Below, in pieces: positions 1-64,000 of a DNA stretch of 64,000 nucleotides. The DNA is from Litoreibacter roseus. Lineage in GTDB: Bacteria; Pseudomonadota; Alphaproteobacteria; Rhodobacterales; Rhodobacteraceae. Both the position numbers and the translations under genes were made by a program. Location: the NCBI RefSeq assembly GCF_009811795.1, contig NZ_BLJE01000004.1, forward strand, positions 124,001 through 188,000, in the 5' to 3' direction. The notes beneath the pieces are model-generated. The model saw nothing but the letters and a program-made list of their open reading frames with translations, made no database searches and was not told the origin of the DNA. Numbering within the stretch: position 1 is the stretch's first letter; each line of letters starts with the position of its first letter.

Positions 1-2265
1 GCCATCATGAACATGCAGCGCTACTCGCTAGCGCTTTACCGCGGCCTCGCTGAAGAGGTCGACTACCCGATGAACTACCATGTCACCGGCTCGATCCGGT
101 TGGCACACACGAAAGAGCGGATGCAGGAGTTCGAGCGCGCCCGGGGCATGGGCCGCTATCAGGGCCTCGATATCGAAATGATGTCCTTGGAGGACATCAA
201 GGCGCAGTACCCGTTTATCGAACTGCACGACCTTGAGGGCGGGCTTTATGATCCGGATGACGGGGATATCGATCCGGCCCAACTGACCCAGGCGTTGGCG
301 AAGGGCGCGCGCCAGATGGGCGCCTCGATCCAGCGGTTTACACCGGCGACAGGTGTGTCCCGCAACGGTGGCGAATGGATTGTCCACACGGACAAGGGCG
401 ACATCCGATGCGAGAACGTTGTGAACGCGGCGGGCTACTATGCGCAGCGGGTGGGCGAATGGTTCAAGCCGTATGGTGGGCGCACAGTGCCGATGGTCAC
501 CATGAGCCACCAGTATTTTCTGACGGACGAAATCCCCGAACTCAAAGCGTGGAGCGAAGAGAATGGGCGCAAGATCCCGCTTCTGCGCGACGTCGACAGC
601 TCTTATTACCTCCGACAGGACAAGAACGGCCTGAACCTTGGCCCCTACGAGCGCAACTGCAAGGCCCACTGGGTCACGCCGGACGATCCGATGCCCGAGG
701 ATTTCAGCTTCCAGCTGTATCCGGACGATCTGGACCGGCTCGAATGGTACATCGAGGACGCGATGAACCGTGTGCCGATTCTGGGCACGGCGGGCGTCGG
801 GCGCGTGATCAACGGCCCGATCCCCTATGCGCCTGACGGCTTGCCACTGATCGGACCGATGCCCGGTGTTCCCAACGCCTACGAGGCCTGCGTCTTTACA
901 TTTGGCATCACCCAAGGGGGCGGTGCTGGCAAGGTGCTGGCCGAATGGGTCACCGAGGGTGAAACCGAATGGGACATGTGGGCCGTCGATCCCCGCCGCT
1001 ACACCGATTACACCGATCAGGACTTCTGCCATCAGAAAGCGCTTGAGGTCTACGGCCATGAATACGGGATGCATTTCCCATACATGGAATGGCCTGCCGG
1101 ACGGAACAAAAAGCCCTCCACCTTACACGACCGGTTGATCGATGCGGGGGCTGTCATGGGACCCTACAATGGGTGGGAGCGCGCCAATTGGTTTGCCAAG
1201 GAGGGGGACGACATCTCCTTCGACGCCACACAAACGTGGTCCCGCTCCGGACCGTGGGAGCCGCGCATCAGGGAAGAGTGCGAGGCGGTGCGTGATCATT
1301 GCGGGGTTCTGGCCATCTCAGGCTTCACCCGGATCACCGTGAAAGGCACAGGCGCGCGCGCCTTCATAGACAGCCTCACTGCGTCGCAGTTGCCCAATCC
1401 CGGACGCGTCGGGCTGGCCTATTTCGCCGACAGCCGCGGGCGGATCGTCACCGAAATGTCCGTCACTGTGCGCAGCGAGGATGAGGTCGGCCTGATCACC
1501 GCAGCCTTTGCCCAATGGCACGACACCGAACATCTGTGGCGCCAGGCGCCGGGGGGCATCGAGGTTCTCGAACAGTCTAACGAAGGTGAGTGTCTGTTGA
1601 TCACCGGTCCCAAGGCCCGCGATATTCTTGGTCCCCTGACCGACGCCGACCTGACCAAAGGTTGGCTGACGGTTCAGCCCGACGTGCATGTCGTGGGCTG
1701 CCCTGTAACACTTTTCCGCGTGTCCTTCGCAGGCGAACTGGGGTGGGAGGTGCACTGCAACCCGACCGACGCGCCTAAAATATGGGATGCGGTTACCAAT
1801 GCCGGGGCCAAACCGTTCGGCATGTATGCCCTGAATGCCATGCGCCTTGAAAAAGGGTACCGCTCTTGGAAGGGTGATCTGTCCAGCGACTACTCCCTCC
1901 TTGAAGCCGGACTTGACCGCTTCGTCAAACTCGACAAGCCCGATGATTTCCCCGGCAAGGCGGCTCTTCTCAGTGAGAAGCAGCAAGGCATCCAAAAGCG
2001 CTTCGTCACCCTGACCGTTGAGGCCAACGGCTATGATGCACCCGCTATGTCGACGGTTTGGGCGGGCAATGACGTGGTGGGCGAAACGACGTCTGGCGGC
2101 TGGGGATATCGGGTGAACAAGTCCATCGCCCTGGGCATGGTGCGCACGGATAAATCCACTGAAGGCACGGAGCTTGAGGTCGAGATCTACGGCCAACGTC
2201 ACCGCGCCGTCGTGCAACCCGACCAACCCTTGTGGGATCCGAAAAACGAAAGGATCCGGGCATGA
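1..2265 (+). CDS. GcvT-fused FAD-dependent dehydrogenase (dimethylglycine/sarcosine dehydrogenase family), 5' end outside window
   Basis: This is the C-terminal roughly 750 residues of a flavoprotein that demethylates N-methyl-glycine-type substrates and passes the one-carbon unit to tetrahydrofolate. The reading frame is open to base 1 and the N-terminal dinucleotide-binding glycine motif is missing, so the ATG at base 7 is internal and the gene starts upstream. Visible are the rest of the DAO-type FAD domain (PLIGPMPGVPNAYEACVFTFG near residues 280-300), then a GCV_T aminomethyltransferase domain from about residue 375 (GWERANWFA; FAGELGWEVHCNP; AMRLEKGYRSWKGDL) and a GCV_T_C barrel. It is clearly paralogous to the 2785-5226 gene. 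It overlaps the next gene by 4 bp (ATGA). Family assignment is strong; the exact substrate (dimethylglycine, sarcosine or another N-methyl compound) cannot be read from the sequence. Confidence 0.88.
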   Translation, partial: AIMNMQRYSLALYRGLAEEVDYPMNYHVTGSIRLAHTKERMQEFERARGMGRYQGLDIEMMSLEDIKAQYPFIELHDLEGGLYDPDDGDIDPAQLTQALAKGARQMGASIQRFTPATGVSRNGGEWIVHTDKGDIRCENVVNAAGYYAQRVGEWFKPYGGRTVPMVTMSHQYFLTDEIPELKAWSEENGRKIPLLRDVDSSYYLRQDKNGLNLGPYERNCKAHWVTPDDPMPEDFSFQLYPDDLDRLEWYIEDAMNRVPILGTAGVGRVINGPIPYAPDGLPLIGPMPGVPNAYEACVFTFGITQGGGAGKVLAEWVTEGETEWDMWAVDPRRYTDYTDQDFCHQKALEVYGHEYGMHFPYMEWPAGRNKKPSTLHDRLIDAGAVMGPYNGWERANWFAKEGDDISFDATQTWSRSGPWEPRIREECEAVRDHCGVLAISGFTRITVKGTGARAFIDSLTASQLPNPGRVGLAYFADSRGRIVTEMSVTVRSEDEVGLITAAFAQWHDTEHLWRQAPGGIEVLEQSNEGECLLITGPKARDILGPLTDADLTKGWLTVQPDVHVVGCPVTLFRVSFAGELGWEVHCNPTDAPKIWDAVTNAGAKPFGMYALNAMRLEKGYRSWKGDLSSDYSLLEAGLDRFVKLDKPDDFPGKAALLSEKQQGIQKRFVTLTVEANGYDAPAMSTVWAGNDVVGETTSGGWGYRVNKSIALGMVRTDKSTEGTELEVEIYGQRHRAVVQPDQPLWDPKNERIRA

Positions 2266-2732
2266 ACGACCTGCGCCCGGACCGCGCGCCCGATTGGGCG
2301 GACACGGTCAGCGGACCGATGCGCGACCCCTCATTGTCGGCCAAGGCCACGTTCCTGAGGGCCCTTGAAAACCCACCCCTCTGGCTTGGGGCGGCTATGG
2401 CGGTGCGAAATATCGCGGTTGCACCGTTTGGTCTGCAGCGCGAATTGCCCGGCGCAGGCCATTTTCTGGAGCGGATGCCTGTCGTTATCGACACGCCAGA
2501 ACACTACGAGACCGGTCTTGAGGACAAGCATCTGACCTTCACAATCGCAACCCGGATCGTGCAACCGGTCGTCCATGTCACGACGGCGATCTGGTTCAAC
2601 AGCCTGCTGGGTCGGGTCTATCTGACCGCAGTGATGCCCGGCCACATCCTCGCCACGCGCCAGATTGCAGGCCGCGTCGCGGGCCCTTTGACCCGCAGTA
2701 TGGGCGAGCCGGACATCCCCGCGCGCCCATGA
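2262..2732 (+). CDS. DUF2867-like protein
   Basis: A 156-residue protein of unknown biochemical role. I chose the ATG at 2262 because it overlaps the upstream stop as ATGA, typical of translational coupling; an in-frame ATG 30 bp upstream lies inside the previous gene. The central part (PFGLQRELPG; VVIDTPEHYETGLEDKHLTF; TTAIWFNSLLGRVYLTAVMP) resembles DUF2867 proteins, which often accompany oxidoreductases. There is no signal peptide and no cysteine. It sits between two GcvT-fused dehydrogenase paralogues on the same strand, so a role connected with their substrate is plausible but is inference only. Confidence 0.6.
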   Translation: MNDLRPDRAPDWADTVSGPMRDPSLSAKATFLRALENPPLWLGAAMAVRNIAVAPFGLQRELPGAGHFLERMPVVIDTPEHYETGLEDKHLTFTIATRIVQPVVHVTTAIWFNSLLGRVYLTAVMPGHILATRQIAGRVAGPLTRSMGEPDIPARP

Positions 2733-2784
2733 TCCGCGATACCCCGGCCCCCCGTTTGTGTGACGCTCAGTTGGAGATCGCCCA

Positions 2785-5226
2785 ATGACTTTGCCCTCCC
2801 ATGCCCGCGTCGTGATCATCGGGGGTGGTGTGATCGGTTGCTCCGTCGCTTATCACCTCGCCAAGCTTGGATGGACCGACATCGTTCTTCTGGAACGCAA
2901 GAAGCTGACCTCTGGCACAACGTGGCACGCCGCAGGGTTGATCGCGCAGTTGCGGGCCACGAAGAACATGACGAAGCTCGCCAAGTACTCCCAGGAGCTT
3001 TACGGCGGGCTTGAGGTTGAGACCGGGATCGCCACCGGGTTCAAAAGATGCGGCTCGATCACGGTGGCATTGACGGAGGAACGGCAGGAAGAGATTTTTC
3101 GCCAAGCGGCCATGGCCCGCGCCTTCGGCGTGGATGTGGAGCGGATCACCCCGGACGAGGTGAAGGCCCGTTACGCGCATCTGAACATCGATGGCGTCAA
3201 GGCAGGCGTGTATCTGGAAAAAGACGGGCAGGGCGACCCGGCCAATATCGCTCTGGCACTGGCCAAAGGCGCCCGCCAAAACGGCGCGCTGATCAAGGAG
3301 GACGCGCGTGTCACGCAGATCACCCGCGCGGGGCGCCGCGCCGCGTCAATCACATGGGAAACACAAGGCCAGACCGGGCAGATCACCTGCGATCACGTGG
3401 TCAATTGCGCGGGCATGTGGGGCCATGAGGTGGGCCGGATGGCGGGGGTAAACGTGCCGCTGCATGCCTGCGAGCACTTCTACATCGTGACCGAAGCCAT
3501 CCCCGGCCTCACACAACTTCCGGTTCTGCGCGTGCCAGACGAATGCGCCTACTACAAGGAAGACGCCGGAAAAATGCTGCTCGGTGCGTTCGAGCCAAAC
3601 GCCAAGCCTTGGGGCATGGACGGCATCCCGTCGAACTTCGAGTTCGACCAGCTTCCCGAAGACTTCGATCATTTTGAGCCGATCTTGGAATCCGCTGTGG
3701 CGCGGCTTCCCATGCTGGCAGAGGCCGGGATCCATACATTCTTCAACGGCCCCGAAAGCTTCACGCCCGATGATGCCTATCATCTGGGTCTGGCGCCGGA
3801 ACTGGACAATTTCTGGGTGGCCGCTGGCTTCAACTCCATCGGTATACAATCCGCAGGCGGGGCCGGTATGGCGCTGGCTCAGTGGATGGACACGGGCGAA
3901 AAACCCTTCGATCTGGGTGACGTGGACATTGCCCGGATGCAGCCGTTTCAAGGCAATAAAACCTATCTCTACGAACGCTCCAAGGAAACGCTAGGCCTGC
4001 TCTATGCCGACCACTACCCGTTCCGCCAAAAGGAAACAGCGCGGGGCATCCGCCGGTCACCATTGCATCAGCATTTGCTGAACGAAGGCGCGGTTATGGG
4101 CGAGTTTGCCGGGTGGGAGCGCGCCAATTGGTTCGCGCGCGGCAGCCAGGAAGCGCAGTACGATTACACTTGGAAACGTCAGAGCTTCTTTGAAAACATC
4201 GCCGCCGAACATCGCGCCATTCGCGAGAATGTCGGGCTCTACGATATGTCGTCCTTCGGCAAAATCCGCGTTGAAGGCCGCGACGCAGAAGCCTTCATGA
4301 ATTATATTGGCGGGGGTGACTACGCCGGCCCGGTTGGCAAGATCACTTACACGCAGTTCCTCAATAAAACAGGCGGGATCGAGGCGGATGTCACCGTCAC
4401 CCGCCTGTCCGAGACCGCTTATCTGGTCGTGACACCGGCCGCCGCACGGCTGGCGGACGAAACCTGGATGCGCCGCCATCAGGGTGATTTCAACGTGGTG
4501 ATCACAGACGTGACCGCGGCTGAGGCGGTCTTGGCCGTCATGGGGCCAAACGCACGCACACTGTTGGAACGCGTGTCGCCCAACGATTTCTCAAACGCCA
4601 CGAACCCGTTCGGCACCGCTCAAGAGGTTGAAATCGGCATGGGTCTCGCCCGGGTCCACCGCGTCAGCTATGTGGGCGAACTGGGGTGGGAGGTCTACGT
4701 TTCCTCCGATCAGGCGGCCCATGTGTTTGAGACGCTGCATAGGGCCGGGCAGGATATGAACATGACGCTCTGCGGCCTTCATATGATGGACAGTTGCCGG
4801 ATCGAAAAGGCATTCCGCCATTTTGGCCACGACATCACGTGCGAGGATCACGTGCTTGAGGCCGGTCTGGGATTTGCAGTGAAAACCGAAAAGCCCGACT
4901 TCATCGGCCGCGACGCCGTGCTGCGCAAGAAGGATGAGGGGCTGTCCATGCGGCTGTTACAGTTCAAGCTGACCGACCCGGAGCCACTGCTTTATCACGC
5001 CGAACCGATCCTGCGCGATGGCGAGGTTGTCAGTTACCTCACCTCCGGCGCCTACGGTCACCACTTGGGGGCCGCGCTGGGTATGGGCTACGTCCCCTGC
5101 AAAGGCGAAGCCCTCGCTAATGTCCTTGCAAGCACCTATGAGATCGATGTGGCGGGAACCCGCGTCTGCGCTGATGTGTCCTCCAAACCATTCTATGATC
5201 CGAAGTCCGAGCGTGTGAAAGTATAG
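2785..5226 (+). CDS. GcvT-fused FAD-dependent dehydrogenase (dimethylglycine/sarcosine dehydrogenase family)
   Basis: An 813-residue cytosolic flavoenzyme with the full DMGDH architecture. A Rossmann GGGVIG motif lies at residues 13-18, followed by TSGTTWHAAGL, where His48 is the position that carries covalent FAD in mammalian dimethylglycine dehydrogenase. The DAO/FAO_M part runs to about residue 430, then GCV_T (GWERANWFARG; SYVGELGWEVYVSSD) and GCV_T_C. The length matches the family (about 800-860). In this family the N-methyl group is oxidised and the product handed to tetrahydrofolate bound in the GcvT half. Two paralogues in tandem suggest two steps of glycine-betaine or dimethylglycine demethylation, or two different substrates. 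It is not DmdA, which lacks the flavin domain. Confidence 0.88.
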   Translation: MTLPSHARVVIIGGGVIGCSVAYHLAKLGWTDIVLLERKKLTSGTTWHAAGLIAQLRATKNMTKLAKYSQELYGGLEVETGIATGFKRCGSITVALTEERQEEIFRQAAMARAFGVDVERITPDEVKARYAHLNIDGVKAGVYLEKDGQGDPANIALALAKGARQNGALIKEDARVTQITRAGRRAASITWETQGQTGQITCDHVVNCAGMWGHEVGRMAGVNVPLHACEHFYIVTEAIPGLTQLPVLRVPDECAYYKEDAGKMLLGAFEPNAKPWGMDGIPSNFEFDQLPEDFDHFEPILESAVARLPMLAEAGIHTFFNGPESFTPDDAYHLGLAPELDNFWVAAGFNSIGIQSAGGAGMALAQWMDTGEKPFDLGDVDIARMQPFQGNKTYLYERSKETLGLLYADHYPFRQKETARGIRRSPLHQHLLNEGAVMGEFAGWERANWFARGSQEAQYDYTWKRQSFFENIAAEHRAIRENVGLYDMSSFGKIRVEGRDAEAFMNYIGGGDYAGPVGKITYTQFLNKTGGIEADVTVTRLSETAYLVVTPAAARLADETWMRRHQGDFNVVITDVTAAEAVLAVMGPNARTLLERVSPNDFSNATNPFGTAQEVEIGMGLARVHRVSYVGELGWEVYVSSDQAAHVFETLHRAGQDMNMTLCGLHMMDSCRIEKAFRHFGHDITCEDHVLEAGLGFAVKTEKPDFIGRDAVLRKKDEGLSMRLLQFKLTDPEPLLYHAEPILRDGEVVSYLTSGAYGHHLGAALGMGYVPCKGEALANVLASTYEIDVAGTRVCADVSSKPFYDPKSERVKV

Positions 5227-5266
5227 CCGCCCGCAGAATTGTGCGGGTTCAAGAGTATTTGAGTAG

Positions 5267-5914
5267 ATGGACTCAGAGTACAGGCCGCCAGATGTCCCGT
5301 TGGAGGTCCTCCATGAGGACGCGGAACTGCTTGTCGTGAACAAGCCCCATGGTCTTTTGTCAGTGCCCGGCAAGGGTGACCACCTAAGTGATTGTCTCAT
5401 AACGAGAGTACAGGCGGCTTTTCCGCAGGCGCTGCTGATCCACAGGCTGGATCGCGACACCTCCGGCGTCATGATCTTTGCGCAGACGAAGGCCGCGCAG
5501 CGTCATCTGGGTCTGCAGTTCGAAAAACGTCAGACAAAGAAGATCTACGTCGCGCGGGTCTGGGGCGAGGTGCAGGACAAATGCGGGGTTGTGGATCTGC
5601 CGCTGATCGTGGACTGGCCCAACCGTCCCCTGCAACACGTGAATTTCGAGACCGGGAAAGAGGCGGTGACCCAGTGGCGCCGCATCCGCATTGAGGATGG
5701 CACCACCCGCGTCCGGCTCAAACCGCAGACCGGGCGGTCCCACCAGTTGCGCGTTCATATGAAGGAAATCGGACACCCCATCTTGGGCGATCCGTTTTAT
5801 GCATCTGGGCCTGCGCTGGAGTTCCCGCGGATGATGCTCCACGCCGAAGAACTGCGCCTGCGCCACCCTGAGGGCGGGCGCGGCATGACCTTCCGGGCGC
5901 CCTGTCCGTTTTGA
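5267..5914 (+). CDS. rluA: 23S rRNA/tRNA pseudouridine synthase RluA
   Basis: A 215-residue pseudouridine synthase. The catalytic motif HRLDRDTSGV is at about residues 64-73, with Asp67 as the expected catalytic aspartate. The segments VVNKPHGLLSVPG, VDLPLIVDWPNRP and LKPQTGRSHQLRVHM follow Escherichia coli RluA closely along the whole length (219 residues there). That enzyme isomerises U746 of 23S rRNA and U32 of some tRNAs. No S4 domain is present, as expected for RluA and unlike RluC/RluD. The gene follows the flavoprotein cluster after 40 bp on the same strand but is probably functionally unrelated. Confidence 0.9.
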   Translation: MDSEYRPPDVPLEVLHEDAELLVVNKPHGLLSVPGKGDHLSDCLITRVQAAFPQALLIHRLDRDTSGVMIFAQTKAAQRHLGLQFEKRQTKKIYVARVWGEVQDKCGVVDLPLIVDWPNRPLQHVNFETGKEAVTQWRRIRIEDGTTRVRLKPQTGRSHQLRVHMKEIGHPILGDPFYASGPALEFPRMMLHAEELRLRHPEGGRGMTFRAPCPF

Positions 5915-5993
5915 TTCCTGTCTCGACCGCAAGGATATGCGCAAGTGCACCTTCCGATCTTCTGAAACTCGATGACGGGCGAAGGACGTTTGG

Positions 5994-6031
5994 TTGACGT
6001 TCCCCGATTGTCGCGATTTAGCTTTCGCGAC
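5994..6031 (+). promoter_or_regulatory. Candidate promoter with overlapping inverted repeat ahead of the PLP decarboxylase gene
   Basis: TTGACG at 5994-5999 is followed after 17 bp by TTTAGC at 6017-6022, a plausible but weak sigma-70-like pair. A perfect 7-bp inverted repeat, GTCGCGA at 6010-6016 and TCGCGAC at 6025-6031 with an 8-base loop, covers the putative -10 and start site. This looks like an operator, but no cognate regulator is adjacent. Confidence 0.35.
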
Positions 6032-6051
6032 CAAGCAGAGAGGGCAGCACA

Positions 6052-7470
6052 ATGGCGGATGAAGGACAGAGGTTGGACCCGCAGGATTGGACAGCGTTCA
6101 GCCAAGAGATGCACGACCTGCTCGACACCTGCCTGACCCGAATGCAATCCGCCCGTGACCTGCCATGGCAACCCAAGCCCGCCGATATGCGGGACGGCGT
6201 CGCGCTGCGCGATATCGCCGGCAGTACGCCCACGGCGAAAGTTTTCGACCGCATCAGTGACGAGATCATGCCCTACGCCACGGGCAACACCCATCCTCGC
6301 TTCTTCGGCTGGGTTCACGGCACGGGAACGCCTGTGGCCGTAGGCGCAGAGATGGTCGCCGCCACCATGAATTCCAATTGCGGCGGGCGGGACCACGGCG
6401 CCGCGGAGGTAGAGCGCGCAGTGATAGACTGGCTGTGTCGCACCGCCGATATGCCGCAGGACGCTTTCGGCATTCTGACCTCCGGCACCTCCCAAGCCAC
6501 CATCCTCGCCATGTCGGCTGCCCGCAGGCGCAAATTTGGCGCGGACGTTCTGAAAAATGGGATCCGGGCCTATCCGGACATCCGCGTCTATGTCGCCGAC
6601 GGGGGCCATTCCTGTATCGCCAAGGCGCTTGAGGTGCTGGGCTATGGCAGCGAAAGCCTGACCAAGATACCCGTCCTGAACAGTGGCCAGATGGATATGG
6701 ATCGCCTGAAAGAGACCATCGCCCAAGACCGCGCCAATGGGCTGGAACCGCTGGCTGTGGTCGGCACCGCAGGCTCCGTCAATCTGGGCTATTTCGATCC
6801 GCTGGACGATCTCGCCAGCTATTGCAAGGCGGAAGGCATCTGGTTCCACGTCGATGCGGCCTTCGGGTTCTGGGCGCTTCTGGCTGATGCCCCGTGGTGC
6901 GATCTGGCGAAGGGCATTGGACAGGCGGATTCCATCGCCTGCGATCTGCACAAGTGGATGTCGGTTCCCTATGATTGCGGTGCTTGCCTTATCAGCGACC
7001 GGGACCTGCACCGTGCGACCTTTACCGCCCGCCCGTCTTATCTTGCCTCGCAGGACGCGGGGCTTGCCGGGGGTGATTTGTGGTTCTGCGACTACGGCTT
7101 GGAGCTGTCCCGCGGCTTCAAGGCGCTCAAGGTCTGGACCGTCGTGCAAACCATCGGGACGGACGCGCTTGGCGCTTACGTGACCGACAATTGCAAGCAG
7201 GCCGCGCTGATGGGGCAGCTTGCAGCAGGCTCCGAGGTGCTGGATCTGGCCCGCCCAGTGGTGTCGAATGTCTGCTGTTTCTGGCCGAAAGCAGGTGATC
7301 CCGACAAGATAGCGGCCACATTACAATTGTCTGGCGACGCGGTCTTTTCGACGACGCTTGTGGACGGGAAGCCCTGCCTGCGGGCGGCAATCGTGAACCA
7401 CCGCTGCACGCAAGATGACATCCGCCTTGCCATTGCGGCGGTCGAACGCGAAGTCCGCGCCGCCATCTGA
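6052..7470 (+). CDS. PLP-dependent group II amino-acid decarboxylase family protein
   Basis: A 472-residue fold-type I pyridoxal-phosphate enzyme related to aromatic-L-amino-acid and glutamate decarboxylases. The cofactor lysine is Lys301 in the motif CDLHKWMSVPYDCG. It is preceded by HVDAAFGFWAL (the Asp that contacts the pyridine nitrogen) and by LTSGTSQATILA, which positions the phosphate. The start has an AGAGGG ribosome-binding site. The substrate cannot be read from the sequence; relatives decarboxylate tyrosine, tryptophan, DOPA or diaminobutyrate. The gene appears monocistronic with its own promoter candidate upstream. Confidence 0.85.
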   Translation: MADEGQRLDPQDWTAFSQEMHDLLDTCLTRMQSARDLPWQPKPADMRDGVALRDIAGSTPTAKVFDRISDEIMPYATGNTHPRFFGWVHGTGTPVAVGAEMVAATMNSNCGGRDHGAAEVERAVIDWLCRTADMPQDAFGILTSGTSQATILAMSAARRRKFGADVLKNGIRAYPDIRVYVADGGHSCIAKALEVLGYGSESLTKIPVLNSGQMDMDRLKETIAQDRANGLEPLAVVGTAGSVNLGYFDPLDDLASYCKAEGIWFHVDAAFGFWALLADAPWCDLAKGIGQADSIACDLHKWMSVPYDCGACLISDRDLHRATFTARPSYLASQDAGLAGGDLWFCDYGLELSRGFKALKVWTVVQTIGTDALGAYVTDNCKQAALMGQLAAGSEVLDLARPVVSNVCCFWPKAGDPDKIAATLQLSGDAVFSTTLVDGKPCLRAAIVNHRCTQDDIRLAIAAVEREVRAAI

Positions 7471-7507
7471 TCATTGCACCGGTCGCCGGATCGTCCCTAT
7501 ATGAGAG

Positions 7508-7521
7508 TTAAGATCTCTTAA
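7508..7521. promoter_or_regulatory. Inverted repeat TTAAGA-TC-TCTTAA in the peroxiredoxin leader
   Basis: A perfect 6-bp palindrome with a 2-bp centre lies 13 bp before the start codon and just ahead of the AAGGA ribosome-binding site. It could be an operator or a structure that masks the ribosome-binding site. It has two TTAA half-sites 6 bp apart, reminiscent of CtrA sites, which normally have 7 bp between halves. Function is unproven. Confidence 0.3.
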
Positions 7522-7534
7522 GAAAGGACATGCC

Positions 7535-8185
7535 ATGGCATTGCGTATCAACGACACGATCCCGGATCTGACGGTGGAAACGGATCAGGGCACTTTCTCG
7601 TTACATGAGTGGATCGGCGACAGCTGGGCCATTCTCTTCTCGCACCCCAAGGACTTCACGCCGGTTTGCACCACCGAATTCGGTGCGGTCGCGCAACTGG
7701 CCGACGAGTGGGACAAACGCGGCACCAAGGTGATCGGTGTGTCCGTGGACAGCGCGGATGATCACAAGCGCTGGAAAGGCGACATCGAGAAAGTGGCGGG
7801 CACCCCCGCGCAGTTCCCGATCATCGCCGATGACGGTCTTGAAGTCGCCAAAGCCTTCGACATGCTGCCCGCCGAGGCGCATCTGCCCGATGGCCGCACA
7901 CCTGCCGACAGCGCCACCGTGCGCTCGGTCTTCATCATCGGTCCAGACAAGCAGCTGAAGCTGTCCATGACCTATCCGATGACTGTGGGCCGCAACTTTG
8001 CCGAAGTCCTGCGCGCGCTGGATGGACTGCAAACCTCTGCCAAAGGCGTCGCGACCCCGGCCAACTGGAACGTGGGCGACGACGTCATCATCCCCGCCAC
8101 GGTCAGCGACGAGGACGCCAAGGCGAAATTCGGCGAGTTCGAAACCGTCCTGCCCTACCTGCGCAAAGCCAAATTGCCGGACTGA
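7535..8185 (+). CDS. 1-Cys peroxiredoxin (Prx6 type)
   Basis: A 216-residue thiol peroxidase that reduces hydrogen peroxide and organic or lipid hydroperoxides. The peroxidatic Cys45 sits in HPKDFTPVCTTEF. The long C-terminal arm, the length of about 216 and the lack of a second conserved cysteine place it in the Prx6/1-Cys group. ATG 7535 is preferred over the out-of-frame ATG at 7530 because it has AAGGA at the right distance and begins the conserved N-terminal MALRINDTIPDLTVET. The gene is followed by a strong terminator, so it is probably transcribed alone. Confidence 0.9.
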   Translation: MALRINDTIPDLTVETDQGTFSLHEWIGDSWAILFSHPKDFTPVCTTEFGAVAQLADEWDKRGTKVIGVSVDSADDHKRWKGDIEKVAGTPAQFPIIADDGLEVAKAFDMLPAEAHLPDGRTPADSATVRSVFIIGPDKQLKLSMTYPMTVGRNFAEVLRALDGLQTSAKGVATPANWNVGDDVIIPATVSDEDAKAKFGEFETVLPYLRKAKLPD

Positions 8186-8206
8186 TCACAGCGTTGGCGA
8201 AACAAT

Positions 8207-8237
8207 GCCCCCTGCGGCATCATCTGCGGGGGCTTTG
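8207..8237 (+). terminator. Rho-independent terminator after the peroxiredoxin gene
   Basis: GCCCCC at 8207-8212 pairs with GGGGGC at 8228-8233, followed by TTTGTTT. It lies 21 bp after the peroxiredoxin stop codon and marks the left edge of the AT-rich island. Confidence 0.75.
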
Positions 8238-8398
8238 TTTGGCCAGCTTGGTGTCTACAGTAAGACCGCAACATAACAACGCAAAGCTACGAATTAAGAC
8301 CCAATAACCTTGTGCGTAAACGGATTGGTGCCCATTTTACTTAGCAATACAAGATATCCTGATAGCTTGTCTCTTGCAGTTGAGAACCGAGATCATAC

Positions 8399-8956
8399 TC
8401 AGGTATCGAACGCGAGAGGTTTTGGGTCCCAGTAGATGCGATTATTTTCCTGAAACATTATATCTTTTATTCGATTCATAGTTTCGGCAAGCTTCGCGTA
8501 TGAATTGACACCAAAATCGTCTTCAAATTGGACTTCACCCGCAAGCGGTCCATTGTATCCAATTACACGGAGTGAAGCTTGCGCTGTAGCATTGCTGATC
8601 TGAACTTGCGCAGCGATATTTGGCACACTTAAGCCCACCTTGGCACTCAGATTTTTGGCGTTGACAGTCAAACGTACAGCGATGCCTTCGCGGACTTCTT
8701 TTCCATCGACAGCGATAATGCGAAAACGGCGTATATCGCGAAGGATCAAAAAATGTCGTTTTCCTGCCGAAAGATCGAATAACTTAGCCAGTCCGTTTAA
8801 CTCGACATCTGCATCAACTTTGATTTCATGCTGAACAACGTCAAAAAATGGTAAGTCGGGTAGTCCAAGTGTTTCTGTGCTTTTCTTCGTTGGTCGAGGC
8901 GCTCCAACCTCTGGTCCATTCAATCCAAGATCGTCATCAATTGCAAACGAGGCCAT
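8399..8956 (-). CDS. Hypothetical protein, orphan in an AT-rich island
   Basis: A 185-residue protein that I do not recognise. It has an acidic N-terminus (MASFAIDDDLGLNGPE), no signal peptide, no clear membrane segment and no cysteine. The alternation of hydrophobic and polar residues (KHFLILRDIRRFRIIAVDG-like stretches, IAVRLTVNAKNLSAKVGLSV) suggests a beta-rich fold. The ATG is preceded, on the minus strand, by GGAGAG. Base composition is visibly AT-richer than its neighbours and both flanks are non-coding, consistent with horizontal acquisition. It is the only gene between the peroxiredoxin terminator and rpsO. Function unknown. Confidence 0.6.
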   Translation of the reverse strand: MASFAIDDDLGLNGPEVGAPRPTKKSTETLGLPDLPFFDVVQHEIKVDADVELNGLAKLFDLSAGKRHFLILRDIRRFRIIAVDGKEVREGIAVRLTVNAKNLSAKVGLSVPNIAAQVQISNATAQASLRVIGYNGPLAGEVQFEDDFGVNSYAKLAETMNRIKDIMFQENNRIYWDPKPLAFDT

Positions 8957-9502
8957 AATTACTCTCCAAAATAAAAAATAAAGTATTAGTCAGACTATCA
9001 CAAAATAGAATTTTTACGCTAATAATTTTCTACATGTGATCTAGGTTATTGAAACCATGTATCTTTTGATGGATTTCTGCCGAGGTCTACTTTTCTTCTA
9101 CGAGTTCAATGCGGTTAAATGAATGGTTTCACACAGTATGGATTTAGCGAAATTCGAAGGCAGATATATACTAAGTGTAAATTGCATATAGACTTCCGAG
9201 AAGTGTTCAGTTCTGTATAGCGTCTCGGTTCAAGCTTTACGATTGCTGTGTATAGCAGCCTAACACTTCCATATTAGGTCGAAGTGGGGATGTCGGAACT
9301 TGATACGGACTCAAGCTTTATAGGTTTAGCATGACGTCGCAGGTGGCGGGCTCTGGCTCTTCAACCTGCGTTTTCCCTTTCCTTTCCGCGCGATTCCCCC
9401 TATACGCGCGCATCCGCGGTTGGACTGCGGACACCTCCATGGGCCCTGCTGGACGACATCCCGGCTTGCGCCATAGCTCTAACCTTTGAAAAGGAGACCC
9501 CG
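8957..9502. other. Gene-free AT-rich stretch and rpsO leader
   Basis: No convincing coding frame was found in this 546-bp gap. The first roughly 350 bp are AT-rich and contain no repeat or mobile-element end that I can identify. The last roughly 180 bp return to normal composition and presumably hold the rpsO promoter and leader, including the hairpin at 9338-9374. Confidence 0.6.
9338..9374 (+). terminator. Hairpin with T-run upstream of rpsO (weak terminator or attenuator candidate)
   Basis: CGCAGGT at 9338-9344 pairs perfectly with ACCTGCG at 9364-9370 and is followed by TTTT. It could end a short transcript from the island or act as an attenuator in the rpsO leader. No upstream gene on this strand needs it. 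Confidence 0.35.
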
Positions 9503-9772
9503 ATGTCGATCACACCAGAGCTCAAAGCGAGCCTTATGAAAGAATACGCAACCAAAGACGGCGACACTGGTTCGCCGGAAGTTCAGGTTGCGATCCTGAC
9601 GTCGCGCATCACCACGCTGACCGAACACTTCAAGACCCACAAGAAAGACAACCACGGTCGTCGCGGGCTTTTGAAGATGGTCGCACAGCGCCGGAAACTG
9701 CTCGACTACCTCAAGGCGAAAGAGGAAAAGCGCTACACCGACCTGATCGGCAAGCTCGGCATCCGTCGCTAA
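9503..9772 (+). CDS. rpsO: 30S ribosomal protein S15
   Basis: An 89-residue protein of exactly the usual length for S15, a primary binder of 16S rRNA that forms bridges to the large subunit. It carries the conserved segments [36 protein letters not shown] and RRKLLDYLK. An AAGGAGA ribosome-binding site precedes the ATG. It is followed by a terminator and then pnp, the conserved rpsO-pnp order; truB and rbfA, often immediately upstream of rpsO, are here about 12 kb away on the other strand. Confidence 0.98.
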
Positions 9773-9791
9773 GAGAACAACAGACCAAAGC

Positions 9792-9814
9792 AGCGCCCCC
9801 TCGGGCGCTTCTTT
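9792..9814 (+). terminator. Rho-independent terminator between rpsO and pnp
   Basis: AGCGCCC at 9792-9798 pairs with GGGCGCT at 9803-9809, followed by TCTTTAT. The stem is 7 bp with a 4-base loop. It would partly separate rpsO from pnp. Confidence 0.7.
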
Positions 9815-9950
9815 ATATTCTGCGGATGGACCCGGCCGCAGACGTAATCTTCAGACAAGGGTCAGGGGCAATGCGGCCCCTACGTAACGCCCAAAGGGGG
9901 CACACGACCCAACCGGGATACGCCCGGGACAGGTCATCATAGGAAAATAG

Positions 9951-12089
9951 ATGTTTAAAACGACGAAAAAATCGATCGAATGGGGTGAAGAGACCCTGAC
10001 ACTCGAGACGGGCAAGGTCGCCCGTCAGGCGGATGGATCCGTCATCGCCACATATGGTGAAACTTCGGTCATGGCCAACGTGACCTTTGCGAAGTCGCAA
10101 AAACCCGGTCAGGACTTCTTCCCGCTGACCGTTCACTACAACGAGAAATACTACGCCGCGGGCAAGATCCCCGGTGGCTTCTTCAAGCGCGAGGCGCGTC
10201 CGACCGAGAAAGAGACGCTGACAAGCCGTCTGATCGACCGTCCGATCCGCCCGCTCTTTGTGCCGGGCTTCAAAAACGAAGTTCTGGTGATCTGCACCGT
10301 GCTGTCCCACGATCTGGTCAATGATCCCGACGTGGTTGCGATGATTGCAGCCTCCGCCGCGCTGACCATTTCCGGTGCGCCGTTCATGGGTCCCATCGCG
10401 GGCTGCCGCGTGGGCTACGAGGATGGCGAATACATCCTCAACCCCGAGATCGACGATATGCACGATCTGCGCAACAACCCCGAGCAGCGGCTCGATCTGG
10501 TTGTGGCGGGCACCAAAGACGCCGTGATGATGGTCGAATCCGAAGCCTATGAGCTGAGTGAAGACGAGATGCTGGGCGCGGTGACCTTTGCACATGAGCA
10601 GATCCAGCCCGTTCTGGACCTGATCATCGATCTGGCAGAAGACTGCGCGAAAGAGCCGTTTGACTTCGTTGCACCGGACTATTCCGACCTCTACGAGGCC
10701 GTGAAGAAGGCCGGCGAAAAGCAGATGCGCGACGCCTATGCGATCACCGACAAGCAAGAGCGCACCGCAGCCGTTGCCGCGGCGAAAGACGCGGTCAAGG
10801 AAGCCCTCACCGAAGAGCAACTGGAAGACGAAAACCTCGGCTCCGCGCTGAAGAAGCTGGAAAGCACGGTTCTGCGCGGCGATGTGGTGAAGAACAAGAA
10901 GCGGATCGATGGCCGCGCGCTGGACAAGGTGCGCGCGATCGAGTGCGAAACGGGCTTCCTGCCCCGGACCCACGGGTCGGCTTTGTTCACCCGCGGCGAA
11001 ACGCAAGGCCTTGTGGTCACCACGCTGGGCACCGGCGATGACGAGCAGATGATTGACGCGCTGCAAGGGACGTATCGCTCGAACTTCCTGCTGCACTACA
11101 ACTTCCCGCCTTATTCCGTGGGCGAGGTTGGGCGCTTCGGACCTCCGGGTCGTCGCGAGATTGGTCATGGTAAGCTTGCATGGCGCGCGCTTCAGGCCGT
11201 TTTGCCTGCGGCAACCGACTTCCCCTACACCATCCGTCTGGTCTCCGAGATCACGGAATCCAACGGCTCCTCGTCGATGGCCTCCGTCTGCGGTGGCTCC
11301 CTGTCGATGATGGACGCGGGTGTTCCGCTGAAAGCCCCTGTGGCCGGTGTCGCGATGGGTCTGGTTCTGGAAGACGATGGCGATTACGCGATCCTGACAG
11401 ACATCCTTGGCGACGAGGATCACCTGGGCGACATGGACTTCAAAGTGGCGGGAACCGAAAACGGCATCACGTCGCTGCAGATGGACATCAAGGTGGCCGG
11501 CATCACGCCAGACATCATGAAAACCGCTCTGGCACAGGCCAAGGAAGGCCGGATGCACATTCTGGGTGAGATGGCCAAATCGCTGACCGAGGCTTCGGAA
11601 TTCTCCGTTCACGCGCCGCGCATCGAAACGATGCAGGTGCCCACCGACAAGATCCGCGAAGTGATCGGGTCGGGCGGTAAGGTCATCCGCGAGATCGTGG
11701 AAGTGTCCGGTGCGAAGGTCGACATCAACGACGACGGTGTCATCAAGATTGCATCGCCGGACGGAGAGTCGATCAAGAAAGCCTACGACATGATCCACTC
11801 GATCGTGGCAGAGCCGGAAGAAGGTCAGGTCTACACCGGCACGGTCGTCAAGATCGTCGACTTCGGGGCCTTCGTGAACTTCTTTGGCAAGCGCGACGGT
11901 CTGGTGCACGTGTCCCAGATCGAAAACCGCCGTCTGAACCATCCATCTGACGTTCTGAAAGAAGGTCAGGAAGTGAAGGTCAAACTTCTGGGCTTTGATG
12001 ATCGCGGCAAGGTGCGCCTGTCGATGAAAGTCGTCGATCAGGAAACCGGCGAAGAGATCAAGAAAGAAGAAGCTGCTGCCGAAGAATAA
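9951..12089 (+). CDS. pnp: Polyribonucleotide nucleotidyltransferase (PNPase)
   Basis: A 712-residue phosphorolytic 3'-to-5' exoribonuclease of the RNA degradosome. Two RNase PH domains are present, the second with [25 protein letters not shown] and [17 protein letters not shown] segments, separated by the helical linker. A KH domain ([17 protein letters not shown], about residues 565-585) and an S1 domain ([19 protein letters not shown], about 625-645) follow. Length is typical. It lies downstream of rpsO as in most bacteria and has its own strong terminator. Confidence 0.97.
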
Positions 12090-12114
12090 GCGCAGCATTC
12101 TTTAGAGAACTCAG

Positions 12115-12146
12115 AAGCCCCGGTCGGAAACGGCCGGGGCTTTTTC
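12115..12146 (+). terminator. Rho-independent terminator after pnp
   Basis: GCCCCGG at 12117-12123 pairs with CCGGGGC at 12134-12140, followed by TTTTT. It lies 25 bp after the pnp stop. Confidence 0.85.
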
Positions 12147-12315
12147 TATGGCAGACGGCCAGGATCACGGCTCTGTGAAAACCCGCCCCCTTCACATCTT
12201 GCGGAGCGTTCCTCGCCTCACCGGGACGTGTCACCCCTGTGATCAAGCGCCGGGCTAGCGTCTACGCGACCGGCGGCACACGCACCGGTCCAATGATCAA
12301 ATGGGAGATCTACAG

Positions 12316-13125
12316 ATGACCTTTTTCAAGACAACGGCGCTGGTCTGCGCGTCGTTTTGCGTGGCGGGGGTGGCCTCCGCCACCACGCTCAGCATTACGG
12401 TGACCAACAATCAGGCCGAGGGCGGCTTGTCGCTCACGCCGCTTTACACCGCGATCCATGACGGGACGTTCGATGCGTTTACCGTGGGCGAAGCGGCAAG
12501 CGATGGGGTGCGACTGATCGCCGAGACCGGCGCACCGTCCGCCGTCCGGGACGAGCGTCTTGCTATGGATCCGGACTCCTCCTCCGTTGTCTTGGCCTCC
12601 CCCGATGGTCCGCCGCCCGTGCAGCCGGGTGAGACGATCACAGCCACGCTGGATATCGTCGCCAACGAGGCGCTGTTCTTCACCTTCCTCTCCATGGTTC
12701 TGCCATCGAATGACACGTTCATCGGCAATGACAACCCACTGGCCTATCAGCTCTTTGACGACAGCGGTGCTTTCCTTGGTGCCCAAACCATCGAGATCAC
12801 CGGCAACGACATCTATGACGCCGGGACAGAGGTGAACGGGCTGGAGGGGGCCGCGTTCGTTCAGGGGCAGGACATCGCGTTGGGCGAAGATGAAGGGGGT
12901 GTTGTGACAGCAGGGGGCGACTTGTCCGTATTTGCCGGTCAAACGCTCGCAACGGGGGACATTCTGGGCGATGCCGCGCAGATCGATTTTTTCTCGGATC
13001 CGGCAAGTTTCTCGCTGGCCACGATCACGATCTCAGAGGTCGCGCCAATCCCGCTTCCGGCCTCCGGTCTGTTGTTGCTGGCGGGGATGGGCGGCATTGC
13101 CGCGCTCCGCCGCAAACAGCGCTGA
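12316..13125 (+). CDS. Spondin-domain protein with VPLPA-CTERM sorting signal
   Basis: A 269-residue exported surface protein. The signal peptide (FFKTTALVCASFCVAGVASA) is followed by a spondin-like domain starting at TLSITVTNNQ, with hallmark segments SLTPLYTAIHDG, FTVGEAASDGVRLIAE and SMVLPSNDTFIG. The C-terminus is IPLPASGLLLLAGMGG plus a basic RRKQR tail, the alphaproteobacterial VPLPA-CTERM signal. Such proteins are processed by a dedicated exosortase in known systems; none is encoded in this window. ATG 12316 is preferred to the in-frame ATG 12301 because GGAG lies 9 bp before it. No regulator is visible. Confidence 0.8.
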   Translation: MTFFKTTALVCASFCVAGVASATTLSITVTNNQAEGGLSLTPLYTAIHDGTFDAFTVGEAASDGVRLIAETGAPSAVRDERLAMDPDSSSVVLASPDGPPPVQPGETITATLDIVANEALFFTFLSMVLPSNDTFIGNDNPLAYQLFDDSGAFLGAQTIEITGNDIYDAGTEVNGLEGAAFVQGQDIALGEDEGGVVTAGGDLSVFAGQTLATGDILGDAAQIDFFSDPASFSLATITISEVAPIPLPASGLLLLAGMGGIAALRRKQR

Positions 13126-13158
13126 ACCCCCGGGGCCGCCTGATACGCGGCCCCGCCC

Positions 13159-13944
13159 TCATGCCGCCTTATCAAACAACGCCGGTCTGTCCCCCGGACG
13201 GGCGGCCTCGACCAAGGCGGTCTTGATCCGGTCGCGGCCCAGAGAAGCCAGCGCCGCGAAACTCTCGATCTCAAAGTAGACCGGCTGAACGATGTCGATC
13301 CGATAGGGCGTGCGCAAAACCTCCAGCAGATCGAACGGCACGACCGCCGCACCCCCCGAGACAACGTTGGCCAGCTCGGCGGGCGACGACATGATGCCTG
13401 CGCCAAAGGCCTTTGTCTTGCCTGCCTCGCGGATCAGACCGAATTCAATGGTGAACCAGAACAGGCGAAACAGCCGTTCGATGTGTTCGGGTCCAACCTC
13501 CAGAGACAGCGCGCCGAACTGCTCCATGAACCGGCAGAACTTTTCATCGGTCAGCATGGGGCAATGGCCGAACACCTCGTGAAAGATATCCGGCTCCTCG
13601 ATGTAATCGATATCCTCGCGCCGGCGAATGAACGTGGCCACCGGAAACCGCCGTGCCTTGAGCAGATTGGAAAACGCGTCTTGCGGGATCAGCGCATCTA
13701 CGGCCTGGACCCCTGCGCCGGTCAGCGTGCTCAGCCGTCGGTCCAGATCTGCCACCTGCGGCACGGTATCTGGCGACAGGCCCAGCAGTTTGTGACCCGT
13801 CAGATAGGCCATACACGCGTGGTCTCGCAAGTCTGCCATCTGGCGCGTGTAAAGCTCTGACCAGACTGCGGTTTCGTCGCTTGAATAAGTATAAATCCCG
13901 TTGGGATCGGGCGTTTTTGAGACATAGGCAGTGTTGAGTGGCAT
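13159..13944 (-). CDS. phhA: Phenylalanine 4-monooxygenase
   Basis: A 261-residue bacterial-type aromatic amino acid hydroxylase that converts phenylalanine to tyrosine using tetrahydropterin and non-haem iron. The iron site is visible as HEVFGHCPML (two His ligands), with a conserved Glu further on (FWFTIEFGLI). The open frame extends far upstream into the divergent regulator gene. I chose ATG 13944 because AGGAGG lies 6 bp before it; ATG 13950 directly abuts that site. A pterin carbinolamine dehydratase gene, often linked to phhA, is not nearby. The divergent Lrp/AsnC gene is the likely regulator. Confidence 0.92.
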   Translation of the reverse strand: MPLNTAYVSKTPDPNGIYTYSSDETAVWSELYTRQMADLRDHACMAYLTGHKLLGLSPDTVPQVADLDRRLSTLTGAGVQAVDALIPQDAFSNLLKARRFPVATFIRRREDIDYIEEPDIFHEVFGHCPMLTDEKFCRFMEQFGALSLEVGPEHIERLFRLFWFTIEFGLIREAGKTKAFGAGIMSSPAELANVVSGGAAVVPFDLLEVLRTPYRIDIVQPVYFEIESFAALASLGRDRIKTALVEAARPGDRPALFDKAA

Positions 13945-13989
13945 GGGCATCCTCCTGTCACGAGAATACGCCCAGCCAGATGAAAAACA

Positions 13990-14025
13990 TTTCCAGATTT
14001 TCGGGTAAATCGGATATTCTGGAAA
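13990..14025. promoter_or_regulatory. Palindromic operator candidate between phhA and the Lrp/AsnC gene
   Basis: TTTCCAGA at 13990-13997 and TCTGGAAA at 14018-14025 form a perfect 8-bp inverted repeat spaced by 20 bp (28 bp from arm start to arm start). The site is in the 105-bp divergent intergenic region. Lrp/AsnC regulators typically bind such spaced symmetrical AT-containing sites next to their own gene and the target gene. Confidence 0.5.
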
Positions 14026-14049
14026 AAATAACTCATATTCAGAAGAAAT

Positions 14050-14520
14050 ATGAAATTCACGATCCAAGATCACCGTCTCCTTGATGAGATTCAACGAGAC
14101 TGCACATTGTCCCTCGCGGCCTTGGCCGAGCGGGTGGGAATGGCCCAAAGCACCGTCTGGCGCCGCGTTCAGGATTTTGAGGCGGCTGGCATAATTCGCG
14201 GGCGCGTCGCTTTGCTGGCGCCCGACGGCGTGGGCTGTAAGTTGTGCGTTCTGGCCAGCATCCGGCTTGAGGATCACTCCGAGGCCGCGGTGGATGGCTT
14301 TGCACAGCTCGTCACCCGCCATCCCGAGATCCTCGAGTGTCACGCCATTTCCGGCAGCGCGGACTATATCCTTAAGGTCCGCGTCCGCGACGTCGAGGCG
14401 TACGAGCGCTTCATGACCCAGAATCTGCTGCGCAGCGCGTTCGTGCGCGAGGTTCAATCAAGCTTTGTCCTGAAAGAGATCAAATCCACGACAGCCCTGC
14501 CGCTGCGATTGGAGGATTGA
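14050..14520 (+). CDS. Lrp/AsnC family transcriptional regulator
   Basis: A 156-residue regulator. The N-terminal helix-turn-helix (DEIQRDCTLSLAALAERVGMAQSTVWRRVQ, residues about 12-41) is followed by a C-terminal RAM ligand-binding domain (HPEILECHAISGSADYILKVRVRDVEAYERF). The length is typical. Divergent orientation to phhA with a shared 105-bp intergenic region suggests control of phhA in response to an aromatic amino acid, as in other phhA-linked regulators of this family. The ligand is inferred, not shown. Confidence 0.88.
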   Translation: MKFTIQDHRLLDEIQRDCTLSLAALAERVGMAQSTVWRRVQDFEAAGIIRGRVALLAPDGVGCKLCVLASIRLEDHSEAAVDGFAQLVTRHPEILECHAISGSADYILKVRVRDVEAYERFMTQNLLRSAFVREVQSSFVLKEIKSTTALPLRLED

Positions 14521-14580
14521 TTTGCGTCTTAGCCCCGTTGCTCTAACCTTCCGGTTACCGACGTATAGGGAGTATCTTCG

Positions 14581-15468
14581 ATGAAGCGCAAAAAAGCCTC
14601 TGACTTCGATCCACGCCTGCTGGAACTCTATGACGGCTACGTTCACGGCAAGATGTCCAAGCGGGACTTTCTGAAGAATGCCACGAAATATGCAGCGGCC
14701 GGGGTAACTGCGGCGGCCGTTCTGGAAAGCCTCCAGCCCAATTACGCTCTGGCCCAGCAAGTGCCCGCCGATGATCCATCCATCGAAACCATGACCGCAA
14801 CCTATGAAAGCCCCGAGGGCCACGGCACAATCAGGGGCCTGATGGCTAAGCCCGCAGGGGCCACGGGCAAGCTGCCGGCGGTTCTGGTCATTCACGAAAA
14901 CCGGGGGCTCAACCCCTATATAGAAGATGTCGTGCGCCGCACGGCGAAAGCCGGATATCTGGCCTTCGGTCCCGATGGTCTGACCCCCTTGGGCGGCTAT
15001 CCCGGCAACGACGACGACGGCCGCGCCATGCAAAAGGAACTGGATCGCGCCAAGCTGATGGAGGATTTCTTCGCCGCCTTCGAATTCCTCGTGGACCACG
15101 AGGGCTCGACCGGCAAAGTCGGTGCCGTGGGCTTCTGCTACGGAGGCGGGGTCTGCAATGCACTGGCCGTAGCCTATCCCAACATGGCGGCCTCCGTGCC
15201 GTTCTACGGACGCCAACCGGATGCAGCAGATGTCCCCGCCATCGAGGCACCCTTGCTGATCCACTACGGCGAGTTGGACGAGCGGATCAATGCAGGCTGG
15301 CCCGCCTACGAAGCCGCCTTGCAAGCCAACGACAAGACGTACGAGGCGCATATCTATGCGGGGGCCAACCATGGTTTTCACAACGACACGACGCCCCGTT
15401 ACGACGAAGATGCCGCGACCCTGGCATGGGAGCGGACGCTCGCGCATTTCGCGACGCACCTGAGCTGA
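14581..15468 (+). CDS. Dienelactone hydrolase family protein with Tat-like N-terminus
   Basis: A 295-residue alpha/beta hydrolase. The nucleophile is Cys186 in GAVGFCYGGG, with acid and histidine in HYGELDERIN and GANHGFHND, the Cys-Asp-His triad of dienelactone hydrolases (carboxymethylenebutenolidases). The N-terminus has SKRDFLK followed by a hydrophobic alanine-rich stretch. This is a Tat-type signal with Lys-Arg in place of Arg-Arg, so periplasmic export is likely but not certain. Many such exported relatives have no known substrate, and no catechol-degradation genes are nearby. Confidence 0.82.
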   Translation: MKRKKASDFDPRLLELYDGYVHGKMSKRDFLKNATKYAAAGVTAAAVLESLQPNYALAQQVPADDPSIETMTATYESPEGHGTIRGLMAKPAGATGKLPAVLVIHENRGLNPYIEDVVRRTAKAGYLAFGPDGLTPLGGYPGNDDDGRAMQKELDRAKLMEDFFAAFEFLVDHEGSTGKVGAVGFCYGGGVCNALAVAYPNMAASVPFYGRQPDAADVPAIEAPLLIHYGELDERINAGWPAYEAALQANDKTYEAHIYAGANHGFHNDTTPRYDEDAATLAWERTLAHFATHLS

Positions 15469-15557
15469 GCGACAGCTGTGACGTTAGGTCAGGCGGGAAA
15501 TATCTTGCCTGACCGCCGCTTTGACTGCTCATCTGATGGCACATCATGGGGGGAAAC

Positions 15558-16523
15558 ATGAAAACAACATTGATCACATTGTCAGCCGCGCTGGCTCTGA
15601 CGGCTTCCGCGCAGGCCTCAACTCTGACCGACACCTACACCGGGTTTTACAGTTTTGGCGACAGCCTGTCGGACGACGGCAAAGGGGTCGCTCCCGCGCT
15701 TCTTCCCTATTTCGAGGGCCGGTTTTCCAACGGTCTTGTCTGGGCCGAAGTGATCGAGGACGAGTTCTCCGATGCGGGCGTGCAAACCGCCAACTTCGCC
15801 CTTGGCGGGGCAACCGCGCAGGGCGGGGACAACGAAATTCCCTTTGCACGGCTCAGCACCTTCAGCGGCCAGATTGGCACCTTTGAAGATCTCGACGACC
15901 TTGGCCTGATCGACGCAGGCGACAACCCCCTGACCTCGGTCTGGTTCGGCGCCAATGACGTCTTCGCCGCCTTGGGGGCCGCCAGCCCAACCTTGCTACA
16001 GGACGCCCGCGATGCGGCAGATGCCGTGACCGAAGGCGTACGCGAGATCGCCAATGACAGCGGTTTCCTGTTCGATGATTTCGTGATCGTCAGCTTGCCC
16101 AACCTTGCCAGCACCCCTGCCTTTGCGGGCATCGCCGCTGCCGCCGCCGTGACCGAGGCATTCAACAGCCAATTGGCCACGAATATCACCGGGCTCGAAG
16201 CGGACGGGATCAACGTATTCAGCTATGACAGCAATATCCTGTTCGACGCCGCCCTGAACGGAGAGCTGGGCTACGCTGTCACCGATATCCCATGTTACAT
16301 CGAGGACGTCTTCAACTGCTCGCCAGACAGCGTGGAAGGTGCCGATCCGTACCTGTTCATCGACGGGGTACACCCGACCCGCACGGCCCACTTTTCCATT
16401 GCCGAGGGCGTCAGCGCGCAGATCACCGGCGAACTGACCCCGGTCCCCCTGCCAGCCACAGCACCGATGATCCTCGTGGCCTTCGCAGGCCTGGCCCTCG
16501 TCACCCGCCGCCGCAAGGCATAG
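15558..16523 (+). CDS. SGNH/GDSL-type esterase with VPLPA-CTERM sorting signal
   Basis: A 321-residue exported lipase or esterase. After a signal peptide (TLITLSAALALTASAQA) come block I FYSFGDSLSDDG (nucleophile Ser in GDSL), block III WFGANDVFA and block V DGVHPTRTAHF with the catalytic Asp and His. The C-terminus VPLPATAPMILVAFAGLAL plus RRRKA is a VPLPA-CTERM anchor signal. The start at ATG 15558 is preferred over ATG 15546 because the GGGGGG ribosome-binding site lies between them. This is the second VPLPA-CTERM protein within 4 kb. Substrate unknown. Confidence 0.87.
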   Translation: MKTTLITLSAALALTASAQASTLTDTYTGFYSFGDSLSDDGKGVAPALLPYFEGRFSNGLVWAEVIEDEFSDAGVQTANFALGGATAQGGDNEIPFARLSTFSGQIGTFEDLDDLGLIDAGDNPLTSVWFGANDVFAALGAASPTLLQDARDAADAVTEGVREIANDSGFLFDDFVIVSLPNLASTPAFAGIAAAAAVTEAFNSQLATNITGLEADGINVFSYDSNILFDAALNGELGYAVTDIPCYIEDVFNCSPDSVEGADPYLFIDGVHPTRTAHFSIAEGVSAQITGELTPVPLPATAPMILVAFAGLALVTRRRKA

Positions 16524-16608
16524 CCAGAGTGGGGCGCGGCGGTGCGTTCCATTCGAGATGTCAGAAGACCACGCCTTTCGTTTGAAGGTGGATCCGTTTG
16601 CTTAGATC

Positions 16609-16646
16609 CTGAGTTCTCGAAGGAATGCTTACTAGCGCGAACTCAG
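16609..16646. repeat. Inverted repeat in a convergent intergenic region
   Basis: CTGAGTTC at 16609-16616 and GAACTCAG at 16639-16646 form a perfect 8-bp inverted repeat with a 22-base spacer, between the convergent GDSL esterase and DUF1963 genes. There is no T-run, so an ordinary terminator is not supported. Confidence 0.35.
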
Positions 16647-16740
16647 AATGGCTGCTATTCGAACGCGTTGATCGCCAATCTGACCAGCAATTCTTTTTAT
16701 TGAGGATTGATAGGATTGGGAAAAGGACAGCATGACGAGC

Positions 16741-18213
16741 CTAGCTCCCTTCACAGGTAACGAATATTTTGTCCCACCGCTGTTGCCTTAGATCATCCTC
16801 CTTCACCCAGTATTGAGAGAGCTGGTCAAATTCCCAGTGTTGGCCACGGTCAGGGTTAAACTGCATTAGGAGCACGTGGTCGTAATCATTGTCGATGTTG
16901 TAGCCCTGTACGCTTCCCGGGAACCCGCCGCATTGGTGTGCCCTATGATCGAGCCGATGCCGCACATGCTCAATTTGATCTGAGCTGATAAGCTCAGCGG
17001 TTTCGGCGGAGTGGCTGAGGCATTTTTCAATCGTGAAATTTACAGCATCATCCCACAGCGTTTGAGGAAACGATGATTGGTCCAAGAACGATATAAATTC
17101 AGTTTGGTATTGAGTTGACATAACATCCATCGGTTCGAAACGCCTGGAAAGCATACACAACCGATCACGGAGCTTTTGATACGCTTCAAAGACCTGAACT
17201 TCTTCCGGCATGGCGTTTTCTTCGACGGAATTCTTTCGTGCCCGTGTGTTGTAGTGCTTGCCGCGCAAAACTATCTGAACAGCCAGCCAGACTGGCGGCA
17301 ACGCCTCTAGGATCCGTGCACCCCCCGCATTGAAATCCTGTTGTATTCCATCGGGCCAAATAGTGGCCGAACCAAACACCCGCTCCCTGTCTTCCCGCAT
17401 CATACGTGCTTGTTCGTTTTCGTAGAGTGCGTTCTTAATTTCATCGCTGCTATCGAAACTGCAATCCCGACTGAGCCGGTCAAAATGGGGGTATTGCAAT
17501 GCTTTGGTTGGTCGGACTTCCCACTTTGGGAAAGTTGTACCAGGACCGCCATTATAGTCATTCCATCTATGGCTGTCCGAATATGTTTGAGGCATATCAT
17601 CGGGTTGAGTGATCTCAACCCAGTCCTCAGTCGGGCCATCGTGAAAGATCACGAGGTCGTTCCCTGCACCTCCTTCAGCATGTTTGAAAAAGTATAGTGC
17701 GCCTGATTTAGGCAAGCATTGCGATACATTTGTATCTGGTAAAGTGCTGAGATCGAGCTGACACATGAAAAATCGCGGTTCGCCAGTTTTGTTGTCACGG
17801 GGCCACCCAAAGTCGTTGGGACCTATTGGAGCGCCTCCAAAGAAGCTGAGTGATGTCATTGGATGAACAGGCGGGAAAATTCTTGGAAAGTAGATGACGT
17901 CTCTGGCCAATGTCTTGATAAGTTCACGCATTTCTTGCGCGCTTGGTGGTAATGTAGTGTCAGGTTCTCCAATAGGTAATAACTTCTGAAGCGACGGTTT
18001 AGGAGCATTGCTAAGTTTTGTTGTAAAGGAGTCTGCGAGCTGTTTTTCACGCAAAACTGCTGCCGTGGGCTCCAACTCTGCAGGGGGGCTTGGTATAGCT
18101 GGTGGTTGGTGAGACCGCAGTCTTTTAATTAACTTGAAGATTACGACCACGACAATTGCAATCGATAGTAATAAGACTGAAAACGTAGCTATTTGATTGA
18201 TGCTGTATGACAT
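16741..18213 (-). CDS. Membrane-anchored DUF1963 (YwqG-like) protein
   Basis: A 490-residue protein with one N-terminal membrane helix (ATFSVLLLSIAIVVVVIFKL, about residues 9-28), a proline-rich linker and a large soluble part. That part resembles DUF1963/YwqG proteins: SFFGGAPIGPNDFGWP and FFMCQLDLSTLP near residues 125-160, and LLMQFNPDRGQHWEF near the C-terminus. YwqG-type proteins are about 260 residues and have no known biochemical function, so this is an enlarged, anchored variant. The gene is AT-richer than its surroundings and stands alone, consistent with acquisition. It is convergent with the GDSL esterase gene. Confidence 0.65.
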   Translation of the reverse strand: MSYSINQIATFSVLLLSIAIVVVVIFKLIKRLRSHQPPAIPSPPAELEPTAAVLREKQLADSFTTKLSNAPKPSLQKLLPIGEPDTTLPPSAQEMRELIKTLARDVIYFPRIFPPVHPMTSLSFFGGAPIGPNDFGWPRDNKTGEPRFFMCQLDLSTLPDTNVSQCLPKSGALYFFKHAEGGAGNDLVIFHDGPTEDWVEITQPDDMPQTYSDSHRWNDYNGGPGTTFPKWEVRPTKALQYPHFDRLSRDCSFDSSDEIKNALYENEQARMMREDRERVFGSATIWPDGIQQDFNAGGARILEALPPVWLAVQIVLRGKHYNTRARKNSVEENAMPEEVQVFEAYQKLRDRLCMLSRRFEPMDVMSTQYQTEFISFLDQSSFPQTLWDDAVNFTIEKCLSHSAETAELISSDQIEHVRHRLDHRAHQCGGFPGSVQGYNIDNDYDHVLLMQFNPDRGQHWEFDQLSQYWVKEDDLRQQRWDKIFVTCEGS

Positions 18214-18539
18214 AAAATACAGTACAAAAATGCTATCCCTAGAGGAATAGAAACCTTGAATTTGGGATAAAGCTGCTGCGTAGCTTAACTGCTGATCGAG
18301 ATCTGTCCGTTAGATCGGCAGCAGATAGTCGAACGCTTCGCATCACTGGCATTCTGGTCGCCTATCCGATCTTGGTGGAAAAGCGTGCCAAGTACGAACG
18401 GATCCATGGCTTGGTTTTCTGCTGACCTCACACAGCCGCTCGAGCTGCAGAAGGCGTGCGGTTGGGTTCTTGCAGATTTTCGTTGCCAGAGTAGCCGTAT
18501 CAGAACATAGTGAGAACATAAAGCCGGAAGGAGCGTGCC
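18214..18539. other. Gene-free intergenic region
   Basis: A 326-bp divergent gap between the DUF1963 gene and the LysE gene. A short inverted repeat (CTGCTG at 18289-18294, CAGCAG at 18319-18324) is present. No coding frame, tRNA or mobile-element end was recognised. A frame near 18345-18425 reads like a protein fragment (ILVEKRAKYERIHG) but I cannot assign it. Confidence 0.5.
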
Positions 18540-19181
18540 ATGCAGGATGTCAGTCTTTATCTTCCCGGAATACTTTTGGCCTACTCGGCCTTTATGGTGG
18601 CCATTGCCAGTCCGGGTCCGAATGTTCTGGCCGTTATGGGCACCTCCATGAGCGTGGGGCGATCATCCGGTATCTCGCTGGCAATGGGTGTGGCCATCGG
18701 ATCGTTCACCTGGGCGCTTCTGACTATTTTCGGTTTGTCCGCCCTGCTGGCGACCTACGCCTCCGCGCTCTTGGCGATCAAGATTTTCGGGGGTCTCTAT
18801 CTGCTGTGGCTGGCCTACAAATCTTTCAAGTCGGCCGCATCCCGACACGACATTGAAGCCAGAGAGCTTGCGGGCGGGCGCCGCAGTCCTGCGGGGTATT
18901 TCCGGCGCGGATATCTCATTCAGATGACCAACCCCAAGGCGGCCCTGTCGTGGATCGCGATTATCTCGCTCGGGCTGAAAGAGGATGCACCGCTTTGGGT
19001 TGGTGCTGCCATCGTGCTGGGCACCTTCGCATTGTCAGTGATCATCCATCTGCTTTACGCGCTCGCGTTTTCGACGCCCGTCATGGTGCGCCTCTACGGC
19101 AAGGCGCGACGGGGCATACAAGGTATCCTCGGGACGGTCTTCGCCTTCGCTGGCCTGCGTCTGCTCACAAGCCGCAGCTGA
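18540..19181 (+). CDS. LysE/RhtB family amino-acid exporter
   Basis: A 213-residue inner-membrane exporter with about six transmembrane helices. The family signature ASPGPNVLAVMGTSMSVGRSSGI lies in the first loop (about residues 22-44), and KIFGGLYLLWLAYKSFKSA and MTNPKAALSWIAII follow. The family exports basic or neutral amino acids such as lysine, threonine or homoserine lactones; the substrate is not decidable here. GGAAGGAG precedes the ATG. It is convergent with the dehalogenase-like gene, and the 73-bp gap between them holds the 11-bp repeat array. Confidence 0.88.
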   Translation: MQDVSLYLPGILLAYSAFMVAIASPGPNVLAVMGTSMSVGRSSGISLAMGVAIGSFTWALLTIFGLSALLATYASALLAIKIFGGLYLLWLAYKSFKSAASRHDIEARELAGGRRSPAGYFRRGYLIQMTNPKAALSWIAIISLGLKEDAPLWVGAAIVLGTFALSVIIHLLYALAFSTPVMVRLYGKARRGIQGILGTVFAFAGLRLLTSRS

Positions 19182-19203
19182 TCTGGCCAAGACGCTGCCG
19201 CCA

Positions 19204-19247
19204 ACGAAGTCCGACGGGTTTCCGATAAAAGTCCGATAGAAGTCCGA
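19204..19247 (-). repeat. Array A: four contiguous 11-bp TCGGACT units
   Basis: On the minus strand the units are TCGGACTTCTA (19247-19237), TCGGACTTTTA (19236-19226), TCGGAAACCCG (19225-19215) and TCGGACTTCGT (19214-19204), with no gap between them. The array starts 8 bp after the stop codon of the dehalogenase-like gene and fills most of the convergent gap to the LysE gene. The first 19 bases are identical to part of array B at 50322-50365. Confidence 0.85.
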
Positions 19248-19254
19248 AAGCCGA

Positions 19255-20139
19255 TTACGCCTCGAAAAACTCGGTGAAACAGTCCAGAACCGCCTGCGGA
19301 TTTTCCTCCATCGCGAAGTGACCGCTGACGCAGGAGCGGGTTGTCAGATCAGCGGCCCACGATCGCCAGACTGCCGCGGGATCGCCTGTCTGCGCCGGGA
19401 ACCCGCCTTCCGCGTAAAGGAACCTGACGGGACACGTGATCTGCCGCCCGGCGGCCTTGTCTGCTTCATCCAACGCGCGGTCAAAGGTTGCCCCTGCTCT
19501 GTAATCCGCGCACATGCCGTGAAGGTGCTCCGGATCCTGCGCCTGCAGCCGGTAACTGGCCAGTGCATCGGGGCTGAAGACCGCCAATGACTTGTCCAAT
19601 GTCCAGCTTTCAAGCGTCCAGTCGATATATGCTACGGGATCCGCTCCGATCATTCGCTCGGGCAACGGCGCGTCTTGGGCGAGGAAGGTCCAGTGGTACG
19701 CTTTCATTGCCAAATCGGCGGACCAGTCGGCCCAGAAATCCCCGGTGGGGACGATCTCGATGATGCCGAGCTTATGTACGCGTTCGGGATGGTCCAAGGC
19801 CATCCGATAAGCCACACGCGCGCCCCGATCATGGCCTAGAACAGCGGCGCCCTCATAGCCCAATGCGTCTAAAATCCCAATAATATCACGGGCCATGCGC
19901 CGTTTGGAGTATGTCTCGTGGGCAGGATCATCCATTGGCGCGTCACTTTCACCGTAGCCGCGCAGATCAGGGATGATACAGGTGTGCGTCTTGGCAAAAC
20001 CCGGCGCGACGCGTGCCCATGTCATGTGGTTCTGAGGGTATCCGTGTAGCAGTACCAACGGCGGACCGTCGCCGCCGATATGAACCGAAAGCGTGACTCC
20101 ATCGACCGTAATCTTCTGCTGGGTGAACCCGTCTATCAT
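19255..20139 (-). CDS. Haloacetate-dehalogenase-like alpha/beta hydrolase
   Basis: A 294-residue hydrolase whose key residues match fluoroacetate dehalogenases at a constant offset of 6 from Rhodopseudomonas RPA1163 numbering recalled from the literature. They are nucleophile Asp104, carboxylate-binding Arg105 and Arg108 (GHDRGARV), halide pocket His149, Trp150 and Tyr213 (AYHWTFLAQ; CADYRAG), and His274 (SGHFAMEE). The acid position is Glu128 instead of Asp. The family hydrolyses haloacetates to glycolate; some relatives are epoxide hydrolases, which would lack the Arg pair and the His-Trp pair. It overlaps the DUF1643 stop by 4 bp and is probably co-transcribed with it. Confidence 0.78.
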   Translation of the reverse strand: MIDGFTQQKITVDGVTLSVHIGGDGPPLVLLHGYPQNHMTWARVAPGFAKTHTCIIPDLRGYGESDAPMDDPAHETYSKRRMARDIIGILDALGYEGAAVLGHDRGARVAYRMALDHPERVHKLGIIEIVPTGDFWADWSADLAMKAYHWTFLAQDAPLPERMIGADPVAYIDWTLESWTLDKSLAVFSPDALASYRLQAQDPEHLHGMCADYRAGATFDRALDEADKAAGRQITCPVRFLYAEGGFPAQTGDPAAVWRSWAADLTTRSCVSGHFAMEENPQAVLDCFTEFFEA

Positions 20140-20642
20140 GGCCAGATCTCCGGCTGTTTGGCGTAGGCGATGTAAAGCGGGTGCTTTGGATGTCCAGCTT
20201 TTGAAAGACCCAGATGATACAACGGTTTCCCGGTGTCGCGCATCAGCGTTTCGACGTTAGGTCCACGGCTCAGATGCTCCCCATGGGTGCCCCAGGCGCA
20301 GACGACATCATCGGCCCAGAAACACGCCTCCCGAATAGCTGCGTCGTTCTCCGGGCCGACTGGTTCAGCGGCCTTGCGCATCTGGAACGGATCCGTGTCG
20401 CGCCATGCGAAGATATTGCAAACCCGAAACGCGCCGTAACCCAAGGCCCGCGCTCTGCGCTCGCACCGTTCGACCGTCGGATCGTTCTGAATTTCTGTTG
20501 CAGTGGAGGGATTTAGCATCACGAACGCCACCTTCTTACCTGTCGTGTCCCACGTGCGGGTTAGCGTGTAGCGGTAGCGTTCACAATCGGAGTAAACCGC
20601 GATGCTGTCGGCATCGTCTTTCAGGTGAGTGCGGGTGATCAT
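20136..20642 (-). CDS. DUF1643 domain protein
   Basis: A 168-residue cytosolic protein with the DUF1643 pattern: FVMLNPSTATEIQNDPTVERC near residues 40-60, YGAFRVCNIFAWRDTDP, and VVCAWGTHGEHLSRG. The family is widespread, often occurs near mobile or restriction genes, and has no assigned biochemical function. It is upstream of, and overlaps by 4 bp, the dehalogenase-like gene. No insertion sequence or restriction gene is visible here. Confidence 0.8.
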   Translation of the reverse strand: MITRTHLKDDADSIAVYSDCERYRYTLTRTWDTTGKKVAFVMLNPSTATEIQNDPTVERCERRARALGYGAFRVCNIFAWRDTDPFQMRKAAEPVGPENDAAIREACFWADDVVCAWGTHGEHLSRGPNVETLMRDTGKPLYHLGLSKAGHPKHPLYIAYAKQPEIWP

Positions 20643-20681
20643 GGCCCGTCTTGTGGCAGGCCATGATCAGATCGGCAAGGC

Positions 20682-21152
20682 TCAGGCGGTCGAGGCGGCT
20701 TTCGTGAAGGGCCGTTTCTCGATCAGGTAAACCGCGACAATCGCGTAGACGATGTGCCCCCAAAGCGCGACCCATGTGATGCCCGTAAAGCCGAGGAACG
20801 GTTTGTTGCCCGCAATCAAGTGCGCAACGCCGTAGAGCGCGAAGATCCAGAGGCCGATACCATAGGCGACAGCCGTCACGATCCAGGGCAGGGCGGGAAC
20901 GATCTTTTGTTGCAATGGTCTGGCGACGAGAACATAGCCAAGCGTGTAGACAAAGAGCCCGGTCAGAATGTGAAGAATGTCGCCTGATCCTTTCGGGACG
21001 GCGCCGAAAACGGTTTTCAGCGTACCGGTTGCAAGACCGACCGGGGCGAGTTTTGCAAAGCCGAAGAAAGGCGCAAGTCCTTGACCGAAAAGGTCGAAAG
21101 CAACTGTGGCGAGAGCGCCTGCGGTTAAGATGGTCCAGAATTGGCGGGTCAT
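20682..21152 (-). CDS. Hypothetical integral membrane protein
   Basis: A 156-residue protein with about four hydrophobic helices (ILTAGALATVAFDLFG; ILHILTGLFVYTLGYVLVA; WIVTAVAYGIGLWIFALYG; ITWVALWGHIVYAIVAVYL). The start MTRQFW at 21152 is preferred because AGGAGA lies 8 bp upstream; the open frame continues 22 codons further without support. It is 39 bp from DUF1643 on the same strand. I do not recognise the family. Confidence 0.65.
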   Translation of the reverse strand: MTRQFWTILTAGALATVAFDLFGQGLAPFFGFAKLAPVGLATGTLKTVFGAVPKGSGDILHILTGLFVYTLGYVLVARPLQQKIVPALPWIVTAVAYGIGLWIFALYGVAHLIAGNKPFLGFTGITWVALWGHIVYAIVAVYLIEKRPFTKAASTA

Positions 21153-21337
21153 TGGGCTGTCTCCTGTGGGTGTTTGCGATCCGTTGAGTGAATGGATAGC
21201 GACAGCCTGCCGCACCAAGATACCCCCCTCACGGAAGGGTTAAGGGCTGTTACGAAATCTGTGCGCAAACGCGGCATTCTTACGTTTCGAGAAAAAAATC
21301 CGCATAAATGCACAGATGAGTTCGAGAATTGTTACAA

Positions 21338-22246
21338 TCAGTCTCGGACAAAGACGCGAGACGGATGAAGTTCGCCCGCCTTGTAGCGCCCGACAGCGAT
21401 GGCCTGACCGTTCAGCGAGGCCCATGCCTCATCGCCGTAGGACACGTCCGAGGCGAGAACGAGACTTGGATTGCCATTCTTCAACCGCGCGGCCCCCTCT
21501 GGCGTGGTGGGAAGCTCTGGAATATCTTCAAGCGCCAATTCCAACGGCATGAGATACGTATCGAGATCTGCTGATTTAGCCTCCGCCTCTATCTGCTCCA
21601 GAGATACCCCGTCTTCCAGGTCAAACGGCCCCGACCAGACACGCCGCAGGCTTCTGACGTGCCCCAGACATCCCAGTGCCTCGCCCAGATCCCGTGCAAT
21701 TGACCGAACATAGCCCCCCTTGCCGCAGACCATCTCAAACGTGACGTGATCAGTATCGTCCCGGCGGATCATCTCCAGACTTTCGACAAACAAAGGGCGG
21801 GCCGCGATCTCGACATTTTCCCCATCTCGCGCGAGCTTATAGGCCCGCTGTCCGTTAATCTTCACCGCGGAAAATTGTGGGGGTACCTGTAGAACGTCAC
21901 CTACAAATTGAGGTAGCGCGTTCGCGATCTGGACATCGCTCGGCCGGGTGTCGTTTTCAGAGATCACTTCACCCTCGGCGTCGTCAGTATTGGTCGCCTG
22001 CCCCAAGCGGATCGTGAATTCGTAGGCCTTCAGAGCGTCCGTGATATAGGGCACCGTCTTTGTGGCCTCGCCCAGTGCAATCGCCAGCACCCCCGTTGCC
22101 TCAGGGTCCAATGTGCCTGCGTGGCCGGCCTTTTTGGCATCGAACGCCCAGCGGACCTTGCCGACAACGGCGTTGGACGACAATCCGGCAGGCTTGTCGA
22201 TGACCACCCATCCGTGAACATCGCGGCCCTTTTTTCTGCGTGCCAT
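21338..22246 (-). CDS. truB: tRNA pseudouridine(55) synthase TruB
   Basis: A 302-residue enzyme that makes pseudouridine 55 in the T-loop of tRNA. The catalytic Asp47 is in [16 protein letters not shown], preceded by [17 protein letters not shown]. Other conserved segments are [20 protein letters not shown] and [18 protein letters not shown]. It begins 1 bp after the rbfA stop, an rbfA-truB operon as in most bacteria. rpsO, usually next, is elsewhere in this window. Confidence 0.97.
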
Positions 22247-22247
22247 G

Positions 22248-22643
22248 TCAGTCTTCCAGATCGCGCTTTACGGTATCGCTTTCAAACAGACGGCGGGTGT
22301 CATCCATCCGGTCAAAGGTCTCATCAATGACGAACCGCAGATCAGGGGCGTATTTCAGCGCCATGTTCTTCGAGACCGCTCGGCGCAACTCGCCCTTGTT
22401 GGTTTTCAGCGCTGCAATCGCAGCCTCCCGGTTGTCCCCACCCAGCGGCAGGACATAAACGGTCGCGATCTTCAGATCGGGCGAGGTGCGGACTTCGCTT
22501 ACGGTGATGGACATCCGATTGAGATCCGGATCATGCACGTCGCCGCGATTGAGCACATCCGCAAGCGTGCGCCGGATCAATTCGCCGACCCGCAGTTGCC
22601 GCTGTGACGGGCCTGCGCCTGAAAAGTGAGAATTCTTTGCCAT
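22248..22643 (-). CDS. rbfA: 30S ribosome-binding factor A
   Basis: A 131-residue cold-shock-related factor needed for maturation of the 16S 5' end. It has the KH-like fold motifs [46 protein letters not shown] and [16 protein letters not shown]. It is first in the rbfA-truB pair and divergent from dapB across 78 bp. Confidence 0.96.
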
Positions 22644-22721
22644 GGGCGGTGATGTAAGGCCCTTGTCTCACACGCGCAATGGGTCATAGATCAGCGGGAT
22701 TTTCTTGTCGGGAGTGCGAAG

Positions 22722-23522
22722 ATGGTTGGAGTTGTGATCACCGGGGCATCTGGTCGTATGGGCCGCATGTTGATTGATACGGTTCGCGCCAGCAGCAAAG
22801 CAAAGCTTGTAGGGGTAACAGAGCGCTACGGTCATGACTGGGTCGGTCAGGATCTGGGCGAAGCCTTGGGTGGTACCACATGGGATGTGCCAGTTGTTTC
22901 TGATCCGATCGATGTTGTGAAAGACGCGCAGGCGATCATCGACTTCACCACACCCGCCGCGACGATGGCGCTGTCGGAACTGGCCGCGCAAGCCCGTGCC
23001 GTTCATGTGATTGGGACGACTGGGCTGGACGATAACCATTTGGAAAAGATCGCCACTGCGGCACGACACGCGCCGATTATTCGCGCGGGCAACATGAGCC
23101 TTGGGGTCAACTTGCTTGTTCAACTGACCAGGAAAGTCGCAGAAGCGTTAGACGAGGATTTCGACATCGAGATCGTCGAAGCCCACCATCGTCACAAGGT
23201 GGACGCTCCATCGGGCACTGCGTTGATGCTGGGTGAAGCCGCAGCCGACGGGCGCGGCGTTTCACTGTCGGACGTCTCAGATCGCGGCAGGGACGGGATA
23301 ACGGGCGCGCGCAGAACCGGTGATATTGGTTTCACGGCCATCCGTGGCGGCGATGTCGTCGGCGAGCATGATGTGATCTTTGCGGCAGACGGTGAGCGGG
23401 TGGTCCTGCGCCATCTGGCAACGGATCGCGGCATCTTCGCCCGGGGGGCACTGAAGGCAGCGCTTTGGGGGCAGACCCAAGGTCCTGGAGAGTATGATAT
23501 GATGGATGTGCTGGGGCTCTGA
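22722..23522 (+). CDS. dapB: 4-hydroxy-tetrahydrodipicolinate reductase
   Basis: A 266-residue NAD(P)H-dependent enzyme of the diaminopimelate/lysine pathway. It shows the nucleotide-binding GASGRMGRM at residues 7-15, [15 protein letters not shown], and the substrate-binding [16 protein letters not shown]. Length is typical. GGGAG precedes the ATG. The small secreted-protein gene follows after 78 bp on the same strand. Confidence 0.97.
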
Positions 23523-23600
23523 GTGCCGTGATTTCTTAATTATTGAACCATATCCTGTCTCACAGCGTATTGTAATCAGTGAGTGTAAGGAGATCGTGCA

Positions 23601-23966
23601 ATGTCTTCGAACCGTCTTTTGAAAATCTTTGCGATTTGCGTTTCCGTCATAGTGGCACCGCTTGGTGCCTATGCGTTTGAGAAAGTGGAAAGCAAATCTG
23701 AATTTGTGGATGCCGTGGCCGGCAAAGATCTGACCATCTTCGCGATTAACGTGTCCGTAATGCCGGACGGCCAAATCAAGGGCCGTGCGTATGGCAGACC
23801 CGTGTCCGGCCAATGGCAATGGCGTGATGGCTACTTCTGCCGCAGCTTGTACTGGGGTAGCCGCGATCTTGGCCCGAATTGCCAAGAAGTTAAACTACGC
23901 GGTAACAAGGTCCGCTTCACGTCTGATCGTGGAAACGGCCGCTACGCAGATTTGACCGTGCGCTAA
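23601..23966 (+). CDS. Small secreted protein of unknown function downstream of dapB
   Basis: A 121-residue protein with a clear signal peptide (FAICVSVIVAPLGAYA, cleavage near residue 25) and a mature domain holding GRPVSGQWQWRDGYFCRSLYWGSRDLGPNC. The two cysteines could form a disulphide in the periplasm. Proteins of this kind are sometimes labelled dihydrodipicolinate reductase from their position beside dapB, but nothing in the sequence supports that activity. AAGGAG precedes the start. Confidence 0.7.
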   Translation: MSSNRLLKIFAICVSVIVAPLGAYAFEKVESKSEFVDAVAGKDLTIFAINVSVMPDGQIKGRAYGRPVSGQWQWRDGYFCRSLYWGSRDLGPNCQEVKLRGNKVRFTSDRGNGRYADLTVR

Positions 23967-23975
23967 GGCGCAAGG

Positions 23976-24158
23976 TCAAAAATCGACAGCAATTCCCTTC
24001 TTTTCCCAATCGCCGTAGCGAATGGGTTCGGGGCCATCGCGCCCTCCCAACTCCGTCGGCAGCTCAAGCTTCTTTGCTGCTTTTCGCCGTTCTTCGGCCT
24101 CCTTCAGCGCGCGTTGCGCCGCAGGTGGCAGATCTTGGGTCGTGTCTTGTTCATCCAT
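23976..24158 (-). CDS. DUF1674 / SdhAF4-like protein
   Basis: A 60-residue protein. The C-terminal signature ELGGRDGPEPIRYGDWEKKG followed by IAVDF is that of DUF1674, whose mitochondrial member SDHAF4 helps assemble flavinated succinate dehydrogenase. The start ATG 24158 gives the usual family size; the open frame upstream overlaps the rsmB-like leader and has no family similarity. It is convergent with the secreted-protein gene and divergent from the methyltransferase gene. No sdh genes lie in the window. Confidence 0.8.
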   Translation of the reverse strand: MDEQDTTQDLPPAAQRALKEAEERRKAAKKLELPTELGGRDGPEPIRYGDWEKKGIAVDF

Positions 24159-24196
24159 ACGCTCTGATATACGCCCGCGGGAAAAGGAGACAAGGG

Positions 24197-25507
24197 ATGA
24201 CTGACAGCGCGCGGACGGGAAAGCCCGGTTTAGCTGCACGGCGCGCTGCCCTCCAGATTTTGCGCGGGGTGCTCGAAGACCGTACCCAAATGTCGGATCT
24301 TGTTGCCTCTTCCGGTTTCCTCTCTGGCCTTGCCCCCGAGGATCGCGCCCGCGCACAGCGCCTGGCGACGACGACTCTGCGACATCTCGGACAGGCGGAT
24401 ACACTGATTGACCGCTATGTGGATAAAAGTCCGCCCGTTCCCGCACGCAATATTCTCAGGCTGGCAGCGGTAGAGCTTTGTGTCCTAGGCGAGGCGGCCC
24501 ATGGTGTCGTGGACAGCGCAGTCACGCTCATGCGCAAAAACCGCAAAGGCGGCCAGATGACTGGGCTGGCAAACGCGGTTTTGCGCAAGATTGCAGATGA
24601 GGGTGCAGAACTTTGGGCTGAGCTACCCCCGCAAACTCTCCCAAAGTGGTTGCGGCGGCGGATCGTCCACATCTACGATGAGCAGATCGTTAGAGATATC
24701 GAAGCCGCACATCTGCGCGGGGCTCCGCTGGATTTGACGCTAAAGAATGACTTGGATCCGGTCGAATGGGCCGCAAGCCTACAAGCTGAGATTTTACCGA
24801 CTGGCACCTTGCGCATCGATCGCTCGGCGCAGGTCACCGATCTACCGGGTTATCACGATGGCAGTTGGTGGGTGCAAGACGCAGCCGCCGCGCTGCCGGT
24901 TCGCATGTTGGGGAATGTGTCAGGTCTGACAGCGCTCGACCTGTGTGCCGCGCCAGGTGGGAAGACATTACAACTGATCTCGGGCGGTGCCGAGGTGACT
25001 GCGTTGGACCATTCACAATCTCGGATGAAACGCCTGCGCGAGAACATGCGCCGCACCAATCTGGACGCCAAAGTTGTCGTCGCGGATGCGCTTGAATGGC
25101 AAGCTGAAGAACAGTTCGATCTGGTCGTTTTGGATGCACCATGCTCGGCCACGGGCACCATCAGGCGCCATCCCGACCTTCCATTCGTGAAGACCGGGAA
25201 AGAGCTTCATGACGTCTTCGCGTTGCAATCAGATCTGATTGACAGGGCTGTTGATTTGCTCAAACCGGGGGGCCGTCTGCTCTACTGTACATGTTCGCTT
25301 TTGACCGAAGAAGGCGAGCGACAAGCCAAGCTCGCAATAGAACGGCATGGCCTTCTACAACTCCCAGTTGAAATTGACGCGCTAGGCGTTCCGGAAACTT
25401 GGGTAAGAGACGGCGGAGGTCTGCGGACGCGCCCGGATTTGTGGCAAATCTGTGGCGGAATAGACGGATTTTTCATGATTGTGTTGAAAAAACCAGTTTC
25501 ATGCTGA
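24197..25507 (+). CDS. RsmB/NOP-family 16S rRNA (cytosine-C5) methyltransferase
   Basis: A 436-residue SAM-dependent RNA methyltransferase. An N-terminal NusB-like RNA-binding domain (about residues 10-135) precedes the catalytic domain, with LDLCAAPGGKTLQL (SAM motif I), VVLDAPCSATGTIRRHPD (catalytic base-flipping Cys, motif IV) and LLYCTCSLLTEEGE (nucleophilic Cys, motif VI). The start at ATG 24197 follows GGAGACAAGGG. The N-terminal domain and length match RsmB (Sun, m5C967), but related family members cannot be excluded. Confidence 0.88.
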   Translation: MTDSARTGKPGLAARRAALQILRGVLEDRTQMSDLVASSGFLSGLAPEDRARAQRLATTTLRHLGQADTLIDRYVDKSPPVPARNILRLAAVELCVLGEAAHGVVDSAVTLMRKNRKGGQMTGLANAVLRKIADEGAELWAELPPQTLPKWLRRRIVHIYDEQIVRDIEAAHLRGAPLDLTLKNDLDPVEWAASLQAEILPTGTLRIDRSAQVTDLPGYHDGSWWVQDAAAALPVRMLGNVSGLTALDLCAAPGGKTLQLISGGAEVTALDHSQSRMKRLRENMRRTNLDAKVVVADALEWQAEEQFDLVVLDAPCSATGTIRRHPDLPFVKTGKELHDVFALQSDLIDRAVDLLKPGGRLLYCTCSLLTEEGERQAKLAIERHGLLQLPVEIDALGVPETWVRDGGGLRTRPDLWQICGGIDGFFMIVLKKPVSC

Positions 25508-25572
25508 CAGGCTGATTTGCCTGTGGATAAAATGGTTAACAACAACAATAGACGAAAAGTCGGGGCAAACCA

Positions 25573-27321
25573 ATGGGTATCGAGTCGAAGTTCACGTCGT
25601 TTGTGGGCGCTGAGAGTGTCAGTGCGCTTATGGACAGACTTCATGCGCGACTGAGCGCGCGGGAAGCACCAGCCACAGCCTTCGTATCACAACCTCAGAT
25701 TCAAACTTTTGGCTCCCATGCACGCGGGATGCAACTGAAGGTAGGAAACTACCTGTTTGGCGGTCAGCTTATCGAAGCGCCGGGTCAAAGTATCTGGGAT
25801 CTGACCTCGACCGACAGCTCCGTCGATCTTGAGTTGCATGGATTTGGCTGGCTCGATGATCTGGCAACCGTAGGCGACGAGGACGCATGCCGGATTGCGC
25901 AAAACTGGACAGCCGAATGGATCGCGCGGTTCGACACTGGTAGTGGCGCAGGGTGGCGCCCCGATCTGACCGGTCGCAGGATGATCCGCTGGATCAACCA
26001 CGCAACCCTGCTTTTGCGTGGCCAGAACTCTGCTGCGAGTGAAGATTTCTTCAGGTCGCTGACGCACCAAGCCGGGTTTCTCGCCCGTCGTTGGTCCGGT
26101 GCTGGACAGGGATTGCCGAAATTCGAAGCGGTCACCGGCCTGCTCCATGCCGGTCTCAGTCTTGAAGGCATGAGTGACCTGATCAAGGTCGCGACGGATG
26201 CTTTGGATCGCGAATGCCGAGATCAGATTGACAGTGAAGGCGCGTTGCCCACCCGTAATCCTGAAGAATTGCTGGAAGTTCTGACACTTCTGATTTGGGC
26301 CGAGATTGCCTTGCGGGAAGCCAAGCATCAGCCGTCCGCCGCGCATCTTGACGCAATCTCTCGGATTGGGCCTTGCTTGAAACGCCTGCGTCACGCGGAT
26401 GGGGCGCTCGCGCGGTTTCACGGCGGCGGACGCGGCATCGAAGATCGGCTGACCTACGGCCTCGCGTATTGCGGCGATCTGCCTGCACCGGAAAAAGACA
26501 CGGCAATGGGGTTCGCTTGTCTTGCTGCTGGGAAAAGCACGGTAATCTTGGATGCGGGTCAGGCGCCGGCCACGGCGGCATCTCAAAACGCTCATGCCAG
26601 TGCCTTAGCCTTCGAGATGACGTCCGGTCGCTGCCCGATCATCGTCAATTGCGGCAGTGGTGCCAGCTTTGGACAGGACTGGCGCAGGGCCGGTCGGGCA
26701 ACTCCGTCACACAGTACGCTCAGCGTCAACGGTGTGTCATCGGCGTTGATCAGTCAGCATGGCTCCGGCGAATACCTCAACAAAGGTCCCAAAACTGTAA
26801 CGCTGTCGAAAAGCGATGACGGTGCGGGTCTTCATCTAGCGGCCTCCCATGACGGCTATGCGTCTCAGTTCGGTCTGGTACACCACCGCGGCATCGGGAT
26901 GAGCCACAATGGAAGTATGTTGTGTGGCGTTGATCGGTTCGAGGCTTTTTCGGACAGCCAGAAACGACGCTTCGAAGACCACATGAATGAAACGCTTTTT
27001 GAAGGCGTGGCCTACGCGATCCGCTTCCATACCCACCCCGATGTATCCGTCGAGTTGGACTGCGGTGGGGCAATGGTGTCGTTGGTGACGCCATGCGGCG
27101 AGACATGGGTGTTCCGCTTCGATGGACCCGCTGCATTGTCGGTCGAGCAGAGCGTTTACCTCGAAAAAGGCAGATTGAGGCCCCGCGCGACCAAACAGAT
27201 CGTTTTATCTGGCCGCGTCATGGAGTATGCGAGCGACGTCAGCTGGAATCTGACGCACGCGCAGTCTTCCAACGCAAAGACATGTGGGGCGGTCAACACT
27301 CCGGAGCTGGCACAGGACTGA
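25573..27321 (+). CDS. Heparinase II/III family protein
   Basis: A 582-residue protein with an alpha-helical toroid N-terminal half ([42 protein letters not shown]) and a C-terminal beta-sandwich ([37 protein letters not shown]), as in heparinase II/III-type polysaccharide lyases. No signal peptide is evident, which is unusual for a lyase and may mean cytosolic action on oligosaccharides or a non-lytic role. It sits between the RNA methyltransferase and purH, all on one strand with short gaps, a setting with no obvious polysaccharide theme. Substrate unknown. Confidence 0.8.
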
Positions 27322-27349
27322 CGACTTCCGAGCCTGCGAAAGGGTAAAA

Positions 27350-28933
27350 ATGACCGACCTCGTCCGCGTGCGCCGCGCGCTGCTTTCCGTTTCCGACAAA
27401 GCGGGGCTGATAGACCTTGCCCAAGCCCTCAGCAATCAGGGGGTCGAGCTTCTGTCGACCGGCGGAACAGCGCAGGCGATCCGCGATGCAGGCCTCAAGG
27501 TTCGGGACGTCTCCGAGGTGACCGGGTTTCCTGAGATGATGGACGGGCGGGTCAAGACGTTGCATCCCATTGTGCACGGTGGGCTTTTGGCTCTGCGCGA
27601 CAACAGCGACCACACGGATGCGATGGACGCCCACGGCATCGGGGCGATCGATTTGCTGGTCGTGAACCTCTACCCGTTCGAAGAAACCGTCGCGAAAGGC
27701 GCGGACTATCAGATGGCGATTGAAAACATCGATATAGGTGGCCCGGCAATGCTGCGGTCTGCCGCAAAAAACCATCAGTTTGTGAATGTCGTCACGGATG
27801 TGGAGGATTACGAGGCTTTGCTGTCCGAGATGGCGGCAAACGAAGGCGCGACGCGTTATGCGTTTCGGCAACGCCTTGCCTTGACTGCTTATGGACGCAC
27901 CGCTGCCTATGACACCGCAGTGTCAACTTGGCTCGCGACCAAAAGTGGGACAACAGCGCGGCGGCAGAGCTTTACGGGAACACTATCCCAGACCCTGCGG
28001 TATGGGGAAAACCCCCATCAAGGCGCTGCGTTTTACGTTGATGGCACGCGCGATCCCAGTGTCGCGACTGCCACCCAGCTGCAGGGCAAAGAATTGTCCT
28101 ACAACAATATCAATGACACAGATGCGGCCTTTCAGATGGTGGCTGAATTTGATCCCGCAGTTGGGCCCGCCTGCGCAATCATCAAGCACGCAAATCCCTG
28201 TGGTGTTGCGCGGGGCGAAACACTGCGCGAGGCATACGCGAACGCATTCCGCTGTGATCAGACCTCTGCATTCGGTGGCATCGTCGCCCTGAACCAACCG
28301 CTTGACGGCGAGACGGCAGACGAAATCGCGCAGATCTTTACCGAAGTCGTGATTGCCCCCGGCGCAGATCAAGCGGCCCGAGAGGTGTTTGCGGCGAAGA
28401 AAAACCTGAGGCTGCTGATCACCGACGGTTTGCCTGATCAGAACGCGGGTCTCACCTTTAAGCAGGTTGCGGGCGGAATACTGGTGCAAGACAAAGATGT
28501 TGGTCGTATCGAGAAGGGCGACCTGAAGACCGTCACCAAGCGCGCGCCAAACGAGCAGGAGATGGAGGATTTGCTGTTCGCATGGACAGTCGCCAAGCAT
28601 GTCAAATCCAACGCAATCGTCTACGCGAAGAACGGGGCGACTGTTGGGATCGGTGCGGGTCAGATGAGCCGTGTGGACTCTACCCGTATCGCCGCCCGAA
28701 AAGCACTGGATATGGCGGACGTTCTGAAACTTGATAGGTCACCAACGCAGGGCGCGGCCGTAGCCTCCGACGCGTTTTTCCCTTTTGCGGATGGCCTGAT
28801 CACGGCGGCTGAGGCTGGCGCAACAGCGCTGATCCAACCGGGTGGCTCCATGCGCGATGAAGAGGTAATCGCGGCGGCGGATGAGCTTGGTCTTGCGATG
28901 GTCTTCACCGGCATGCGTCATTTCCGGCACTGA
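27350..28933 (+). CDS. purH: Bifunctional AICAR formyltransferase / IMP cyclohydrolase
   Basis: A 527-residue enzyme for the last two steps of de novo purine synthesis. The N-terminal IMP cyclohydrolase ([48 protein letters not shown]) is followed by the AICAR transformylase ([45 protein letters not shown]). The ATG at 27350 begins the conserved N-terminus; the open frame upstream overlaps the heparinase gene. lspA follows after 4 bp. Confidence 0.97.
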
Positions 28934-28937
28934 TCCC

Positions 28938-29405
28938 ATGCGTATCCTGACCCTGTCGGCCTTCTTTGCTTTTGCGATTGATCAGCTTTCTAAGTTGCTG
29001 GTCGTGCATGTGATGGATTTAAAGACGGTCTTGCGGATAGATGTTCTGCCGCCGCTGTTGAATTTCCGTATGGGTTGGAACACCGGGATCAACTTCGGCC
29101 TTCTTTCGTCGAGCCCCGATATCATGCGGTATGTTCTCATTGGGTTGGCGGTTGTGATCTCGGCGTGGTTGGTCTGGTGGTCCCGCAGGACTCTCAGTCG
29201 CCGCATCACGTTGACGGGCGCGGGTCTGATCATCGGCGGTGCGCTCGCAAATGCTTTGGACCGCGTGATCTATGGCGCGGTGGCAGATTTTCTGAACATG
29301 TCCTGTTGCGGGATTACCAATCCCTATACATTCAACTTGGCCGACGTTGCGATTTTCGCCGGTGCGTTTGTGCTGGTCGCGTTTGACGACACAAAGATTG
29401 CATGA
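28938..29405 (+). CDS. lspA: Lipoprotein signal peptidase II
   Basis: A 155-residue inner-membrane aspartyl protease that cleaves prolipoproteins. It shows four hydrophobic helices and both catalytic aspartates, in GGALANALDRVIYGAVADFL and FNLADVAIFAGA, plus the conserved FRMGWNTGINFGLL. The start at ATG 28938 is 4 bp after purH. The next gene encodes a lipoprotein, a likely client. Confidence 0.95.
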   Translation: MRILTLSAFFAFAIDQLSKLLVVHVMDLKTVLRIDVLPPLLNFRMGWNTGINFGLLSSSPDIMRYVLIGLAVVISAWLVWWSRRTLSRRITLTGAGLIIGGALANALDRVIYGAVADFLNMSCCGITNPYTFNLADVAIFAGAFVLVAFDDTKIA

Positions 29406-29441
29406 GAAAATACGCGAGTGTGCAAGGTAAGGATTGAAGTG

Positions 29442-29954
29442 ATGCGGACGAAAATGATCATGGTTCTGGGTGTCTGCGCCTTGACGATGTCTGCCTGCTC
29501 AGGTGAGCGTGATCCGCGTCTTCTGAACGTTCGCTCTGATGGGCAAGGCCCCGATGAGTTCGCGGTTCTGCCAAACAAGCCGCTTACCTTGCCGGACACA
29601 TACAACGCACTCCCCGAGCCCACGCCCGGGGCGGCAAACCGCGCTGACATAGATCCTATAGCTGACGCGACCCGCGCGTTGGGTGGCAACCCGAATGGGG
29701 GTATCAGTGACGGTGGTTTGGTTGCCTATGCCAGCCGGTACGGAACAGATCCAAACATCCGCACGACGCTCGCATCCGAAGATCTGGAATTTCGTCGTCG
29801 CAACGATGGCCGACTTCTGGAGCGGCTCTTTAACGTGAATGTGTACTACGAGGCGTATAGCGATCAGTCGCTGGATCAACACGCAGAATTGGACCGTTTG
29901 CGCAGGCGCGGTGTGCGAACAGTTTCGGCCCCACCAGAGGGTGCCGCTGAATAA
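29442..29954 (+). CDS. DUF3035 lipoprotein (BamF-like)
   Basis: A 170-residue lipoprotein with the lipobox LTMSAC at about residues 13-18 and the DUF3035 pattern PDEFAVLPNKPLTLPDTYNALPEPTPG. Some genome annotations call such alphaproteobacterial proteins beta-barrel assembly machine subunit BamF; I cannot confirm this from sequence. It follows lspA by 36 bp and precedes two M16 peptidases, so the block may form an envelope-related operon. Confidence 0.75.
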   Translation: MRTKMIMVLGVCALTMSACSGERDPRLLNVRSDGQGPDEFAVLPNKPLTLPDTYNALPEPTPGAANRADIDPIADATRALGGNPNGGISDGGLVAYASRYGTDPNIRTTLASEDLEFRRRNDGRLLERLFNVNVYYEAYSDQSLDQHAELDRLRRRGVRTVSAPPEGAAE

Positions 29955-30041
29955 CACAAGTCTCACGTGATTGTGGTGTGACGTTGAAATGAGAATTGCT
30001 CAAACCATTTCTCAACACAGAGTATTCGCGAAAGGACAATT

Positions 30042-31385
30042 ATGCGCCGTCTCCTGACCGCTCTGGTCTTTACATGCCTCGGGACAGCAAACCTGCAGGC
30101 CGCCGAAAACATCACGACCTTCACGTTGGAAAACGGCCTGGAGGCTATTGTGATTGAGGATCACCGGGCCCCCGTCGTCGTTCATATGCTGTGGTACAAG
30201 GCCGGGTCGTCTGATGAAAAACCCGGCGTGTCCGGCGTGGCGCATTTCCTTGAACATCTGTTGTTCAAAGCCACCGACACGCTGGCATCCGGAGAATTCT
30301 CGGAAATTGTCGAGGCAAACGGCGGATCGGACAACGCATTCACTTCATGGGACTATACCGGATATTTTCAGCGGGTTGCTGCGGATCGCCTTGATCTGAT
30401 GATGAAGATGGAAGCGGACCGGATGAGAAATATCCGCCTGACGGAAGAAGATATCGTAACGGAGCGGGACGTCATCCTCGAAGAACGGGCCCAACGAACA
30501 GACAGCGACGCCGGGGCTCTGTTCGCCGAACAAAGGCGCGCCGCGCAGTTTCTCAATCATCCCTATGGAATCCCAATCGTCGGCTGGCGCCATGAGATGG
30601 AGCGTTTGACAATGGAGGACGCACTCGACTTCTACCGTACGTTCTACGCGCCAAATGCTGCTATTCTTATCGTCGCGGGCGACGTTGACCCTGCCGAAGT
30701 CGAGGAGCTTGCAAAGAAGTACTACGGTCCACTTGAGCCAACCGTCGGGTTGCCCGAACGCGAGCGCCCGGCAGAGCCGCCCCATCTGGCAGAACGCAGA
30801 ATACTCTATGAGGATCCACGTGTCGGGCAGCCTTACGTCATCCGGACATATCTCGCGCCGGAGCGAGACCCCGGCGCACAGGAGGAAGCCGCTGCCCTCA
30901 CGTTGCTGGCAGAGATATTGGGCGGAAGTCCCACAACCTCGGTTTTGTCCCGTGCGCTCCAAATCGATACACAGAAAGCCGTTTACGCCACCGCGTTTTA
31001 TCAAGGTATTTCTTACGATGACACGACCTTTGGTATCTTGATGGTGCCGAACCCAAGTCTGACGCTGCAAGAGGCTGAGGACGAGTTGGACGCTGCGGTG
31101 GCGCAATTCATGCAAGACGGAGTAGACGCGGAACAGCTTGCCCGGGTGAAGTCTCAATTGCGGGCGTCTGAAATCTATGATGATGACAATGTAAGTGGGG
31201 TTGCCCGGCGTTATGGTGCTGCGCTGACCTCTGGCCTCACGGTCGAAGATGTTCAAGCTTGGCCAGATATTCTGAACGCAGTTACCGCTGAGGACATCAT
31301 GGCAGCTGCCGAACGGGTGTTTGATCGCGATAAGGCCGTAACAGGCTGGTTCCGAAAACCATTGGCTGAGGAGGTCACACAATGA
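30042..31385 (+). CDS. M16 family zinc metallopeptidase (catalytic subunit)
   Basis: A 447-residue exported peptidase. A signal peptide (LLTALVFTCLGTANLQA) is followed by the inverted zinc motif HFLEH at residues 68-72 and the distal Glu in the EEDIVTERDVILEERAQR helix. This is the active partner of a pitrilysin-like pair. AAAGGA precedes the ATG. It overlaps the second M16 gene by 4 bp, so the two chains are probably made in equal amounts and form a periplasmic heterodimer, by analogy with mitochondrial processing peptidase. Confidence 0.92.
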   Translation: MRRLLTALVFTCLGTANLQAAENITTFTLENGLEAIVIEDHRAPVVVHMLWYKAGSSDEKPGVSGVAHFLEHLLFKATDTLASGEFSEIVEANGGSDNAFTSWDYTGYFQRVAADRLDLMMKMEADRMRNIRLTEEDIVTERDVILEERAQRTDSDAGALFAEQRRAAQFLNHPYGIPIVGWRHEMERLTMEDALDFYRTFYAPNAAILIVAGDVDPAEVEELAKKYYGPLEPTVGLPERERPAEPPHLAERRILYEDPRVGQPYVIRTYLAPERDPGAQEEAAALTLLAEILGGSPTTSVLSRALQIDTQKAVYATAFYQGISYDDTTFGILMVPNPSLTLQEAEDELDAAVAQFMQDGVDAEQLARVKSQLRASEIYDDDNVSGVARRYGAALTSGLTVEDVQAWPDILNAVTAEDIMAAAERVFDRDKAVTGWFRKPLAEEVTQ

Positions 31386-32692
31386 TCCGTCTGTTTCTGG
31401 CCGCTTGTCTGGCCGTCGTGTTCAGCCAGCCTGCGCGGGCCGTCGACATTCAGGAAGTCGTCTCGCCGGGCGGGATAAAGGCTTGGCTTGTGGAAGAGCC
31501 ATCAATCCCATTCATGGCCCTGGAAATATATTTCGCCGGTGGCGCGTCCCTTGACCGCGAGGGGAAGCGAGGCGCGATCAATTTGATGACGGGCATGATT
31601 GAAGAAGGCGCCGGAGACATGGACGCGGCCGCTTTCGCGGCCGCCCGGGAAGAGTTGGCGGCAAGCTATGGCTTCGATGTCTATGATGATAGCCTAACAG
31701 TTTCAGCCCGCTTCCTGACGGAAAATCGCGACGAGTCTATCGCATTGCTGAAACTTGCTTTGACAGAGCCTCGATTTAGCGAGACGGCGTTGGAGCGCGT
31801 GCGTGGTCAAGTGCTGTCTGGCATTTCGTCCAGCCTGAAAGACACCAACGATATCGCAAGCGCCAAGTTCGATGCGTTGGCGTTTGGCGGGCATCCCTAT
31901 GGCTCGAAGACGACAGGAACGATCGAAAGTGTCACCGCGCTCACCCGTGATGACATCGTGACCGCGTTCCAAGACACGGTCGCTCGGGACCGCTTATATA
32001 TCGGCGCTGTCGGCGACATCACAGCCGATGAACTGGGCATACTGCTTGACGAGCTTTTGGGTGATTTACCGGCGACTGGCGCATCGATGCCCGGCGAAGC
32101 AGAATATCTGCTGGATGGCGGTAAGACAGTTGTTTCTTTTGACACTCCTCAATCCGTCGCGCTGTTTGGTCATCAGGGGCTTGCGCGCGATGATCCTGAT
32201 TTCTTCGCGGCTTACGTGATGAATCAAATTCTTGGGGCAGGTGGTTTCGGGTCCCGTCTTATGGACGAGGTGCGCGAGAAACGCGGCCTGACCTACGGCG
32301 TCTACACCTATCTCGTCCCGAAGGACCACGCGGCGCTGTATATGGGTCGTGTAGCCTCCTCAAATGATCGGGTCGCCCAGGCTATCGAAGTGATAAAAGA
32401 CGAGTGGGCAAAGATGGCCACTGAAGGTGTCACCCAAGAAGAACTTGATGCGGCGAAGACCTATCTGACCGGGGCCTATCCGCTTCGGTTTGACGGGAAT
32501 GCGCCAATCGCGCGTATCCTTGCAGGCATGCAAATGGACGAGCTACCAATCACGTATATCGACACGCGGAACGATAAGGTCGATGCCGTAACACTTGACG
32601 ATATCAAGCGTGTTGCAGCGCGGATCATGCAGCCGGGTGAACTGCATTTCGTTGTCGTTGGGCAGCCGGAGGGGTTATCTGCTTCCAACTAA
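31382..32692 (+). CDS. M16 family peptidase-like protein lacking the zinc motif (non-catalytic subunit)
   Basis: A 436-residue exported paralogue of the upstream peptidase. A signal peptide (LFLAACLAVVFSQPARA) is present. The HxxEH motif is absent; the equivalent region reads GAINLMTGMIEEGAGD. The C-terminal half keeps the substrate-binding element QILGAGGFGSRLMDEVREK with REKRGLTYGVY. It is expected to pair with the catalytic subunit and shape its peptide cavity. Confidence 0.9.
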   Translation: MIRLFLAACLAVVFSQPARAVDIQEVVSPGGIKAWLVEEPSIPFMALEIYFAGGASLDREGKRGAINLMTGMIEEGAGDMDAAAFAAAREELAASYGFDVYDDSLTVSARFLTENRDESIALLKLALTEPRFSETALERVRGQVLSGISSSLKDTNDIASAKFDALAFGGHPYGSKTTGTIESVTALTRDDIVTAFQDTVARDRLYIGAVGDITADELGILLDELLGDLPATGASMPGEAEYLLDGGKTVVSFDTPQSVALFGHQGLARDDPDFFAAYVMNQILGAGGFGSRLMDEVREKRGLTYGVYTYLVPKDHAALYMGRVASSNDRVAQAIEVIKDEWAKMATEGVTQEELDAAKTYLTGAYPLRFDGNAPIARILAGMQMDELPITYIDTRNDKVDAVTLDDIKRVAARIMQPGELHFVVVGQPEGLSASN

Positions 32693-32743
32693 AGCAGACT
32701 TGCCAGTGGTAGAATCGCGGGCGGGCGTGCTATCCCTTGCGGT

Positions 32744-34570
32744 ATGAACGCGCCCAACCGCAATATAAGCTCTGAACTACCTGTCATCCGTCAACTGGAT
32801 GAGATTGCGATCAATCGCATCGCAGCGGGCGAAGTTATAGAGCGCCCTGCATCTGCTGTGAAAGAACTGGTAGAGAATGCGCTTGATGCTGGCGCTACAC
32901 GGATTGATTTGACCATAAAGGACGGGGGACGCTCCTTGATCCGTGTCAGCGACGACGGTCACGGAATGCCTGCTGAAGCGTTGCCAATCGCGTTGAGCCG
33001 CCATGCGACATCGAAGATCGACGGCTCTGACCTTTTGAATATTCAGACATTTGGTTTCCGGGGGGAAGCGCTTCCATCCATGGCAGCTGTGGGGCGGATG
33101 ACCATTACCTCGCGCGCGATCGGGGCGGATGCGGCGTCGACCATTTCCGTGGCGGCGGGGGGTGTTGGACCAGTAAAACCGGGGGCCCTGAGCAAGGGAA
33201 CTTTGGTGGAGTTGCGGGATCTTTTCCATGCGACGCCAGCGCGGCTCAAGTTTCTGCGGTCGGACCGCGCTGAAACCCAAGCGATCTCAGATGTGATCAA
33301 GCGCCTCGCCATGGCTGAACCCTATGTTGGCTTCACGATACGTGATTGCTCCAAGGATGATGGCGGTCGGGTTACCTTCCGGGCCGACGCGCAAACGGGC
33401 GATCTTTTCGATGCCTTGGGGGACCGGCTACGGCAGATCATGGGGGCGGAATTTCGGGAAAATGCACTGCTGATTGATGCTGAGCGCGAGGGCCTTTGCC
33501 TAACCGGTTATGCTGCTTTGCCGACGTATTCGCGCGGGGCCGCCGTTGCTCAATATCTTTTTGTAAATGGACGCCCTGTCCGGGACAAACTCTTGGTCGG
33601 TGCACTGCGGGGCGCTTACTCGGATTTCCTCAGCCGCGACAGGCATCCTGCATGCGCGTTGTTTCTGGAGTGTCCGACGGACCGAGTTGATGTGAACGTG
33701 CATCCTGCGAAGGCTGAAGTGCGGTTCCGTGATCCGGGTTTGGCGCGAGGTTTGATCGTCTCCGCTTTGAAACATGCGCTCGCCGATGCCGGTCACCGGG
33801 CGTCGACGACAGTGTCTGCCGCGACCCTCGGTGCGTTTCAGCCCGAACCTGCGACACCTCGTAGTTATCAGATGGATCTGAAATCGCGTCCGGCTCCTCT
33901 ATCTACCGAGTTTATGTCACCCGGCTTCGGAGAAGCGGCACCGACCTTCGTGCCGCCAGAGGCCGTCGAGCCACAAGCAGATGAGCCGGACCATCCCCTT
34001 GGCGTTGCGCGCGGACAGGTTCACGAGAATTATATCATTGCCCAAACGTCAAACGGTATGGTCATCGTTGATCAACACGCGGCTCATGAGCGCCTTGTCT
34101 ATGAAAAACTTAAACGTCAGATGGCGGAAAACGGCGTGGCGGCGCAGGCGTTGCTGATCCCGGAGATTGTCGGAATGTCTGAAGCTGACGCAGCACGCTT
34201 GCTTGAGCAGGCGGACGGTCTGGCTCAAATTGGGCTCACCATCGAAGCGTTCGGTGCCGGCGCCGTCGCCGTCCGTGAAACCCCAGCAATTCTTGGCACG
34301 GTCAATGCCGAAGCATTGGTGCGCGATGTTCTGGACGAGCTTGATGATCTTGGGCAGACGCAGTCGGTCCATGATCGCATAGAAGCCGTGCTCAGCCGGA
34401 TTGCCTGTCACGGCTCCATCCGTTCCGGTCGGTGGATGCGTGGAGAAGAGATGAACGCCCTTCTTCGTGAGATGGAAGCGACACCCCACTCAGGGCAATG
34501 CAACCACGGTCGCCCGACATATGTGGAGTTGAAGCTTTCCGACATTGAGCGACTTTTCGGACGCACATGA
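32744..34570 (+). CDS. mutL: DNA mismatch repair protein MutL with endonuclease motif
   Basis: A 608-residue mismatch repair protein. The GHKL ATPase is visible as IAAGEVIERPASAVKELVEN with ENALDAGAT, DDGHGM and GFRGEALPSM. The C-terminal domain carries DQHAAHERLVYE at about residues 443-454, the DQHA(X)2E(X)4E metal site of MutL endonucleases, and CNHGRPTYVEL near the end. So this MutL should nick DNA itself, as expected in organisms without MutH. It overlaps rmuC by 4 bp. Confidence 0.96.
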   Translation: MNAPNRNISSELPVIRQLDEIAINRIAAGEVIERPASAVKELVENALDAGATRIDLTIKDGGRSLIRVSDDGHGMPAEALPIALSRHATSKIDGSDLLNIQTFGFRGEALPSMAAVGRMTITSRAIGADAASTISVAAGGVGPVKPGALSKGTLVELRDLFHATPARLKFLRSDRAETQAISDVIKRLAMAEPYVGFTIRDCSKDDGGRVTFRADAQTGDLFDALGDRLRQIMGAEFRENALLIDAEREGLCLTGYAALPTYSRGAAVAQYLFVNGRPVRDKLLVGALRGAYSDFLSRDRHPACALFLECPTDRVDVNVHPAKAEVRFRDPGLARGLIVSALKHALADAGHRASTTVSAATLGAFQPEPATPRSYQMDLKSRPAPLSTEFMSPGFGEAAPTFVPPEAVEPQADEPDHPLGVARGQVHENYIIAQTSNGMVIVDQHAAHERLVYEKLKRQMAENGVAAQALLIPEIVGMSEADAARLLEQADGLAQIGLTIEAFGAGAVAVRETPAILGTVNAEALVRDVLDELDDLGQTQSVHDRIEAVLSRIACHGSIRSGRWMRGEEMNALLREMEATPHSGQCNHGRPTYVELKLSDIERLFGRT

Positions 34571-35811
34571 TCCAGATTGGTGCTCTGTCCCTGGATTTGG
34601 ACGACCCGCTTGTTCTGATCGGCATAGCTGGAATCTGTCTGGTTTTGCTGATCCTGGTTCTTTTGATTATCACCGTCAGGTCTGCCGGACGCGCGGCTCG
34701 AATGGCTGAGCCTTTGGCCCAACAGGTCGGTGTCCTCAACGCGGCCATGCAAGGCCTTGGCGCGAAACAAGAGCGTTTGACCGGTGGTCTGGAAGCCGTG
34801 TCGCAATTCCAGACGCAATCAACTCAGGCGATGGATACACGTCTCGCACAGATGCAGCAGAACATGAACGAAACGCTGCAAGCCTCGGCTTTGCGGTCGG
34901 CGCGGTCCCTGTCGGATCTGCAGGAAAAGATGAATGACACGCTTCATGGCTCATCCGAGAAAACGACGAAGTCTTTGACCCAGTTACAGGAACGTCTGGC
35001 AACAATCGACAAGGCGCAAACCAACATCGAGAAGCTATCAGGGGATGTTCTCAGCTTGCAGGACATCTTGTCGAACAAGCAGACAAGAGGCGCGTTCGGC
35101 GAAATCCAACTGAATGATATCGTCTCAAAAGCCTTGCCCGCTGACAGCTACACCCTTCAGGCGACCCTTTCGAATGGGCGTCGGGCGGATTGTCTGATCG
35201 ACCTGCCGAACCCGCCTGGTCCGATCGTGATTGATGCGAAGTTCCCGCTGGAAGCGTACGAAGCGCTGGTGAACGCAGAGACAAAGGAGGCCGCGACCCG
35301 CGCCTTGTCTGGTCTGAAGCAGGCCGTTCGGGCGCATATCGCCGCGATCTCGGAACGCTATTTGATCGAAGGGGAAACCGCGGACGGTGCCTTGATGTTC
35401 CTTCCGTCCGAGGCCGTCTATGCAGAACTTCATGCGCGACTTCCGGACGTTGTGCGGGAAGGGTTCGCCGCGCGCGTTTGGATCGTATCACCGACGACCT
35501 GCATGGCGACGCTGAACACGATGCGAGCGATCCTGAAAGATGCCCGAATGCGGGAGCAAGCAGGCGCTATCAGGAAAGAGCTTGGATTGCTTTATAAGGA
35601 TGTGGACCGCCTTGGCACGCGGGTTGAGAACCTCGACCGGCATTTTGGACAGGCCTCAAAGGATATAGCAGAGATCAAGATTTCCGCAGAGAAAGCAGGT
35701 ACGAGGGCCCGCAGGCTCGACAGTTTCGAGTTTGAAGAGGTAGAGGATCGCGATCAGAGCGATGCAGTAGTTGCGCTAGAGCCCAAAAAGAAAGGGCCAG
35801 CGCAAGGCTGA
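34567..35811 (+). CDS. rmuC: DNA recombination protein RmuC
   Basis: A 414-residue protein with an N-terminal membrane helix (LVLIGIAGICLVLLILVLLI, about residues 11-30), a long coiled coil (about residues 60-165) and a C-terminal nuclease-like domain (GAFGEIQLNDIV; VIDAKFPLEAYEALV; DGALMFLPSEAVYAEL). RmuC limits inversions at short repeats. The coupling to mutL by an ATGA overlap supports a genome-maintenance operon. Confidence 0.93.
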   Translation: MIQIGALSLDLDDPLVLIGIAGICLVLLILVLLIITVRSAGRAARMAEPLAQQVGVLNAAMQGLGAKQERLTGGLEAVSQFQTQSTQAMDTRLAQMQQNMNETLQASALRSARSLSDLQEKMNDTLHGSSEKTTKSLTQLQERLATIDKAQTNIEKLSGDVLSLQDILSNKQTRGAFGEIQLNDIVSKALPADSYTLQATLSNGRRADCLIDLPNPPGPIVIDAKFPLEAYEALVNAETKEAATRALSGLKQAVRAHIAAISERYLIEGETADGALMFLPSEAVYAELHARLPDVVREGFAARVWIVSPTTCMATLNTMRAILKDARMREQAGAIRKELGLLYKDVDRLGTRVENLDRHFGQASKDIAEIKISAEKAGTRARRLDSFEFEEVEDRDQSDAVVALEPKKKGPAQG

Positions 35812-35814
35812 CCC
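35785..35814 (-). terminator. Terminator for chrR within the 3' end of rmuC
   Basis: Read on the minus strand, GGGTCAGC (35814-35807) pairs with GCTGGCCC (35801-35794) over 8 bp including one G-T pair, with a 5-base loop, followed by TTTCTTTTT (35793-35785). It terminates chrR and overlaps the last codons of the convergent rmuC. On the plus strand the same stem is followed by TCTCT and may also act. Confidence 0.75.
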
Positions 35815-35838
35815 TCTCTAGATTGTCTTGCTTGTCAC

Positions 35839-36495
35839 TTAAATCCGCAGGAAGGGCTGCGCGATACGCGGTACAATACCGTTGAATCTGAGCGGCGCGT
35901 CCGTTGCGGCAAGGCAGATGCAATCCATGCCTTCCTCTGCAACAGGCGTGTGCTCCATATCTTCGTTCGCAACCTCGATATCGCCCCTTGCAAAGCGATC
36001 GGTCTCGTCGCGAAAGGCACCCTGCAGGACCAGCGTCAATTCCAAGCCCCGATGTCCGTGATCCGGCACGGCACAGCCTGCTGGGATATGCAAAAGTCGC
36101 ACAGTGGCTTCTCCGCTTGTCTTCAGAATCGACTGACGCACTCCCATCCCAACGGACCGCCATTTTACCGATGCAAGGTCACCTCCGACATAATTGGTCA
36201 AAGCCTGCGGGAAAACACGGCTTTCGCGTTTCTGCGCCAATGGCTTGACCAATATGGGATCTTTGGGTCCGCCTGCGATTAACTTAAGCGTTGAGGCCAG
36301 ATCCACTTCAGTTGCGTTGTCGACCGAAGCTTCAAGCATAGCGCCACCCACAGTCTCAAACGCGCCTAAACGTGCGCGGCATTCGTCACACATGGAGATA
36401 TGGGTTGCCAGCACGAGGCTGAAAGCCTCGGGTAGTGTGCCCGCCGCGTAACTCAGCAGCAGTTGGTCTGTCAGATGATGATTAATGTTATCCAT
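35839..36495 (-). CDS. chrR: ChrR-type zinc anti-sigma factor
   Basis: A 218-residue anti-sigma factor with an N-terminal ZAS domain and a C-terminal cupin. Zinc ligands His7, His32, Cys36 and Cys39 fall one residue after those known in Rhodobacter sphaeroides ChrR. The cupin carries HGHRGLE and MEHTP, matching the second metal site. In that system ChrR holds RpoE inactive until singlet oxygen or organic hydroperoxides trigger its degradation. The gene starts 6 bp after rpoE, as in Rhodobacter. Confidence 0.93.
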   Translation of the reverse strand: MDNINHHLTDQLLLSYAAGTLPEAFSLVLATHISMCDECRARLGAFETVGGAMLEASVDNATEVDLASTLKLIAGGPKDPILVKPLAQKRESRVFPQALTNYVGGDLASVKWRSVGMGVRQSILKTSGEATVRLLHIPAGCAVPDHGHRGLELTLVLQGAFRDETDRFARGDIEVANEDMEHTPVAEEGMDCICLAATDAPLRFNGIVPRIAQPFLRI

Positions 36496-36501
36496 TGCCT
36501 G

Positions 36502-37038
36502 TCACTTCATTGCATGGCGCAGTCGTTCGAGCGCCAACCTAATCCTTGATTTGATCGTCCCAAGGGGAAGACCTGTTTCTTCCGCTATTTCGCTGTGCGA
36601 CAAATCGCCGAAGAATGCCTTCTGGACCAAATCCCTCTGTTTTTCCGGCAACTCCGCAAGGGCAGCAGCCAACCGGACGCTTTCTTGTTGGATCTCCACA
36701 ACCTCTGCCGCATCTGGCTCGGCTTCGGGACCCCATGTCAATTCATCCGGCTCTGGCCGGCGTTGCTTTCGCAACATGTCGATCCGCTTATTCCGCGCGA
36801 TCGTGAAAACCCATGTCGCAACGCTCGCCCGCGTCGGATCAAAAAGGTGCGCTTTGTGCCACAACGTGGCCATCACCTCTTGCGCACATTCCTCTGCCAT
36901 TCCCGCATCTGCACCGGACTTCATCAAAAATGACTTAACCCTCGGTGCAAAATGCCCGAACAGCTCTGCGAAGGCCTTTTGGTCCTGATTGTCGCGGATG
37001 TATCCGACCATCATGACCCATCGCGTCTCTTCAGTCAC
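36502..37038 (-). CDS. rpoE: RNA polymerase ECF sigma factor RpoE (ECF11 type)
   Basis: A roughly 178-residue sigma factor. Region 2 (AFAELFGHFAPRVKSFLMKSG; ECAQEVMATLWHKAHLFDPTRASVATWVFTIARNKRIDMLR) and region 4 (LAELPEKQRDLVQKAFFGDLSHSEIAEETG; GTIKSRIRLALERLRH) are complete. The start is uncertain. The open frame reaches 37173, but that ATG lies inside the predicted -10 element. I place the start at GTG 37038 (TEETRWVMMVGYIRDN), with ATG 37014 as the alternative; both leave the sigma domains intact. Pairing with chrR identifies it as the singlet-oxygen sigma-E. Confidence 0.88.
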   Translation of the reverse strand: MTEETRWVMMVGYIRDNQDQKAFAELFGHFAPRVKSFLMKSGADAGMAEECAQEVMATLWHKAHLFDPTRASVATWVFTIARNKRIDMLRKQRRPEPDELTWGPEAEPDAAEVVEIQQESVRLAAALAELPEKQRDLVQKAFFGDLSHSEIAEETGLPLGTIKSRIRLALERLRHAMK

Positions 37039-37159
37039 TCGTCTCGCTGCCTTCTTGCACGTCTCATTTTTCCCCTTATGCGGCGTTTCCGCAAAATAGG
37101 GAACGCGACCAAACGGTCGTGTAGTGATTTCCGTAGCTGTTTCAGCGACCAACATGTCA

Positions 37160-37189
37160 GAGTTACGGCGCAACGCTTCCCTTGGATCA
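37160..37189 (-). promoter_or_regulatory. Predicted sigma-E (RpoE) autoregulatory promoter
   Basis: On the minus strand TGATCC (37189-37184) is followed after exactly 18 bp by TAACTC (37165-37160). The RpoE promoter known from Rhodobacter sphaeroides has TGATCC, 18 bp and a TAA-starting -10, so this fits autoregulation of rpoE-chrR. It would start transcription near 37153. Confidence 0.65.
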
Positions 37190-37201
37190 CTTACATTCCT
37201 T

Positions 37202-37231
37202 TAATCCGACGCAGACACCCGAACGTATAGA
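37202..37231 (+). promoter_or_regulatory. Possible sigma-E-type promoter for the COG2907-SDR operon
   Basis: TAATCC at 37202-37207 (one mismatch to TGATCC) is followed after 18 bp by TATAGA at 37226-37231. It lies 13 bp from the divergent rpoE promoter. The -10 is less like the consensus, so a different sigma factor is possible. Confidence 0.38.
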
Positions 37232-37264
37232 ACGAAAACAAACAAAAACGTGCTGGAGACCTGA

Positions 37265-38560
37265 ATGCCATCTGAACCTCTTTCGACCGCGCCCAAGCGC
37301 ATCGCTGTAATCGGCGGTGGAATATCTGGGATGGCGGCCGGATATCTTTTGTCGAAAACCCATCACGTGACCTTATTCGAGGGTCGCAAGCGGCTTGGCG
37401 GCCATGCCCGTACTCGTATTGCGGGCCGAAACGGCGATCAGCCGGTCGATACCGGTTTCATCGTGTATAATGAGGCCAACTATCCCCATCTTACCAAGCT
37501 TTTCAAAGATCTCGACGTGCCTATCACTGAAAGCAATATGAGCTTTGGGGCGTCCTTAAATGGCGGGAAGCTGGAATACGGTTTGGCCAGCATGGACTCG
37601 ATATTTGCCCAGAGGCGCAACCTAGCAAACCCGAAATTCGTTAAAATGCTACGCGACATTATGCGCTTCAACGCCCGGGCACCGAAGGTCAGCGCGGGAA
37701 GTGATCAAAGCATTTCGGACTTCCTCAAGACTTTGGGCACAGGCAAATGGTTTCGTGACAACTACCTTCTGCCCATGACGGGCGCGATCTGGTCCACACC
37801 GATCCACCGAATGATGGACTTTCCGGCTGAAGCTATGGTGCGGTTCATGATGAACCACGGCCTGATGAGCTACGCCGGGCAGCATCAGTGGTATACGGTT
37901 CAGGGCGGATCTATTGAGTATGTGCGCCGCCTTGAAGCGACACTTAAAGATCAGGGCGTCACCATTCGGATCGGGGCACCGATCAAGTCGGTCACCCGCG
38001 CGAATGACTCTGTGGAAATTCTTCCACGTGACGGCACCGTCGAGTATTTCGACGAGGTGGTTTTCGCCACGCATTCGGATGACAGTCTCGCGATGCTGGG
38101 CGATGCCTCGCAGGCCGAAACTGCTGCATTGTCCGCAGTGCGATATCAGCCCAATGAGGCCATTCTTCACGCGGATGAGCGGATGATGCCAAAGCGCCGG
38201 AAGGTCTGGTCAAGCTGGGTCTACTGTGAAGAAGCGGACAAAACCGACGAGAAGATTGATCTGACCTATTGGATGAACTCTCTTCAACCTATTCCCCACG
38301 ACGATCCGATGTTTGTGACACTGAACTCGACCCGCGGGATCAGGGAAGAGCTTATTTACGACCAGACGACCTTCCGCCACCCTGTTTTCGACATGGCGGC
38401 CTTGCGGTCGCAAGAGACGATCCGCGCTATGAACGGAACGAACCGGACTTGGTTCTGCGGCGCTTGGATGAAAAACGGCTTTCACGAGGACGGTTTCGGC
38501 AGTGCTGTGGATGTTGTGGACGCCATCAACCGAACCGGGATGGAAAAGGCGGCCGCGTGA
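37265..38560 (+). CDS. COG2907-type FAD-dependent amine-oxidase-like protein
   Basis: A 431-residue flavoprotein with an N-terminal IAVIGGGISGMAAGYLLSK dinucleotide motif (residues about 14-32), FEGRKRLGGHARTR and VDTGFIVYNEANYPHL. The family is often called a predicted NAD/FAD-binding protein and is habitually encoded beside DUF1365 and cyclopropane-fatty-acid-synthase genes. In Rhodobacter sphaeroides the equivalent operon beside rpoE-chrR is sigma-E-dependent and, from memory, linked to furan fatty acid formation. GGAG precedes the ATG by 7 bp. It overlaps the next gene by GTGA. A role in membrane lipid modification under singlet oxygen is inference. Confidence 0.82.
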   Translation: MPSEPLSTAPKRIAVIGGGISGMAAGYLLSKTHHVTLFEGRKRLGGHARTRIAGRNGDQPVDTGFIVYNEANYPHLTKLFKDLDVPITESNMSFGASLNGGKLEYGLASMDSIFAQRRNLANPKFVKMLRDIMRFNARAPKVSAGSDQSISDFLKTLGTGKWFRDNYLLPMTGAIWSTPIHRMMDFPAEAMVRFMMNHGLMSYAGQHQWYTVQGGSIEYVRRLEATLKDQGVTIRIGAPIKSVTRANDSVEILPRDGTVEYFDEVVFATHSDDSLAMLGDASQAETAALSAVRYQPNEAILHADERMMPKRRKVWSSWVYCEEADKTDEKIDLTYWMNSLQPIPHDDPMFVTLNSTRGIREELIYDQTTFRHPVFDMAALRSQETIRAMNGTNRTWFCGAWMKNGFHEDGFGSAVDVVDAINRTGMEKAAA

Positions 38561-39315
38561 GATCGATCTATCATATCGAAGGCCGCACCTATCACGGGCG
38601 TAAGGGCGAGATCGAAAATGCGTTCACCTATGGCGTGGACTACGTTTTGTTAGATCCGGATGCGGACGTGAAAGGTCCGGTGCTGTTTTCTAGAAATGGG
38701 CGCAATCTGACATCGTTGCACGACAGCGACCACGGCGGCACACCGCGGTCGGGTCGTGGCACTTCGTGGGTGCGGGATGTTCTTTCTGCGCACGGTTTGG
38801 ATGAGATGGTTGTAAAGATCGATTTGCTCGCCCAACCGCGAATGTTGGGGCATGTCTTCAATCCGGTAAGTTTTTGGTTGTGTTATGATGTTGAAACCAA
38901 CCTACGCGCCGTCATCCCGGAGGTGACAAACACCTTTGGTGACCGACACTCATATCTTTGCGCGCATGATGATCTGCGGGTGATCACGGCGGAAGAGACA
39001 TTGACCGCTCGAAAGATTTTCCACGTGTCGCCGTTTCAGGCCGTCGAGGGGGACTACACGTTTCGATTTGATATTTCTGAAAGCCGTATTGGTATCTGGA
39101 TCGATTACAAGTCTGGGCCGGATGGTGTTCTTGCCACTCTGACTGGAAAACGAAAGCCGTTGACCAATCGATCAATTTTGCGGGCGTGTCTGCGACGTCC
39201 ATTAGGCTCGCGCCGGGTGCTCGGTCTGATCCACTGGCAGGCTTTAAAGCTTTGGTGGAAGGGCGCGAAGTACAATGCGCGTCCGACACCGCCGGCCGAG
39301 GACATCTCCAGATGA
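38557..39315 (+). CDS. DUF1365 domain protein
   Basis: A 252-residue protein starting at GTG 38557, which overlaps the previous stop as GTGA; the frame upstream is inside that gene. The DUF1365 signature is clear: AFTYGVDYVLLDPD, RMLGHVFNPVSFWLCYD, VTNTFGDRHSYL and KIFHVSPFQAVEGDYTFRF. Biochemical function is unproven in general; the family co-occurs with COG2907 and cyclopropane fatty acid synthase. A lipid-related reaction is therefore likely. Second gene of the operon. Confidence 0.85.
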   Translation: MRSIYHIEGRTYHGRKGEIENAFTYGVDYVLLDPDADVKGPVLFSRNGRNLTSLHDSDHGGTPRSGRGTSWVRDVLSAHGLDEMVVKIDLLAQPRMLGHVFNPVSFWLCYDVETNLRAVIPEVTNTFGDRHSYLCAHDDLRVITAEETLTARKIFHVSPFQAVEGDYTFRFDISESRIGIWIDYKSGPDGVLATLTGKRKPLTNRSILRACLRRPLGSRRVLGLIHWQALKLWWKGAKYNARPTPPAEDISR

Positions 39316-40553
39316 CTGCCGTGGCGCTCGAACGGGTCTCGGACAGACTGCCAGCGTATTCGCTGTTTGCAGCTGTCCTGTCGGGCGCCGGACTTCCAAT
39401 CTATATCTACGCACCGAAATTCTATGCGGACAACTACGGTGTCAGCCTCGCCACGTTGGCAGCGGTTCTTTTCGGGCTCCGTCTTTTCGACGTGGTTCAG
39501 GACCCGGTGTTGGGCTGGATCAGTGAACGTCTGGGCGCCGCGCGCCGTTGGGCCGTTTCTTTTGTGGGTATCGTTCTGGGTCTGTCGATGGTTGGGCTGT
39601 TTGCCGTTGCGCCACCCATTTCGCCTGTTATCTGGTTTGGCCTGACGATCACCGGACTGTTTACGGCCTTCAGCTTTCTGACCATCAATTTCTACGCCCA
39701 AGGGATCGCCAAGGCTGGCAGCATAGACGGCAGTCACACTCGGCTCGCCGCATGGCGGGAAACAGGGGCACTGCTGGGTGTTTGTCTTGCTGCTGTTGCG
39801 CCAACACTTCTGGAAAGCACATCGGACGCGCCGTTCGCTGTATTCGCCCTGGGGTTTGCCGGTGTTGCGATTATTGCCGTGGCTGCGATGGCGCCCGAGT
39901 GGTCAGGCAAGGTTGAAAACGAACCGACTGCGATCCGGACCATCCTCAAGGACAAACTGGCCCGCAGACTTCTTATTCTTGCGTTGGTCAACGCGACGCC
40001 GCTTGCTGTTTCATCAACGCTGTTCCTGTTCTTTGTCGAAAGCAGACTGGACGCGCCGGGTTGGGAAGGTCCGCTTCTTGTGCTGTTCTTCCTCGCCGCC
40101 GCCGTGTCCAGCCCGCTCTGGGCTGCGCTGTCAAATCGGATCGGGTCCAAGCGAACTCTGCTTGCTGCCATGGTCCTGGCTATTCTGTCATTTGCTTTTG
40201 TTCTGCCGCTGGGGGCCGGCGACGTCTGGGTCTTCGCGATCATCTGCATAACATCAGGTGCGACGATTGGTGCCGATTTGACTTTGCTGCCTGCCCTGTT
40301 CGCGCGGCGGATGGCGGCTATCTCACCAAACGGTGGCCAAGGCTTCGGTCTGTGGTCGCTGGTGTCGAAATTCACCTTGGCATTCGCAGCCGTAATCTTG
40401 CTGCCCACACTCGACTACGCGGGGTTCCAGTCCGGAGCAGCTGACAATCCCGAAAACGCGTTGATGACACTTACGATCCTGTACGCGCTTGTTCCGTGCG
40501 CATTGAAACTGGTTGCGATCGCGCTTTTGGTCGCCACCAAACTTGAGGAGTGA
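39312..40553 (+). CDS. MFS transporter (MFS_2/GPH-like)
   Basis: A 413-residue inner-membrane protein with about twelve hydrophobic helices. N-terminal ADNYGVSLATLAAVLFGLRLFDVVQDPVLGWISERLG resembles the glycoside-pentoside-hexuronide branch of the major facilitator superfamily (DxxxDPxxG motif). The start at ATG 39312 overlaps the DUF1365 stop. Here its partners are lipid-related genes, so the sugar annotation usually given to this branch may be misleading; lysophospholipid transport is known in other MFS_2 members. The substrate is unknown. Confidence 0.8.
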   Translation: MTAVALERVSDRLPAYSLFAAVLSGAGLPIYIYAPKFYADNYGVSLATLAAVLFGLRLFDVVQDPVLGWISERLGAARRWAVSFVGIVLGLSMVGLFAVAPPISPVIWFGLTITGLFTAFSFLTINFYAQGIAKAGSIDGSHTRLAAWRETGALLGVCLAAVAPTLLESTSDAPFAVFALGFAGVAIIAVAAMAPEWSGKVENEPTAIRTILKDKLARRLLILALVNATPLAVSSTLFLFFVESRLDAPGWEGPLLVLFFLAAAVSSPLWAALSNRIGSKRTLLAAMVLAILSFAFVLPLGAGDVWVFAIICITSGATIGADLTLLPALFARRMAAISPNGGQGFGLWSLVSKFTLAFAAVILLPTLDYAGFQSGAADNPENALMTLTILYALVPCALKLVAIALLVATKLEE

Positions 40554-40558
40554 CGAAT

Positions 40559-41122
40559 ATGGAAATCTTCGCCTACACCTTGCTTGGCATGGGGCTGATG
40601 TCCGCCCTGTTCTTGGTCTGGACCAACAAACTGTCTTTCCCGGCACAGACACCCGAAGACTATGCGGGCCTAGGTCCCGAGTTTGATTTGCGGGAACATC
40701 TTCGGGGCCCCATCCAATGCGAAGGCTTGATCTATGGTCCCACCGGCCGTGTCACATCCCGTTTCGTTGCGGACATGGACGTATCTTGGGAAGGCAATGT
40801 CGGACGGATGGAAGAGACCTTCCATTACGACAGCGGCGAGACGCAGAACCGCCATTGGATCCTGACGCTTGGAAACGACGGTTCGATCAAAGCCGAGGCC
40901 CCTGACGTGATCGGTTCAGGGGAAGGCGTCCAGAAAGGGCCAGCGGTTCAACTCAAGTACCGCATCAAGCTGCCAGAGAACTCTGGCGGACATGTGCTCG
41001 ACACCGTTGACTGGATGTATCTCGTTGAGAATGGAACCATCATGAACCGCTCACAGTTTCGCAAATACGGGATCAAGGTGGCGGAGCTTGTAGCCACCAT
41101 GCGTCGGAAGGAAGCTGCGTGA
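40559..41122 (+). CDS. DUF3833 family protein
   Basis: A 187-residue protein with one N-terminal hydrophobic segment (YTLLGMGLMSALFLVW) and a soluble domain with EHLRGPIQCEGLIYGPTGRV, ETFHYDSGETQNRHWIL and DTVDWMYLVENGTIMNRSQF, matching DUF3833. The ATG at 40559 is favoured because GAGGAG lies 8 bp upstream; a GTG at 40550 overlapping the previous stop is the alternative. Fourth gene of the operon; function unknown, possibly a lipid-binding lipocalin-like fold. Confidence 0.75.
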   Translation: MEIFAYTLLGMGLMSALFLVWTNKLSFPAQTPEDYAGLGPEFDLREHLRGPIQCEGLIYGPTGRVTSRFVADMDVSWEGNVGRMEETFHYDSGETQNRHWILTLGNDGSIKAEAPDVIGSGEGVQKGPAVQLKYRIKLPENSGGHVLDTVDWMYLVENGTIMNRSQFRKYGIKVAELVATMRRKEAA

Positions 41123-41850
41123 GTGAATTGAGTGGTAAGCGGTATTGGCTGGTTGGCGCGTCCGAAGGTCTGGGGCGCGCGGTTGCTCACAAGCTGAGCA
41201 AGAACAGCGTCGAGGTCGTGGTCTCGGCCCGCAGCGAAGACCGCCTGAAAGAACTTTGCGAGGAGCTGCCCGGAAAGTCGTCTTATGTCACCGTGGATGT
41301 GAGTGACCCCGACGATGTGACCCGTGCGGCAAAAGAGGTCGGCGATGTCGATGGCCTTGTCTACTTAGCTGGCGTCTACTGGCCGATGGCGTCCGATGAA
41401 TGGGATACCGAAAAGGTCACATTGATGTGTGACGTGAATTTTACGGGGGCCGCGCGGGTCGTGGGATCTGTGTTGCCCAAGATGATTGAGCAGGACAAAG
41501 GCCATATCGTTCTGACGGGCAGCCTCTCCGGCTTTCGCGGGCTACCGGGCACAATCGGATACGGCGCCAGTAAGGCTGGTGTGATGTATCTGGCCGAAAG
41601 CATGCGCGCGGATCTGCGGTCGACCGGGGTTGACGTGCAACTGATAAACCCTGGCTTCATCAAAACGCGGCTGACAGATAAAAACGATTTCAAGATGCCT
41701 TTTATCATGGAACCCGAAGAAGCGGCGCAGCATGTGATTGATCACATGAGAAGCGGTGCATTCAAAAAGAGCTTTCCGTTCGGGTTCGGTTTGATGTTCC
41801 GGGCCAGTCAGTTCCTTCCAGACTGGGCATATTACCGAATTTTTTCGTGA
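41119..41850 (+). CDS. Short-chain dehydrogenase/reductase
   Basis: A 243-residue SDR starting at GTG 41119, overlapping the previous stop as GTGA. It shows the cofactor motif GASEGLGRAVA near residues 12-22, catalytic Ser in VLTGSLSGF and YGASKAG with catalytic Tyr and Lys, then INPGFIKTRLT. It is the last gene of the sigma-E-type operon. The substrate is unknown; a lipid carbonyl or hydroxyl is possible from context. Confidence 0.85.
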   Translation: MSELSGKRYWLVGASEGLGRAVAHKLSKNSVEVVVSARSEDRLKELCEELPGKSSYVTVDVSDPDDVTRAAKEVGDVDGLVYLAGVYWPMASDEWDTEKVTLMCDVNFTGAARVVGSVLPKMIEQDKGHIVLTGSLSGFRGLPGTIGYGASKAGVMYLAESMRADLRSTGVDVQLINPGFIKTRLTDKNDFKMPFIMEPEEAAQHVIDHMRSGAFKKSFPFGFGLMFRASQFLPDWAYYRIFS

Positions 41851-41916
41851 ATTGATGCAGGTCAGAGCAGGTGCTTAAGCCCCATGTGAGACTTCGGGAA
41901 AATCCGGAGGACTGCT

Positions 41917-42234
41917 ATGCTCGAGATATCGACAGACAAGGTGGCCCAAGTCATCTTGCTGGCCCATGAAATGGAACGCGCAGAAAACGAATTGCGATCA
42001 TTTCTAGATACGTTGAATGAAGATGAAGCGGCCAGCCTAGTCGCGGTGATGTGGATCGGACGGGAAAGCTATGGCCCGGATGAATTGAAAGAGGCCCTTT
42101 CAATGGCGTACGCGGAAGCGACAACCCCAACCGCGGACTATCTCATCGGCACACCCCATCTGGCAGATCATCTTGAAAACGGACTGGAGGCGCTTGGGAT
42201 TAACGCAACCGCAGCAGAGGATGATCTACGCTAG
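41917..42234 (+). CDS. DUF3775 family protein
   Basis: A 105-residue acidic protein with an all-helical look: KVAQVILLAHEMERAENEL, NEDEAASLVAVMWIGRESYG and TADYLIGTPHLADHLENGLE. The family is found in alphaproteobacteria and is uncharacterised. GGAGG precedes the ATG. Its stop shares the palindrome CTAG (42231-42234) with the stop of the convergent saccharopine dehydrogenase gene. Confidence 0.8.
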   Translation: MLEISTDKVAQVILLAHEMERAENELRSFLDTLNEDEAASLVAVMWIGRESYGPDELKEALSMAYAEATTPTADYLIGTPHLADHLENGLEALGINATAAEDDLR

Positions 42235-43373
42235 GCCAGATGATCCACCACGCGCTCGAACTGTGACAGACGGTCGACCGTTTCCAACCAGCGTTTGACA
42301 AGCTTCGGATCGCTTGGCGCAGCTGTGACGCCCACAGGAATTTCCCGGTTGATGACAGCCTCCACCGCCAGGGCGACGGGGACGGATACCAACCGCGCCA
42401 TCGCGGTCCCGCGCGCATCGCCGTATGCGTCCATGACATAAGTTTTGTGATATACGGGGGTGCCCTCAGCTTCGGCTTTCAGACCAACGCACAGCACGAC
42501 CCGATCAGGCTCACCGTCTGCATAGGCGTTGTCTGCCCAGAACTGATCCGACATTTCTCGCAACCGGGCCTCGCCCGCATCCCCTTCAAGCGTTTCGATC
42601 TCGGCGAAAACGTTTGACCACGCGTCTTTCCAACCATTCAGGCGCAGCGTACCGCGCACGAACTCTTTGATCTTCCATCCTTTGCCAAAGCCATATTCTT
42701 CCACGAATGGTAGGGAGTCCCGGTTGGGATAGACTTCAAAGGTTTCTGGCTGACGCAACGGCGCTGTGTAGGTGCTGATCGCGTCCCACGGTCGTGTAAT
42801 GTTCAGTTCCGCATGGGCTTTGATGGAGCGTGACGGCGATTTGAGCGCTTTCAGAACCCCCAGAGGTGACCAACTGAATTTGTAGCGAAAGGCGTTGGGT
42901 TCTTTCGGAATACCACCGCAGTAGGAGATAAAGGAAATCCCATTGCCCACATCATAGGCCCGCGATGCCCGGTAATCCACAACCAGCCAATGAGCCATGA
43001 TGTGGTCAATGCCCGGATCAAGGCCGACCTCATTGACCAGCCGAACACCGGCAAGCTCAGCCTCTTCGTCCAAGGCACGCATTTCCGGCGAGATGTAGCT
43101 GGAACTGACAAAATGCGCCTTTGCCTCAATACAGATCTTTGCAAGCGGGACATGCCAGTCGCCGGGAAGCATCGACACAACAACATCCCCGGCTGAAAGC
43201 GTCTCATTCAGCTTATCTATGTCAAATTTTTCAATCTGGTCCGTCAGATCGCCCACGGCATCCTCGGCTTTCTCTACCGTTCGGTTCCAGACGGTGATGT
43301 CGTGCCCGTTCTCGATCAGCTGTCGCAGCCCGGGAATGGCAGACAGACCTGTTCCACACCAATGGATCGTCAT
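42231..43373 (-). CDS. Saccharopine dehydrogenase family protein (glutamate-forming/reductase type)
   Basis: A 380-residue dehydrogenase with an N-terminal Rossmann motif (WCGTGLSAIPGLRQL, residues 4-18), VVSMLPGDWH, NEVGLDPGIDHIMAH and SYCGGIPKEPNAFRYKFSWSP, as in LYS9-like saccharopine reductases. The start MTIHWCG at 43373 is chosen over an upstream ATG lying in the neighbouring gene. With the upstream lysine-forming enzyme it would split lysine plus 2-oxoglutarate to aminoadipate semialdehyde and glutamate, a catabolic route described in roseobacters. Carboxynorspermidine dehydrogenase is a related alternative, made less likely by the neighbour. Confidence 0.82.
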   Translation of the reverse strand: MTIHWCGTGLSAIPGLRQLIENGHDITVWNRTVEKAEDAVGDLTDQIEKFDIDKLNETLSAGDVVVSMLPGDWHVPLAKICIEAKAHFVSSSYISPEMRALDEEAELAGVRLVNEVGLDPGIDHIMAHWLVVDYRASRAYDVGNGISFISYCGGIPKEPNAFRYKFSWSPLGVLKALKSPSRSIKAHAELNITRPWDAISTYTAPLRQPETFEVYPNRDSLPFVEEYGFGKGWKIKEFVRGTLRLNGWKDAWSNVFAEIETLEGDAGEARLREMSDQFWADNAYADGEPDRVVLCVGLKAEAEGTPVYHKTYVMDAYGDARGTAMARLVSVPVALAVEAVINREIPVGVTAAPSDPKLVKRWLETVDRLSQFERVVDHLA

Positions 43374-43374
43374 T

Positions 43375-44430
43375 TCACAGCCTTTCGATATGGTCGTTGA
43401 AGATGGAGTAGGCCCGCGCCCACACACCGTTGTTCAGCTCTGCCAAAGCGAGCAGAGAGGGGAACAACTGCTCGGCAAAATCTTCCGACGCTTCAAGGGG
43501 CAACATGGAAGGGAGGTTATCAATCGCGGTGACATCCAAAAGCGGCGTGTCATGGACCCGCAGCGCAGGCGCATCCCATGTGGTTGCCCGGTCGTATACC
43601 TTGATTGGGGAAAAATCGCTGTCCGGGTCACAGGCGATATCCCCGATAACCGTCAGATTTCTTTGCGCCGTTTTCGCGCTGGCGGGAACGAAGACGGGTG
43701 TGCCGGGCCGCGCAAGAATACAGTTGAGAAAAATGTCGTGGCCCAGAATCTCGGGAAATGGTCCACCGGACGCAGTCTCGGTCATATCCCAGGCAGTGGT
43801 TGGAACGCCCATCGCGGTGCAAAGATCAGACGCGCCGGAGCCCACACGACCCAAGGCGCCGATTACAATCGCTGTTGGCCGTTCGGTCCCGATGCCGACC
43901 ATCTGTTCCTGCAAGTCGGCAAGCAAATGCGGTGACGACGGGTAATCGCCAACCGGACCTGCGATCCCACCCGTCTTCTGGGCCATCCAGCATTTTAAGG
44001 CCACCGCCGCGCCTGCATACCCTGCCCAGTAGCCGAAGGCCGCCACGCGGCGCCCTGTTTCGTCAACCAAGTACTCGAGATCGTAAAGCGCACCACCGCC
44101 TACTTTGAATCTATCCAGTAGAATGCGACCGGCCGGTTGGCCTTTGAACGCATGACCGAACATGATGTGGCGATGAAGAAGGGGCGTGCCATCATCTGGA
44201 AGTTCTTTCAGGCCGAAGATAATTGCGTCGCGCGGCGCATCGGGCCAGCTGCCTTCCGCAACGATAGTGCATCCAGCTTCTCGGTATCCCTCCGTCGGGA
44301 TGATTCGCGTGGCGCTGTCCTCGACGCTGATGTCGAAGCCGCGCGCGATCAGTTTTGCTGCGCCCGCTGGCGTCAGACCAACGCGTTTTTCATGTGCGCG
44401 CTGCTCTGCGCGAACCCAAAGATGCACCAT
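43375..44430 (-). CDS. Saccharopine dehydrogenase, lysine-forming type (LYS1-like)
   Basis: A 351-residue NAD-dependent enzyme similar to LYS1 and alanine dehydrogenase. It shows WVRAEQRAHEKRVGLTPAGAAKLIA near the N-terminus, IIFGLKELPDD, HIMFGHAFKGQ and VIGALGRVGSGASDL (nucleotide binding). In bacteria with both genes this enzyme condenses lysine with 2-oxoglutarate to saccharopine. GGAGGAGGAG precedes the ATG. The second saccharopine enzyme begins 1 bp after its stop. Because dapB supplies lysine biosynthesis, this pair is most likely catabolic or osmotic-stress-related. Confidence 0.87.
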   Translation of the reverse strand: MVHLWVRAEQRAHEKRVGLTPAGAAKLIARGFDISVEDSATRIIPTEGYREAGCTIVAEGSWPDAPRDAIIFGLKELPDDGTPLLHRHIMFGHAFKGQPAGRILLDRFKVGGGALYDLEYLVDETGRRVAAFGYWAGYAGAAVALKCWMAQKTGGIAGPVGDYPSSPHLLADLQEQMVGIGTERPTAIVIGALGRVGSGASDLCTAMGVPTTAWDMTETASGGPFPEILGHDIFLNCILARPGTPVFVPASAKTAQRNLTVIGDIACDPDSDFSPIKVYDRATTWDAPALRVHDTPLLDVTAIDNLPSMLPLEASEDFAEQLFPSLLALAELNNGVWARAYSIFNDHIERL

Positions 44431-44616
44431 ATCCCGCTCCTCCTCCTGAATGTCTAGGCCAACGCACCGAGGCTCACAATGGGCCTGCGCCGTCGCCCTA
44501 TGGGATGCAGCCGGGTCGTATCAGAAACAGCTTGCCGCAAATTTCGCGCGTCACGTCGCGGGTGAAGTCTTCGATTGGGTCGTCAATGGGTTATCTAGGA
44601 TGAAAGGGAGCCTTAG

Positions 44617-47382
44617 ATGTCCGACACGATCACCTTCACGCTTGATGGCGCATCCGTCGAAGCAGAGCCTGGCCAAACCATTTGGGAGGTCGCGCACGGA
44701 CGCGGACTGGTGATCCCCCATCTGTGTCATAAGCCGGAGCCGGGCTATCGTCCGGATGGCAATTGCCGCGCGTGTATGGTCGAGATTGAAGGGGAGCGCA
44801 CGCTTGCGGCATCCTGCATTCGGGAGCCATCGAATGGGATGGTCGTCAAGACAAATTCGAACCGGGCAGAAACTGCGCGCAAGATGGTGGTCGAGCTGCT
44901 GCTTGCAGATCAGCCGCCCCGTGATGCGGCCCATGACAAAAGTGCGCACCTTTGGGACATGGCGGAAGCAAATAGTATTCCGGAAAGTCGCTTTCCGAAA
45001 TTGGAAGACGGTCGCATTCCGTTGCTTGATGACAGCCACATTGCCATGAGCGTCAATCTGGATGCGTGTATACAATGCGGTCTGTGTGTTCGAGCCTGTC
45101 GCGACGTTCAGGTCAACGATGTGATCGGAATGGCCGGTCGAGGTCATGACAGCTATCCGACGTTCGACTTTGCCGACCCAATGGGGGCGTCGACTTGTGT
45201 TGCTTGCGGCGAATGTGTGCAGGCTTGCCCGACCGGCGCATTGATGCCCGCGACTGTGACTGATGCCAAGCAAGTAGGCGACAGTCGGGATTTCGACACA
45301 GAGACTGAAAGCATCTGTCCATTCTGCGGTGTGGGCTGCCAAGTCTCGCTCAAGGTCAAGGACGGAAAGATCAGGTATGTCGAGGGGATCAACGGTCCCG
45401 CCAACGAGGGGCGGCTGTGCGTCAAAGGCCGCTTCGGGTTCGATTACATCCACCACCCCCACCGTCTGACCAAACCGCTGATCCGCCGGGATGATGCACC
45501 TGCGAAGGGCTTGAACGTCGATCCCGCAAATCTGGCCACGCATTTCCGGGAGGCCACATGGGACGAGGCGTTGGACGCCGCGGCCCGTGGCTTAAAAGGG
45601 CGAGGTCGAGAGGTCGCAGGGTTCGGTAGTGCCAAATGCACAAACGAAGAGGCTTACCTGTTCCAGAAGCTGATCCGTCAGGGGTTCGGGCACAACAATG
45701 TCGATCACTGCACGCGGCTTTGCCACGCGTCCTCTGTTGCGGCTCTGATGGAAAATGTCGGTTCCGGCGCGGTCACTGCCACGTTCAACGAGATTGAGAA
45801 TGCCGATGTCGCCATCGTCATCGGTGCGAATCCGGTGGAAAACCATCCGGTCGCAGCGTCATATTTCAAGCAGTTCGCCAAACGAGGTGGCAAGCTGATC
45901 GTGATGGACCCGCGGGGTCAGGCGCTCAAGCGTCACGCTTCACATATGCTGCAATTCCGGCCCGGAGCCGATGTCTCGATGCTGAATGCGATCATGCATG
46001 TGATCGTTGAAGATGCGCTGTACGATCAGCAATACATCGACGCCTATACCGAGAACTGGGACGCCGAGAAACATCATCTGAAAGATTTTGCCCCTGAGAA
46101 GATGGCTGACATCTGCGGTATCGACGCCGAGACCCTGCGCGATGTCGCTCATACGTTTGCGGGCGCCCAATCCGCGATGATTTTTTGGGGTATGGGCGTC
46201 AGCCAGCATATTCACGGGACTGATAATTCCCGGTGTCTGATCTCTCTGGCACTAATGACGGGTCAGGTCGGTCGCCCCGGCACCGGTCTGCATCCCCTTC
46301 GCGGTCAGAACAACGTCCAAGGTGCGTCAGACGCCGGTCTTATTCCAATGTTCCTTCCAGACTACCAAAGCGTCACCGATCCCGACATCCGAGAGAAATT
46401 TACCGAGGTCTGGAGCAGTGATGACTTCAGCGCGGAAAAAGGTCTGACAGTCACGGAAATCCTCGACGCCGTGCATGCAGGCGATATCAGGGCGATGTAT
46501 GTTTTGGGTGAGAACCCCGCGATGAGTGACCCGGATGTAGACCATGCACGGGATGCCTTGGCAAAACTCGATCATCTCGTAGTTCAAGACATCTTTCTGA
46601 CGGAGACCGCGAACTTTGCCGACGTGATCCTACCAGCCTCTGCCTTCGCAGAGAAATGGGGCACAGTTACGAACACGAACCGTCAGGTCCAGATGGGGCG
46701 GCCTGCTGTGCCTCCACCGGGCGATGCAAAAGAAGACTGGTGGATTGAGGTCGAACTGGCGAAACGCATCGGTTTGCCTTGGACGTATACCGACCCGTCG
46801 GAGGTTTTCGCAGAGATGAAGCAGACGATGGCGAGCCTCGACAATATCACATGGGCACGGCTACAGAGCGAGAATGCGGTGACCTATCCCTCGCTCTCGC
46901 TAGAGGATCCCGGTCAGGCCATCGTGTTTGGCGAGGGGTTCCCGCGGCCTGAGGGTCGGGCGAAGTTCACGCCAGCAAATGTGATCGCGCCTGACGAGAC
47001 GCCTGACGCAGATTATCCGATGATTTTGACGACAGGACGCCAGCTTGAGCATTGGCACACCGGGTCAATGACTCGCCGCGCGACTGTTCTGGATCAGCTT
47101 GAGCCTGAAGCGAACTGTTCATTGCACCCCGCGACGCTGCGGAGGCTAGGGGTGAACCCGGGTGATATGCTACGCCTGAGCACCCGGCGCGGAAGCATTG
47201 AGATCATGGCCAGGGCGGACCGGGCGATTGCCCCTGACATGGTTTTCGTCCCATTCGCTTATGTGGAGGCGGCCGCGAACATCCTGACCAATCCAGCGGT
47301 TGATCCTTACGGAAAAATTCCGGAGTTCAAGTTCGCAGCCGTAAAAGTCGAAAAGATCGATGCGCAGGTCACTGCAGAATAG
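44617..47382 (+). CDS. fdhF: Formate dehydrogenase alpha subunit with N-terminal ferredoxin domains
   Basis: A 921-residue molybdenum enzyme. The N-terminal [2Fe-2S] domain has Cys37, Cys50, Cys53 and Cys67. Two [4Fe-4S] motifs follow (CIQCGLCVRACRD; CVACGECVQACPTG), then CPFCGVGC for the fourth cluster and the pterin domain with DHCTRLCHASSVAALME, whose first Cys matches the Mo-coordinating Cys of FdsA enzymes. The C-terminus has GRQLEHWHTGSMTRR. GGGAG precedes the ATG. No fdsB, fdsG or fdhD genes are adjacent, so its electron acceptor and maturation factors must be encoded elsewhere. Confidence 0.88.
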   Translation: MSDTITFTLDGASVEAEPGQTIWEVAHGRGLVIPHLCHKPEPGYRPDGNCRACMVEIEGERTLAASCIREPSNGMVVKTNSNRAETARKMVVELLLADQPPRDAAHDKSAHLWDMAEANSIPESRFPKLEDGRIPLLDDSHIAMSVNLDACIQCGLCVRACRDVQVNDVIGMAGRGHDSYPTFDFADPMGASTCVACGECVQACPTGALMPATVTDAKQVGDSRDFDTETESICPFCGVGCQVSLKVKDGKIRYVEGINGPANEGRLCVKGRFGFDYIHHPHRLTKPLIRRDDAPAKGLNVDPANLATHFREATWDEALDAAARGLKGRGREVAGFGSAKCTNEEAYLFQKLIRQGFGHNNVDHCTRLCHASSVAALMENVGSGAVTATFNEIENADVAIVIGANPVENHPVAASYFKQFAKRGGKLIVMDPRGQALKRHASHMLQFRPGADVSMLNAIMHVIVEDALYDQQYIDAYTENWDAEKHHLKDFAPEKMADICGIDAETLRDVAHTFAGAQSAMIFWGMGVSQHIHGTDNSRCLISLALMTGQVGRPGTGLHPLRGQNNVQGASDAGLIPMFLPDYQSVTDPDIREKFTEVWSSDDFSAEKGLTVTEILDAVHAGDIRAMYVLGENPAMSDPDVDHARDALAKLDHLVVQDIFLTETANFADVILPASAFAEKWGTVTNTNRQVQMGRPAVPPPGDAKEDWWIEVELAKRIGLPWTYTDPSEVFAEMKQTMASLDNITWARLQSENAVTYPSLSLEDPGQAIVFGEGFPRPEGRAKFTPANVIAPDETPDADYPMILTTGRQLEHWHTGSMTRRATVLDQLEPEANCSLHPATLRRLGVNPGDMLRLSTRRGSIEIMARADRAIAPDMVFVPFAYVEAAANILTNPAVDPYGKIPEFKFAAVKVEKIDAQVTAE

Positions 47383-47405
47383 GACAATAATTCACACCTA
47401 TTATT

Positions 47406-47419
47406 TGAACGCTTGTTCA
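47406..47419. promoter_or_regulatory. Inverted repeat TGAAC-N4-GTTCA upstream of the acyl-CoA ligase gene
   Basis: TGAAC at 47406-47410 and GTTCA at 47415-47419 are perfectly symmetrical and sit 10 bp before a -35 candidate. The form resembles operators of TetR-type fatty-acid regulators, but no such regulator gene is in the window. Confidence 0.35.
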
Positions 47420-47429
47420 TAAAAATCAT

Positions 47430-47460
47430 TTGACCTCCGCTAATCGAGCCGCACTATATG
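47430..47460 (+). promoter_or_regulatory. Candidate promoter of the ABC importer operon
   Basis: TTGACC at 47430-47435 with TATATG at 47455-47460 (19-bp spacer) or ACTATA at 47453-47458 (17-bp spacer). It lies 52 bp before the first gene of the cluster. Confidence 0.45.
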
Positions 47461-47512
47461 GTTCAACACGAACTTAAGTTCGGAAGCTGGACAACCGGCT
47501 CGGGAGGAAAAT

Positions 47513-49483
47513 TTGGCGATACCCACAACAGCCTCGGCTGGGACGGATACGATGCCGCGTCTTCTGGCGCGAAACGTCGCTGAGTTTGGCGATAAGTCTG
47601 CCTATCGTGAAAAAGAATTCGGTATCTGGCAAAGCTGGACATGGTCCGAAGCCGCAGCTGAGATAGAAACACTTGCCCTTGGCCTGCTCACACTTGGTGT
47701 GAAAGAAGGCGATCACATCGCCATCATTGGACGCAACAGGCCATATCTTTATTGGTCAATGGTGGCTGCGCAGAAATGCGGTGCGGTGCCAGTCCCACTC
47801 TACCAAGATGCGGTCGCGGAAGAAATCGCCTACGTGCTTGATCATTGCAGCGCGCGCTTTGTCGTTGCTCAAGACCAAGAACAGGTCGACAAGGTCATCG
47901 AGGTGATGGATCAGCTTCCGGGGTTGGAGCATATGGTCTACCTCGATCCTCGGGGTCTGCGAAAATACGATCACTCCCACCTGAGCCGCTTCGACGAAAT
48001 ACAGGCCCGCGGCAGAGACCAAGGCGATCCAGCAGAGCTGAAGCGGCGGCAGGATGCGCAGGGCTATGATGACACCTGCGTCATGCTCTACACCTCCGGT
48101 ACGACGGGGCGGCCCAAGGGCGTCGTATTGTCCAACAGGAATATCATCGAGACGTCCAAGAATTCGGCAGAGTTTGACCATCTCGAACCGGGCGACGAAA
48201 TTCTGGCCTATCTTCCAATGGCTTGGGTTGGTGATTTTATCTTCTCGATCGGGCAGGCCTACTGGACCGGGTTCTGTGTCAACTGCCCCGAAAGTCCCGA
48301 AACGATGCACACGGATCTGCGTGAGATCGGCCCGACTTACTATTTTGCCCCGCCACGGGTGTTCGAAACTCAACTCACGCAGGTGATGATCCGGATGGAG
48401 GATGCCGGGCGTTTCAAACAGTGGATGTTCCGGCACTTCATGGATCACGCCAAGAAGGTGGGACCCGATATCCTTGACGGGAAATCCGTCAGTTTCGGCG
48501 ACAGGTTGAAATACAAGCTGGGTGATCTGCTGGTCTATGGGCCGCTCAAGAATACGCTTGGGTTTTCGCGTGTCCGGGTGGGGTATACTGCCGGTGAGGC
48601 GATCGGGCCGGAAATCTTTGATTTCTATCGCTCTTTAGGCATCAACCTAAAACAGCTCTATGGTCAGACCGAAGCGTCGGTCTTTATCACGCAGCAGCCT
48701 GATGGCGAGGTGCGGTCCGATACGGTGGGTGTTCCCTCACCGGGCGTGGAGTTGAAAATCGCCGAAAACGGCGAGGTGTTTTACCGCTCACCCGGCGTGT
48801 TTGTGCGATACTTCAAGAATGATGAAAGCACGGCCAGCACAAAGGACAGCGAAGGCTGGGTTGCCACGGGGGACGCAGGCTTCATCGAAGAAGATAGCGG
48901 CCATTTGAGGATCATCGACCGGGCCAAGGACGTTGGCAAAATGGCCGATGGCGCACTGTTTGCGCCGAAATATGTCGAGAACAAACTCAAGTTTTTCCCC
49001 AATATTCTGGAGGCAGTGGTCTTCGGAAACGGAAGGGAAAAATGTACCGCTTTCATCAACATAGACCTGACCGCCGTGGGCAACTGGGCCGAGCGAAACA
49101 ACATCGCCTACTCGTCCTATCAAGAGCTTGCGGGTCACCCGAAGGTTCTGGAGATCATTCAGGGCCATGTGGAGGATGTGAACCAGTCCGTTGCCGAAGA
49201 TCCGATGCTTGCAGGGTGTCAGGTGCACCGGTTTCTGGTGCTCCACAAACAGCTTGACGCTGATGACGGTGAGTTGACCCGGACCCAGAAAGTGCGCCGC
49301 CGGATCATTGAAGAGAAATTTGATGATCTGATCACGGCCCTCTACGACGGATCAACCGAGCAATACACCGAGACGGAAGTCACCTACGAGGACGGTCGGA
49401 AGGGCAAAATCAAGGCGACTCTTGAGATACGAGATGCCAAGACAGTCGCAGTTGAAGCCAAGACGCTGGAGGCCGCCGAATGA
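47513..49483 (+). CDS. Long-chain acyl-CoA synthetase-like AMP-dependent ligase
   Basis: A 656-residue ANL-family ligase. The phosphate-binding loop is MLYTSGTTGRPKGVVLSN at about residues 197-214, followed by YGQTEAS, GWVATGDAGFI and RAKDVGKMADG. It resembles FadD15-like ligases that start liv-type transporter operons. The start is TTG 47513, supported by GGGAGG 6 bp upstream; no ATG gives the full N-terminus. The stop overlaps the first ATPase gene by 4 bp. It probably activates the carboxylic acid imported by the adjacent transporter (inference from context). Confidence 0.85.
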   Translation: MAIPTTASAGTDTMPRLLARNVAEFGDKSAYREKEFGIWQSWTWSEAAAEIETLALGLLTLGVKEGDHIAIIGRNRPYLYWSMVAAQKCGAVPVPLYQDAVAEEIAYVLDHCSARFVVAQDQEQVDKVIEVMDQLPGLEHMVYLDPRGLRKYDHSHLSRFDEIQARGRDQGDPAELKRRQDAQGYDDTCVMLYTSGTTGRPKGVVLSNRNIIETSKNSAEFDHLEPGDEILAYLPMAWVGDFIFSIGQAYWTGFCVNCPESPETMHTDLREIGPTYYFAPPRVFETQLTQVMIRMEDAGRFKQWMFRHFMDHAKKVGPDILDGKSVSFGDRLKYKLGDLLVYGPLKNTLGFSRVRVGYTAGEAIGPEIFDFYRSLGINLKQLYGQTEASVFITQQPDGEVRSDTVGVPSPGVELKIAENGEVFYRSPGVFVRYFKNDESTASTKDSEGWVATGDAGFIEEDSGHLRIIDRAKDVGKMADGALFAPKYVENKLKFFPNILEAVVFGNGREKCTAFINIDLTAVGNWAERNNIAYSSYQELAGHPKVLEIIQGHVEDVNQSVAEDPMLAGCQVHRFLVLHKQLDADDGELTRTQKVRRRIIEEKFDDLITALYDGSTEQYTETEVTYEDGRKGKIKATLEIRDAKTVAVEAKTLEAAE

Positions 49484-50301
49484 ACGATATGAGCGGCGGG
49501 AACTACACCACGGCGGACGGTCGCAAGATCGGCAACACCTTGATGGAAATGAAAAATATCACGCTGCGGTTTGGCGGTGTGGTGGCGATCAAGGATATCT
49601 CTTTCGACATTCACGAAGGGGAGATCCGCGCCATCATCGGGCCGAACGGGGCGGGGAAATCCTCGATGCTCAACGTGGTCAGCGGGTTCTACAATCCGCA
49701 AGAGGGCGAGGTCTGGTTCCGCGGCAAAAAGCGCCCGCCGATGAAGCCCTATCAGGTGGCCCAGCAAGGGATCGCGCGCACCTTCCAGAATATCGCGCTT
49801 TTCGAGGGGATGAGCGTTCTCGACAACATCATGACTGGTCGGCTGACGCATATGAAATCCGGCATGTTCGCGCAGGCCTTGTGGCTTGGGAAGGCCGAGC
49901 GGGAAGAAACCCAGAACCGGGAAGTTGTTGAAAAAATTATTGATTTTCTGGAGATCCAGACAATCCGGAAAACACCCGTGGGCCGGTTGCCCTATGGGTT
50001 GAAAAAGCGGGTCGAGCTGGCACGGGCCTTGGCGGCGGAGCCAAAGCTCTTGCTGCTGGATGAGCCGATGGCGGGCATGAATGTCGAGGAAAAAGAGGAC
50101 ATGAGCCGCTTTATCCTTGATGTGAACGACGAGTTCGGGACGACCATCGCACTGATCGAACATGACATGGGCGTTGTCATGGACCTCAGCGACCGAGTGG
50201 TCGTCATGGATTACGGCAAGAAGATCGGTGACGGAACGCCGGATGAGGTGCGCAACAATCAGGAAGTGATCGACGCCTATCTGGGGGTCGCACATGATTG
50301 A
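49480..50301 (+). CDS. livG: HAAT-type ABC transporter ATP-binding protein (LivG-like)
   Basis: A 273-residue ATPase of a branched-chain amino-acid-type (hydrophobic amino acid) importer. Walker A GPNGAGKSSMLN (about residues 54-65), the LivG-type loop GIARTFQNIALFEGMSVLDN, the signature LPYGLKKRVELARAL and Walker B LLLLDEPMAGMN are visible. The C-terminus IDAYLGVAHD is characteristic of LivG. It is coupled to the ligase gene by an ATGA overlap and overlaps the next small gene by 8 bp. Confidence 0.92.
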   Translation: MNDMSGGNYTTADGRKIGNTLMEMKNITLRFGGVVAIKDISFDIHEGEIRAIIGPNGAGKSSMLNVVSGFYNPQEGEVWFRGKKRPPMKPYQVAQQGIARTFQNIALFEGMSVLDNIMTGRLTHMKSGMFAQALWLGKAEREETQNREVVEKIIDFLEIQTIRKTPVGRLPYGLKKRVELARALAAEPKLLLLDEPMAGMNVEEKEDMSRFILDVNDEFGTTIALIEHDMGVVMDLSDRVVVMDYGKKIGDGTPDEVRNNQEVIDAYLGVAHD

Positions 50302-50848
50302 AAACACGCGAAAAACCACTTTCGGACTATCGTCGGACTTCTATCGGACTTCCGTCGGACTGTTCTGCGCGATGCTTTTGACGACCTCTGGTGCTGTTGC
50401 AGGCGCATGGTCGGAGTTCGAGCAGCGCTGTCTTGCCCCGTTCGAGGCGGTCGAACGCCCGGATTTGTCTGGACTGACCAAGGGGGCGGCCACGATCTTT
50501 GGTCAGCTTGGCGAGGGCTTTGCACAGACGGCCGATGCCAACGCGGTCTATACCTTTCCAGCGGCAGAGCTTGAGCTGATGGTCATCGCGCCGTCTGATC
50601 GCGCCTATTCCGGATGCATGGTCGTCGGACGCGGCGCGGCAGCGGATGCCGCAGACCAGCGGGCCGCTGATGCGTGGCTGCAGGTGCAGATTGAGGCCGA
50701 GCGCTATGACGAGGTCGCGGGATCGGTTCTGGGGCCAGCTTACCACAGCACGGTCTGGCGTGAGCCGAAGCTGCGGTTCGTCCGGTTGATCACCGATGCC
50801 CCGCGCGTCGTGGTTTACGGCATTTCGGAGACTGATTATGAAAGCTGA
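50294..50848 (+). CDS. Hypothetical exported protein carrying repeat array B in its 5' end
   Basis: A 184-residue protein of unknown function. ATG 50294 overlaps livG by 8 bp and follows a G-rich ribosome-binding site. A hydrophobic segment VGLFCAMLLTTSGAVAGA (residues about 21-38) looks like a signal peptide with a long polar leader. The leader (residues 10-24, FGLSSDFYRTSVGL) is encoded entirely by the 11-bp repeat array. If the repeat was acquired later, translation might originally have begun at ATG 50372, which would leave a very short signal. The mature part has two cysteines (FEQRCLAPFEAVERPDLSGL; DRAYSGCMVVGRG). Not recognised. Confidence 0.62.
   Translation: MIENTRKTTFGLSSDFYRTSVGLFCAMLLTTSGAVAGAWSEFEQRCLAPFEAVERPDLSGLTKGAATIFGQLGEGFAQTADANAVYTFPAAELELMVIAPSDRAYSGCMVVGRGAAADAADQRAADAWLQVQIEAERYDEVAGSVLGPAYHSTVWREPKLRFVRLITDAPRVVVYGISETDYES
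50322..50365 (+). repeat. Array B: four contiguous 11-bp TCGGACT units
   Basis: The units are TCGGACTATCG (50322-50332), TCGGACTTCTA (50333-50343), TCGGACTTCCG (50344-50354) and TCGGACTGTTC (50355-50365), without gaps. Bases 50333-50351 are identical to the complement of 19229-19247 in array A. The period equals one turn of B-DNA, so the same helix face repeats. Confidence 0.85.
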
Positions 50849-50943
50849 CTGCGCCGTCTTCTCACGATCCGCACCGGTAATCGGGATGGTCTGTCTGCAG
50901 CTATCTCACCCCCACCACCTCAGCACGAAAGGTCACGCACCTT

Positions 50944-51939
50944 ATGCCTGATCAGCTTCTTTTTGCGATAGAAGTCACGCTCAACGGTTTGATGGCGGGG
51001 GTTCTTTATGCGCTGGTCGCGCTGGGCTTTGTTTTGATCTTCAAGGCGTCGGGCATCTTCAACTACGCCCAAGGGGTTATGGCCCTGTTCGCGGCGCTGA
51101 CGCTGGTGGGGATCATGGAAGGGCAGGTGCCGTTTTCGCACCTGATCAACGCGATCTTCGGGACGGACATTCACCATTTTGGCTGGCACGTTCCGGCCCT
51201 GCTCGCGATTCTGATGACGATGGCGGTTATGGTGCTGTTTGCGTGGCTCGTGCAGCGGTTCATCTTCCGACATCTGGTCAATCAGGAGCCGATTATTCTG
51301 TTCATGGCGACCATCGGTCTGGCCTATTTCCTTGAAGGAGTGGGCGATCTGATGTGGGGGTCCGACATCAAGACGCTGGACATCGGGTTGCCGCAGGGCG
51401 CCAGCCTTTGGGTCGAGGACAACACGGCATGGTTGGGCGGCGAGGGTTTCTTCGGTTTCTTCATTGACCGGCTGGATATCGCAGCGACGATTGTGGCGAT
51501 TATTCTGGTGGCGGTGCTGATCGCATTTTCCCAATACACCAAGCAAGGCCGTGCCTTGCGGGCCGTGGCCGACGACCATCAGGCGGCGCTGAGCGTGGGG
51601 ATTTCGCTGAACTTCATCTGGGTGCTGGTCTGGTCCATCGCGGGCTTCGTCGCGTTGGTGGCGGGCATCATGTGGGGCGCAAAGTCCGGCGTGCAGTTCT
51701 CGCTGTCACTGATCGCCCTCAAGGCGCTGCCGGTCTTGATGCTGGGTGGGTTCACGTCGATTCCGGGCGCCATCGTGGGTGGATTGATCATCGGCGTGGG
51801 CGAGAAGCTGTTCGAGTTCTTCATCGGCCCCATGGTCGGCGGCGCGACGGAGAACTGGTTCGCCTACGTGCTGGCGCTTCTGTTTCTGGTCTTCCGCCCG
51901 CAAGGCCTGTTTGGGGAGAAGATCATTGAGCGGGTTTGA
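50944..51939 (+). CDS. livH: HAAT-type ABC transporter permease (LivH-like)
   Basis: A 331-residue inner-membrane permease with about eight hydrophobic helices. It shows the LivH features ITLNGLMAGVLYALVALGFVLIFKASGIFNYAQG near the N-terminus (here EVTLNGLMAG), KQGRALRAVADDHQAALSVGI in the cytoplasmic loop that contacts the ATPase, and MLGGFTSIPGAIVGGLIIGVGE. Part of the importer operon, 95 bp after the small exported-protein gene. The substrate class is set by the binding protein. Confidence 0.92.
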   Translation: MPDQLLFAIEVTLNGLMAGVLYALVALGFVLIFKASGIFNYAQGVMALFAALTLVGIMEGQVPFSHLINAIFGTDIHHFGWHVPALLAILMTMAVMVLFAWLVQRFIFRHLVNQEPIILFMATIGLAYFLEGVGDLMWGSDIKTLDIGLPQGASLWVEDNTAWLGGEGFFGFFIDRLDIAATIVAIILVAVLIAFSQYTKQGRALRAVADDHQAALSVGISLNFIWVLVWSIAGFVALVAGIMWGAKSGVQFSLSLIALKALPVLMLGGFTSIPGAIVGGLIIGVGEKLFEFFIGPMVGGATENWFAYVLALLFLVFRPQGLFGEKIIERV

Positions 51940-51942
51940 GAC

Positions 51943-52338
51943 GTGACGCTTCATCTCCTAAAAAACGTATTTGTCGTTCTCGGCATGGTGTCACTTGCGT
52001 TTTGGATCTTTGCTTGCGTCGCCGTTTTTCTGGAAAACGCAAGTGTGGGCAATGAGATGATGATGGTTGCCGCTGTAATGTTGGCCGTCTTCGCACTGGC
52101 TGGGATCTATCTGGGTTGGTCGAAAATCCGTCGATACAGGTCCAACATTAAGACCTCTGTCACTCAGCGTTCTCTTGAGATTGCATGGTCGATTTCTATG
52201 CTTTTCATCGGGCTTATTGTGACCCCTAGCCTCGGTGGCAAACTGCAGGAACAGGTTTTTTACGGAACTCTCTTATTCGCGATACCGTCAGCGGCGTTAT
52301 TGCTTGTTCTATCGCCAATAAAAGAAGGGGTATCGTAG
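51943..52338 (+). CDS. Small hypothetical membrane protein inserted between livH and livM
   Basis: A 131-residue protein starting at GTG 51943, 3 bp after livH. It has about four hydrophobic helices (NVFVVLGMVSLAFWIFACVAVFL; MMMVAAVMLAVFALAGIYLGW; LEIAWSISMLFIGLIVTPSLGG; GTLLFAIPSAALLLVLS). Its stop abuts the livM ATG. Base composition is lower in GC than livH and livM on either side, suggesting later insertion. No family recognised. Confidence 0.62.
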   Translation: MTLHLLKNVFVVLGMVSLAFWIFACVAVFLENASVGNEMMMVAAVMLAVFALAGIYLGWSKIRRYRSNIKTSVTQRSLEIAWSISMLFIGLIVTPSLGGKLQEQVFYGTLLFAIPSAALLLVLSPIKEGVS

Positions 52339-53415
52339 ATGTTCTATCGTGAAGCCGGTGATTTCAGCACGACCTATCCGCAGGACAGTCAGACCTTTCC
52401 GATCAAGTTTGACCGGTATCGGTACTATGTGGTTCTGGCGATTGCCTTTCTGGTGCTGCCTTTCGTGATGAATGACTACTGGGCGAACGCGGTGTTCGTG
52501 CCGTTTTTGATCTATTCCATCGCGGCGATCGGGCTGAACATTCTGACGGGTTATTGCGGGCAGGTCTCGCTGGGGACGGGCGGGTTCATGGCTGTGGGGG
52601 CCTATTCCTGCTACAAGCTGATGACGGCCTTTCCCGAGGTTTCGATCCTGATCCACGTGATGCTGGCGGGCGGGATCACCGCGGCGGTCGTGACGCTGTT
52701 CGGATTGCCGAGCCTGCGGATCAAGGGCTTCTATCTGGCGGTGGCGACGCTGGCGGCTCAGTTCTTCCTCGTGTGGCTCTTCAACAAGGTGCCGTGGTTT
52801 TACAATTACTCGGCCTCGGGGCAAATCAGTGCGCCCGAACGCTCGGTCTTTGGCATCGTGGTCACGGGTCCCAACACGGAAGCCTGGGCCAAATATCTGG
52901 TCTGTCTGATCTTCGTGACGATCTGCGCGGTGATCGCGCGGAACCTGACGCGAGGCACCATCGGGCGAACGTGGATGGCCATTCGCGATATGGACATTGC
53001 CGCCGAGATCATCGGGGTGAACCCGCTGAAGGCGAAGCTGACGGCGTTCATGGTGTCGGGCTTTTTCGTGGGGATCGCGGGGGCGCTGTTCTTCGCGGTC
53101 TATCTGGGCGCGGCGGAGGTCGGCGAGAGCTTCGGGATCGACAAGTCGTTCCTTGTGCTCTTCATGATCATCATCGGCGGGCTGGGTTCGATCTTCGGGT
53201 CTTTCGCGGGCGCGGCCTTCATGGTGCTGCTGCCGGTGCTGTTGAAGAATATCTTTGTGGGCGGTCTGGGCTGGCCCACTGATCTGGCGGCGCATTTGAA
53301 TTTCATCGTCGCCGGTGGTTTGATCATCATGTTCCTGATCCTTGAGCCCCACGGGCTGGCGCAGCTGTGGCGTCTGGCGAAGGAGAAGCTGAGATTGTGG
53401 CCGTTCCCGCACTAG
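52339..53415 (+). CDS. livM: HAAT-type ABC transporter permease (LivM-like)
   Basis: A 358-residue permease with about ten hydrophobic helices. It shows IGLNILTGYCGQVSLGTGGFMAVGAYSCY, the LivM signature, the cytoplasmic coupling loop TIGRTWMAIRDMDIAAEIIGVNPLKAKLTAF, and IIGGLGSIFGSFAGAAFM near the C-terminus. It follows directly on the small membrane-protein gene. Confidence 0.92.
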   Translation: MFYREAGDFSTTYPQDSQTFPIKFDRYRYYVVLAIAFLVLPFVMNDYWANAVFVPFLIYSIAAIGLNILTGYCGQVSLGTGGFMAVGAYSCYKLMTAFPEVSILIHVMLAGGITAAVVTLFGLPSLRIKGFYLAVATLAAQFFLVWLFNKVPWFYNYSASGQISAPERSVFGIVVTGPNTEAWAKYLVCLIFVTICAVIARNLTRGTIGRTWMAIRDMDIAAEIIGVNPLKAKLTAFMVSGFFVGIAGALFFAVYLGAAEVGESFGIDKSFLVLFMIIIGGLGSIFGSFAGAAFMVLLPVLLKNIFVGGLGWPTDLAAHLNFIVAGGLIIMFLILEPHGLAQLWRLAKEKLRLWPFPH

Positions 53416-53483
53416 GGCAAGCCTCATACAACGACCGGGACACCCGGCAAAATCGGACATATCCAATGGGAGGACTATACCGA

Positions 53484-54758
53484 ATGAAACTGACAACACT
53501 CACATTTGCGGCCGCCGTGGCGGCGAGCCCGGCCTTGGCAGATCTGGTGATCCCCGATCTGAGTTACCGGACCGGGCCATACGCGGCGGGGGGCATTCCG
53601 TTCTCTGACGGGTATCAGGACTATTTCACGCTCCTCAATGAGCGCGATGGCGGCATCGGCGGCGTGCCGGTCCGGGTGATCGAGTGCGAAACGGGCTACA
53701 ACACCGAAAAAGGTGTGGAATGCTACGAAGCGACCAAGGGCGAAGGGGCACTGGTCTATCAGCCGTTGTCCACGGGCATCACCTATCAGCTGATCCCGAA
53801 GGCCACGGCGGATGGTATCCCGATCCACACGCTGGGGTATGGCCGGACCTCTGCCGCCAACGGGGCGATCTTCCGCAACGTGTTCAACTACCCTGCGAAC
53901 TATTGGGATGCGGCCTCGGTCGCGGTGAAATACCTGATGCAGGAAAACGATGGCTCGATCGAGGGCAAGGACATCGCGCTGGTCTATCACAACTCCGCCT
54001 ATGGCAAGGAGCCGATCCGCACGCTGGAAGAGCTGTCGAAGAAGCACGGTTTCAACCTCAACACGCTCGCCGTTGACCACCCCGGTCAGGAGCAGAAATC
54101 CCAGTGGCTTCAGATCCGCCGGGAGCGTCCGGACTATGTTCTGATGTGGGGCTGGGGTGTGATGAACCAGGTTGCCATCCAGGAAGCCGCCAACATCCGC
54201 TACCCGATGGAAAACTTCATCGGCAATTGGTGGGCCGGTGCAGAGCATGACGTGACCCCTGCGGGCATGGCGGCCAACGGCTACAAGTCCCTGAACATGA
54301 ATGCGGTCGAGGACATGCCTGTTTTTGCCGAAATTCAGGCGACGGTGATTGATGCGGGCAAGAACGCAGGTGACGGATCGAACCTTGGTTCGGTGCTTTA
54401 TACCCGCGGGATGTATGCTGCGATGCTGACCGCGGAAGCGATCCGCAAGGCGCAGGAAATCCACGGTGTCGACGACATCACGCCGCAACAGATGCGCGAC
54501 GGGATGGAAGCGCTGGAAATCACAGATGCGCGGATGGAAGAACTTGGCATGCCGGGTGTTGGTCCGGTGTTCTCGGTCTCGTGTGAAGACCATGGCGGGT
54601 CCGGTAAGGGACTGGTGCAGCAATGGAACGCTGAGGCGAAAACCTGGGAGGTTCTGACCGACTTCATCGAGCCCGATGAAGAGATCATTGCCCCGCTGGT
54701 GAAAGCCGATAGCGAAGCCTTCGCTGCAGAGAACAATATCACCGCGGGCTGCTCGTAA
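53484..54758 (+). CDS. HAAT-type ABC transporter periplasmic substrate-binding protein
   Basis: A 424-residue binding protein of the Peripla_BP_6 type. The signal peptide LTTLTFAAAVAASPALA ends near residue 19, followed by YRTGPYAAGGIPFSDGYQDYFTLLNERDGGIGGVPV, which is the usual ligand-site start of this class. Two cysteines in VIECETGYNTEKGVECYEA may form a disulphide. The start at 53484 follows GGGAGGA; the frame upstream overlaps livM. The ligand is unknown; two CoA ligases in the cluster point to a carboxylic acid rather than an amino acid (inference). Confidence 0.88.
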   Translation: MKLTTLTFAAAVAASPALADLVIPDLSYRTGPYAAGGIPFSDGYQDYFTLLNERDGGIGGVPVRVIECETGYNTEKGVECYEATKGEGALVYQPLSTGITYQLIPKATADGIPIHTLGYGRTSAANGAIFRNVFNYPANYWDAASVAVKYLMQENDGSIEGKDIALVYHNSAYGKEPIRTLEELSKKHGFNLNTLAVDHPGQEQKSQWLQIRRERPDYVLMWGWGVMNQVAIQEAANIRYPMENFIGNWWAGAEHDVTPAGMAANGYKSLNMNAVEDMPVFAEIQATVIDAGKNAGDGSNLGSVLYTRGMYAAMLTAEAIRKAQEIHGVDDITPQQMRDGMEALEITDARMEELGMPGVGPVFSVSCEDHGGSGKGLVQQWNAEAKTWEVLTDFIEPDEEIIAPLVKADSEAFAAENNITAGCS

Positions 54759-54833
54759 GGCGCATATTTCCGGCTGGCCGTCTGAGGTGGCTGGCCGGTG
54801 GGCCGTTTGAGTATTTTTGCCAGAAAGAAGCGG

Positions 54834-54859
54834 GCGGGCCTTTCGGGGCCTGCTCTTTT
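54834..54859 (+). terminator. Terminator or attenuator after the binding-protein gene
   Basis: GCGGGCC at 54834-54840 pairs with GGCCTGC at 54847-54853 (7 bp, one G-T pair), followed by TCTTTTA. It would let the binding protein be made in excess over the downstream patatin-livF part. Confidence 0.65.
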
Positions 54860-54902
54860 ACCAGATCGGTGCTGCGCAGAGGCATGAGGGAGGCGTGAGA
54901 CG

Positions 54903-56099
54903 GTGAGATCCCTTTGGGCGATGATTCTGGCGGGTGTGGTGGCGGGCTGTAGCTCTGCCCCGGTTGCCGATCTTCAATGTCCGGGTCTGGTCTCACCCCT
55001 TGATGGAACGGCGCCGCTTGTTTCCCGTGGTCACGATGGCGACGGCGACATGATCGGTCAGATGATGCTGCGGGTGCTGGAGGGGGACATGGACGCGCGC
55101 CCGCCTGCCGCCCCTGATCCCGCGCCGGGCCGGGTCATTGATCTCAACATTCTCGCGATTTCTACCGGGGGGCAGTATGGCTCTTTTGCGAGCGGGTTTC
55201 TGGCGGGGTGGAGCAAGTCGGGGACCCGCCCTGATTTTTCCGTTGTCACCGGGGCAAGCGCGGGCGGGGTGATCGCACCTCTGGCGTTTGCAGGGCCGTC
55301 CTTTGACGACCGGTTGGGATTGAACGCCGGGATCGGTGAGGATGATGTGGTGCGCCGCCGGTCCTTCCTTGAGCTTTTGGGCGGGGCCACAGCGCTTTAC
55401 CGGACCGAGCCGTTCGAGGCGCTGGTGTCGGCGGCTGTCGATGCCCCGTTGATCGAGACGATTGGCGCGCGGTGGGAGGCGGAGAACGAGCTGTTGATCG
55501 GGGCCACCAACCTCAGTTCTGGCCGCTTCGACATTTTGGATGTGGGCAAGTTTTCCGCCCGGAGCGATCTGCCCATGGCCACGCGGGAGGCCTGTGTGAC
55601 AAGCGCGGTTTTGGCGACAAGTGCCATTCCAGGGCTGTTCCCCCCGCGCCAGATCAATGGAGCGCTCTATACGGATGCGGGCATTCGCGAACATATCTTT
55701 CTGGAGGGGATCGAGCGGGGGCTGGCGCAAGGCGAGGCGCTGTTCAACGTGGATGTGCGCGTGACAGCCTATCTCCTGATCAACTCGGATCTGCGGGTGC
55801 GGCCCGATGCGGTGGAGCCAAAACTGGTCGACATCGCAGAACGGAGTTTCGAATTGGTGATCGACGAGGGCTTGCGGTCCTCGCTTTTGAACAGCGTGAC
55901 TGTAGCTGAGCGGGCCGGGTGGCGGCTGCGCGCGGTCAAGGCGCCCGATTACGACACGTTGGGCTGCCCGCCCGATGACGAAATTTTTTCCGCCTGCATC
56001 ACGCGCAGGCTGTTTGAAGAAGGTGAAAAGCTGGCTCTGGCGCAACCCGTGCGTTGGAAAGGGCCGGCAGAGGTGCGCGCTGCCGCGCAGGAATTTTGA
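54903..56099 (+). CDS. Patatin-like phospholipase lipoprotein
   Basis: A 398-residue lipoprotein starting at GTG 54903. The lipobox VVAGC puts the acylated cysteine near residue 16. The patatin dyad is present: nucleophile Ser in VVTGASAGGVIAPLAF (GxSxG) and Asp in LYTDAGIREHIF (DxG/A). The oxyanion-type glycine segment STGGQYGSFASGF is at about residue 84. It probably hydrolyses lipids or acyl esters on the periplasmic face. It interrupts the importer operon between the binding protein and livF. Confidence 0.82.
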   Translation: MRSLWAMILAGVVAGCSSAPVADLQCPGLVSPLDGTAPLVSRGHDGDGDMIGQMMLRVLEGDMDARPPAAPDPAPGRVIDLNILAISTGGQYGSFASGFLAGWSKSGTRPDFSVVTGASAGGVIAPLAFAGPSFDDRLGLNAGIGEDDVVRRRSFLELLGGATALYRTEPFEALVSAAVDAPLIETIGARWEAENELLIGATNLSSGRFDILDVGKFSARSDLPMATREACVTSAVLATSAIPGLFPPRQINGALYTDAGIREHIFLEGIERGLAQGEALFNVDVRVTAYLLINSDLRVRPDAVEPKLVDIAERSFELVIDEGLRSSLLNSVTVAERAGWRLRAVKAPDYDTLGCPPDDEIFSACITRRLFEEGEKLALAQPVRWKGPAEVRAAAQEF

Positions 56100-56111
56100 G
56101 GGAGACCGGCC

Positions 56112-56939
56112 ATGCTGGATGATGTGCAGACCGATGCAAAGACGGAGACGTTGCTGGAGGTGAACAATATCGAGGTGATCTACAACCACGTGATCCTCGT
56201 TCTGAAAGGCGTCAGTCTGAAAGTGGCGCAGGGTGGGATCACCGCGCTTTTGGGGGGCAATGGCGCGGGCAAGACCACCACGCTGAAGGCGGTGTCCAAC
56301 CTTTTGCATTCCGAACGGGGCGAGGTCACCAAGGGGTCGATCCAGTATCGGGGCGAGCGGGTGCAGGGCCTTGATCCGGCGGCCATGGTCAAGCGCGGCG
56401 TCATTCAGGTGATGGAAGGTCGCCACTGCTTTGAGCATCTGACGGTGGAGGAAAACCTTCTGACCGGCGCTTATACGCGCCGCGACGGGAATGTGAGCGC
56501 GGATCTGGACAAGGTCTACACCTATTTCCCGCGCCTGAAGGAGCGGCGCAAATCTCAGGCGGGCTACACCTCGGGCGGGGAGCAGCAGATGTGCGCGATT
56601 GGCCGGGCGCTGATGTCAAAGCCCGAAACGATTCTTCTGGATGAGCCGTCCATGGGCCTGGCACCCCAGCTGGTGGAGGAAATCTTTGGTATCGTGAAGG
56701 ATCTGAACGAGCGCGAGGGCGTCAGCTTCCTTCTGGCCGAGCAGAACACGAATGTGGCGCTGCGGTTCGCTCATTATGGCTATATCCTCGAATCCGGGCG
56801 CGTGGTGATGGACGGTCCAGCCGCGGAATTGCGCGAAAACCCGGATGTGAAGGAGTTCTACCTGGGGATGTCTGACGAGGGGCGCAAAAGCTTTCGCGAT
56901 GTGCGGTCCTATCGCCGTCGCAAGCGCTGGCTGAGCTAG
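56112..56939 (+). CDS. livF: HAAT-type ABC transporter ATP-binding protein (LivF-like)
   Basis: A 275-residue ATPase. It shows NNIEVIYNHVILVLKGVSL, Walker A GGNGAGKTTTLKAVSNLL, the LivF feature VIQVMEGRHCFEHLTVEENL, signature TSGGEQQMCAIGRALM and Walker B ILLDEPSMGLAP. GGGAGA precedes the ATG, 12 bp after the patatin gene. With livG, livH, livM and the binding protein it completes the importer. Confidence 0.92.
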   Translation: MLDDVQTDAKTETLLEVNNIEVIYNHVILVLKGVSLKVAQGGITALLGGNGAGKTTTLKAVSNLLHSERGEVTKGSIQYRGERVQGLDPAAMVKRGVIQVMEGRHCFEHLTVEENLLTGAYTRRDGNVSADLDKVYTYFPRLKERRKSQAGYTSGGEQQMCAIGRALMSKPETILLDEPSMGLAPQLVEEIFGIVKDLNEREGVSFLLAEQNTNVALRFAHYGYILESGRVVMDGPAAELRENPDVKEFYLGMSDEGRKSFRDVRSYRRRKRWLS

Positions 56940-57076
56940 ATCTTGCGCGTCATCAGAAAACTGTTCGGTGCAGGCTGACATAAACCAGCCTCATACGGCG
57001 TGATATTGGATAACAGGGTGGCTTTGGGGCTGTGTGCACAGCGTCCGGGGCCGCATTCCGGATGAAAGGGATATGG

Positions 57077-58294
57077 ATGACCACGTATTTTGACGCGCTG
57101 GAGACACGAACGGCCGATGAAAGGGCCGCGTCTTTGGCAAGTGCGCTGCCAGCCCAGATCAAGCGGGCGCAAGATCTGCCAGGATATGGGCAGGCGCTGG
57201 CCGGCGTCGAGTCTGGGTCATTCACGTCCGCCGACACGCTCACGGTTCTGCCTCTCACGCGGAAGTCGGATTTGACCACAGCACAGGGGGCGGGTTCGCC
57301 TCTGGGGGGGTATGCGGGGCCGCTGGCCGGGTTTGACCATGTGTTCCAATCGCCGGGACCGATTTATGAGCCGGGGAACGTCACCGATGACTGGTGGCGT
57401 TTCGGGCGCTTCCTGCATGCGGCGGGCATCGGGTCGGATGACATTGTTCAGAATTGCTTCGGATATCACCTGACGCCTGCCGGGATGATGTTCGAAAGCG
57501 GCGCGCGGGCTGTGGGGGCCACGGTGTTGCCCGCCGGTACTGGCCAGACGGAGTTGCAGGCGCGCGCAGCGCATCATCTGGGGATTACAGCTTACGCGGG
57601 CACGCCGGATTATCTGAACGTGATCCTTGAGAAGGCGGATGATCTTGGGTTGGATCTGAAGATCACCAAGGCGGCGGTGTCCGGCGGGGCGCTGTTCCCG
57701 TCGCTCCGGCAGGCCTATGCGGACCGGGGGATCGCCTGTTTGCAGTGTTACGCCACTGCCGATCTGGGTCACATCGCCTATGAGAGCCCGGCGATGGAGG
57801 GGATGATCATCGATGAGGGTGTGATCGTGGAGATTGTGCGTCCGGGGACCGGTGATCCTGTGCCTGCGGGCGAGGTGGGCGAGATCGTCGTGACCACGCT
57901 GAACCCCGATTATCCGCTGATCCGCTTTGCCACCGGGGACATGAGCGCGGTGATGGAGGGCGAAAGTCCCTGCGGTCGGACCAATCTGCGCATCAAGGGC
58001 TGGATGGGGCGCGCGGATCAGACCACCAAGATCAAGGGGATGTTCGTTAGGCCAGAACAGGTGGCCGACCTTGTGGCGCGCCATTCCGAGATCACACGTG
58101 CGCGGGTGATCGCGGCGCGGGACGGCGAGATGGATGTCATGACGGTGCGGATTGAAACAAAGGTCGATGATCCGGCGTTGTATGAGGAAGCCGTTGCGGA
58201 CGTGTTGAAGCTGCGCGGCACGATCGAGGTCGTCGCGCCGGGCAGTTTGCCCAACGATGGCCTCGTGATCGAGGACACACGAAGCTACGACTGA
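57077..58294 (+). CDS. Phenylacetate-CoA ligase-like AMP-dependent ligase
   Basis: A 405-residue PaaK-type ligase, about the usual length. It has LPLTRKSDLTTAQ near the N-terminus, FQSPGPIYEPG in place of the usual serine/threonine-rich phosphate loop, NCFGYHLTPAGMMFESG, QCYATADLGHIAYE and RIKGWMGRADQTTKIKGMFV. The start at 57077 (MTTYFDALE) has AAAGGG 6 bp before it. With the first gene of the cluster this makes two CoA ligases around the importer, suggesting that an aromatic or other hydrophobic acid is imported and activated; this is inference. Confidence 0.82.
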   Translation: MTTYFDALETRTADERAASLASALPAQIKRAQDLPGYGQALAGVESGSFTSADTLTVLPLTRKSDLTTAQGAGSPLGGYAGPLAGFDHVFQSPGPIYEPGNVTDDWWRFGRFLHAAGIGSDDIVQNCFGYHLTPAGMMFESGARAVGATVLPAGTGQTELQARAAHHLGITAYAGTPDYLNVILEKADDLGLDLKITKAAVSGGALFPSLRQAYADRGIACLQCYATADLGHIAYESPAMEGMIIDEGVIVEIVRPGTGDPVPAGEVGEIVVTTLNPDYPLIRFATGDMSAVMEGESPCGRTNLRIKGWMGRADQTTKIKGMFVRPEQVADLVARHSEITRARVIAARDGEMDVMTVRIETKVDDPALYEEAVADVLKLRGTIEVVAPGSLPNDGLVIEDTRSYD

Positions 58295-58312
58295 CCTAAA
58301 GGAACACCCCTT

Positions 58313-59950
58313 ATGCGCATGATCCACACTCTCTGCGTTGCGGCCTGCGCCGCGATGCCAGCCGCCGCCGCTGCTGATGTCGCCCTGATCATCGGAAATG
58401 AAGATTACGCCAATGGGCGGGACATCGCGGACGCCGACGAGATGCTGGATGCCGGGCCCGCCCTGGAAGATGCGGGCTACCGGGTCATCACGGTCGAGGA
58501 TGGCAGCGCCACGGATCTGGGCGCTGCACTGGAAGAGCTAAGCGATGCGGCGGACGGCACGGGCCATATCGTGATTGCGGTCGCGGGTCATGTGGTGCGC
58601 AGTGATGGCCAGGCATGGCTGCTTGGCGTCGATGCCGACACACCGGGGTTGGGCACCGTGGGCGCGCAGGGTGTGAACCTTTCGCTTCTTTTGGAGATTG
58701 CGGCGCGCGCGCCGGGCAAGGCTGCGGTCTTGATCGGCACCGAAGAGCGCGACATTGATCTGGGCGACCGGCTGTCACGTGGTGTGCCGCGCCTCGATGT
58801 GCCGCAAGGCGTGACGGTGATCACGGGGCCTGCGGATGACGTTGCCGATTTTGCGAAGGACGAGGTCCCGCGCGCCGGGGCCAGCCTTGCGACCTCGCTG
58901 GAAAGCTGGTCCGATCTGGTGGGGCAGGGGTTCCTCGCGCCGCTGGTTCCGTTCACCACGGACGGCGACGCCGCGACTGCGGCTGATCCGGAAGCGGCAC
59001 AGCGCGCGTTCTGGCAGGCCACCGAGGCGGTCGGCACCGTTGCTGCATATGAGGCCTATCTGGAGCGCTACGACGACGGAATTTTTGCCGCCGAGGCCCG
59101 AACACAGATCGAAGAGATCAATGCGCAGCCGACACGGGCGGCCGAAGCGCGCGAGGACGCATTGAACCTCAGCCGGGACGCGCGTCGGGAAATCCAGCGC
59201 GCGCTGTCACTGCTGGGATATGACCCGCGGGGGATCGACGGCATCTTCGGCCCTGGTTCCCGTGCTGCGATCACCGATTGGCAAGAGGCGAACGGTCAGG
59301 AGGCCACGGGCTTCGTCACGCAGGTCATGCGCGACAGGCTGGCGCTGCAGGCGGATCGCCGGAATGCGGAACTGGAAGAGGAGGCCCGTCAGCGTCAGGC
59401 CGAACTGGAGCGCAAGGACCGCGCCTATTGGGAGGCGACCGGCGCTGAAGGGGATGAAGCCGGATTGCGCAGTTATCTGGAACGCTACCCGGATGGTGTT
59501 TTCGCCGAGATCGCCCAAGCCCGGTTAGAGCCGTTTGAAGCCGCCCGGCGTGAAGAGGCGCAGGTGCAGGACCGTGCAGACTGGGACGCGGCGGTCGAGA
59601 CCGATACGGCAGAGGCCTATCGCGGGTACCTGCAGGCCAATCCCGAGGGGGCGTTCGCGGATCAGGCGAACACGAAGCTTAGTGAGTTGGAGTTCGAGAC
59701 ACGCAACGCCGAGGCCTTGGAAGCCGCACGTCGGAACGAGGACCGGCTGGGGCTCAACACGTCCACCAAGCGAGTGGTCGAGGACCGCCTGGCCAAGGCA
59801 GGCCTGAAACCCGGTGAGGTGGACGGCGAATTCGACGATGCGACGCGCCGTGCGATCCGCCGCTATCAGGAAGCGCGGAACCTGCAAAAAACCGGATATC
59901 TCAATCAGGCAACCGTCGTGCGCCTGCTTGCGGATGCGGTTCTGCGGTAG
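58313..59950 (+). CDS. Secreted caspase-fold protein without catalytic Cys, with two peptidoglycan-binding domains
   Basis: A 545-residue protein with a signal peptide (residues 1-21) and a caspase-like domain beginning DVALIIGNEDYANG. The catalytic-His segment is IAVAGHVVRS (His93). The strand that should end in a Cys reads AAVLIGTEERD (137-147), and no cysteine exists after the signal peptide, so it cannot be a cysteine peptidase. Three roughly 37-residue repeats (233-269, 372-408, 423-459; pattern W-A-----AY--YLERYPDG-FA) alternate with two PG_binding_1 domains (290-343 and 485-541). AAAGGA precedes the ATG, 18 bp after the ligase gene. Likely a periplasmic scaffold; role unknown. Confidence 0.82.
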   Translation: MRMIHTLCVAACAAMPAAAAADVALIIGNEDYANGRDIADADEMLDAGPALEDAGYRVITVEDGSATDLGAALEELSDAADGTGHIVIAVAGHVVRSDGQAWLLGVDADTPGLGTVGAQGVNLSLLLEIAARAPGKAAVLIGTEERDIDLGDRLSRGVPRLDVPQGVTVITGPADDVADFAKDEVPRAGASLATSLESWSDLVGQGFLAPLVPFTTDGDAATAADPEAAQRAFWQATEAVGTVAAYEAYLERYDDGIFAAEARTQIEEINAQPTRAAEAREDALNLSRDARREIQRALSLLGYDPRGIDGIFGPGSRAAITDWQEANGQEATGFVTQVMRDRLALQADRRNAELEEEARQRQAELERKDRAYWEATGAEGDEAGLRSYLERYPDGVFAEIAQARLEPFEAARREEAQVQDRADWDAAVETDTAEAYRGYLQANPEGAFADQANTKLSELEFETRNAEALEAARRNEDRLGLNTSTKRVVEDRLAKAGLKPGEVDGEFDDATRRAIRRYQEARNLQKTGYLNQATVVRLLADAVLR

Positions 59951-60328
59951 CTCCAAAAGGTCGCACCTGTTTCCGGGAACACGATCCGTCCTATCTTGTT
60001 CAATCGGTGGTTGAATATGGAAAGGGCTGATCATGGATGGAACTGTCATTTCGGAAGACGATCTGCAGGAGACGCTTCCCGAGCGGGTGACCTCCCAGAA
60101 CCCGGAAGTTCGTGATTTGCGCGCGAAAAAAGCGCTTTCGGGGGATAGGTCTGAGCACCGTCGCCACACATGGCTTTACGAGGATCTGTTGGCCTGACGG
60201 TCGGTGAGAAATTTGAAACTGCCTGAAAAATAGGCAGGTGCACTGTTTTGCAGGCTTAAAAAATCCTTTGTTTTTATGGGTTTGGCTAAAAGAGTTGCGG
60301 GTGGCGCATAGCCCGCTACACTTATTTC
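59951..60328. other. Intergenic region with one small ORF and a hairpin
   Basis: A 378-bp gap between the caspase-like gene and the Anbu operon. It holds a possible 54-codon gene (60033-60197) and a hairpin CTGCCT/AGGCAG at 60219-60237 without a T-run. Upstream of 60329 the DNA is AT-richer and probably carries the Anbu operon promoter, but no clear -35/-10 pair could be chosen. Confidence 0.5.
60033..60197 (+). CDS. Possible small protein of 54 residues
   Basis: ATG 60033 follows AAAGGG with suitable spacing and opens a 54-codon frame ending in TGA at 60195. The product is charged (DGTVISEDDLQETLPERV at the start, KALSGDRSEHRRHTWLYEDL at the end), without signal or membrane segment or cysteine. 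I recognise no family. It lies just upstream of the Anbu operon on the same strand. Confidence 0.4.
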   Translation: MDGTVISEDDLQETLPERVTSQNPEVRDLRAKKALSGDRSEHRRHTWLYEDLLA

Positions 60329-61756
60329 ATGGAAACAGACCCCCGTTTTTTTGACGAGCTTTTCGAGCGCCCCGATCAGGCGCGACGCCCATACGAAGAC
60401 TTTCACGATTGGTTTTCATCCGATGACATCGGACGGCTAAGGCGCAAATCTGCCGAGGCGGAAGAATTCTTTCGCCGCACGGGGATCACGTTCAACGTGT
60501 ACGGACAGGACGAGGCGGATGAACGGCTGATCCCCTTTGATATTGTGCCGCGTATTCTGGCGGCGCGCGAATGGTCCAAGCTCTCTCGCGGGATCGAACA
60601 GCGCGTCCGCGCAATTAACGCGTTTCTTTATGACATCTATCACCGGCAGGAGATTTTGCGTGCCGGGCGCGTGCCGGTTGATCTGATCGCCAAGAACGCT
60701 GCGTTCCTGCCGCAGATGCTGGGCGTCTCACCCCCCGGCGAGGTTTATACACATATTGTCGGCACCGATCTGGTGCGCACAGGGCCTGATGAGTTTTACG
60801 TATTGGAGGACAATGCGCGGACCCCGTCTGGTGTGTCCTACATGCTGGAAAACCGGGAAACGATGCTGCAGATGTTCCCGGAGCTGTTTGCCAAGATCAA
60901 GGTGCAGCAGGTCAGCGATTATCCCAAGCGCCTGCGCAAATCGCTTGAGGCCTGCGCGCCGGATTGTGCCTCGGCCAAGCCGTTGGTGGCGGTGCTGACG
61001 CCGGGTATCCACAACTCTGCCTATTACGAGCACGCGTTTCTGGCAGATCAGATGGGCGCCGAACTGGTGGAGGGGCATGACCTGCGGGTGACGGACGGCC
61101 GGATTGCCATGCGGACGACCCAAGGGTACAAGCCCATCGACGTGATCTATCGGCGGGTGGATGATGAATACCTCGATCCGCTGACCTTCAACCCGGACTC
61201 GATGCTGGGCGTGCCGGGCATCATGGATGTCTACCGGGCGGGCGGGATCACCATTGCCAACGCGCCGGGGACGGGCATCGCGGATGACAAGGCGATCTAC
61301 AGCTACATGCCCGAAATTGTGAATTTCTACACCGGCGAGAAGCCTATTCTACAGAACGTGCCAACGCATCGCTGTTCCGAGCCTGAGGCGCTGTCTTACG
61401 TTCTGGACAATCTGGCGGAATTGGTCGTGAAGGAGGTTCATGGCTCCGGCGGGTACGGGATGCTGGTGGGTCCTGCGGCCTCCAAGCGGGAGTTGAGCGA
61501 GTTCCGAAAAAAGCTGAAGGCGCGACCGGAAAATTATATCGCGCAGCCCACCTTGGCGCTGTCGACGGTTCCGATCCTGACGAAGGCGGGGCTGGCGCCG
61601 CGCCACGTGGATTTACGGCCTTTCGTGCTGGTCTCACCTCGCAAAGTCGATATCACACCTGGCGGTCTGACACGGGTTGCGCTGAAGAAAGGATCGCTTG
61701 TGGTGAACTCCAGCCAAGGTGGCGGCACCAAAGACACCTGGGTGCTGGAGGAGTAA
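60329..61756 (+). CDS. Circularly permuted type 2 ATP-grasp protein of the Anbu operon
   Basis: A 475-residue ATP-grasp enzyme (DUF404/DUF407 type). Hallmarks are FDIVPRILAAREWSKLSRGIEQRVRAINAFLYDIYH, VRTGPDEFYVLEDNARTPSGVSYMLENRE, VDVIYRRVDDEYLDPL-like segment IDVIYRRVDDEYLDPL, and VVKEVHGSGGYGMLVGP. Enzymes of this class ligate a carboxylate to an amine. In Anbu operons it is proposed, not proven, to make a peptide or amide that tags or feeds the Anbu particle. First of four genes with 3-30 bp gaps. Confidence 0.92.
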   Translation: METDPRFFDELFERPDQARRPYEDFHDWFSSDDIGRLRRKSAEAEEFFRRTGITFNVYGQDEADERLIPFDIVPRILAAREWSKLSRGIEQRVRAINAFLYDIYHRQEILRAGRVPVDLIAKNAAFLPQMLGVSPPGEVYTHIVGTDLVRTGPDEFYVLEDNARTPSGVSYMLENRETMLQMFPELFAKIKVQQVSDYPKRLRKSLEACAPDCASAKPLVAVLTPGIHNSAYYEHAFLADQMGAELVEGHDLRVTDGRIAMRTTQGYKPIDVIYRRVDDEYLDPLTFNPDSMLGVPGIMDVYRAGGITIANAPGTGIADDKAIYSYMPEIVNFYTGEKPILQNVPTHRCSEPEALSYVLDNLAELVVKEVHGSGGYGMLVGPAASKRELSEFRKKLKARPENYIAQPTLALSTVPILTKAGLAPRHVDLRPFVLVSPRKVDITPGGLTRVALKKGSLVVNSSQGGGTKDTWVLEE

Positions 61757-61760
61757 ACGT

Positions 61761-62702
61761 ATGCTGGGCAAAACCGCAGGGGGCGTCTTCTGGATGTTCC
61801 GGTATCTGGAGCGCAGCGAGAACATCGCGCGCCTGATCGAGGCCGGGTTCCGTATCGCGCTGACACGGCCGGACACCTCGGAGGAGGAATGGACCAGCGT
61901 GCTGGACACCGCCGGCGCGCGGGAGGCCTACATGGCCCGCCACGAGACGGTCGACGGCACGGCAGTGATCGATTTTCTGGTGCGCGACAAGGACAACCCG
62001 TCGAGCGTCTACTCCGCGATCAAGATGGCGCGGGACAACGCGCGTCTGGTGCGCACTGCCATCACGCGTGAGGTGTGGGAGGCGGTCAACGAATGCTGGA
62101 TGTCCGTGGGGGCGGCCCTGTCGCGGCCCGTGCGGGATCGCGATCTGCCGCAGGTTCTGAGCCTGATCCGTCAGCAAAGCGCGTTTGTGCGGGGCGCCCT
62201 GCATGGCACGATGCTGCGCAATGACGTCTATGATTTCGCGCGGGTGGGTACGTTTCTGGAGCGTGCTGACAACACGGCGCGGATTTTGGATGTGAAATAC
62301 TACGTGCTGCTGCCGTCTATTCGGCATATCGGGTCGTCGCTTGATAACGTGCAGTGGGAAACGATCCTGCGCTCGGTCGGCGGGCAGCGCGCCTATCGTT
62401 GGCTGCACGGCGGGGACTCCACCCCCAAAAGCATCGCGGAGTTTCTGATCCTTGATGGTCGGATGCCCCGGTCGCTGGCGTTTTGTGTCAACAAGATTGA
62501 GGACAATCTGAAATATCTGGAGGCCGATTACGAGACACGCCATCCAAGTCATGACCGGGTGCATGGCATTTGCACGGGGCTGCGGCTTAGACCCATCGAC
62601 TCCATTTTTGAATACGGCCTGCATGAGATGATCACCGACTTCAAATCCGACATTCAGGAATTGGCGATGCAGATCGAGAAGGATTACCGTTTTTATGGCT
62701 GA
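61761..62702 (+). CDS. Alpha-E domain (DUF403) protein of the Anbu operon
   Basis: A 313-residue all-helical protein. Its conserved start GKTAGGVFWMFRYLERSENIARLIEAGFR fixes the ATG at 61761; later come FVRGALHGTMLRNDVYDFARVGTFLERADNTARILDVKYY and RCIEQ-like HEMITDFKSDIQELAMQI. The function of the domain is unknown; it nearly always accompanies the permuted ATP-grasp and transglutaminase genes. Gap to the ATP-grasp gene 4 bp. Confidence 0.92.
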   Translation: MLGKTAGGVFWMFRYLERSENIARLIEAGFRIALTRPDTSEEEWTSVLDTAGAREAYMARHETVDGTAVIDFLVRDKDNPSSVYSAIKMARDNARLVRTAITREVWEAVNECWMSVGAALSRPVRDRDLPQVLSLIRQQSAFVRGALHGTMLRNDVYDFARVGTFLERADNTARILDVKYYVLLPSIRHIGSSLDNVQWETILRSVGGQRAYRWLHGGDSTPKSIAEFLILDGRMPRSLAFCVNKIEDNLKYLEADYETRHPSHDRVHGICTGLRLRPIDSIFEYGLHEMITDFKSDIQELAMQIEKDYRFYG

Positions 62703-62705
62703 CCC

Positions 62706-63509
62706 ATGCTGCTGACCATTCAACACCGCACGACCTACGCCTACGAGCGCCCCGTGACCTACGGGCTGCAACAATTGCGGCTGATCCCGAAGACCCGCGA
62801 TGAGCAAGAGGTTTTGTCTTGGGACACCCGGCTTGAGGGCGCGACGCGCGAAGCGGAGTTTCAGGATCACCACATGAACCACGTGATGCTGATCAGCATC
62901 GACGAGCCGGTGGACAAGATCACCATAACCTCCAGCGGGCAGGTCGATACCAAGGATGCCTACGGGATCATCGGAAAGCATGGGGGCTTCGCGCCGCTGT
63001 GGTACTTTGAAGGTTCTACCGATCTGACGCGGGCGGGCAATCTGACCCGCAAGCTGACCAAGGGGCTGACCGGCGACATCAGCGATCCCATTGACCGGCT
63101 GCACGCCCTGTCGGGGCGCATTCTGGACGAGGTCAAATATGAGGTGGGCGAGACCCATGTGGCCACCAGTGCCGAGGACGCCCTGAGCGTCGGGCGCGGC
63201 GTGTGTCAGGATCACGCCCATATCTTTTTGGCGGCGGCGCGGACCATGGGCTTTCCGTCCCGTTATGTGTCCGGCTACCTCAAGACTGAGGACGGGGCTG
63301 TGCATGACGCGGCCCACGCGTGGGCCGAGGCCCATGTGAAGGGCGTGGGATGGATCGGATTCGACATCTCAAACGGGATTTCACCGGACGAACGTTACGT
63401 CAGGGTCGCCACAGGGCGCGATTATATGGACGCTGCGCCTATTTCCGGCCTCAGTTTTGGGGATCATGGAAAAGAAACACTTTCCGTGGATATTCAGGTT
63501 CAGCAATAA
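62706..63509 (+). CDS. Transglutaminase-like protein of the Anbu operon
   Basis: A 267-residue protein with the transglutaminase-like Cys-His-Asp triad: Cys in LSVGRGVCQDHAHIFLAAAR, His in DAAHAWAEAHVKG and Asp in GWIGFDISNG. The N-terminal bacterial transglutaminase region (TIQHRTTYAYERPVTYGLQQLRLIPKT) is typical of this subgroup. It probably cleaves or forms amide bonds in the same pathway as the ATP-grasp enzyme. Gap to the alpha-E gene 3 bp. Confidence 0.92.
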   Translation: MLLTIQHRTTYAYERPVTYGLQQLRLIPKTRDEQEVLSWDTRLEGATREAEFQDHHMNHVMLISIDEPVDKITITSSGQVDTKDAYGIIGKHGGFAPLWYFEGSTDLTRAGNLTRKLTKGLTGDISDPIDRLHALSGRILDEVKYEVGETHVATSAEDALSVGRGVCQDHAHIFLAAARTMGFPSRYVSGYLKTEDGAVHDAAHAWAEAHVKGVGWIGFDISNGISPDERYVRVATGRDYMDAAPISGLSFGDHGKETLSVDIQVQQ

Positions 63510-63539
63510 TCGGAAAAAAGAAGAACGGACCTAGAGCAG

Positions 63540-64000
63540 ATGACCTATTGCGTTGGCCTGCGACTGACGAAGGGACTGGTGATGATGTCGGACACGCGCA
63601 CCAATGCGGGCGTGGACAACATCTCGACATTTCGAAAGATGCATTCGTGGACCATTCCGGGCGAACGCGCGATCATGATCATGAGCGCGGGCAATCTTGC
63701 AACGACGCAGGCTGTGATCAGCTTGCTGGACGAACGCACCAAAGGGCCTGAGGACCGGCAACCGTCCATTCTGCGGGAACCGTCGATGTTTCGCGTGGCC
63801 TCTCTGGTGGGGGAGACATTGCGCAAGGTGATCGCCGGTCACTCGGTTGCGGGCCAACAGGCCGACAGTTCGTTTCACGCCACCCTGATCGTCGCGGGCC
63901 AGATCTCACCGGGTGAGCCAACGATGTTTATGATCTACCCGGAAGGCAACTTCATCGAAGCGTCGCAGGACACGCCGTTTTTTCAAATCGGCGAGACCAA
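63540..64000 (+). CDS. Anbu-type ancestral proteasome subunit, 3' end outside window
   Basis: The frame opens at ATG 63540 and runs off the window after 153 codons. The N-terminus MTYCVGLRLTKGLVMMSDTR, with Thr2 expected to become the catalytic N-terminal threonine, the SDTRTNAGVDN segment and IMIMSAGNLATTQAVISLLDE match proteasome-type Anbu proteases (also called proteasome-like BPH-related). Anbu forms a helical or open-ring particle. The upstream ATP-grasp, alpha-E and transglutaminase genes are its classic partners. The target of the system remains unknown. Confidence 0.92.
   Translation, partial: MTYCVGLRLTKGLVMMSDTRTNAGVDNISTFRKMHSWTIPGERAIMIMSAGNLATTQAVISLLDERTKGPEDRQPSILREPSMFRVASLVGETLRKVIAGHSVAGQQADSSFHATLIVAGQISPGEPTMFMIYPEGNFIEASQDTPFFQIGET

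Follow-up and report, generated by a model that had tools for sequence, protein, structure and literature searches.

Two short arrays of 11-bp repeats in the genome of Litoreibacter roseus raise the question of whether they are chance repeats, a dispersed element or binding sites for a protein. Both lie in the window, that is, the whole 64,000-nucleotide stretch analysed (G000:C4:124001-188000, G000 being the L. roseus genome).

Two four-unit arrays in the window

Array A reads TCGGACTTCTA TCGGACTTTTA TCGGAAACCCG TCGGACTTCGT on the minus strand from 19247 down (span 19204-19247), and array B reads TCGGACTATCG TCGGACTTCTA TCGGACTTCCG TCGGACTGTTC on the plus strand (span 50322-50365). The direct read agreed with a sequence-only reading of the window, which had described two contiguous arrays of four units: TCGGA is kept in 8/8 units and TCGGACT in 7/8, and one 19-mer is common to both arrays. 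Matches to TCGGACTNNNNTCGGACT with at most 3 mismatches numbered 16 in the window, compared with 6.02 expected, and 0/100 shuffles reached 16. When the window was scanned for tandems of four units with periods of 5-20 and at least 5 invariant columns, arrays A and B were the only places found, both with period 11.

Array A is located in a convergent gap, 22 bp past the stop of a LysE-type gene (18540-19181, plus strand) and 7 bp past that of an alpha/beta-hydrolase gene (19255-20139, minus strand), right after a stop as the earlier reading had placed it. Array B, which the same reading had put in the first codons of an unknown gene, starts 20 bp past the stop of a livG-type gene (50301) and is translated at the start of ORF X (50294-50848, plus strand, 184 aa). 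ORF X overlaps the livG-type stop, matches no Pfam family and resembles a secreted protein. In other species, ORF X without the array starts directly at its hydrophobic stretch, so the array appears to lengthen a signal-peptide start.

An array family in the L. roseus genome

The genome contains 47 matches to the pattern TCGGA-N6-TCGGA-N6-TCGGA, which group into 24 arrays distributed over both strands; the reversed pattern gave 0. Four units without mismatch were matched by 23/24 arrays, and with at most one mismatch in TCGGA per unit 21/24 have four units and 3/24 have five, so that the motif does recur elsewhere with a non-random unit number, in support of the sequence-only reading. That TCGGA is perfectly conserved partly reflects its use as the search core, and the count of 24 is sequence-defined, such that weak single sites would escape it. 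The spacers vary from locus to locus; slippage as a sufficient cause is disfavoured because the unit spacers differ while the core stays.

The 24 arrays have further weak features in common. Positions -11 to -7 have an A/T share of 54-92% per column, seen as GTAAT before array A (19254-19258, minus-strand reading) and as AAAAA before array B (50311-50315, plus strand). A weak GGCTT directly precedes unit 1, and the spacers of units 2 and 3 follow T-T-Y-Y-R. One array, L055:4022-4065, lies between two genes that we take to be bchY and bchZ (chlorophyllide reductase), and the host may therefore be phototrophic.

Other motifs at the same loci in related species

Arrays built alike also occur in related species, with the motifs GTCGGC, GTACAC, GTATGG, GTCGGTAT and ATGCACA, some of them at shared loci (livG-X, valS, lpd, chorismate mutase and gltD). 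The three-unit TCGGA pattern is present in 3/21 genomes of the genus, and the four-unit pattern with one mismatch in 12/394 genomes of the family, the single matches in G127 and G220 being maybe chance. A wide set of genome contigs gave at least 112 four-unit TCGGA stretches, many of those listed in unrelated phyla, so that the pattern alone is unspecific outside this family. Three-unit GTACAC arrays were found in G005 (21), G015 (11), G018 (12) and G019 (7), with 0 in the 17 other genomes of the genus.

The livG-X junction, the site of array B, carries GTCGGC arrays in G001, G003, G009 and G011, GTACAC arrays in G005, G015, G018 and G019, GTATGG units in G008 and mixed GTCGGA/GTCGGC arrays in G014 and G016; no array was seen at this junction in G004, G012 and G020. 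The valS array is internal to the gene and is translated between the catalytic domain (Pfam match end 705) and the anticodon-binding domain (from 756); it bears each species' own motif, or is missing. At lpd, the motif is TCGGA in G000 and G014, GTACAC in G018 and GTATGG in G093. The subset of arrays with fetched flanks yielded more loci with a species-dependent motif, namely chorismate mutase-GNAT, a peptide ABC transporter, serC-serA (with opposite array orientation between the two genomes), deoD, gltD and a Gfo/Idh gene.

After three GTACAC units, the next unit usually takes a constant variant form, GTCGTGAC in G015, G018 and G019 and GTACCGAC in G005 (L166-L195), and fourth units in G312 likewise differ regularly. 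GTTAAC flanks several dispersed GTACAC arrays.

A candidate binding protein with an array before its own gene

The earlier reading had left open a dispersed element or an iteron- or regulator-like binding array. The evidence favours the binding array, and comparison of the flanking genes led to a plausible binder, a small protein. In TCGGA as well as GTACAC species its start is 72-84 bp away from an array, and its gene in L. roseus (G000:C1:80694-81074, outside the window) has an array 72 bp upstream. The product matches the Pfam family BrnA_antitoxin (PF14384) with 50.6 bits, and the G018 protein with 57.9 bits, against a cut-off of 26.1; we take the BrnA domain to be a ribbon-helix-helix (RHH) domain. 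A monomer model of low confidence (pLDDT 74.5, pTM 0.39) exhibited an extended stretch followed by helices at 64-72 and 77-93, where an RHH protein would be expected to have them.

In L. roseus, no BrnT-like toxin gene adjoins the RHH gene, which has a cspA-like gene upstream and further genes downstream, all of these being on the opposite strand; the downstream genes also leave no ParM-type motor gene in an operon with it. The gene upstream in G019 matches no Pfam family above cut-off. A cspA-like cold-shock gene, named by sequence likeness, directly neighbours an array in three genomes (L045, L062, L068, L357). A PDB sequence search with the RHH profile returned no relative (best E 0.11, ribosomal proteins). 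We also considered a phage or plasmid origin and rejected it, the L. roseus RHH protein having no match at 1e-5 in plasmid and phage records. Viral contigs contained 53 three-unit TCGGAC stretches and 4 three-unit GTACACA stretches; by eye, most are repeats with near-identical spacers, unlike the L. roseus arrays, and L484 looks like a true array.

RHH homologs were found in 20/29 genomes searched, that is, in 15/21 of the genus (truncated in G004) and in 5/8 TCGGA-carrying genomes of other genera, with none in G170, G177 and G223. An upstream array is present at 20/22 RHH loci (18 by scan, G108 and G008a by eye); at the truncated G004 locus no array is present, and the G406 locus, whose gene has an internal stop, was left unscored. 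A profile search gave matches in 150/394 family genomes at 1e-5, short BrnA-like hits included. We scored the 330 bp upstream of 90 stronger hits, a subset that omits G118, G299 and G335 among others and of which 6/90 were known beforehand. Period 11 was the best in 64/90. A score of at least 0.6 was reached by 56/90 homologs at period 11, by 2 at the 13 other periods (7-20) together and, in distal DNA, by 0 at period 11. Lowering the threshold to 0.5 made other periods common as well, for example 38 at period 7. The remaining 34/90 homologs score below 0.6, some of them without a visible array. The short BrnA-like hits, used as controls, differ from these homologs in that 18/20 show no array and 0/20 reach 0.6; the other two, L312 (0.59) and L309 (0.47), look like arrays.

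TTAAC or GTTAA occurs at most 90 bp past the self-array in 61/76 homologs (for example L196, L199 and L214), and a GCGCGC-like stretch within about 20 bp to its right in 26/76.

The self-array motif and the dispersed arrays

Before any search for dispersed GTATGG arrays, we fixed a list of genomes expected to bear them, 6 firm and 5 weaker. Such arrays were found in 10/394 genomes, comprising the 6 firm ones, 3 weaker ones (G411, G328, G346) and G118; G083 and G023, both weaker predictions, had no GTATGG array. The outcome was thus 9/11 named genomes positive versus 1/383 others (Fisher p=1e-15, with genomes treated as independent and kinship ignored). The additional genome, G118, has a homolog with a self-array, the pattern lying 69 bp upstream of the hit, so that 10/10 positive genomes have a homolog; positives among the 244 homolog-free genomes were 0. 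The reversed GTATGG control gave one match each in G149 and G346. De novo scans of 400 kb each recovered the self-motif in 6/6 period-11 arrays of G312 and 7/7 of G275. Hits at other periods were obtained as well (G275 had 30 with period 9 and 10 with period 12); the agreement rests on the identity of the motif and not on the number of arrays. In 280 kb of G408, we found the self-array only, plus one repeat without the motif. On comparison of the sequences, the upstream motif is predictive of the dispersed one.

Presence of the arrays was then compared with presence of the protein. The livG-X array (shuffle p<0.01) is found in 11/13 species with an intact RHH gene versus 1/7 without (Fisher 0.004), and the valS array in 10/13 versus 0/7 (Fisher 0.003). 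The exceptions are G015 and G018, which have the protein but no valS array, and G006 and G008, which fail the livG-X test; GTATGG units are visible at livG-X in G008 and were missed by the fixed register. Decayed remnants of arrays were seen by eye in G013, G007 and G002, and G004, G012 and G020 had no arrays in 103 kb in total, a small sample. The arrays at livG-X and valS are mostly retained with the RHH protein and mostly lost without it. Five of the 12 TCGGA-matching family genomes have no homolog at 1e-5 (G127, G220, G170, G177, G223). Among these, G170, G177 and G223 have 8, 3 and 3 TCGGA matches, all but one mismatched, for which one reading is decay after loss of the protein and another an overlooked homolog.

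A beta-strand residue and the motif

Protein and motif were compared in the 76/104 homologs scoring 0.55 or more with a readable register; the other 28 were excluded. Residue X of the T-L-X-L-D beta-strand tracks base 1 of the unit: X=R goes with G in 38/40, and other residues with G in 20/36 (Fisher 7e-5); one row of this table (G378) was misread as X=E. Among the non-R residues, aromatic X is paired with G in 14/14; the remaining 21 comprise 13 with A, 5 with G and 3 ties. A GTCGGT-type motif accompanies X=Y in 7/10, compared to 1/66 for the other residues. On a tree built without the strand, there are only 4-5 supported independent residue-base pairs, on average none opposite, which are too few to test. 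G384 holds two paralogs, one with X=R and GTATGAC and the other with X=L and ATATGAC. Several motifs are pseudo-palindromic (GTC-G-GAC, GTA-T-GAC, ATG-CA-CAT), which would suit one RHH dimer per unit. Across relatives, the RHH protein seems to change in step with the sequence code of its sites, some of which stay beside the same genes.

Proposed explanation and its rivals

Sequence comparison supports an array family, a self-array, a match between their motifs and fewer arrays in species without the protein. We propose that the arrays are probably tandem operators of an autoregulated, fast-evolving, solitary RHH protein, and that this protein binds them seems to us very likely. Four 11-bp sites, one DNA turn apart, would take RHH dimers on one face. 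The protein (BrnA_antitoxin family) would bind the array before its own gene, with presumed autoregulation through this self-array, and further arrays genome-wide, mostly in short intergenic gaps and sometimes within genes, their number per genome ranging from none seen beyond the self-array in the 280-kb sample of G408 up to dozens. The beta-strand would help to set the motif, so that protein and sites might drift together. The bound complex may form a local, stoperator-like block that cuts down transcription across operon junctions and gene ends. We favour this putative block among the possible roles and hold it for slightly less than evenly probable, with a role in the nucleoid nearly as likely.

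As a nucleoid organiser, the RHH protein would use the arrays as sparse anchors where DNA is bent or bridged, and neighbouring genes would be little affected. The occurrence of arrays in both orientations beside mixed genes would agree with this, as would the valS array, which is internal and far from the gene start, and the example of CdbA (PMC7156744), an RHH nucleoid protein whose sites are direct repeats spaced by one turn and whose influence on transcription is minor. The sites are few, however, 24 here versus more than 500 for CdbA, and some species of the genus have no RHH protein, which therefore is not essential there; we consider this role a tentative one. Control of initiation at a promoter regulon, as by classical operators, is improbable. 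The self-array near the protein's own gene and the position of several arrays 19-80 bp before a start codon are in its favour, but the 102 array loci with fetched flanks (orthologs counted separately) comprise 59 codirectional, 18 convergent and 9 divergent gaps, 10 positions inside genes and 6 unclassified, and the flanking genes have no common pathway. The greater number of convergent than divergent gaps, together with the mixed flanking genes, does not favour promoter operators of one pathway. At the 59 codirectional loci, orientation was opposite in 35 and the same in 24 (p=0.19); neither the convergent-gap excess nor the orientation bias is significant alone.

Slightly less probable still, in our view, are short REP- or MITE-like repeats, selfish or mobile, that enter gaps, with an RHH protein that aids their spread or merely tracks them. 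Arrays often fill intra-operon gaps right past stops in either orientation, some species have an array at valS and livG-X where others have a shorter site, and two duplicated stretches end just beyond an array. Against this, spacers vary between copies, unlike fresh copies of a single element, and identical loci bear different motifs in different species. A REP element has a palindromic stem with a stable fold and a linked RAYT transposase, and the arrays have no stable fold (z-scores -1.37 to +1.57 for 8 strands of 6 arrays). The same folding values make an RNA element acting in transcripts very improbable; some arrays lie inside operons and hence would be transcribed, but the window has no Rfam match and the arrays occur in both orientations to genes.

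Comparison with known systems

The component parts of the proposed system of RHH protein and tandem operators have precedents, namely RHH proteins bound to direct repeats, and dispersed non-promoter sites with a repressor-matched motif. The stoperators of Cluster A mycobacteriophages are, according to PMC6550527, many dispersed and mostly non-promoter sites with one near the repressor gene, and their motif varies between genomes along with the repressor. The arrays share the dispersed non-promoter sites, the site by the regulator's own gene and the motif that follows the protein. They differ in being bacterial, four-unit, present in both orientations (the 35 opposite and 24 same loci given above) and associated with an RHH protein, whereas the sites so described are phage-borne, single, asymmetric and mostly in one orientation. 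The Cluster A stoperator repressor is presumably not an RHH protein.

CdbA of Myxococcus xanthus, likened here by description and not by sequence, is a solitary RHH protein with genome-wide intergenic and genic sites, direct repeats one turn apart and no classical regulon (PMC7156744); it has more than 500 weak two-repeat sites and binds c-di-GMP, in contrast to the tens of sharp four-unit arrays here. ParR is an RHH protein that, according to PMC9426499, binds tandem arrays of direct repeats (in plasmid R1, of about 11 bp) beside its own genes with family-specific cognate recognition. These features recall the arrays, but the ParR-parC system has one centromere per plasmid and a ParM motor, unlike the many chromosomal arrays here and the L. 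roseus RHH gene with no same-strand partner beside it. BrnT-BrnA has the Pfam domain family in common with the RHH protein, and BrnAT binds its own promoter in the account of a review (PMC5086665); the L. roseus protein differs in lacking an adjoining BrnT-like gene and in its longer N- and C-terminal parts. In the literature covered, whose scope excluded subscription papers and preprints, we found no solitary BrnA-domain protein with genome-wide four-unit arrays of species-varying code at shared loci.

Somewhat more doubtfully than the local block, the protein and its sites might form a chromosome-wide addressing system, in which a single solitary RHH protein and its four-unit sites would shift their specificity jointly, some sites staying in place across genera. 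Such a system would evolve like a fast-evolving centromere or PRDM9-type recognition, and would organise or insulate operons rather than regulate a pathway. The 76 protein-motif pairs with a readable motif, with the two-code paralogs of G384, are a natural series that makes testable the long-standing question of how a multi-site regulator can change its recognition sequence. The proposal would also give a possible function to part of a domain family whose only names in the sources are 'BrnA antitoxin' or DUF4415, and would account for dispersed repeats that resemble chance when one window is viewed.

Two duplicated pairs in L. roseus, L060:179-590 / L061:3981-4392 (412 bp, 98.8%) and L058:3960-4060 / L059:3939-4040 (about 103 bp, 89%), end 2-6 bp past an array on its right side, as though its edge marked the limit of recombination.
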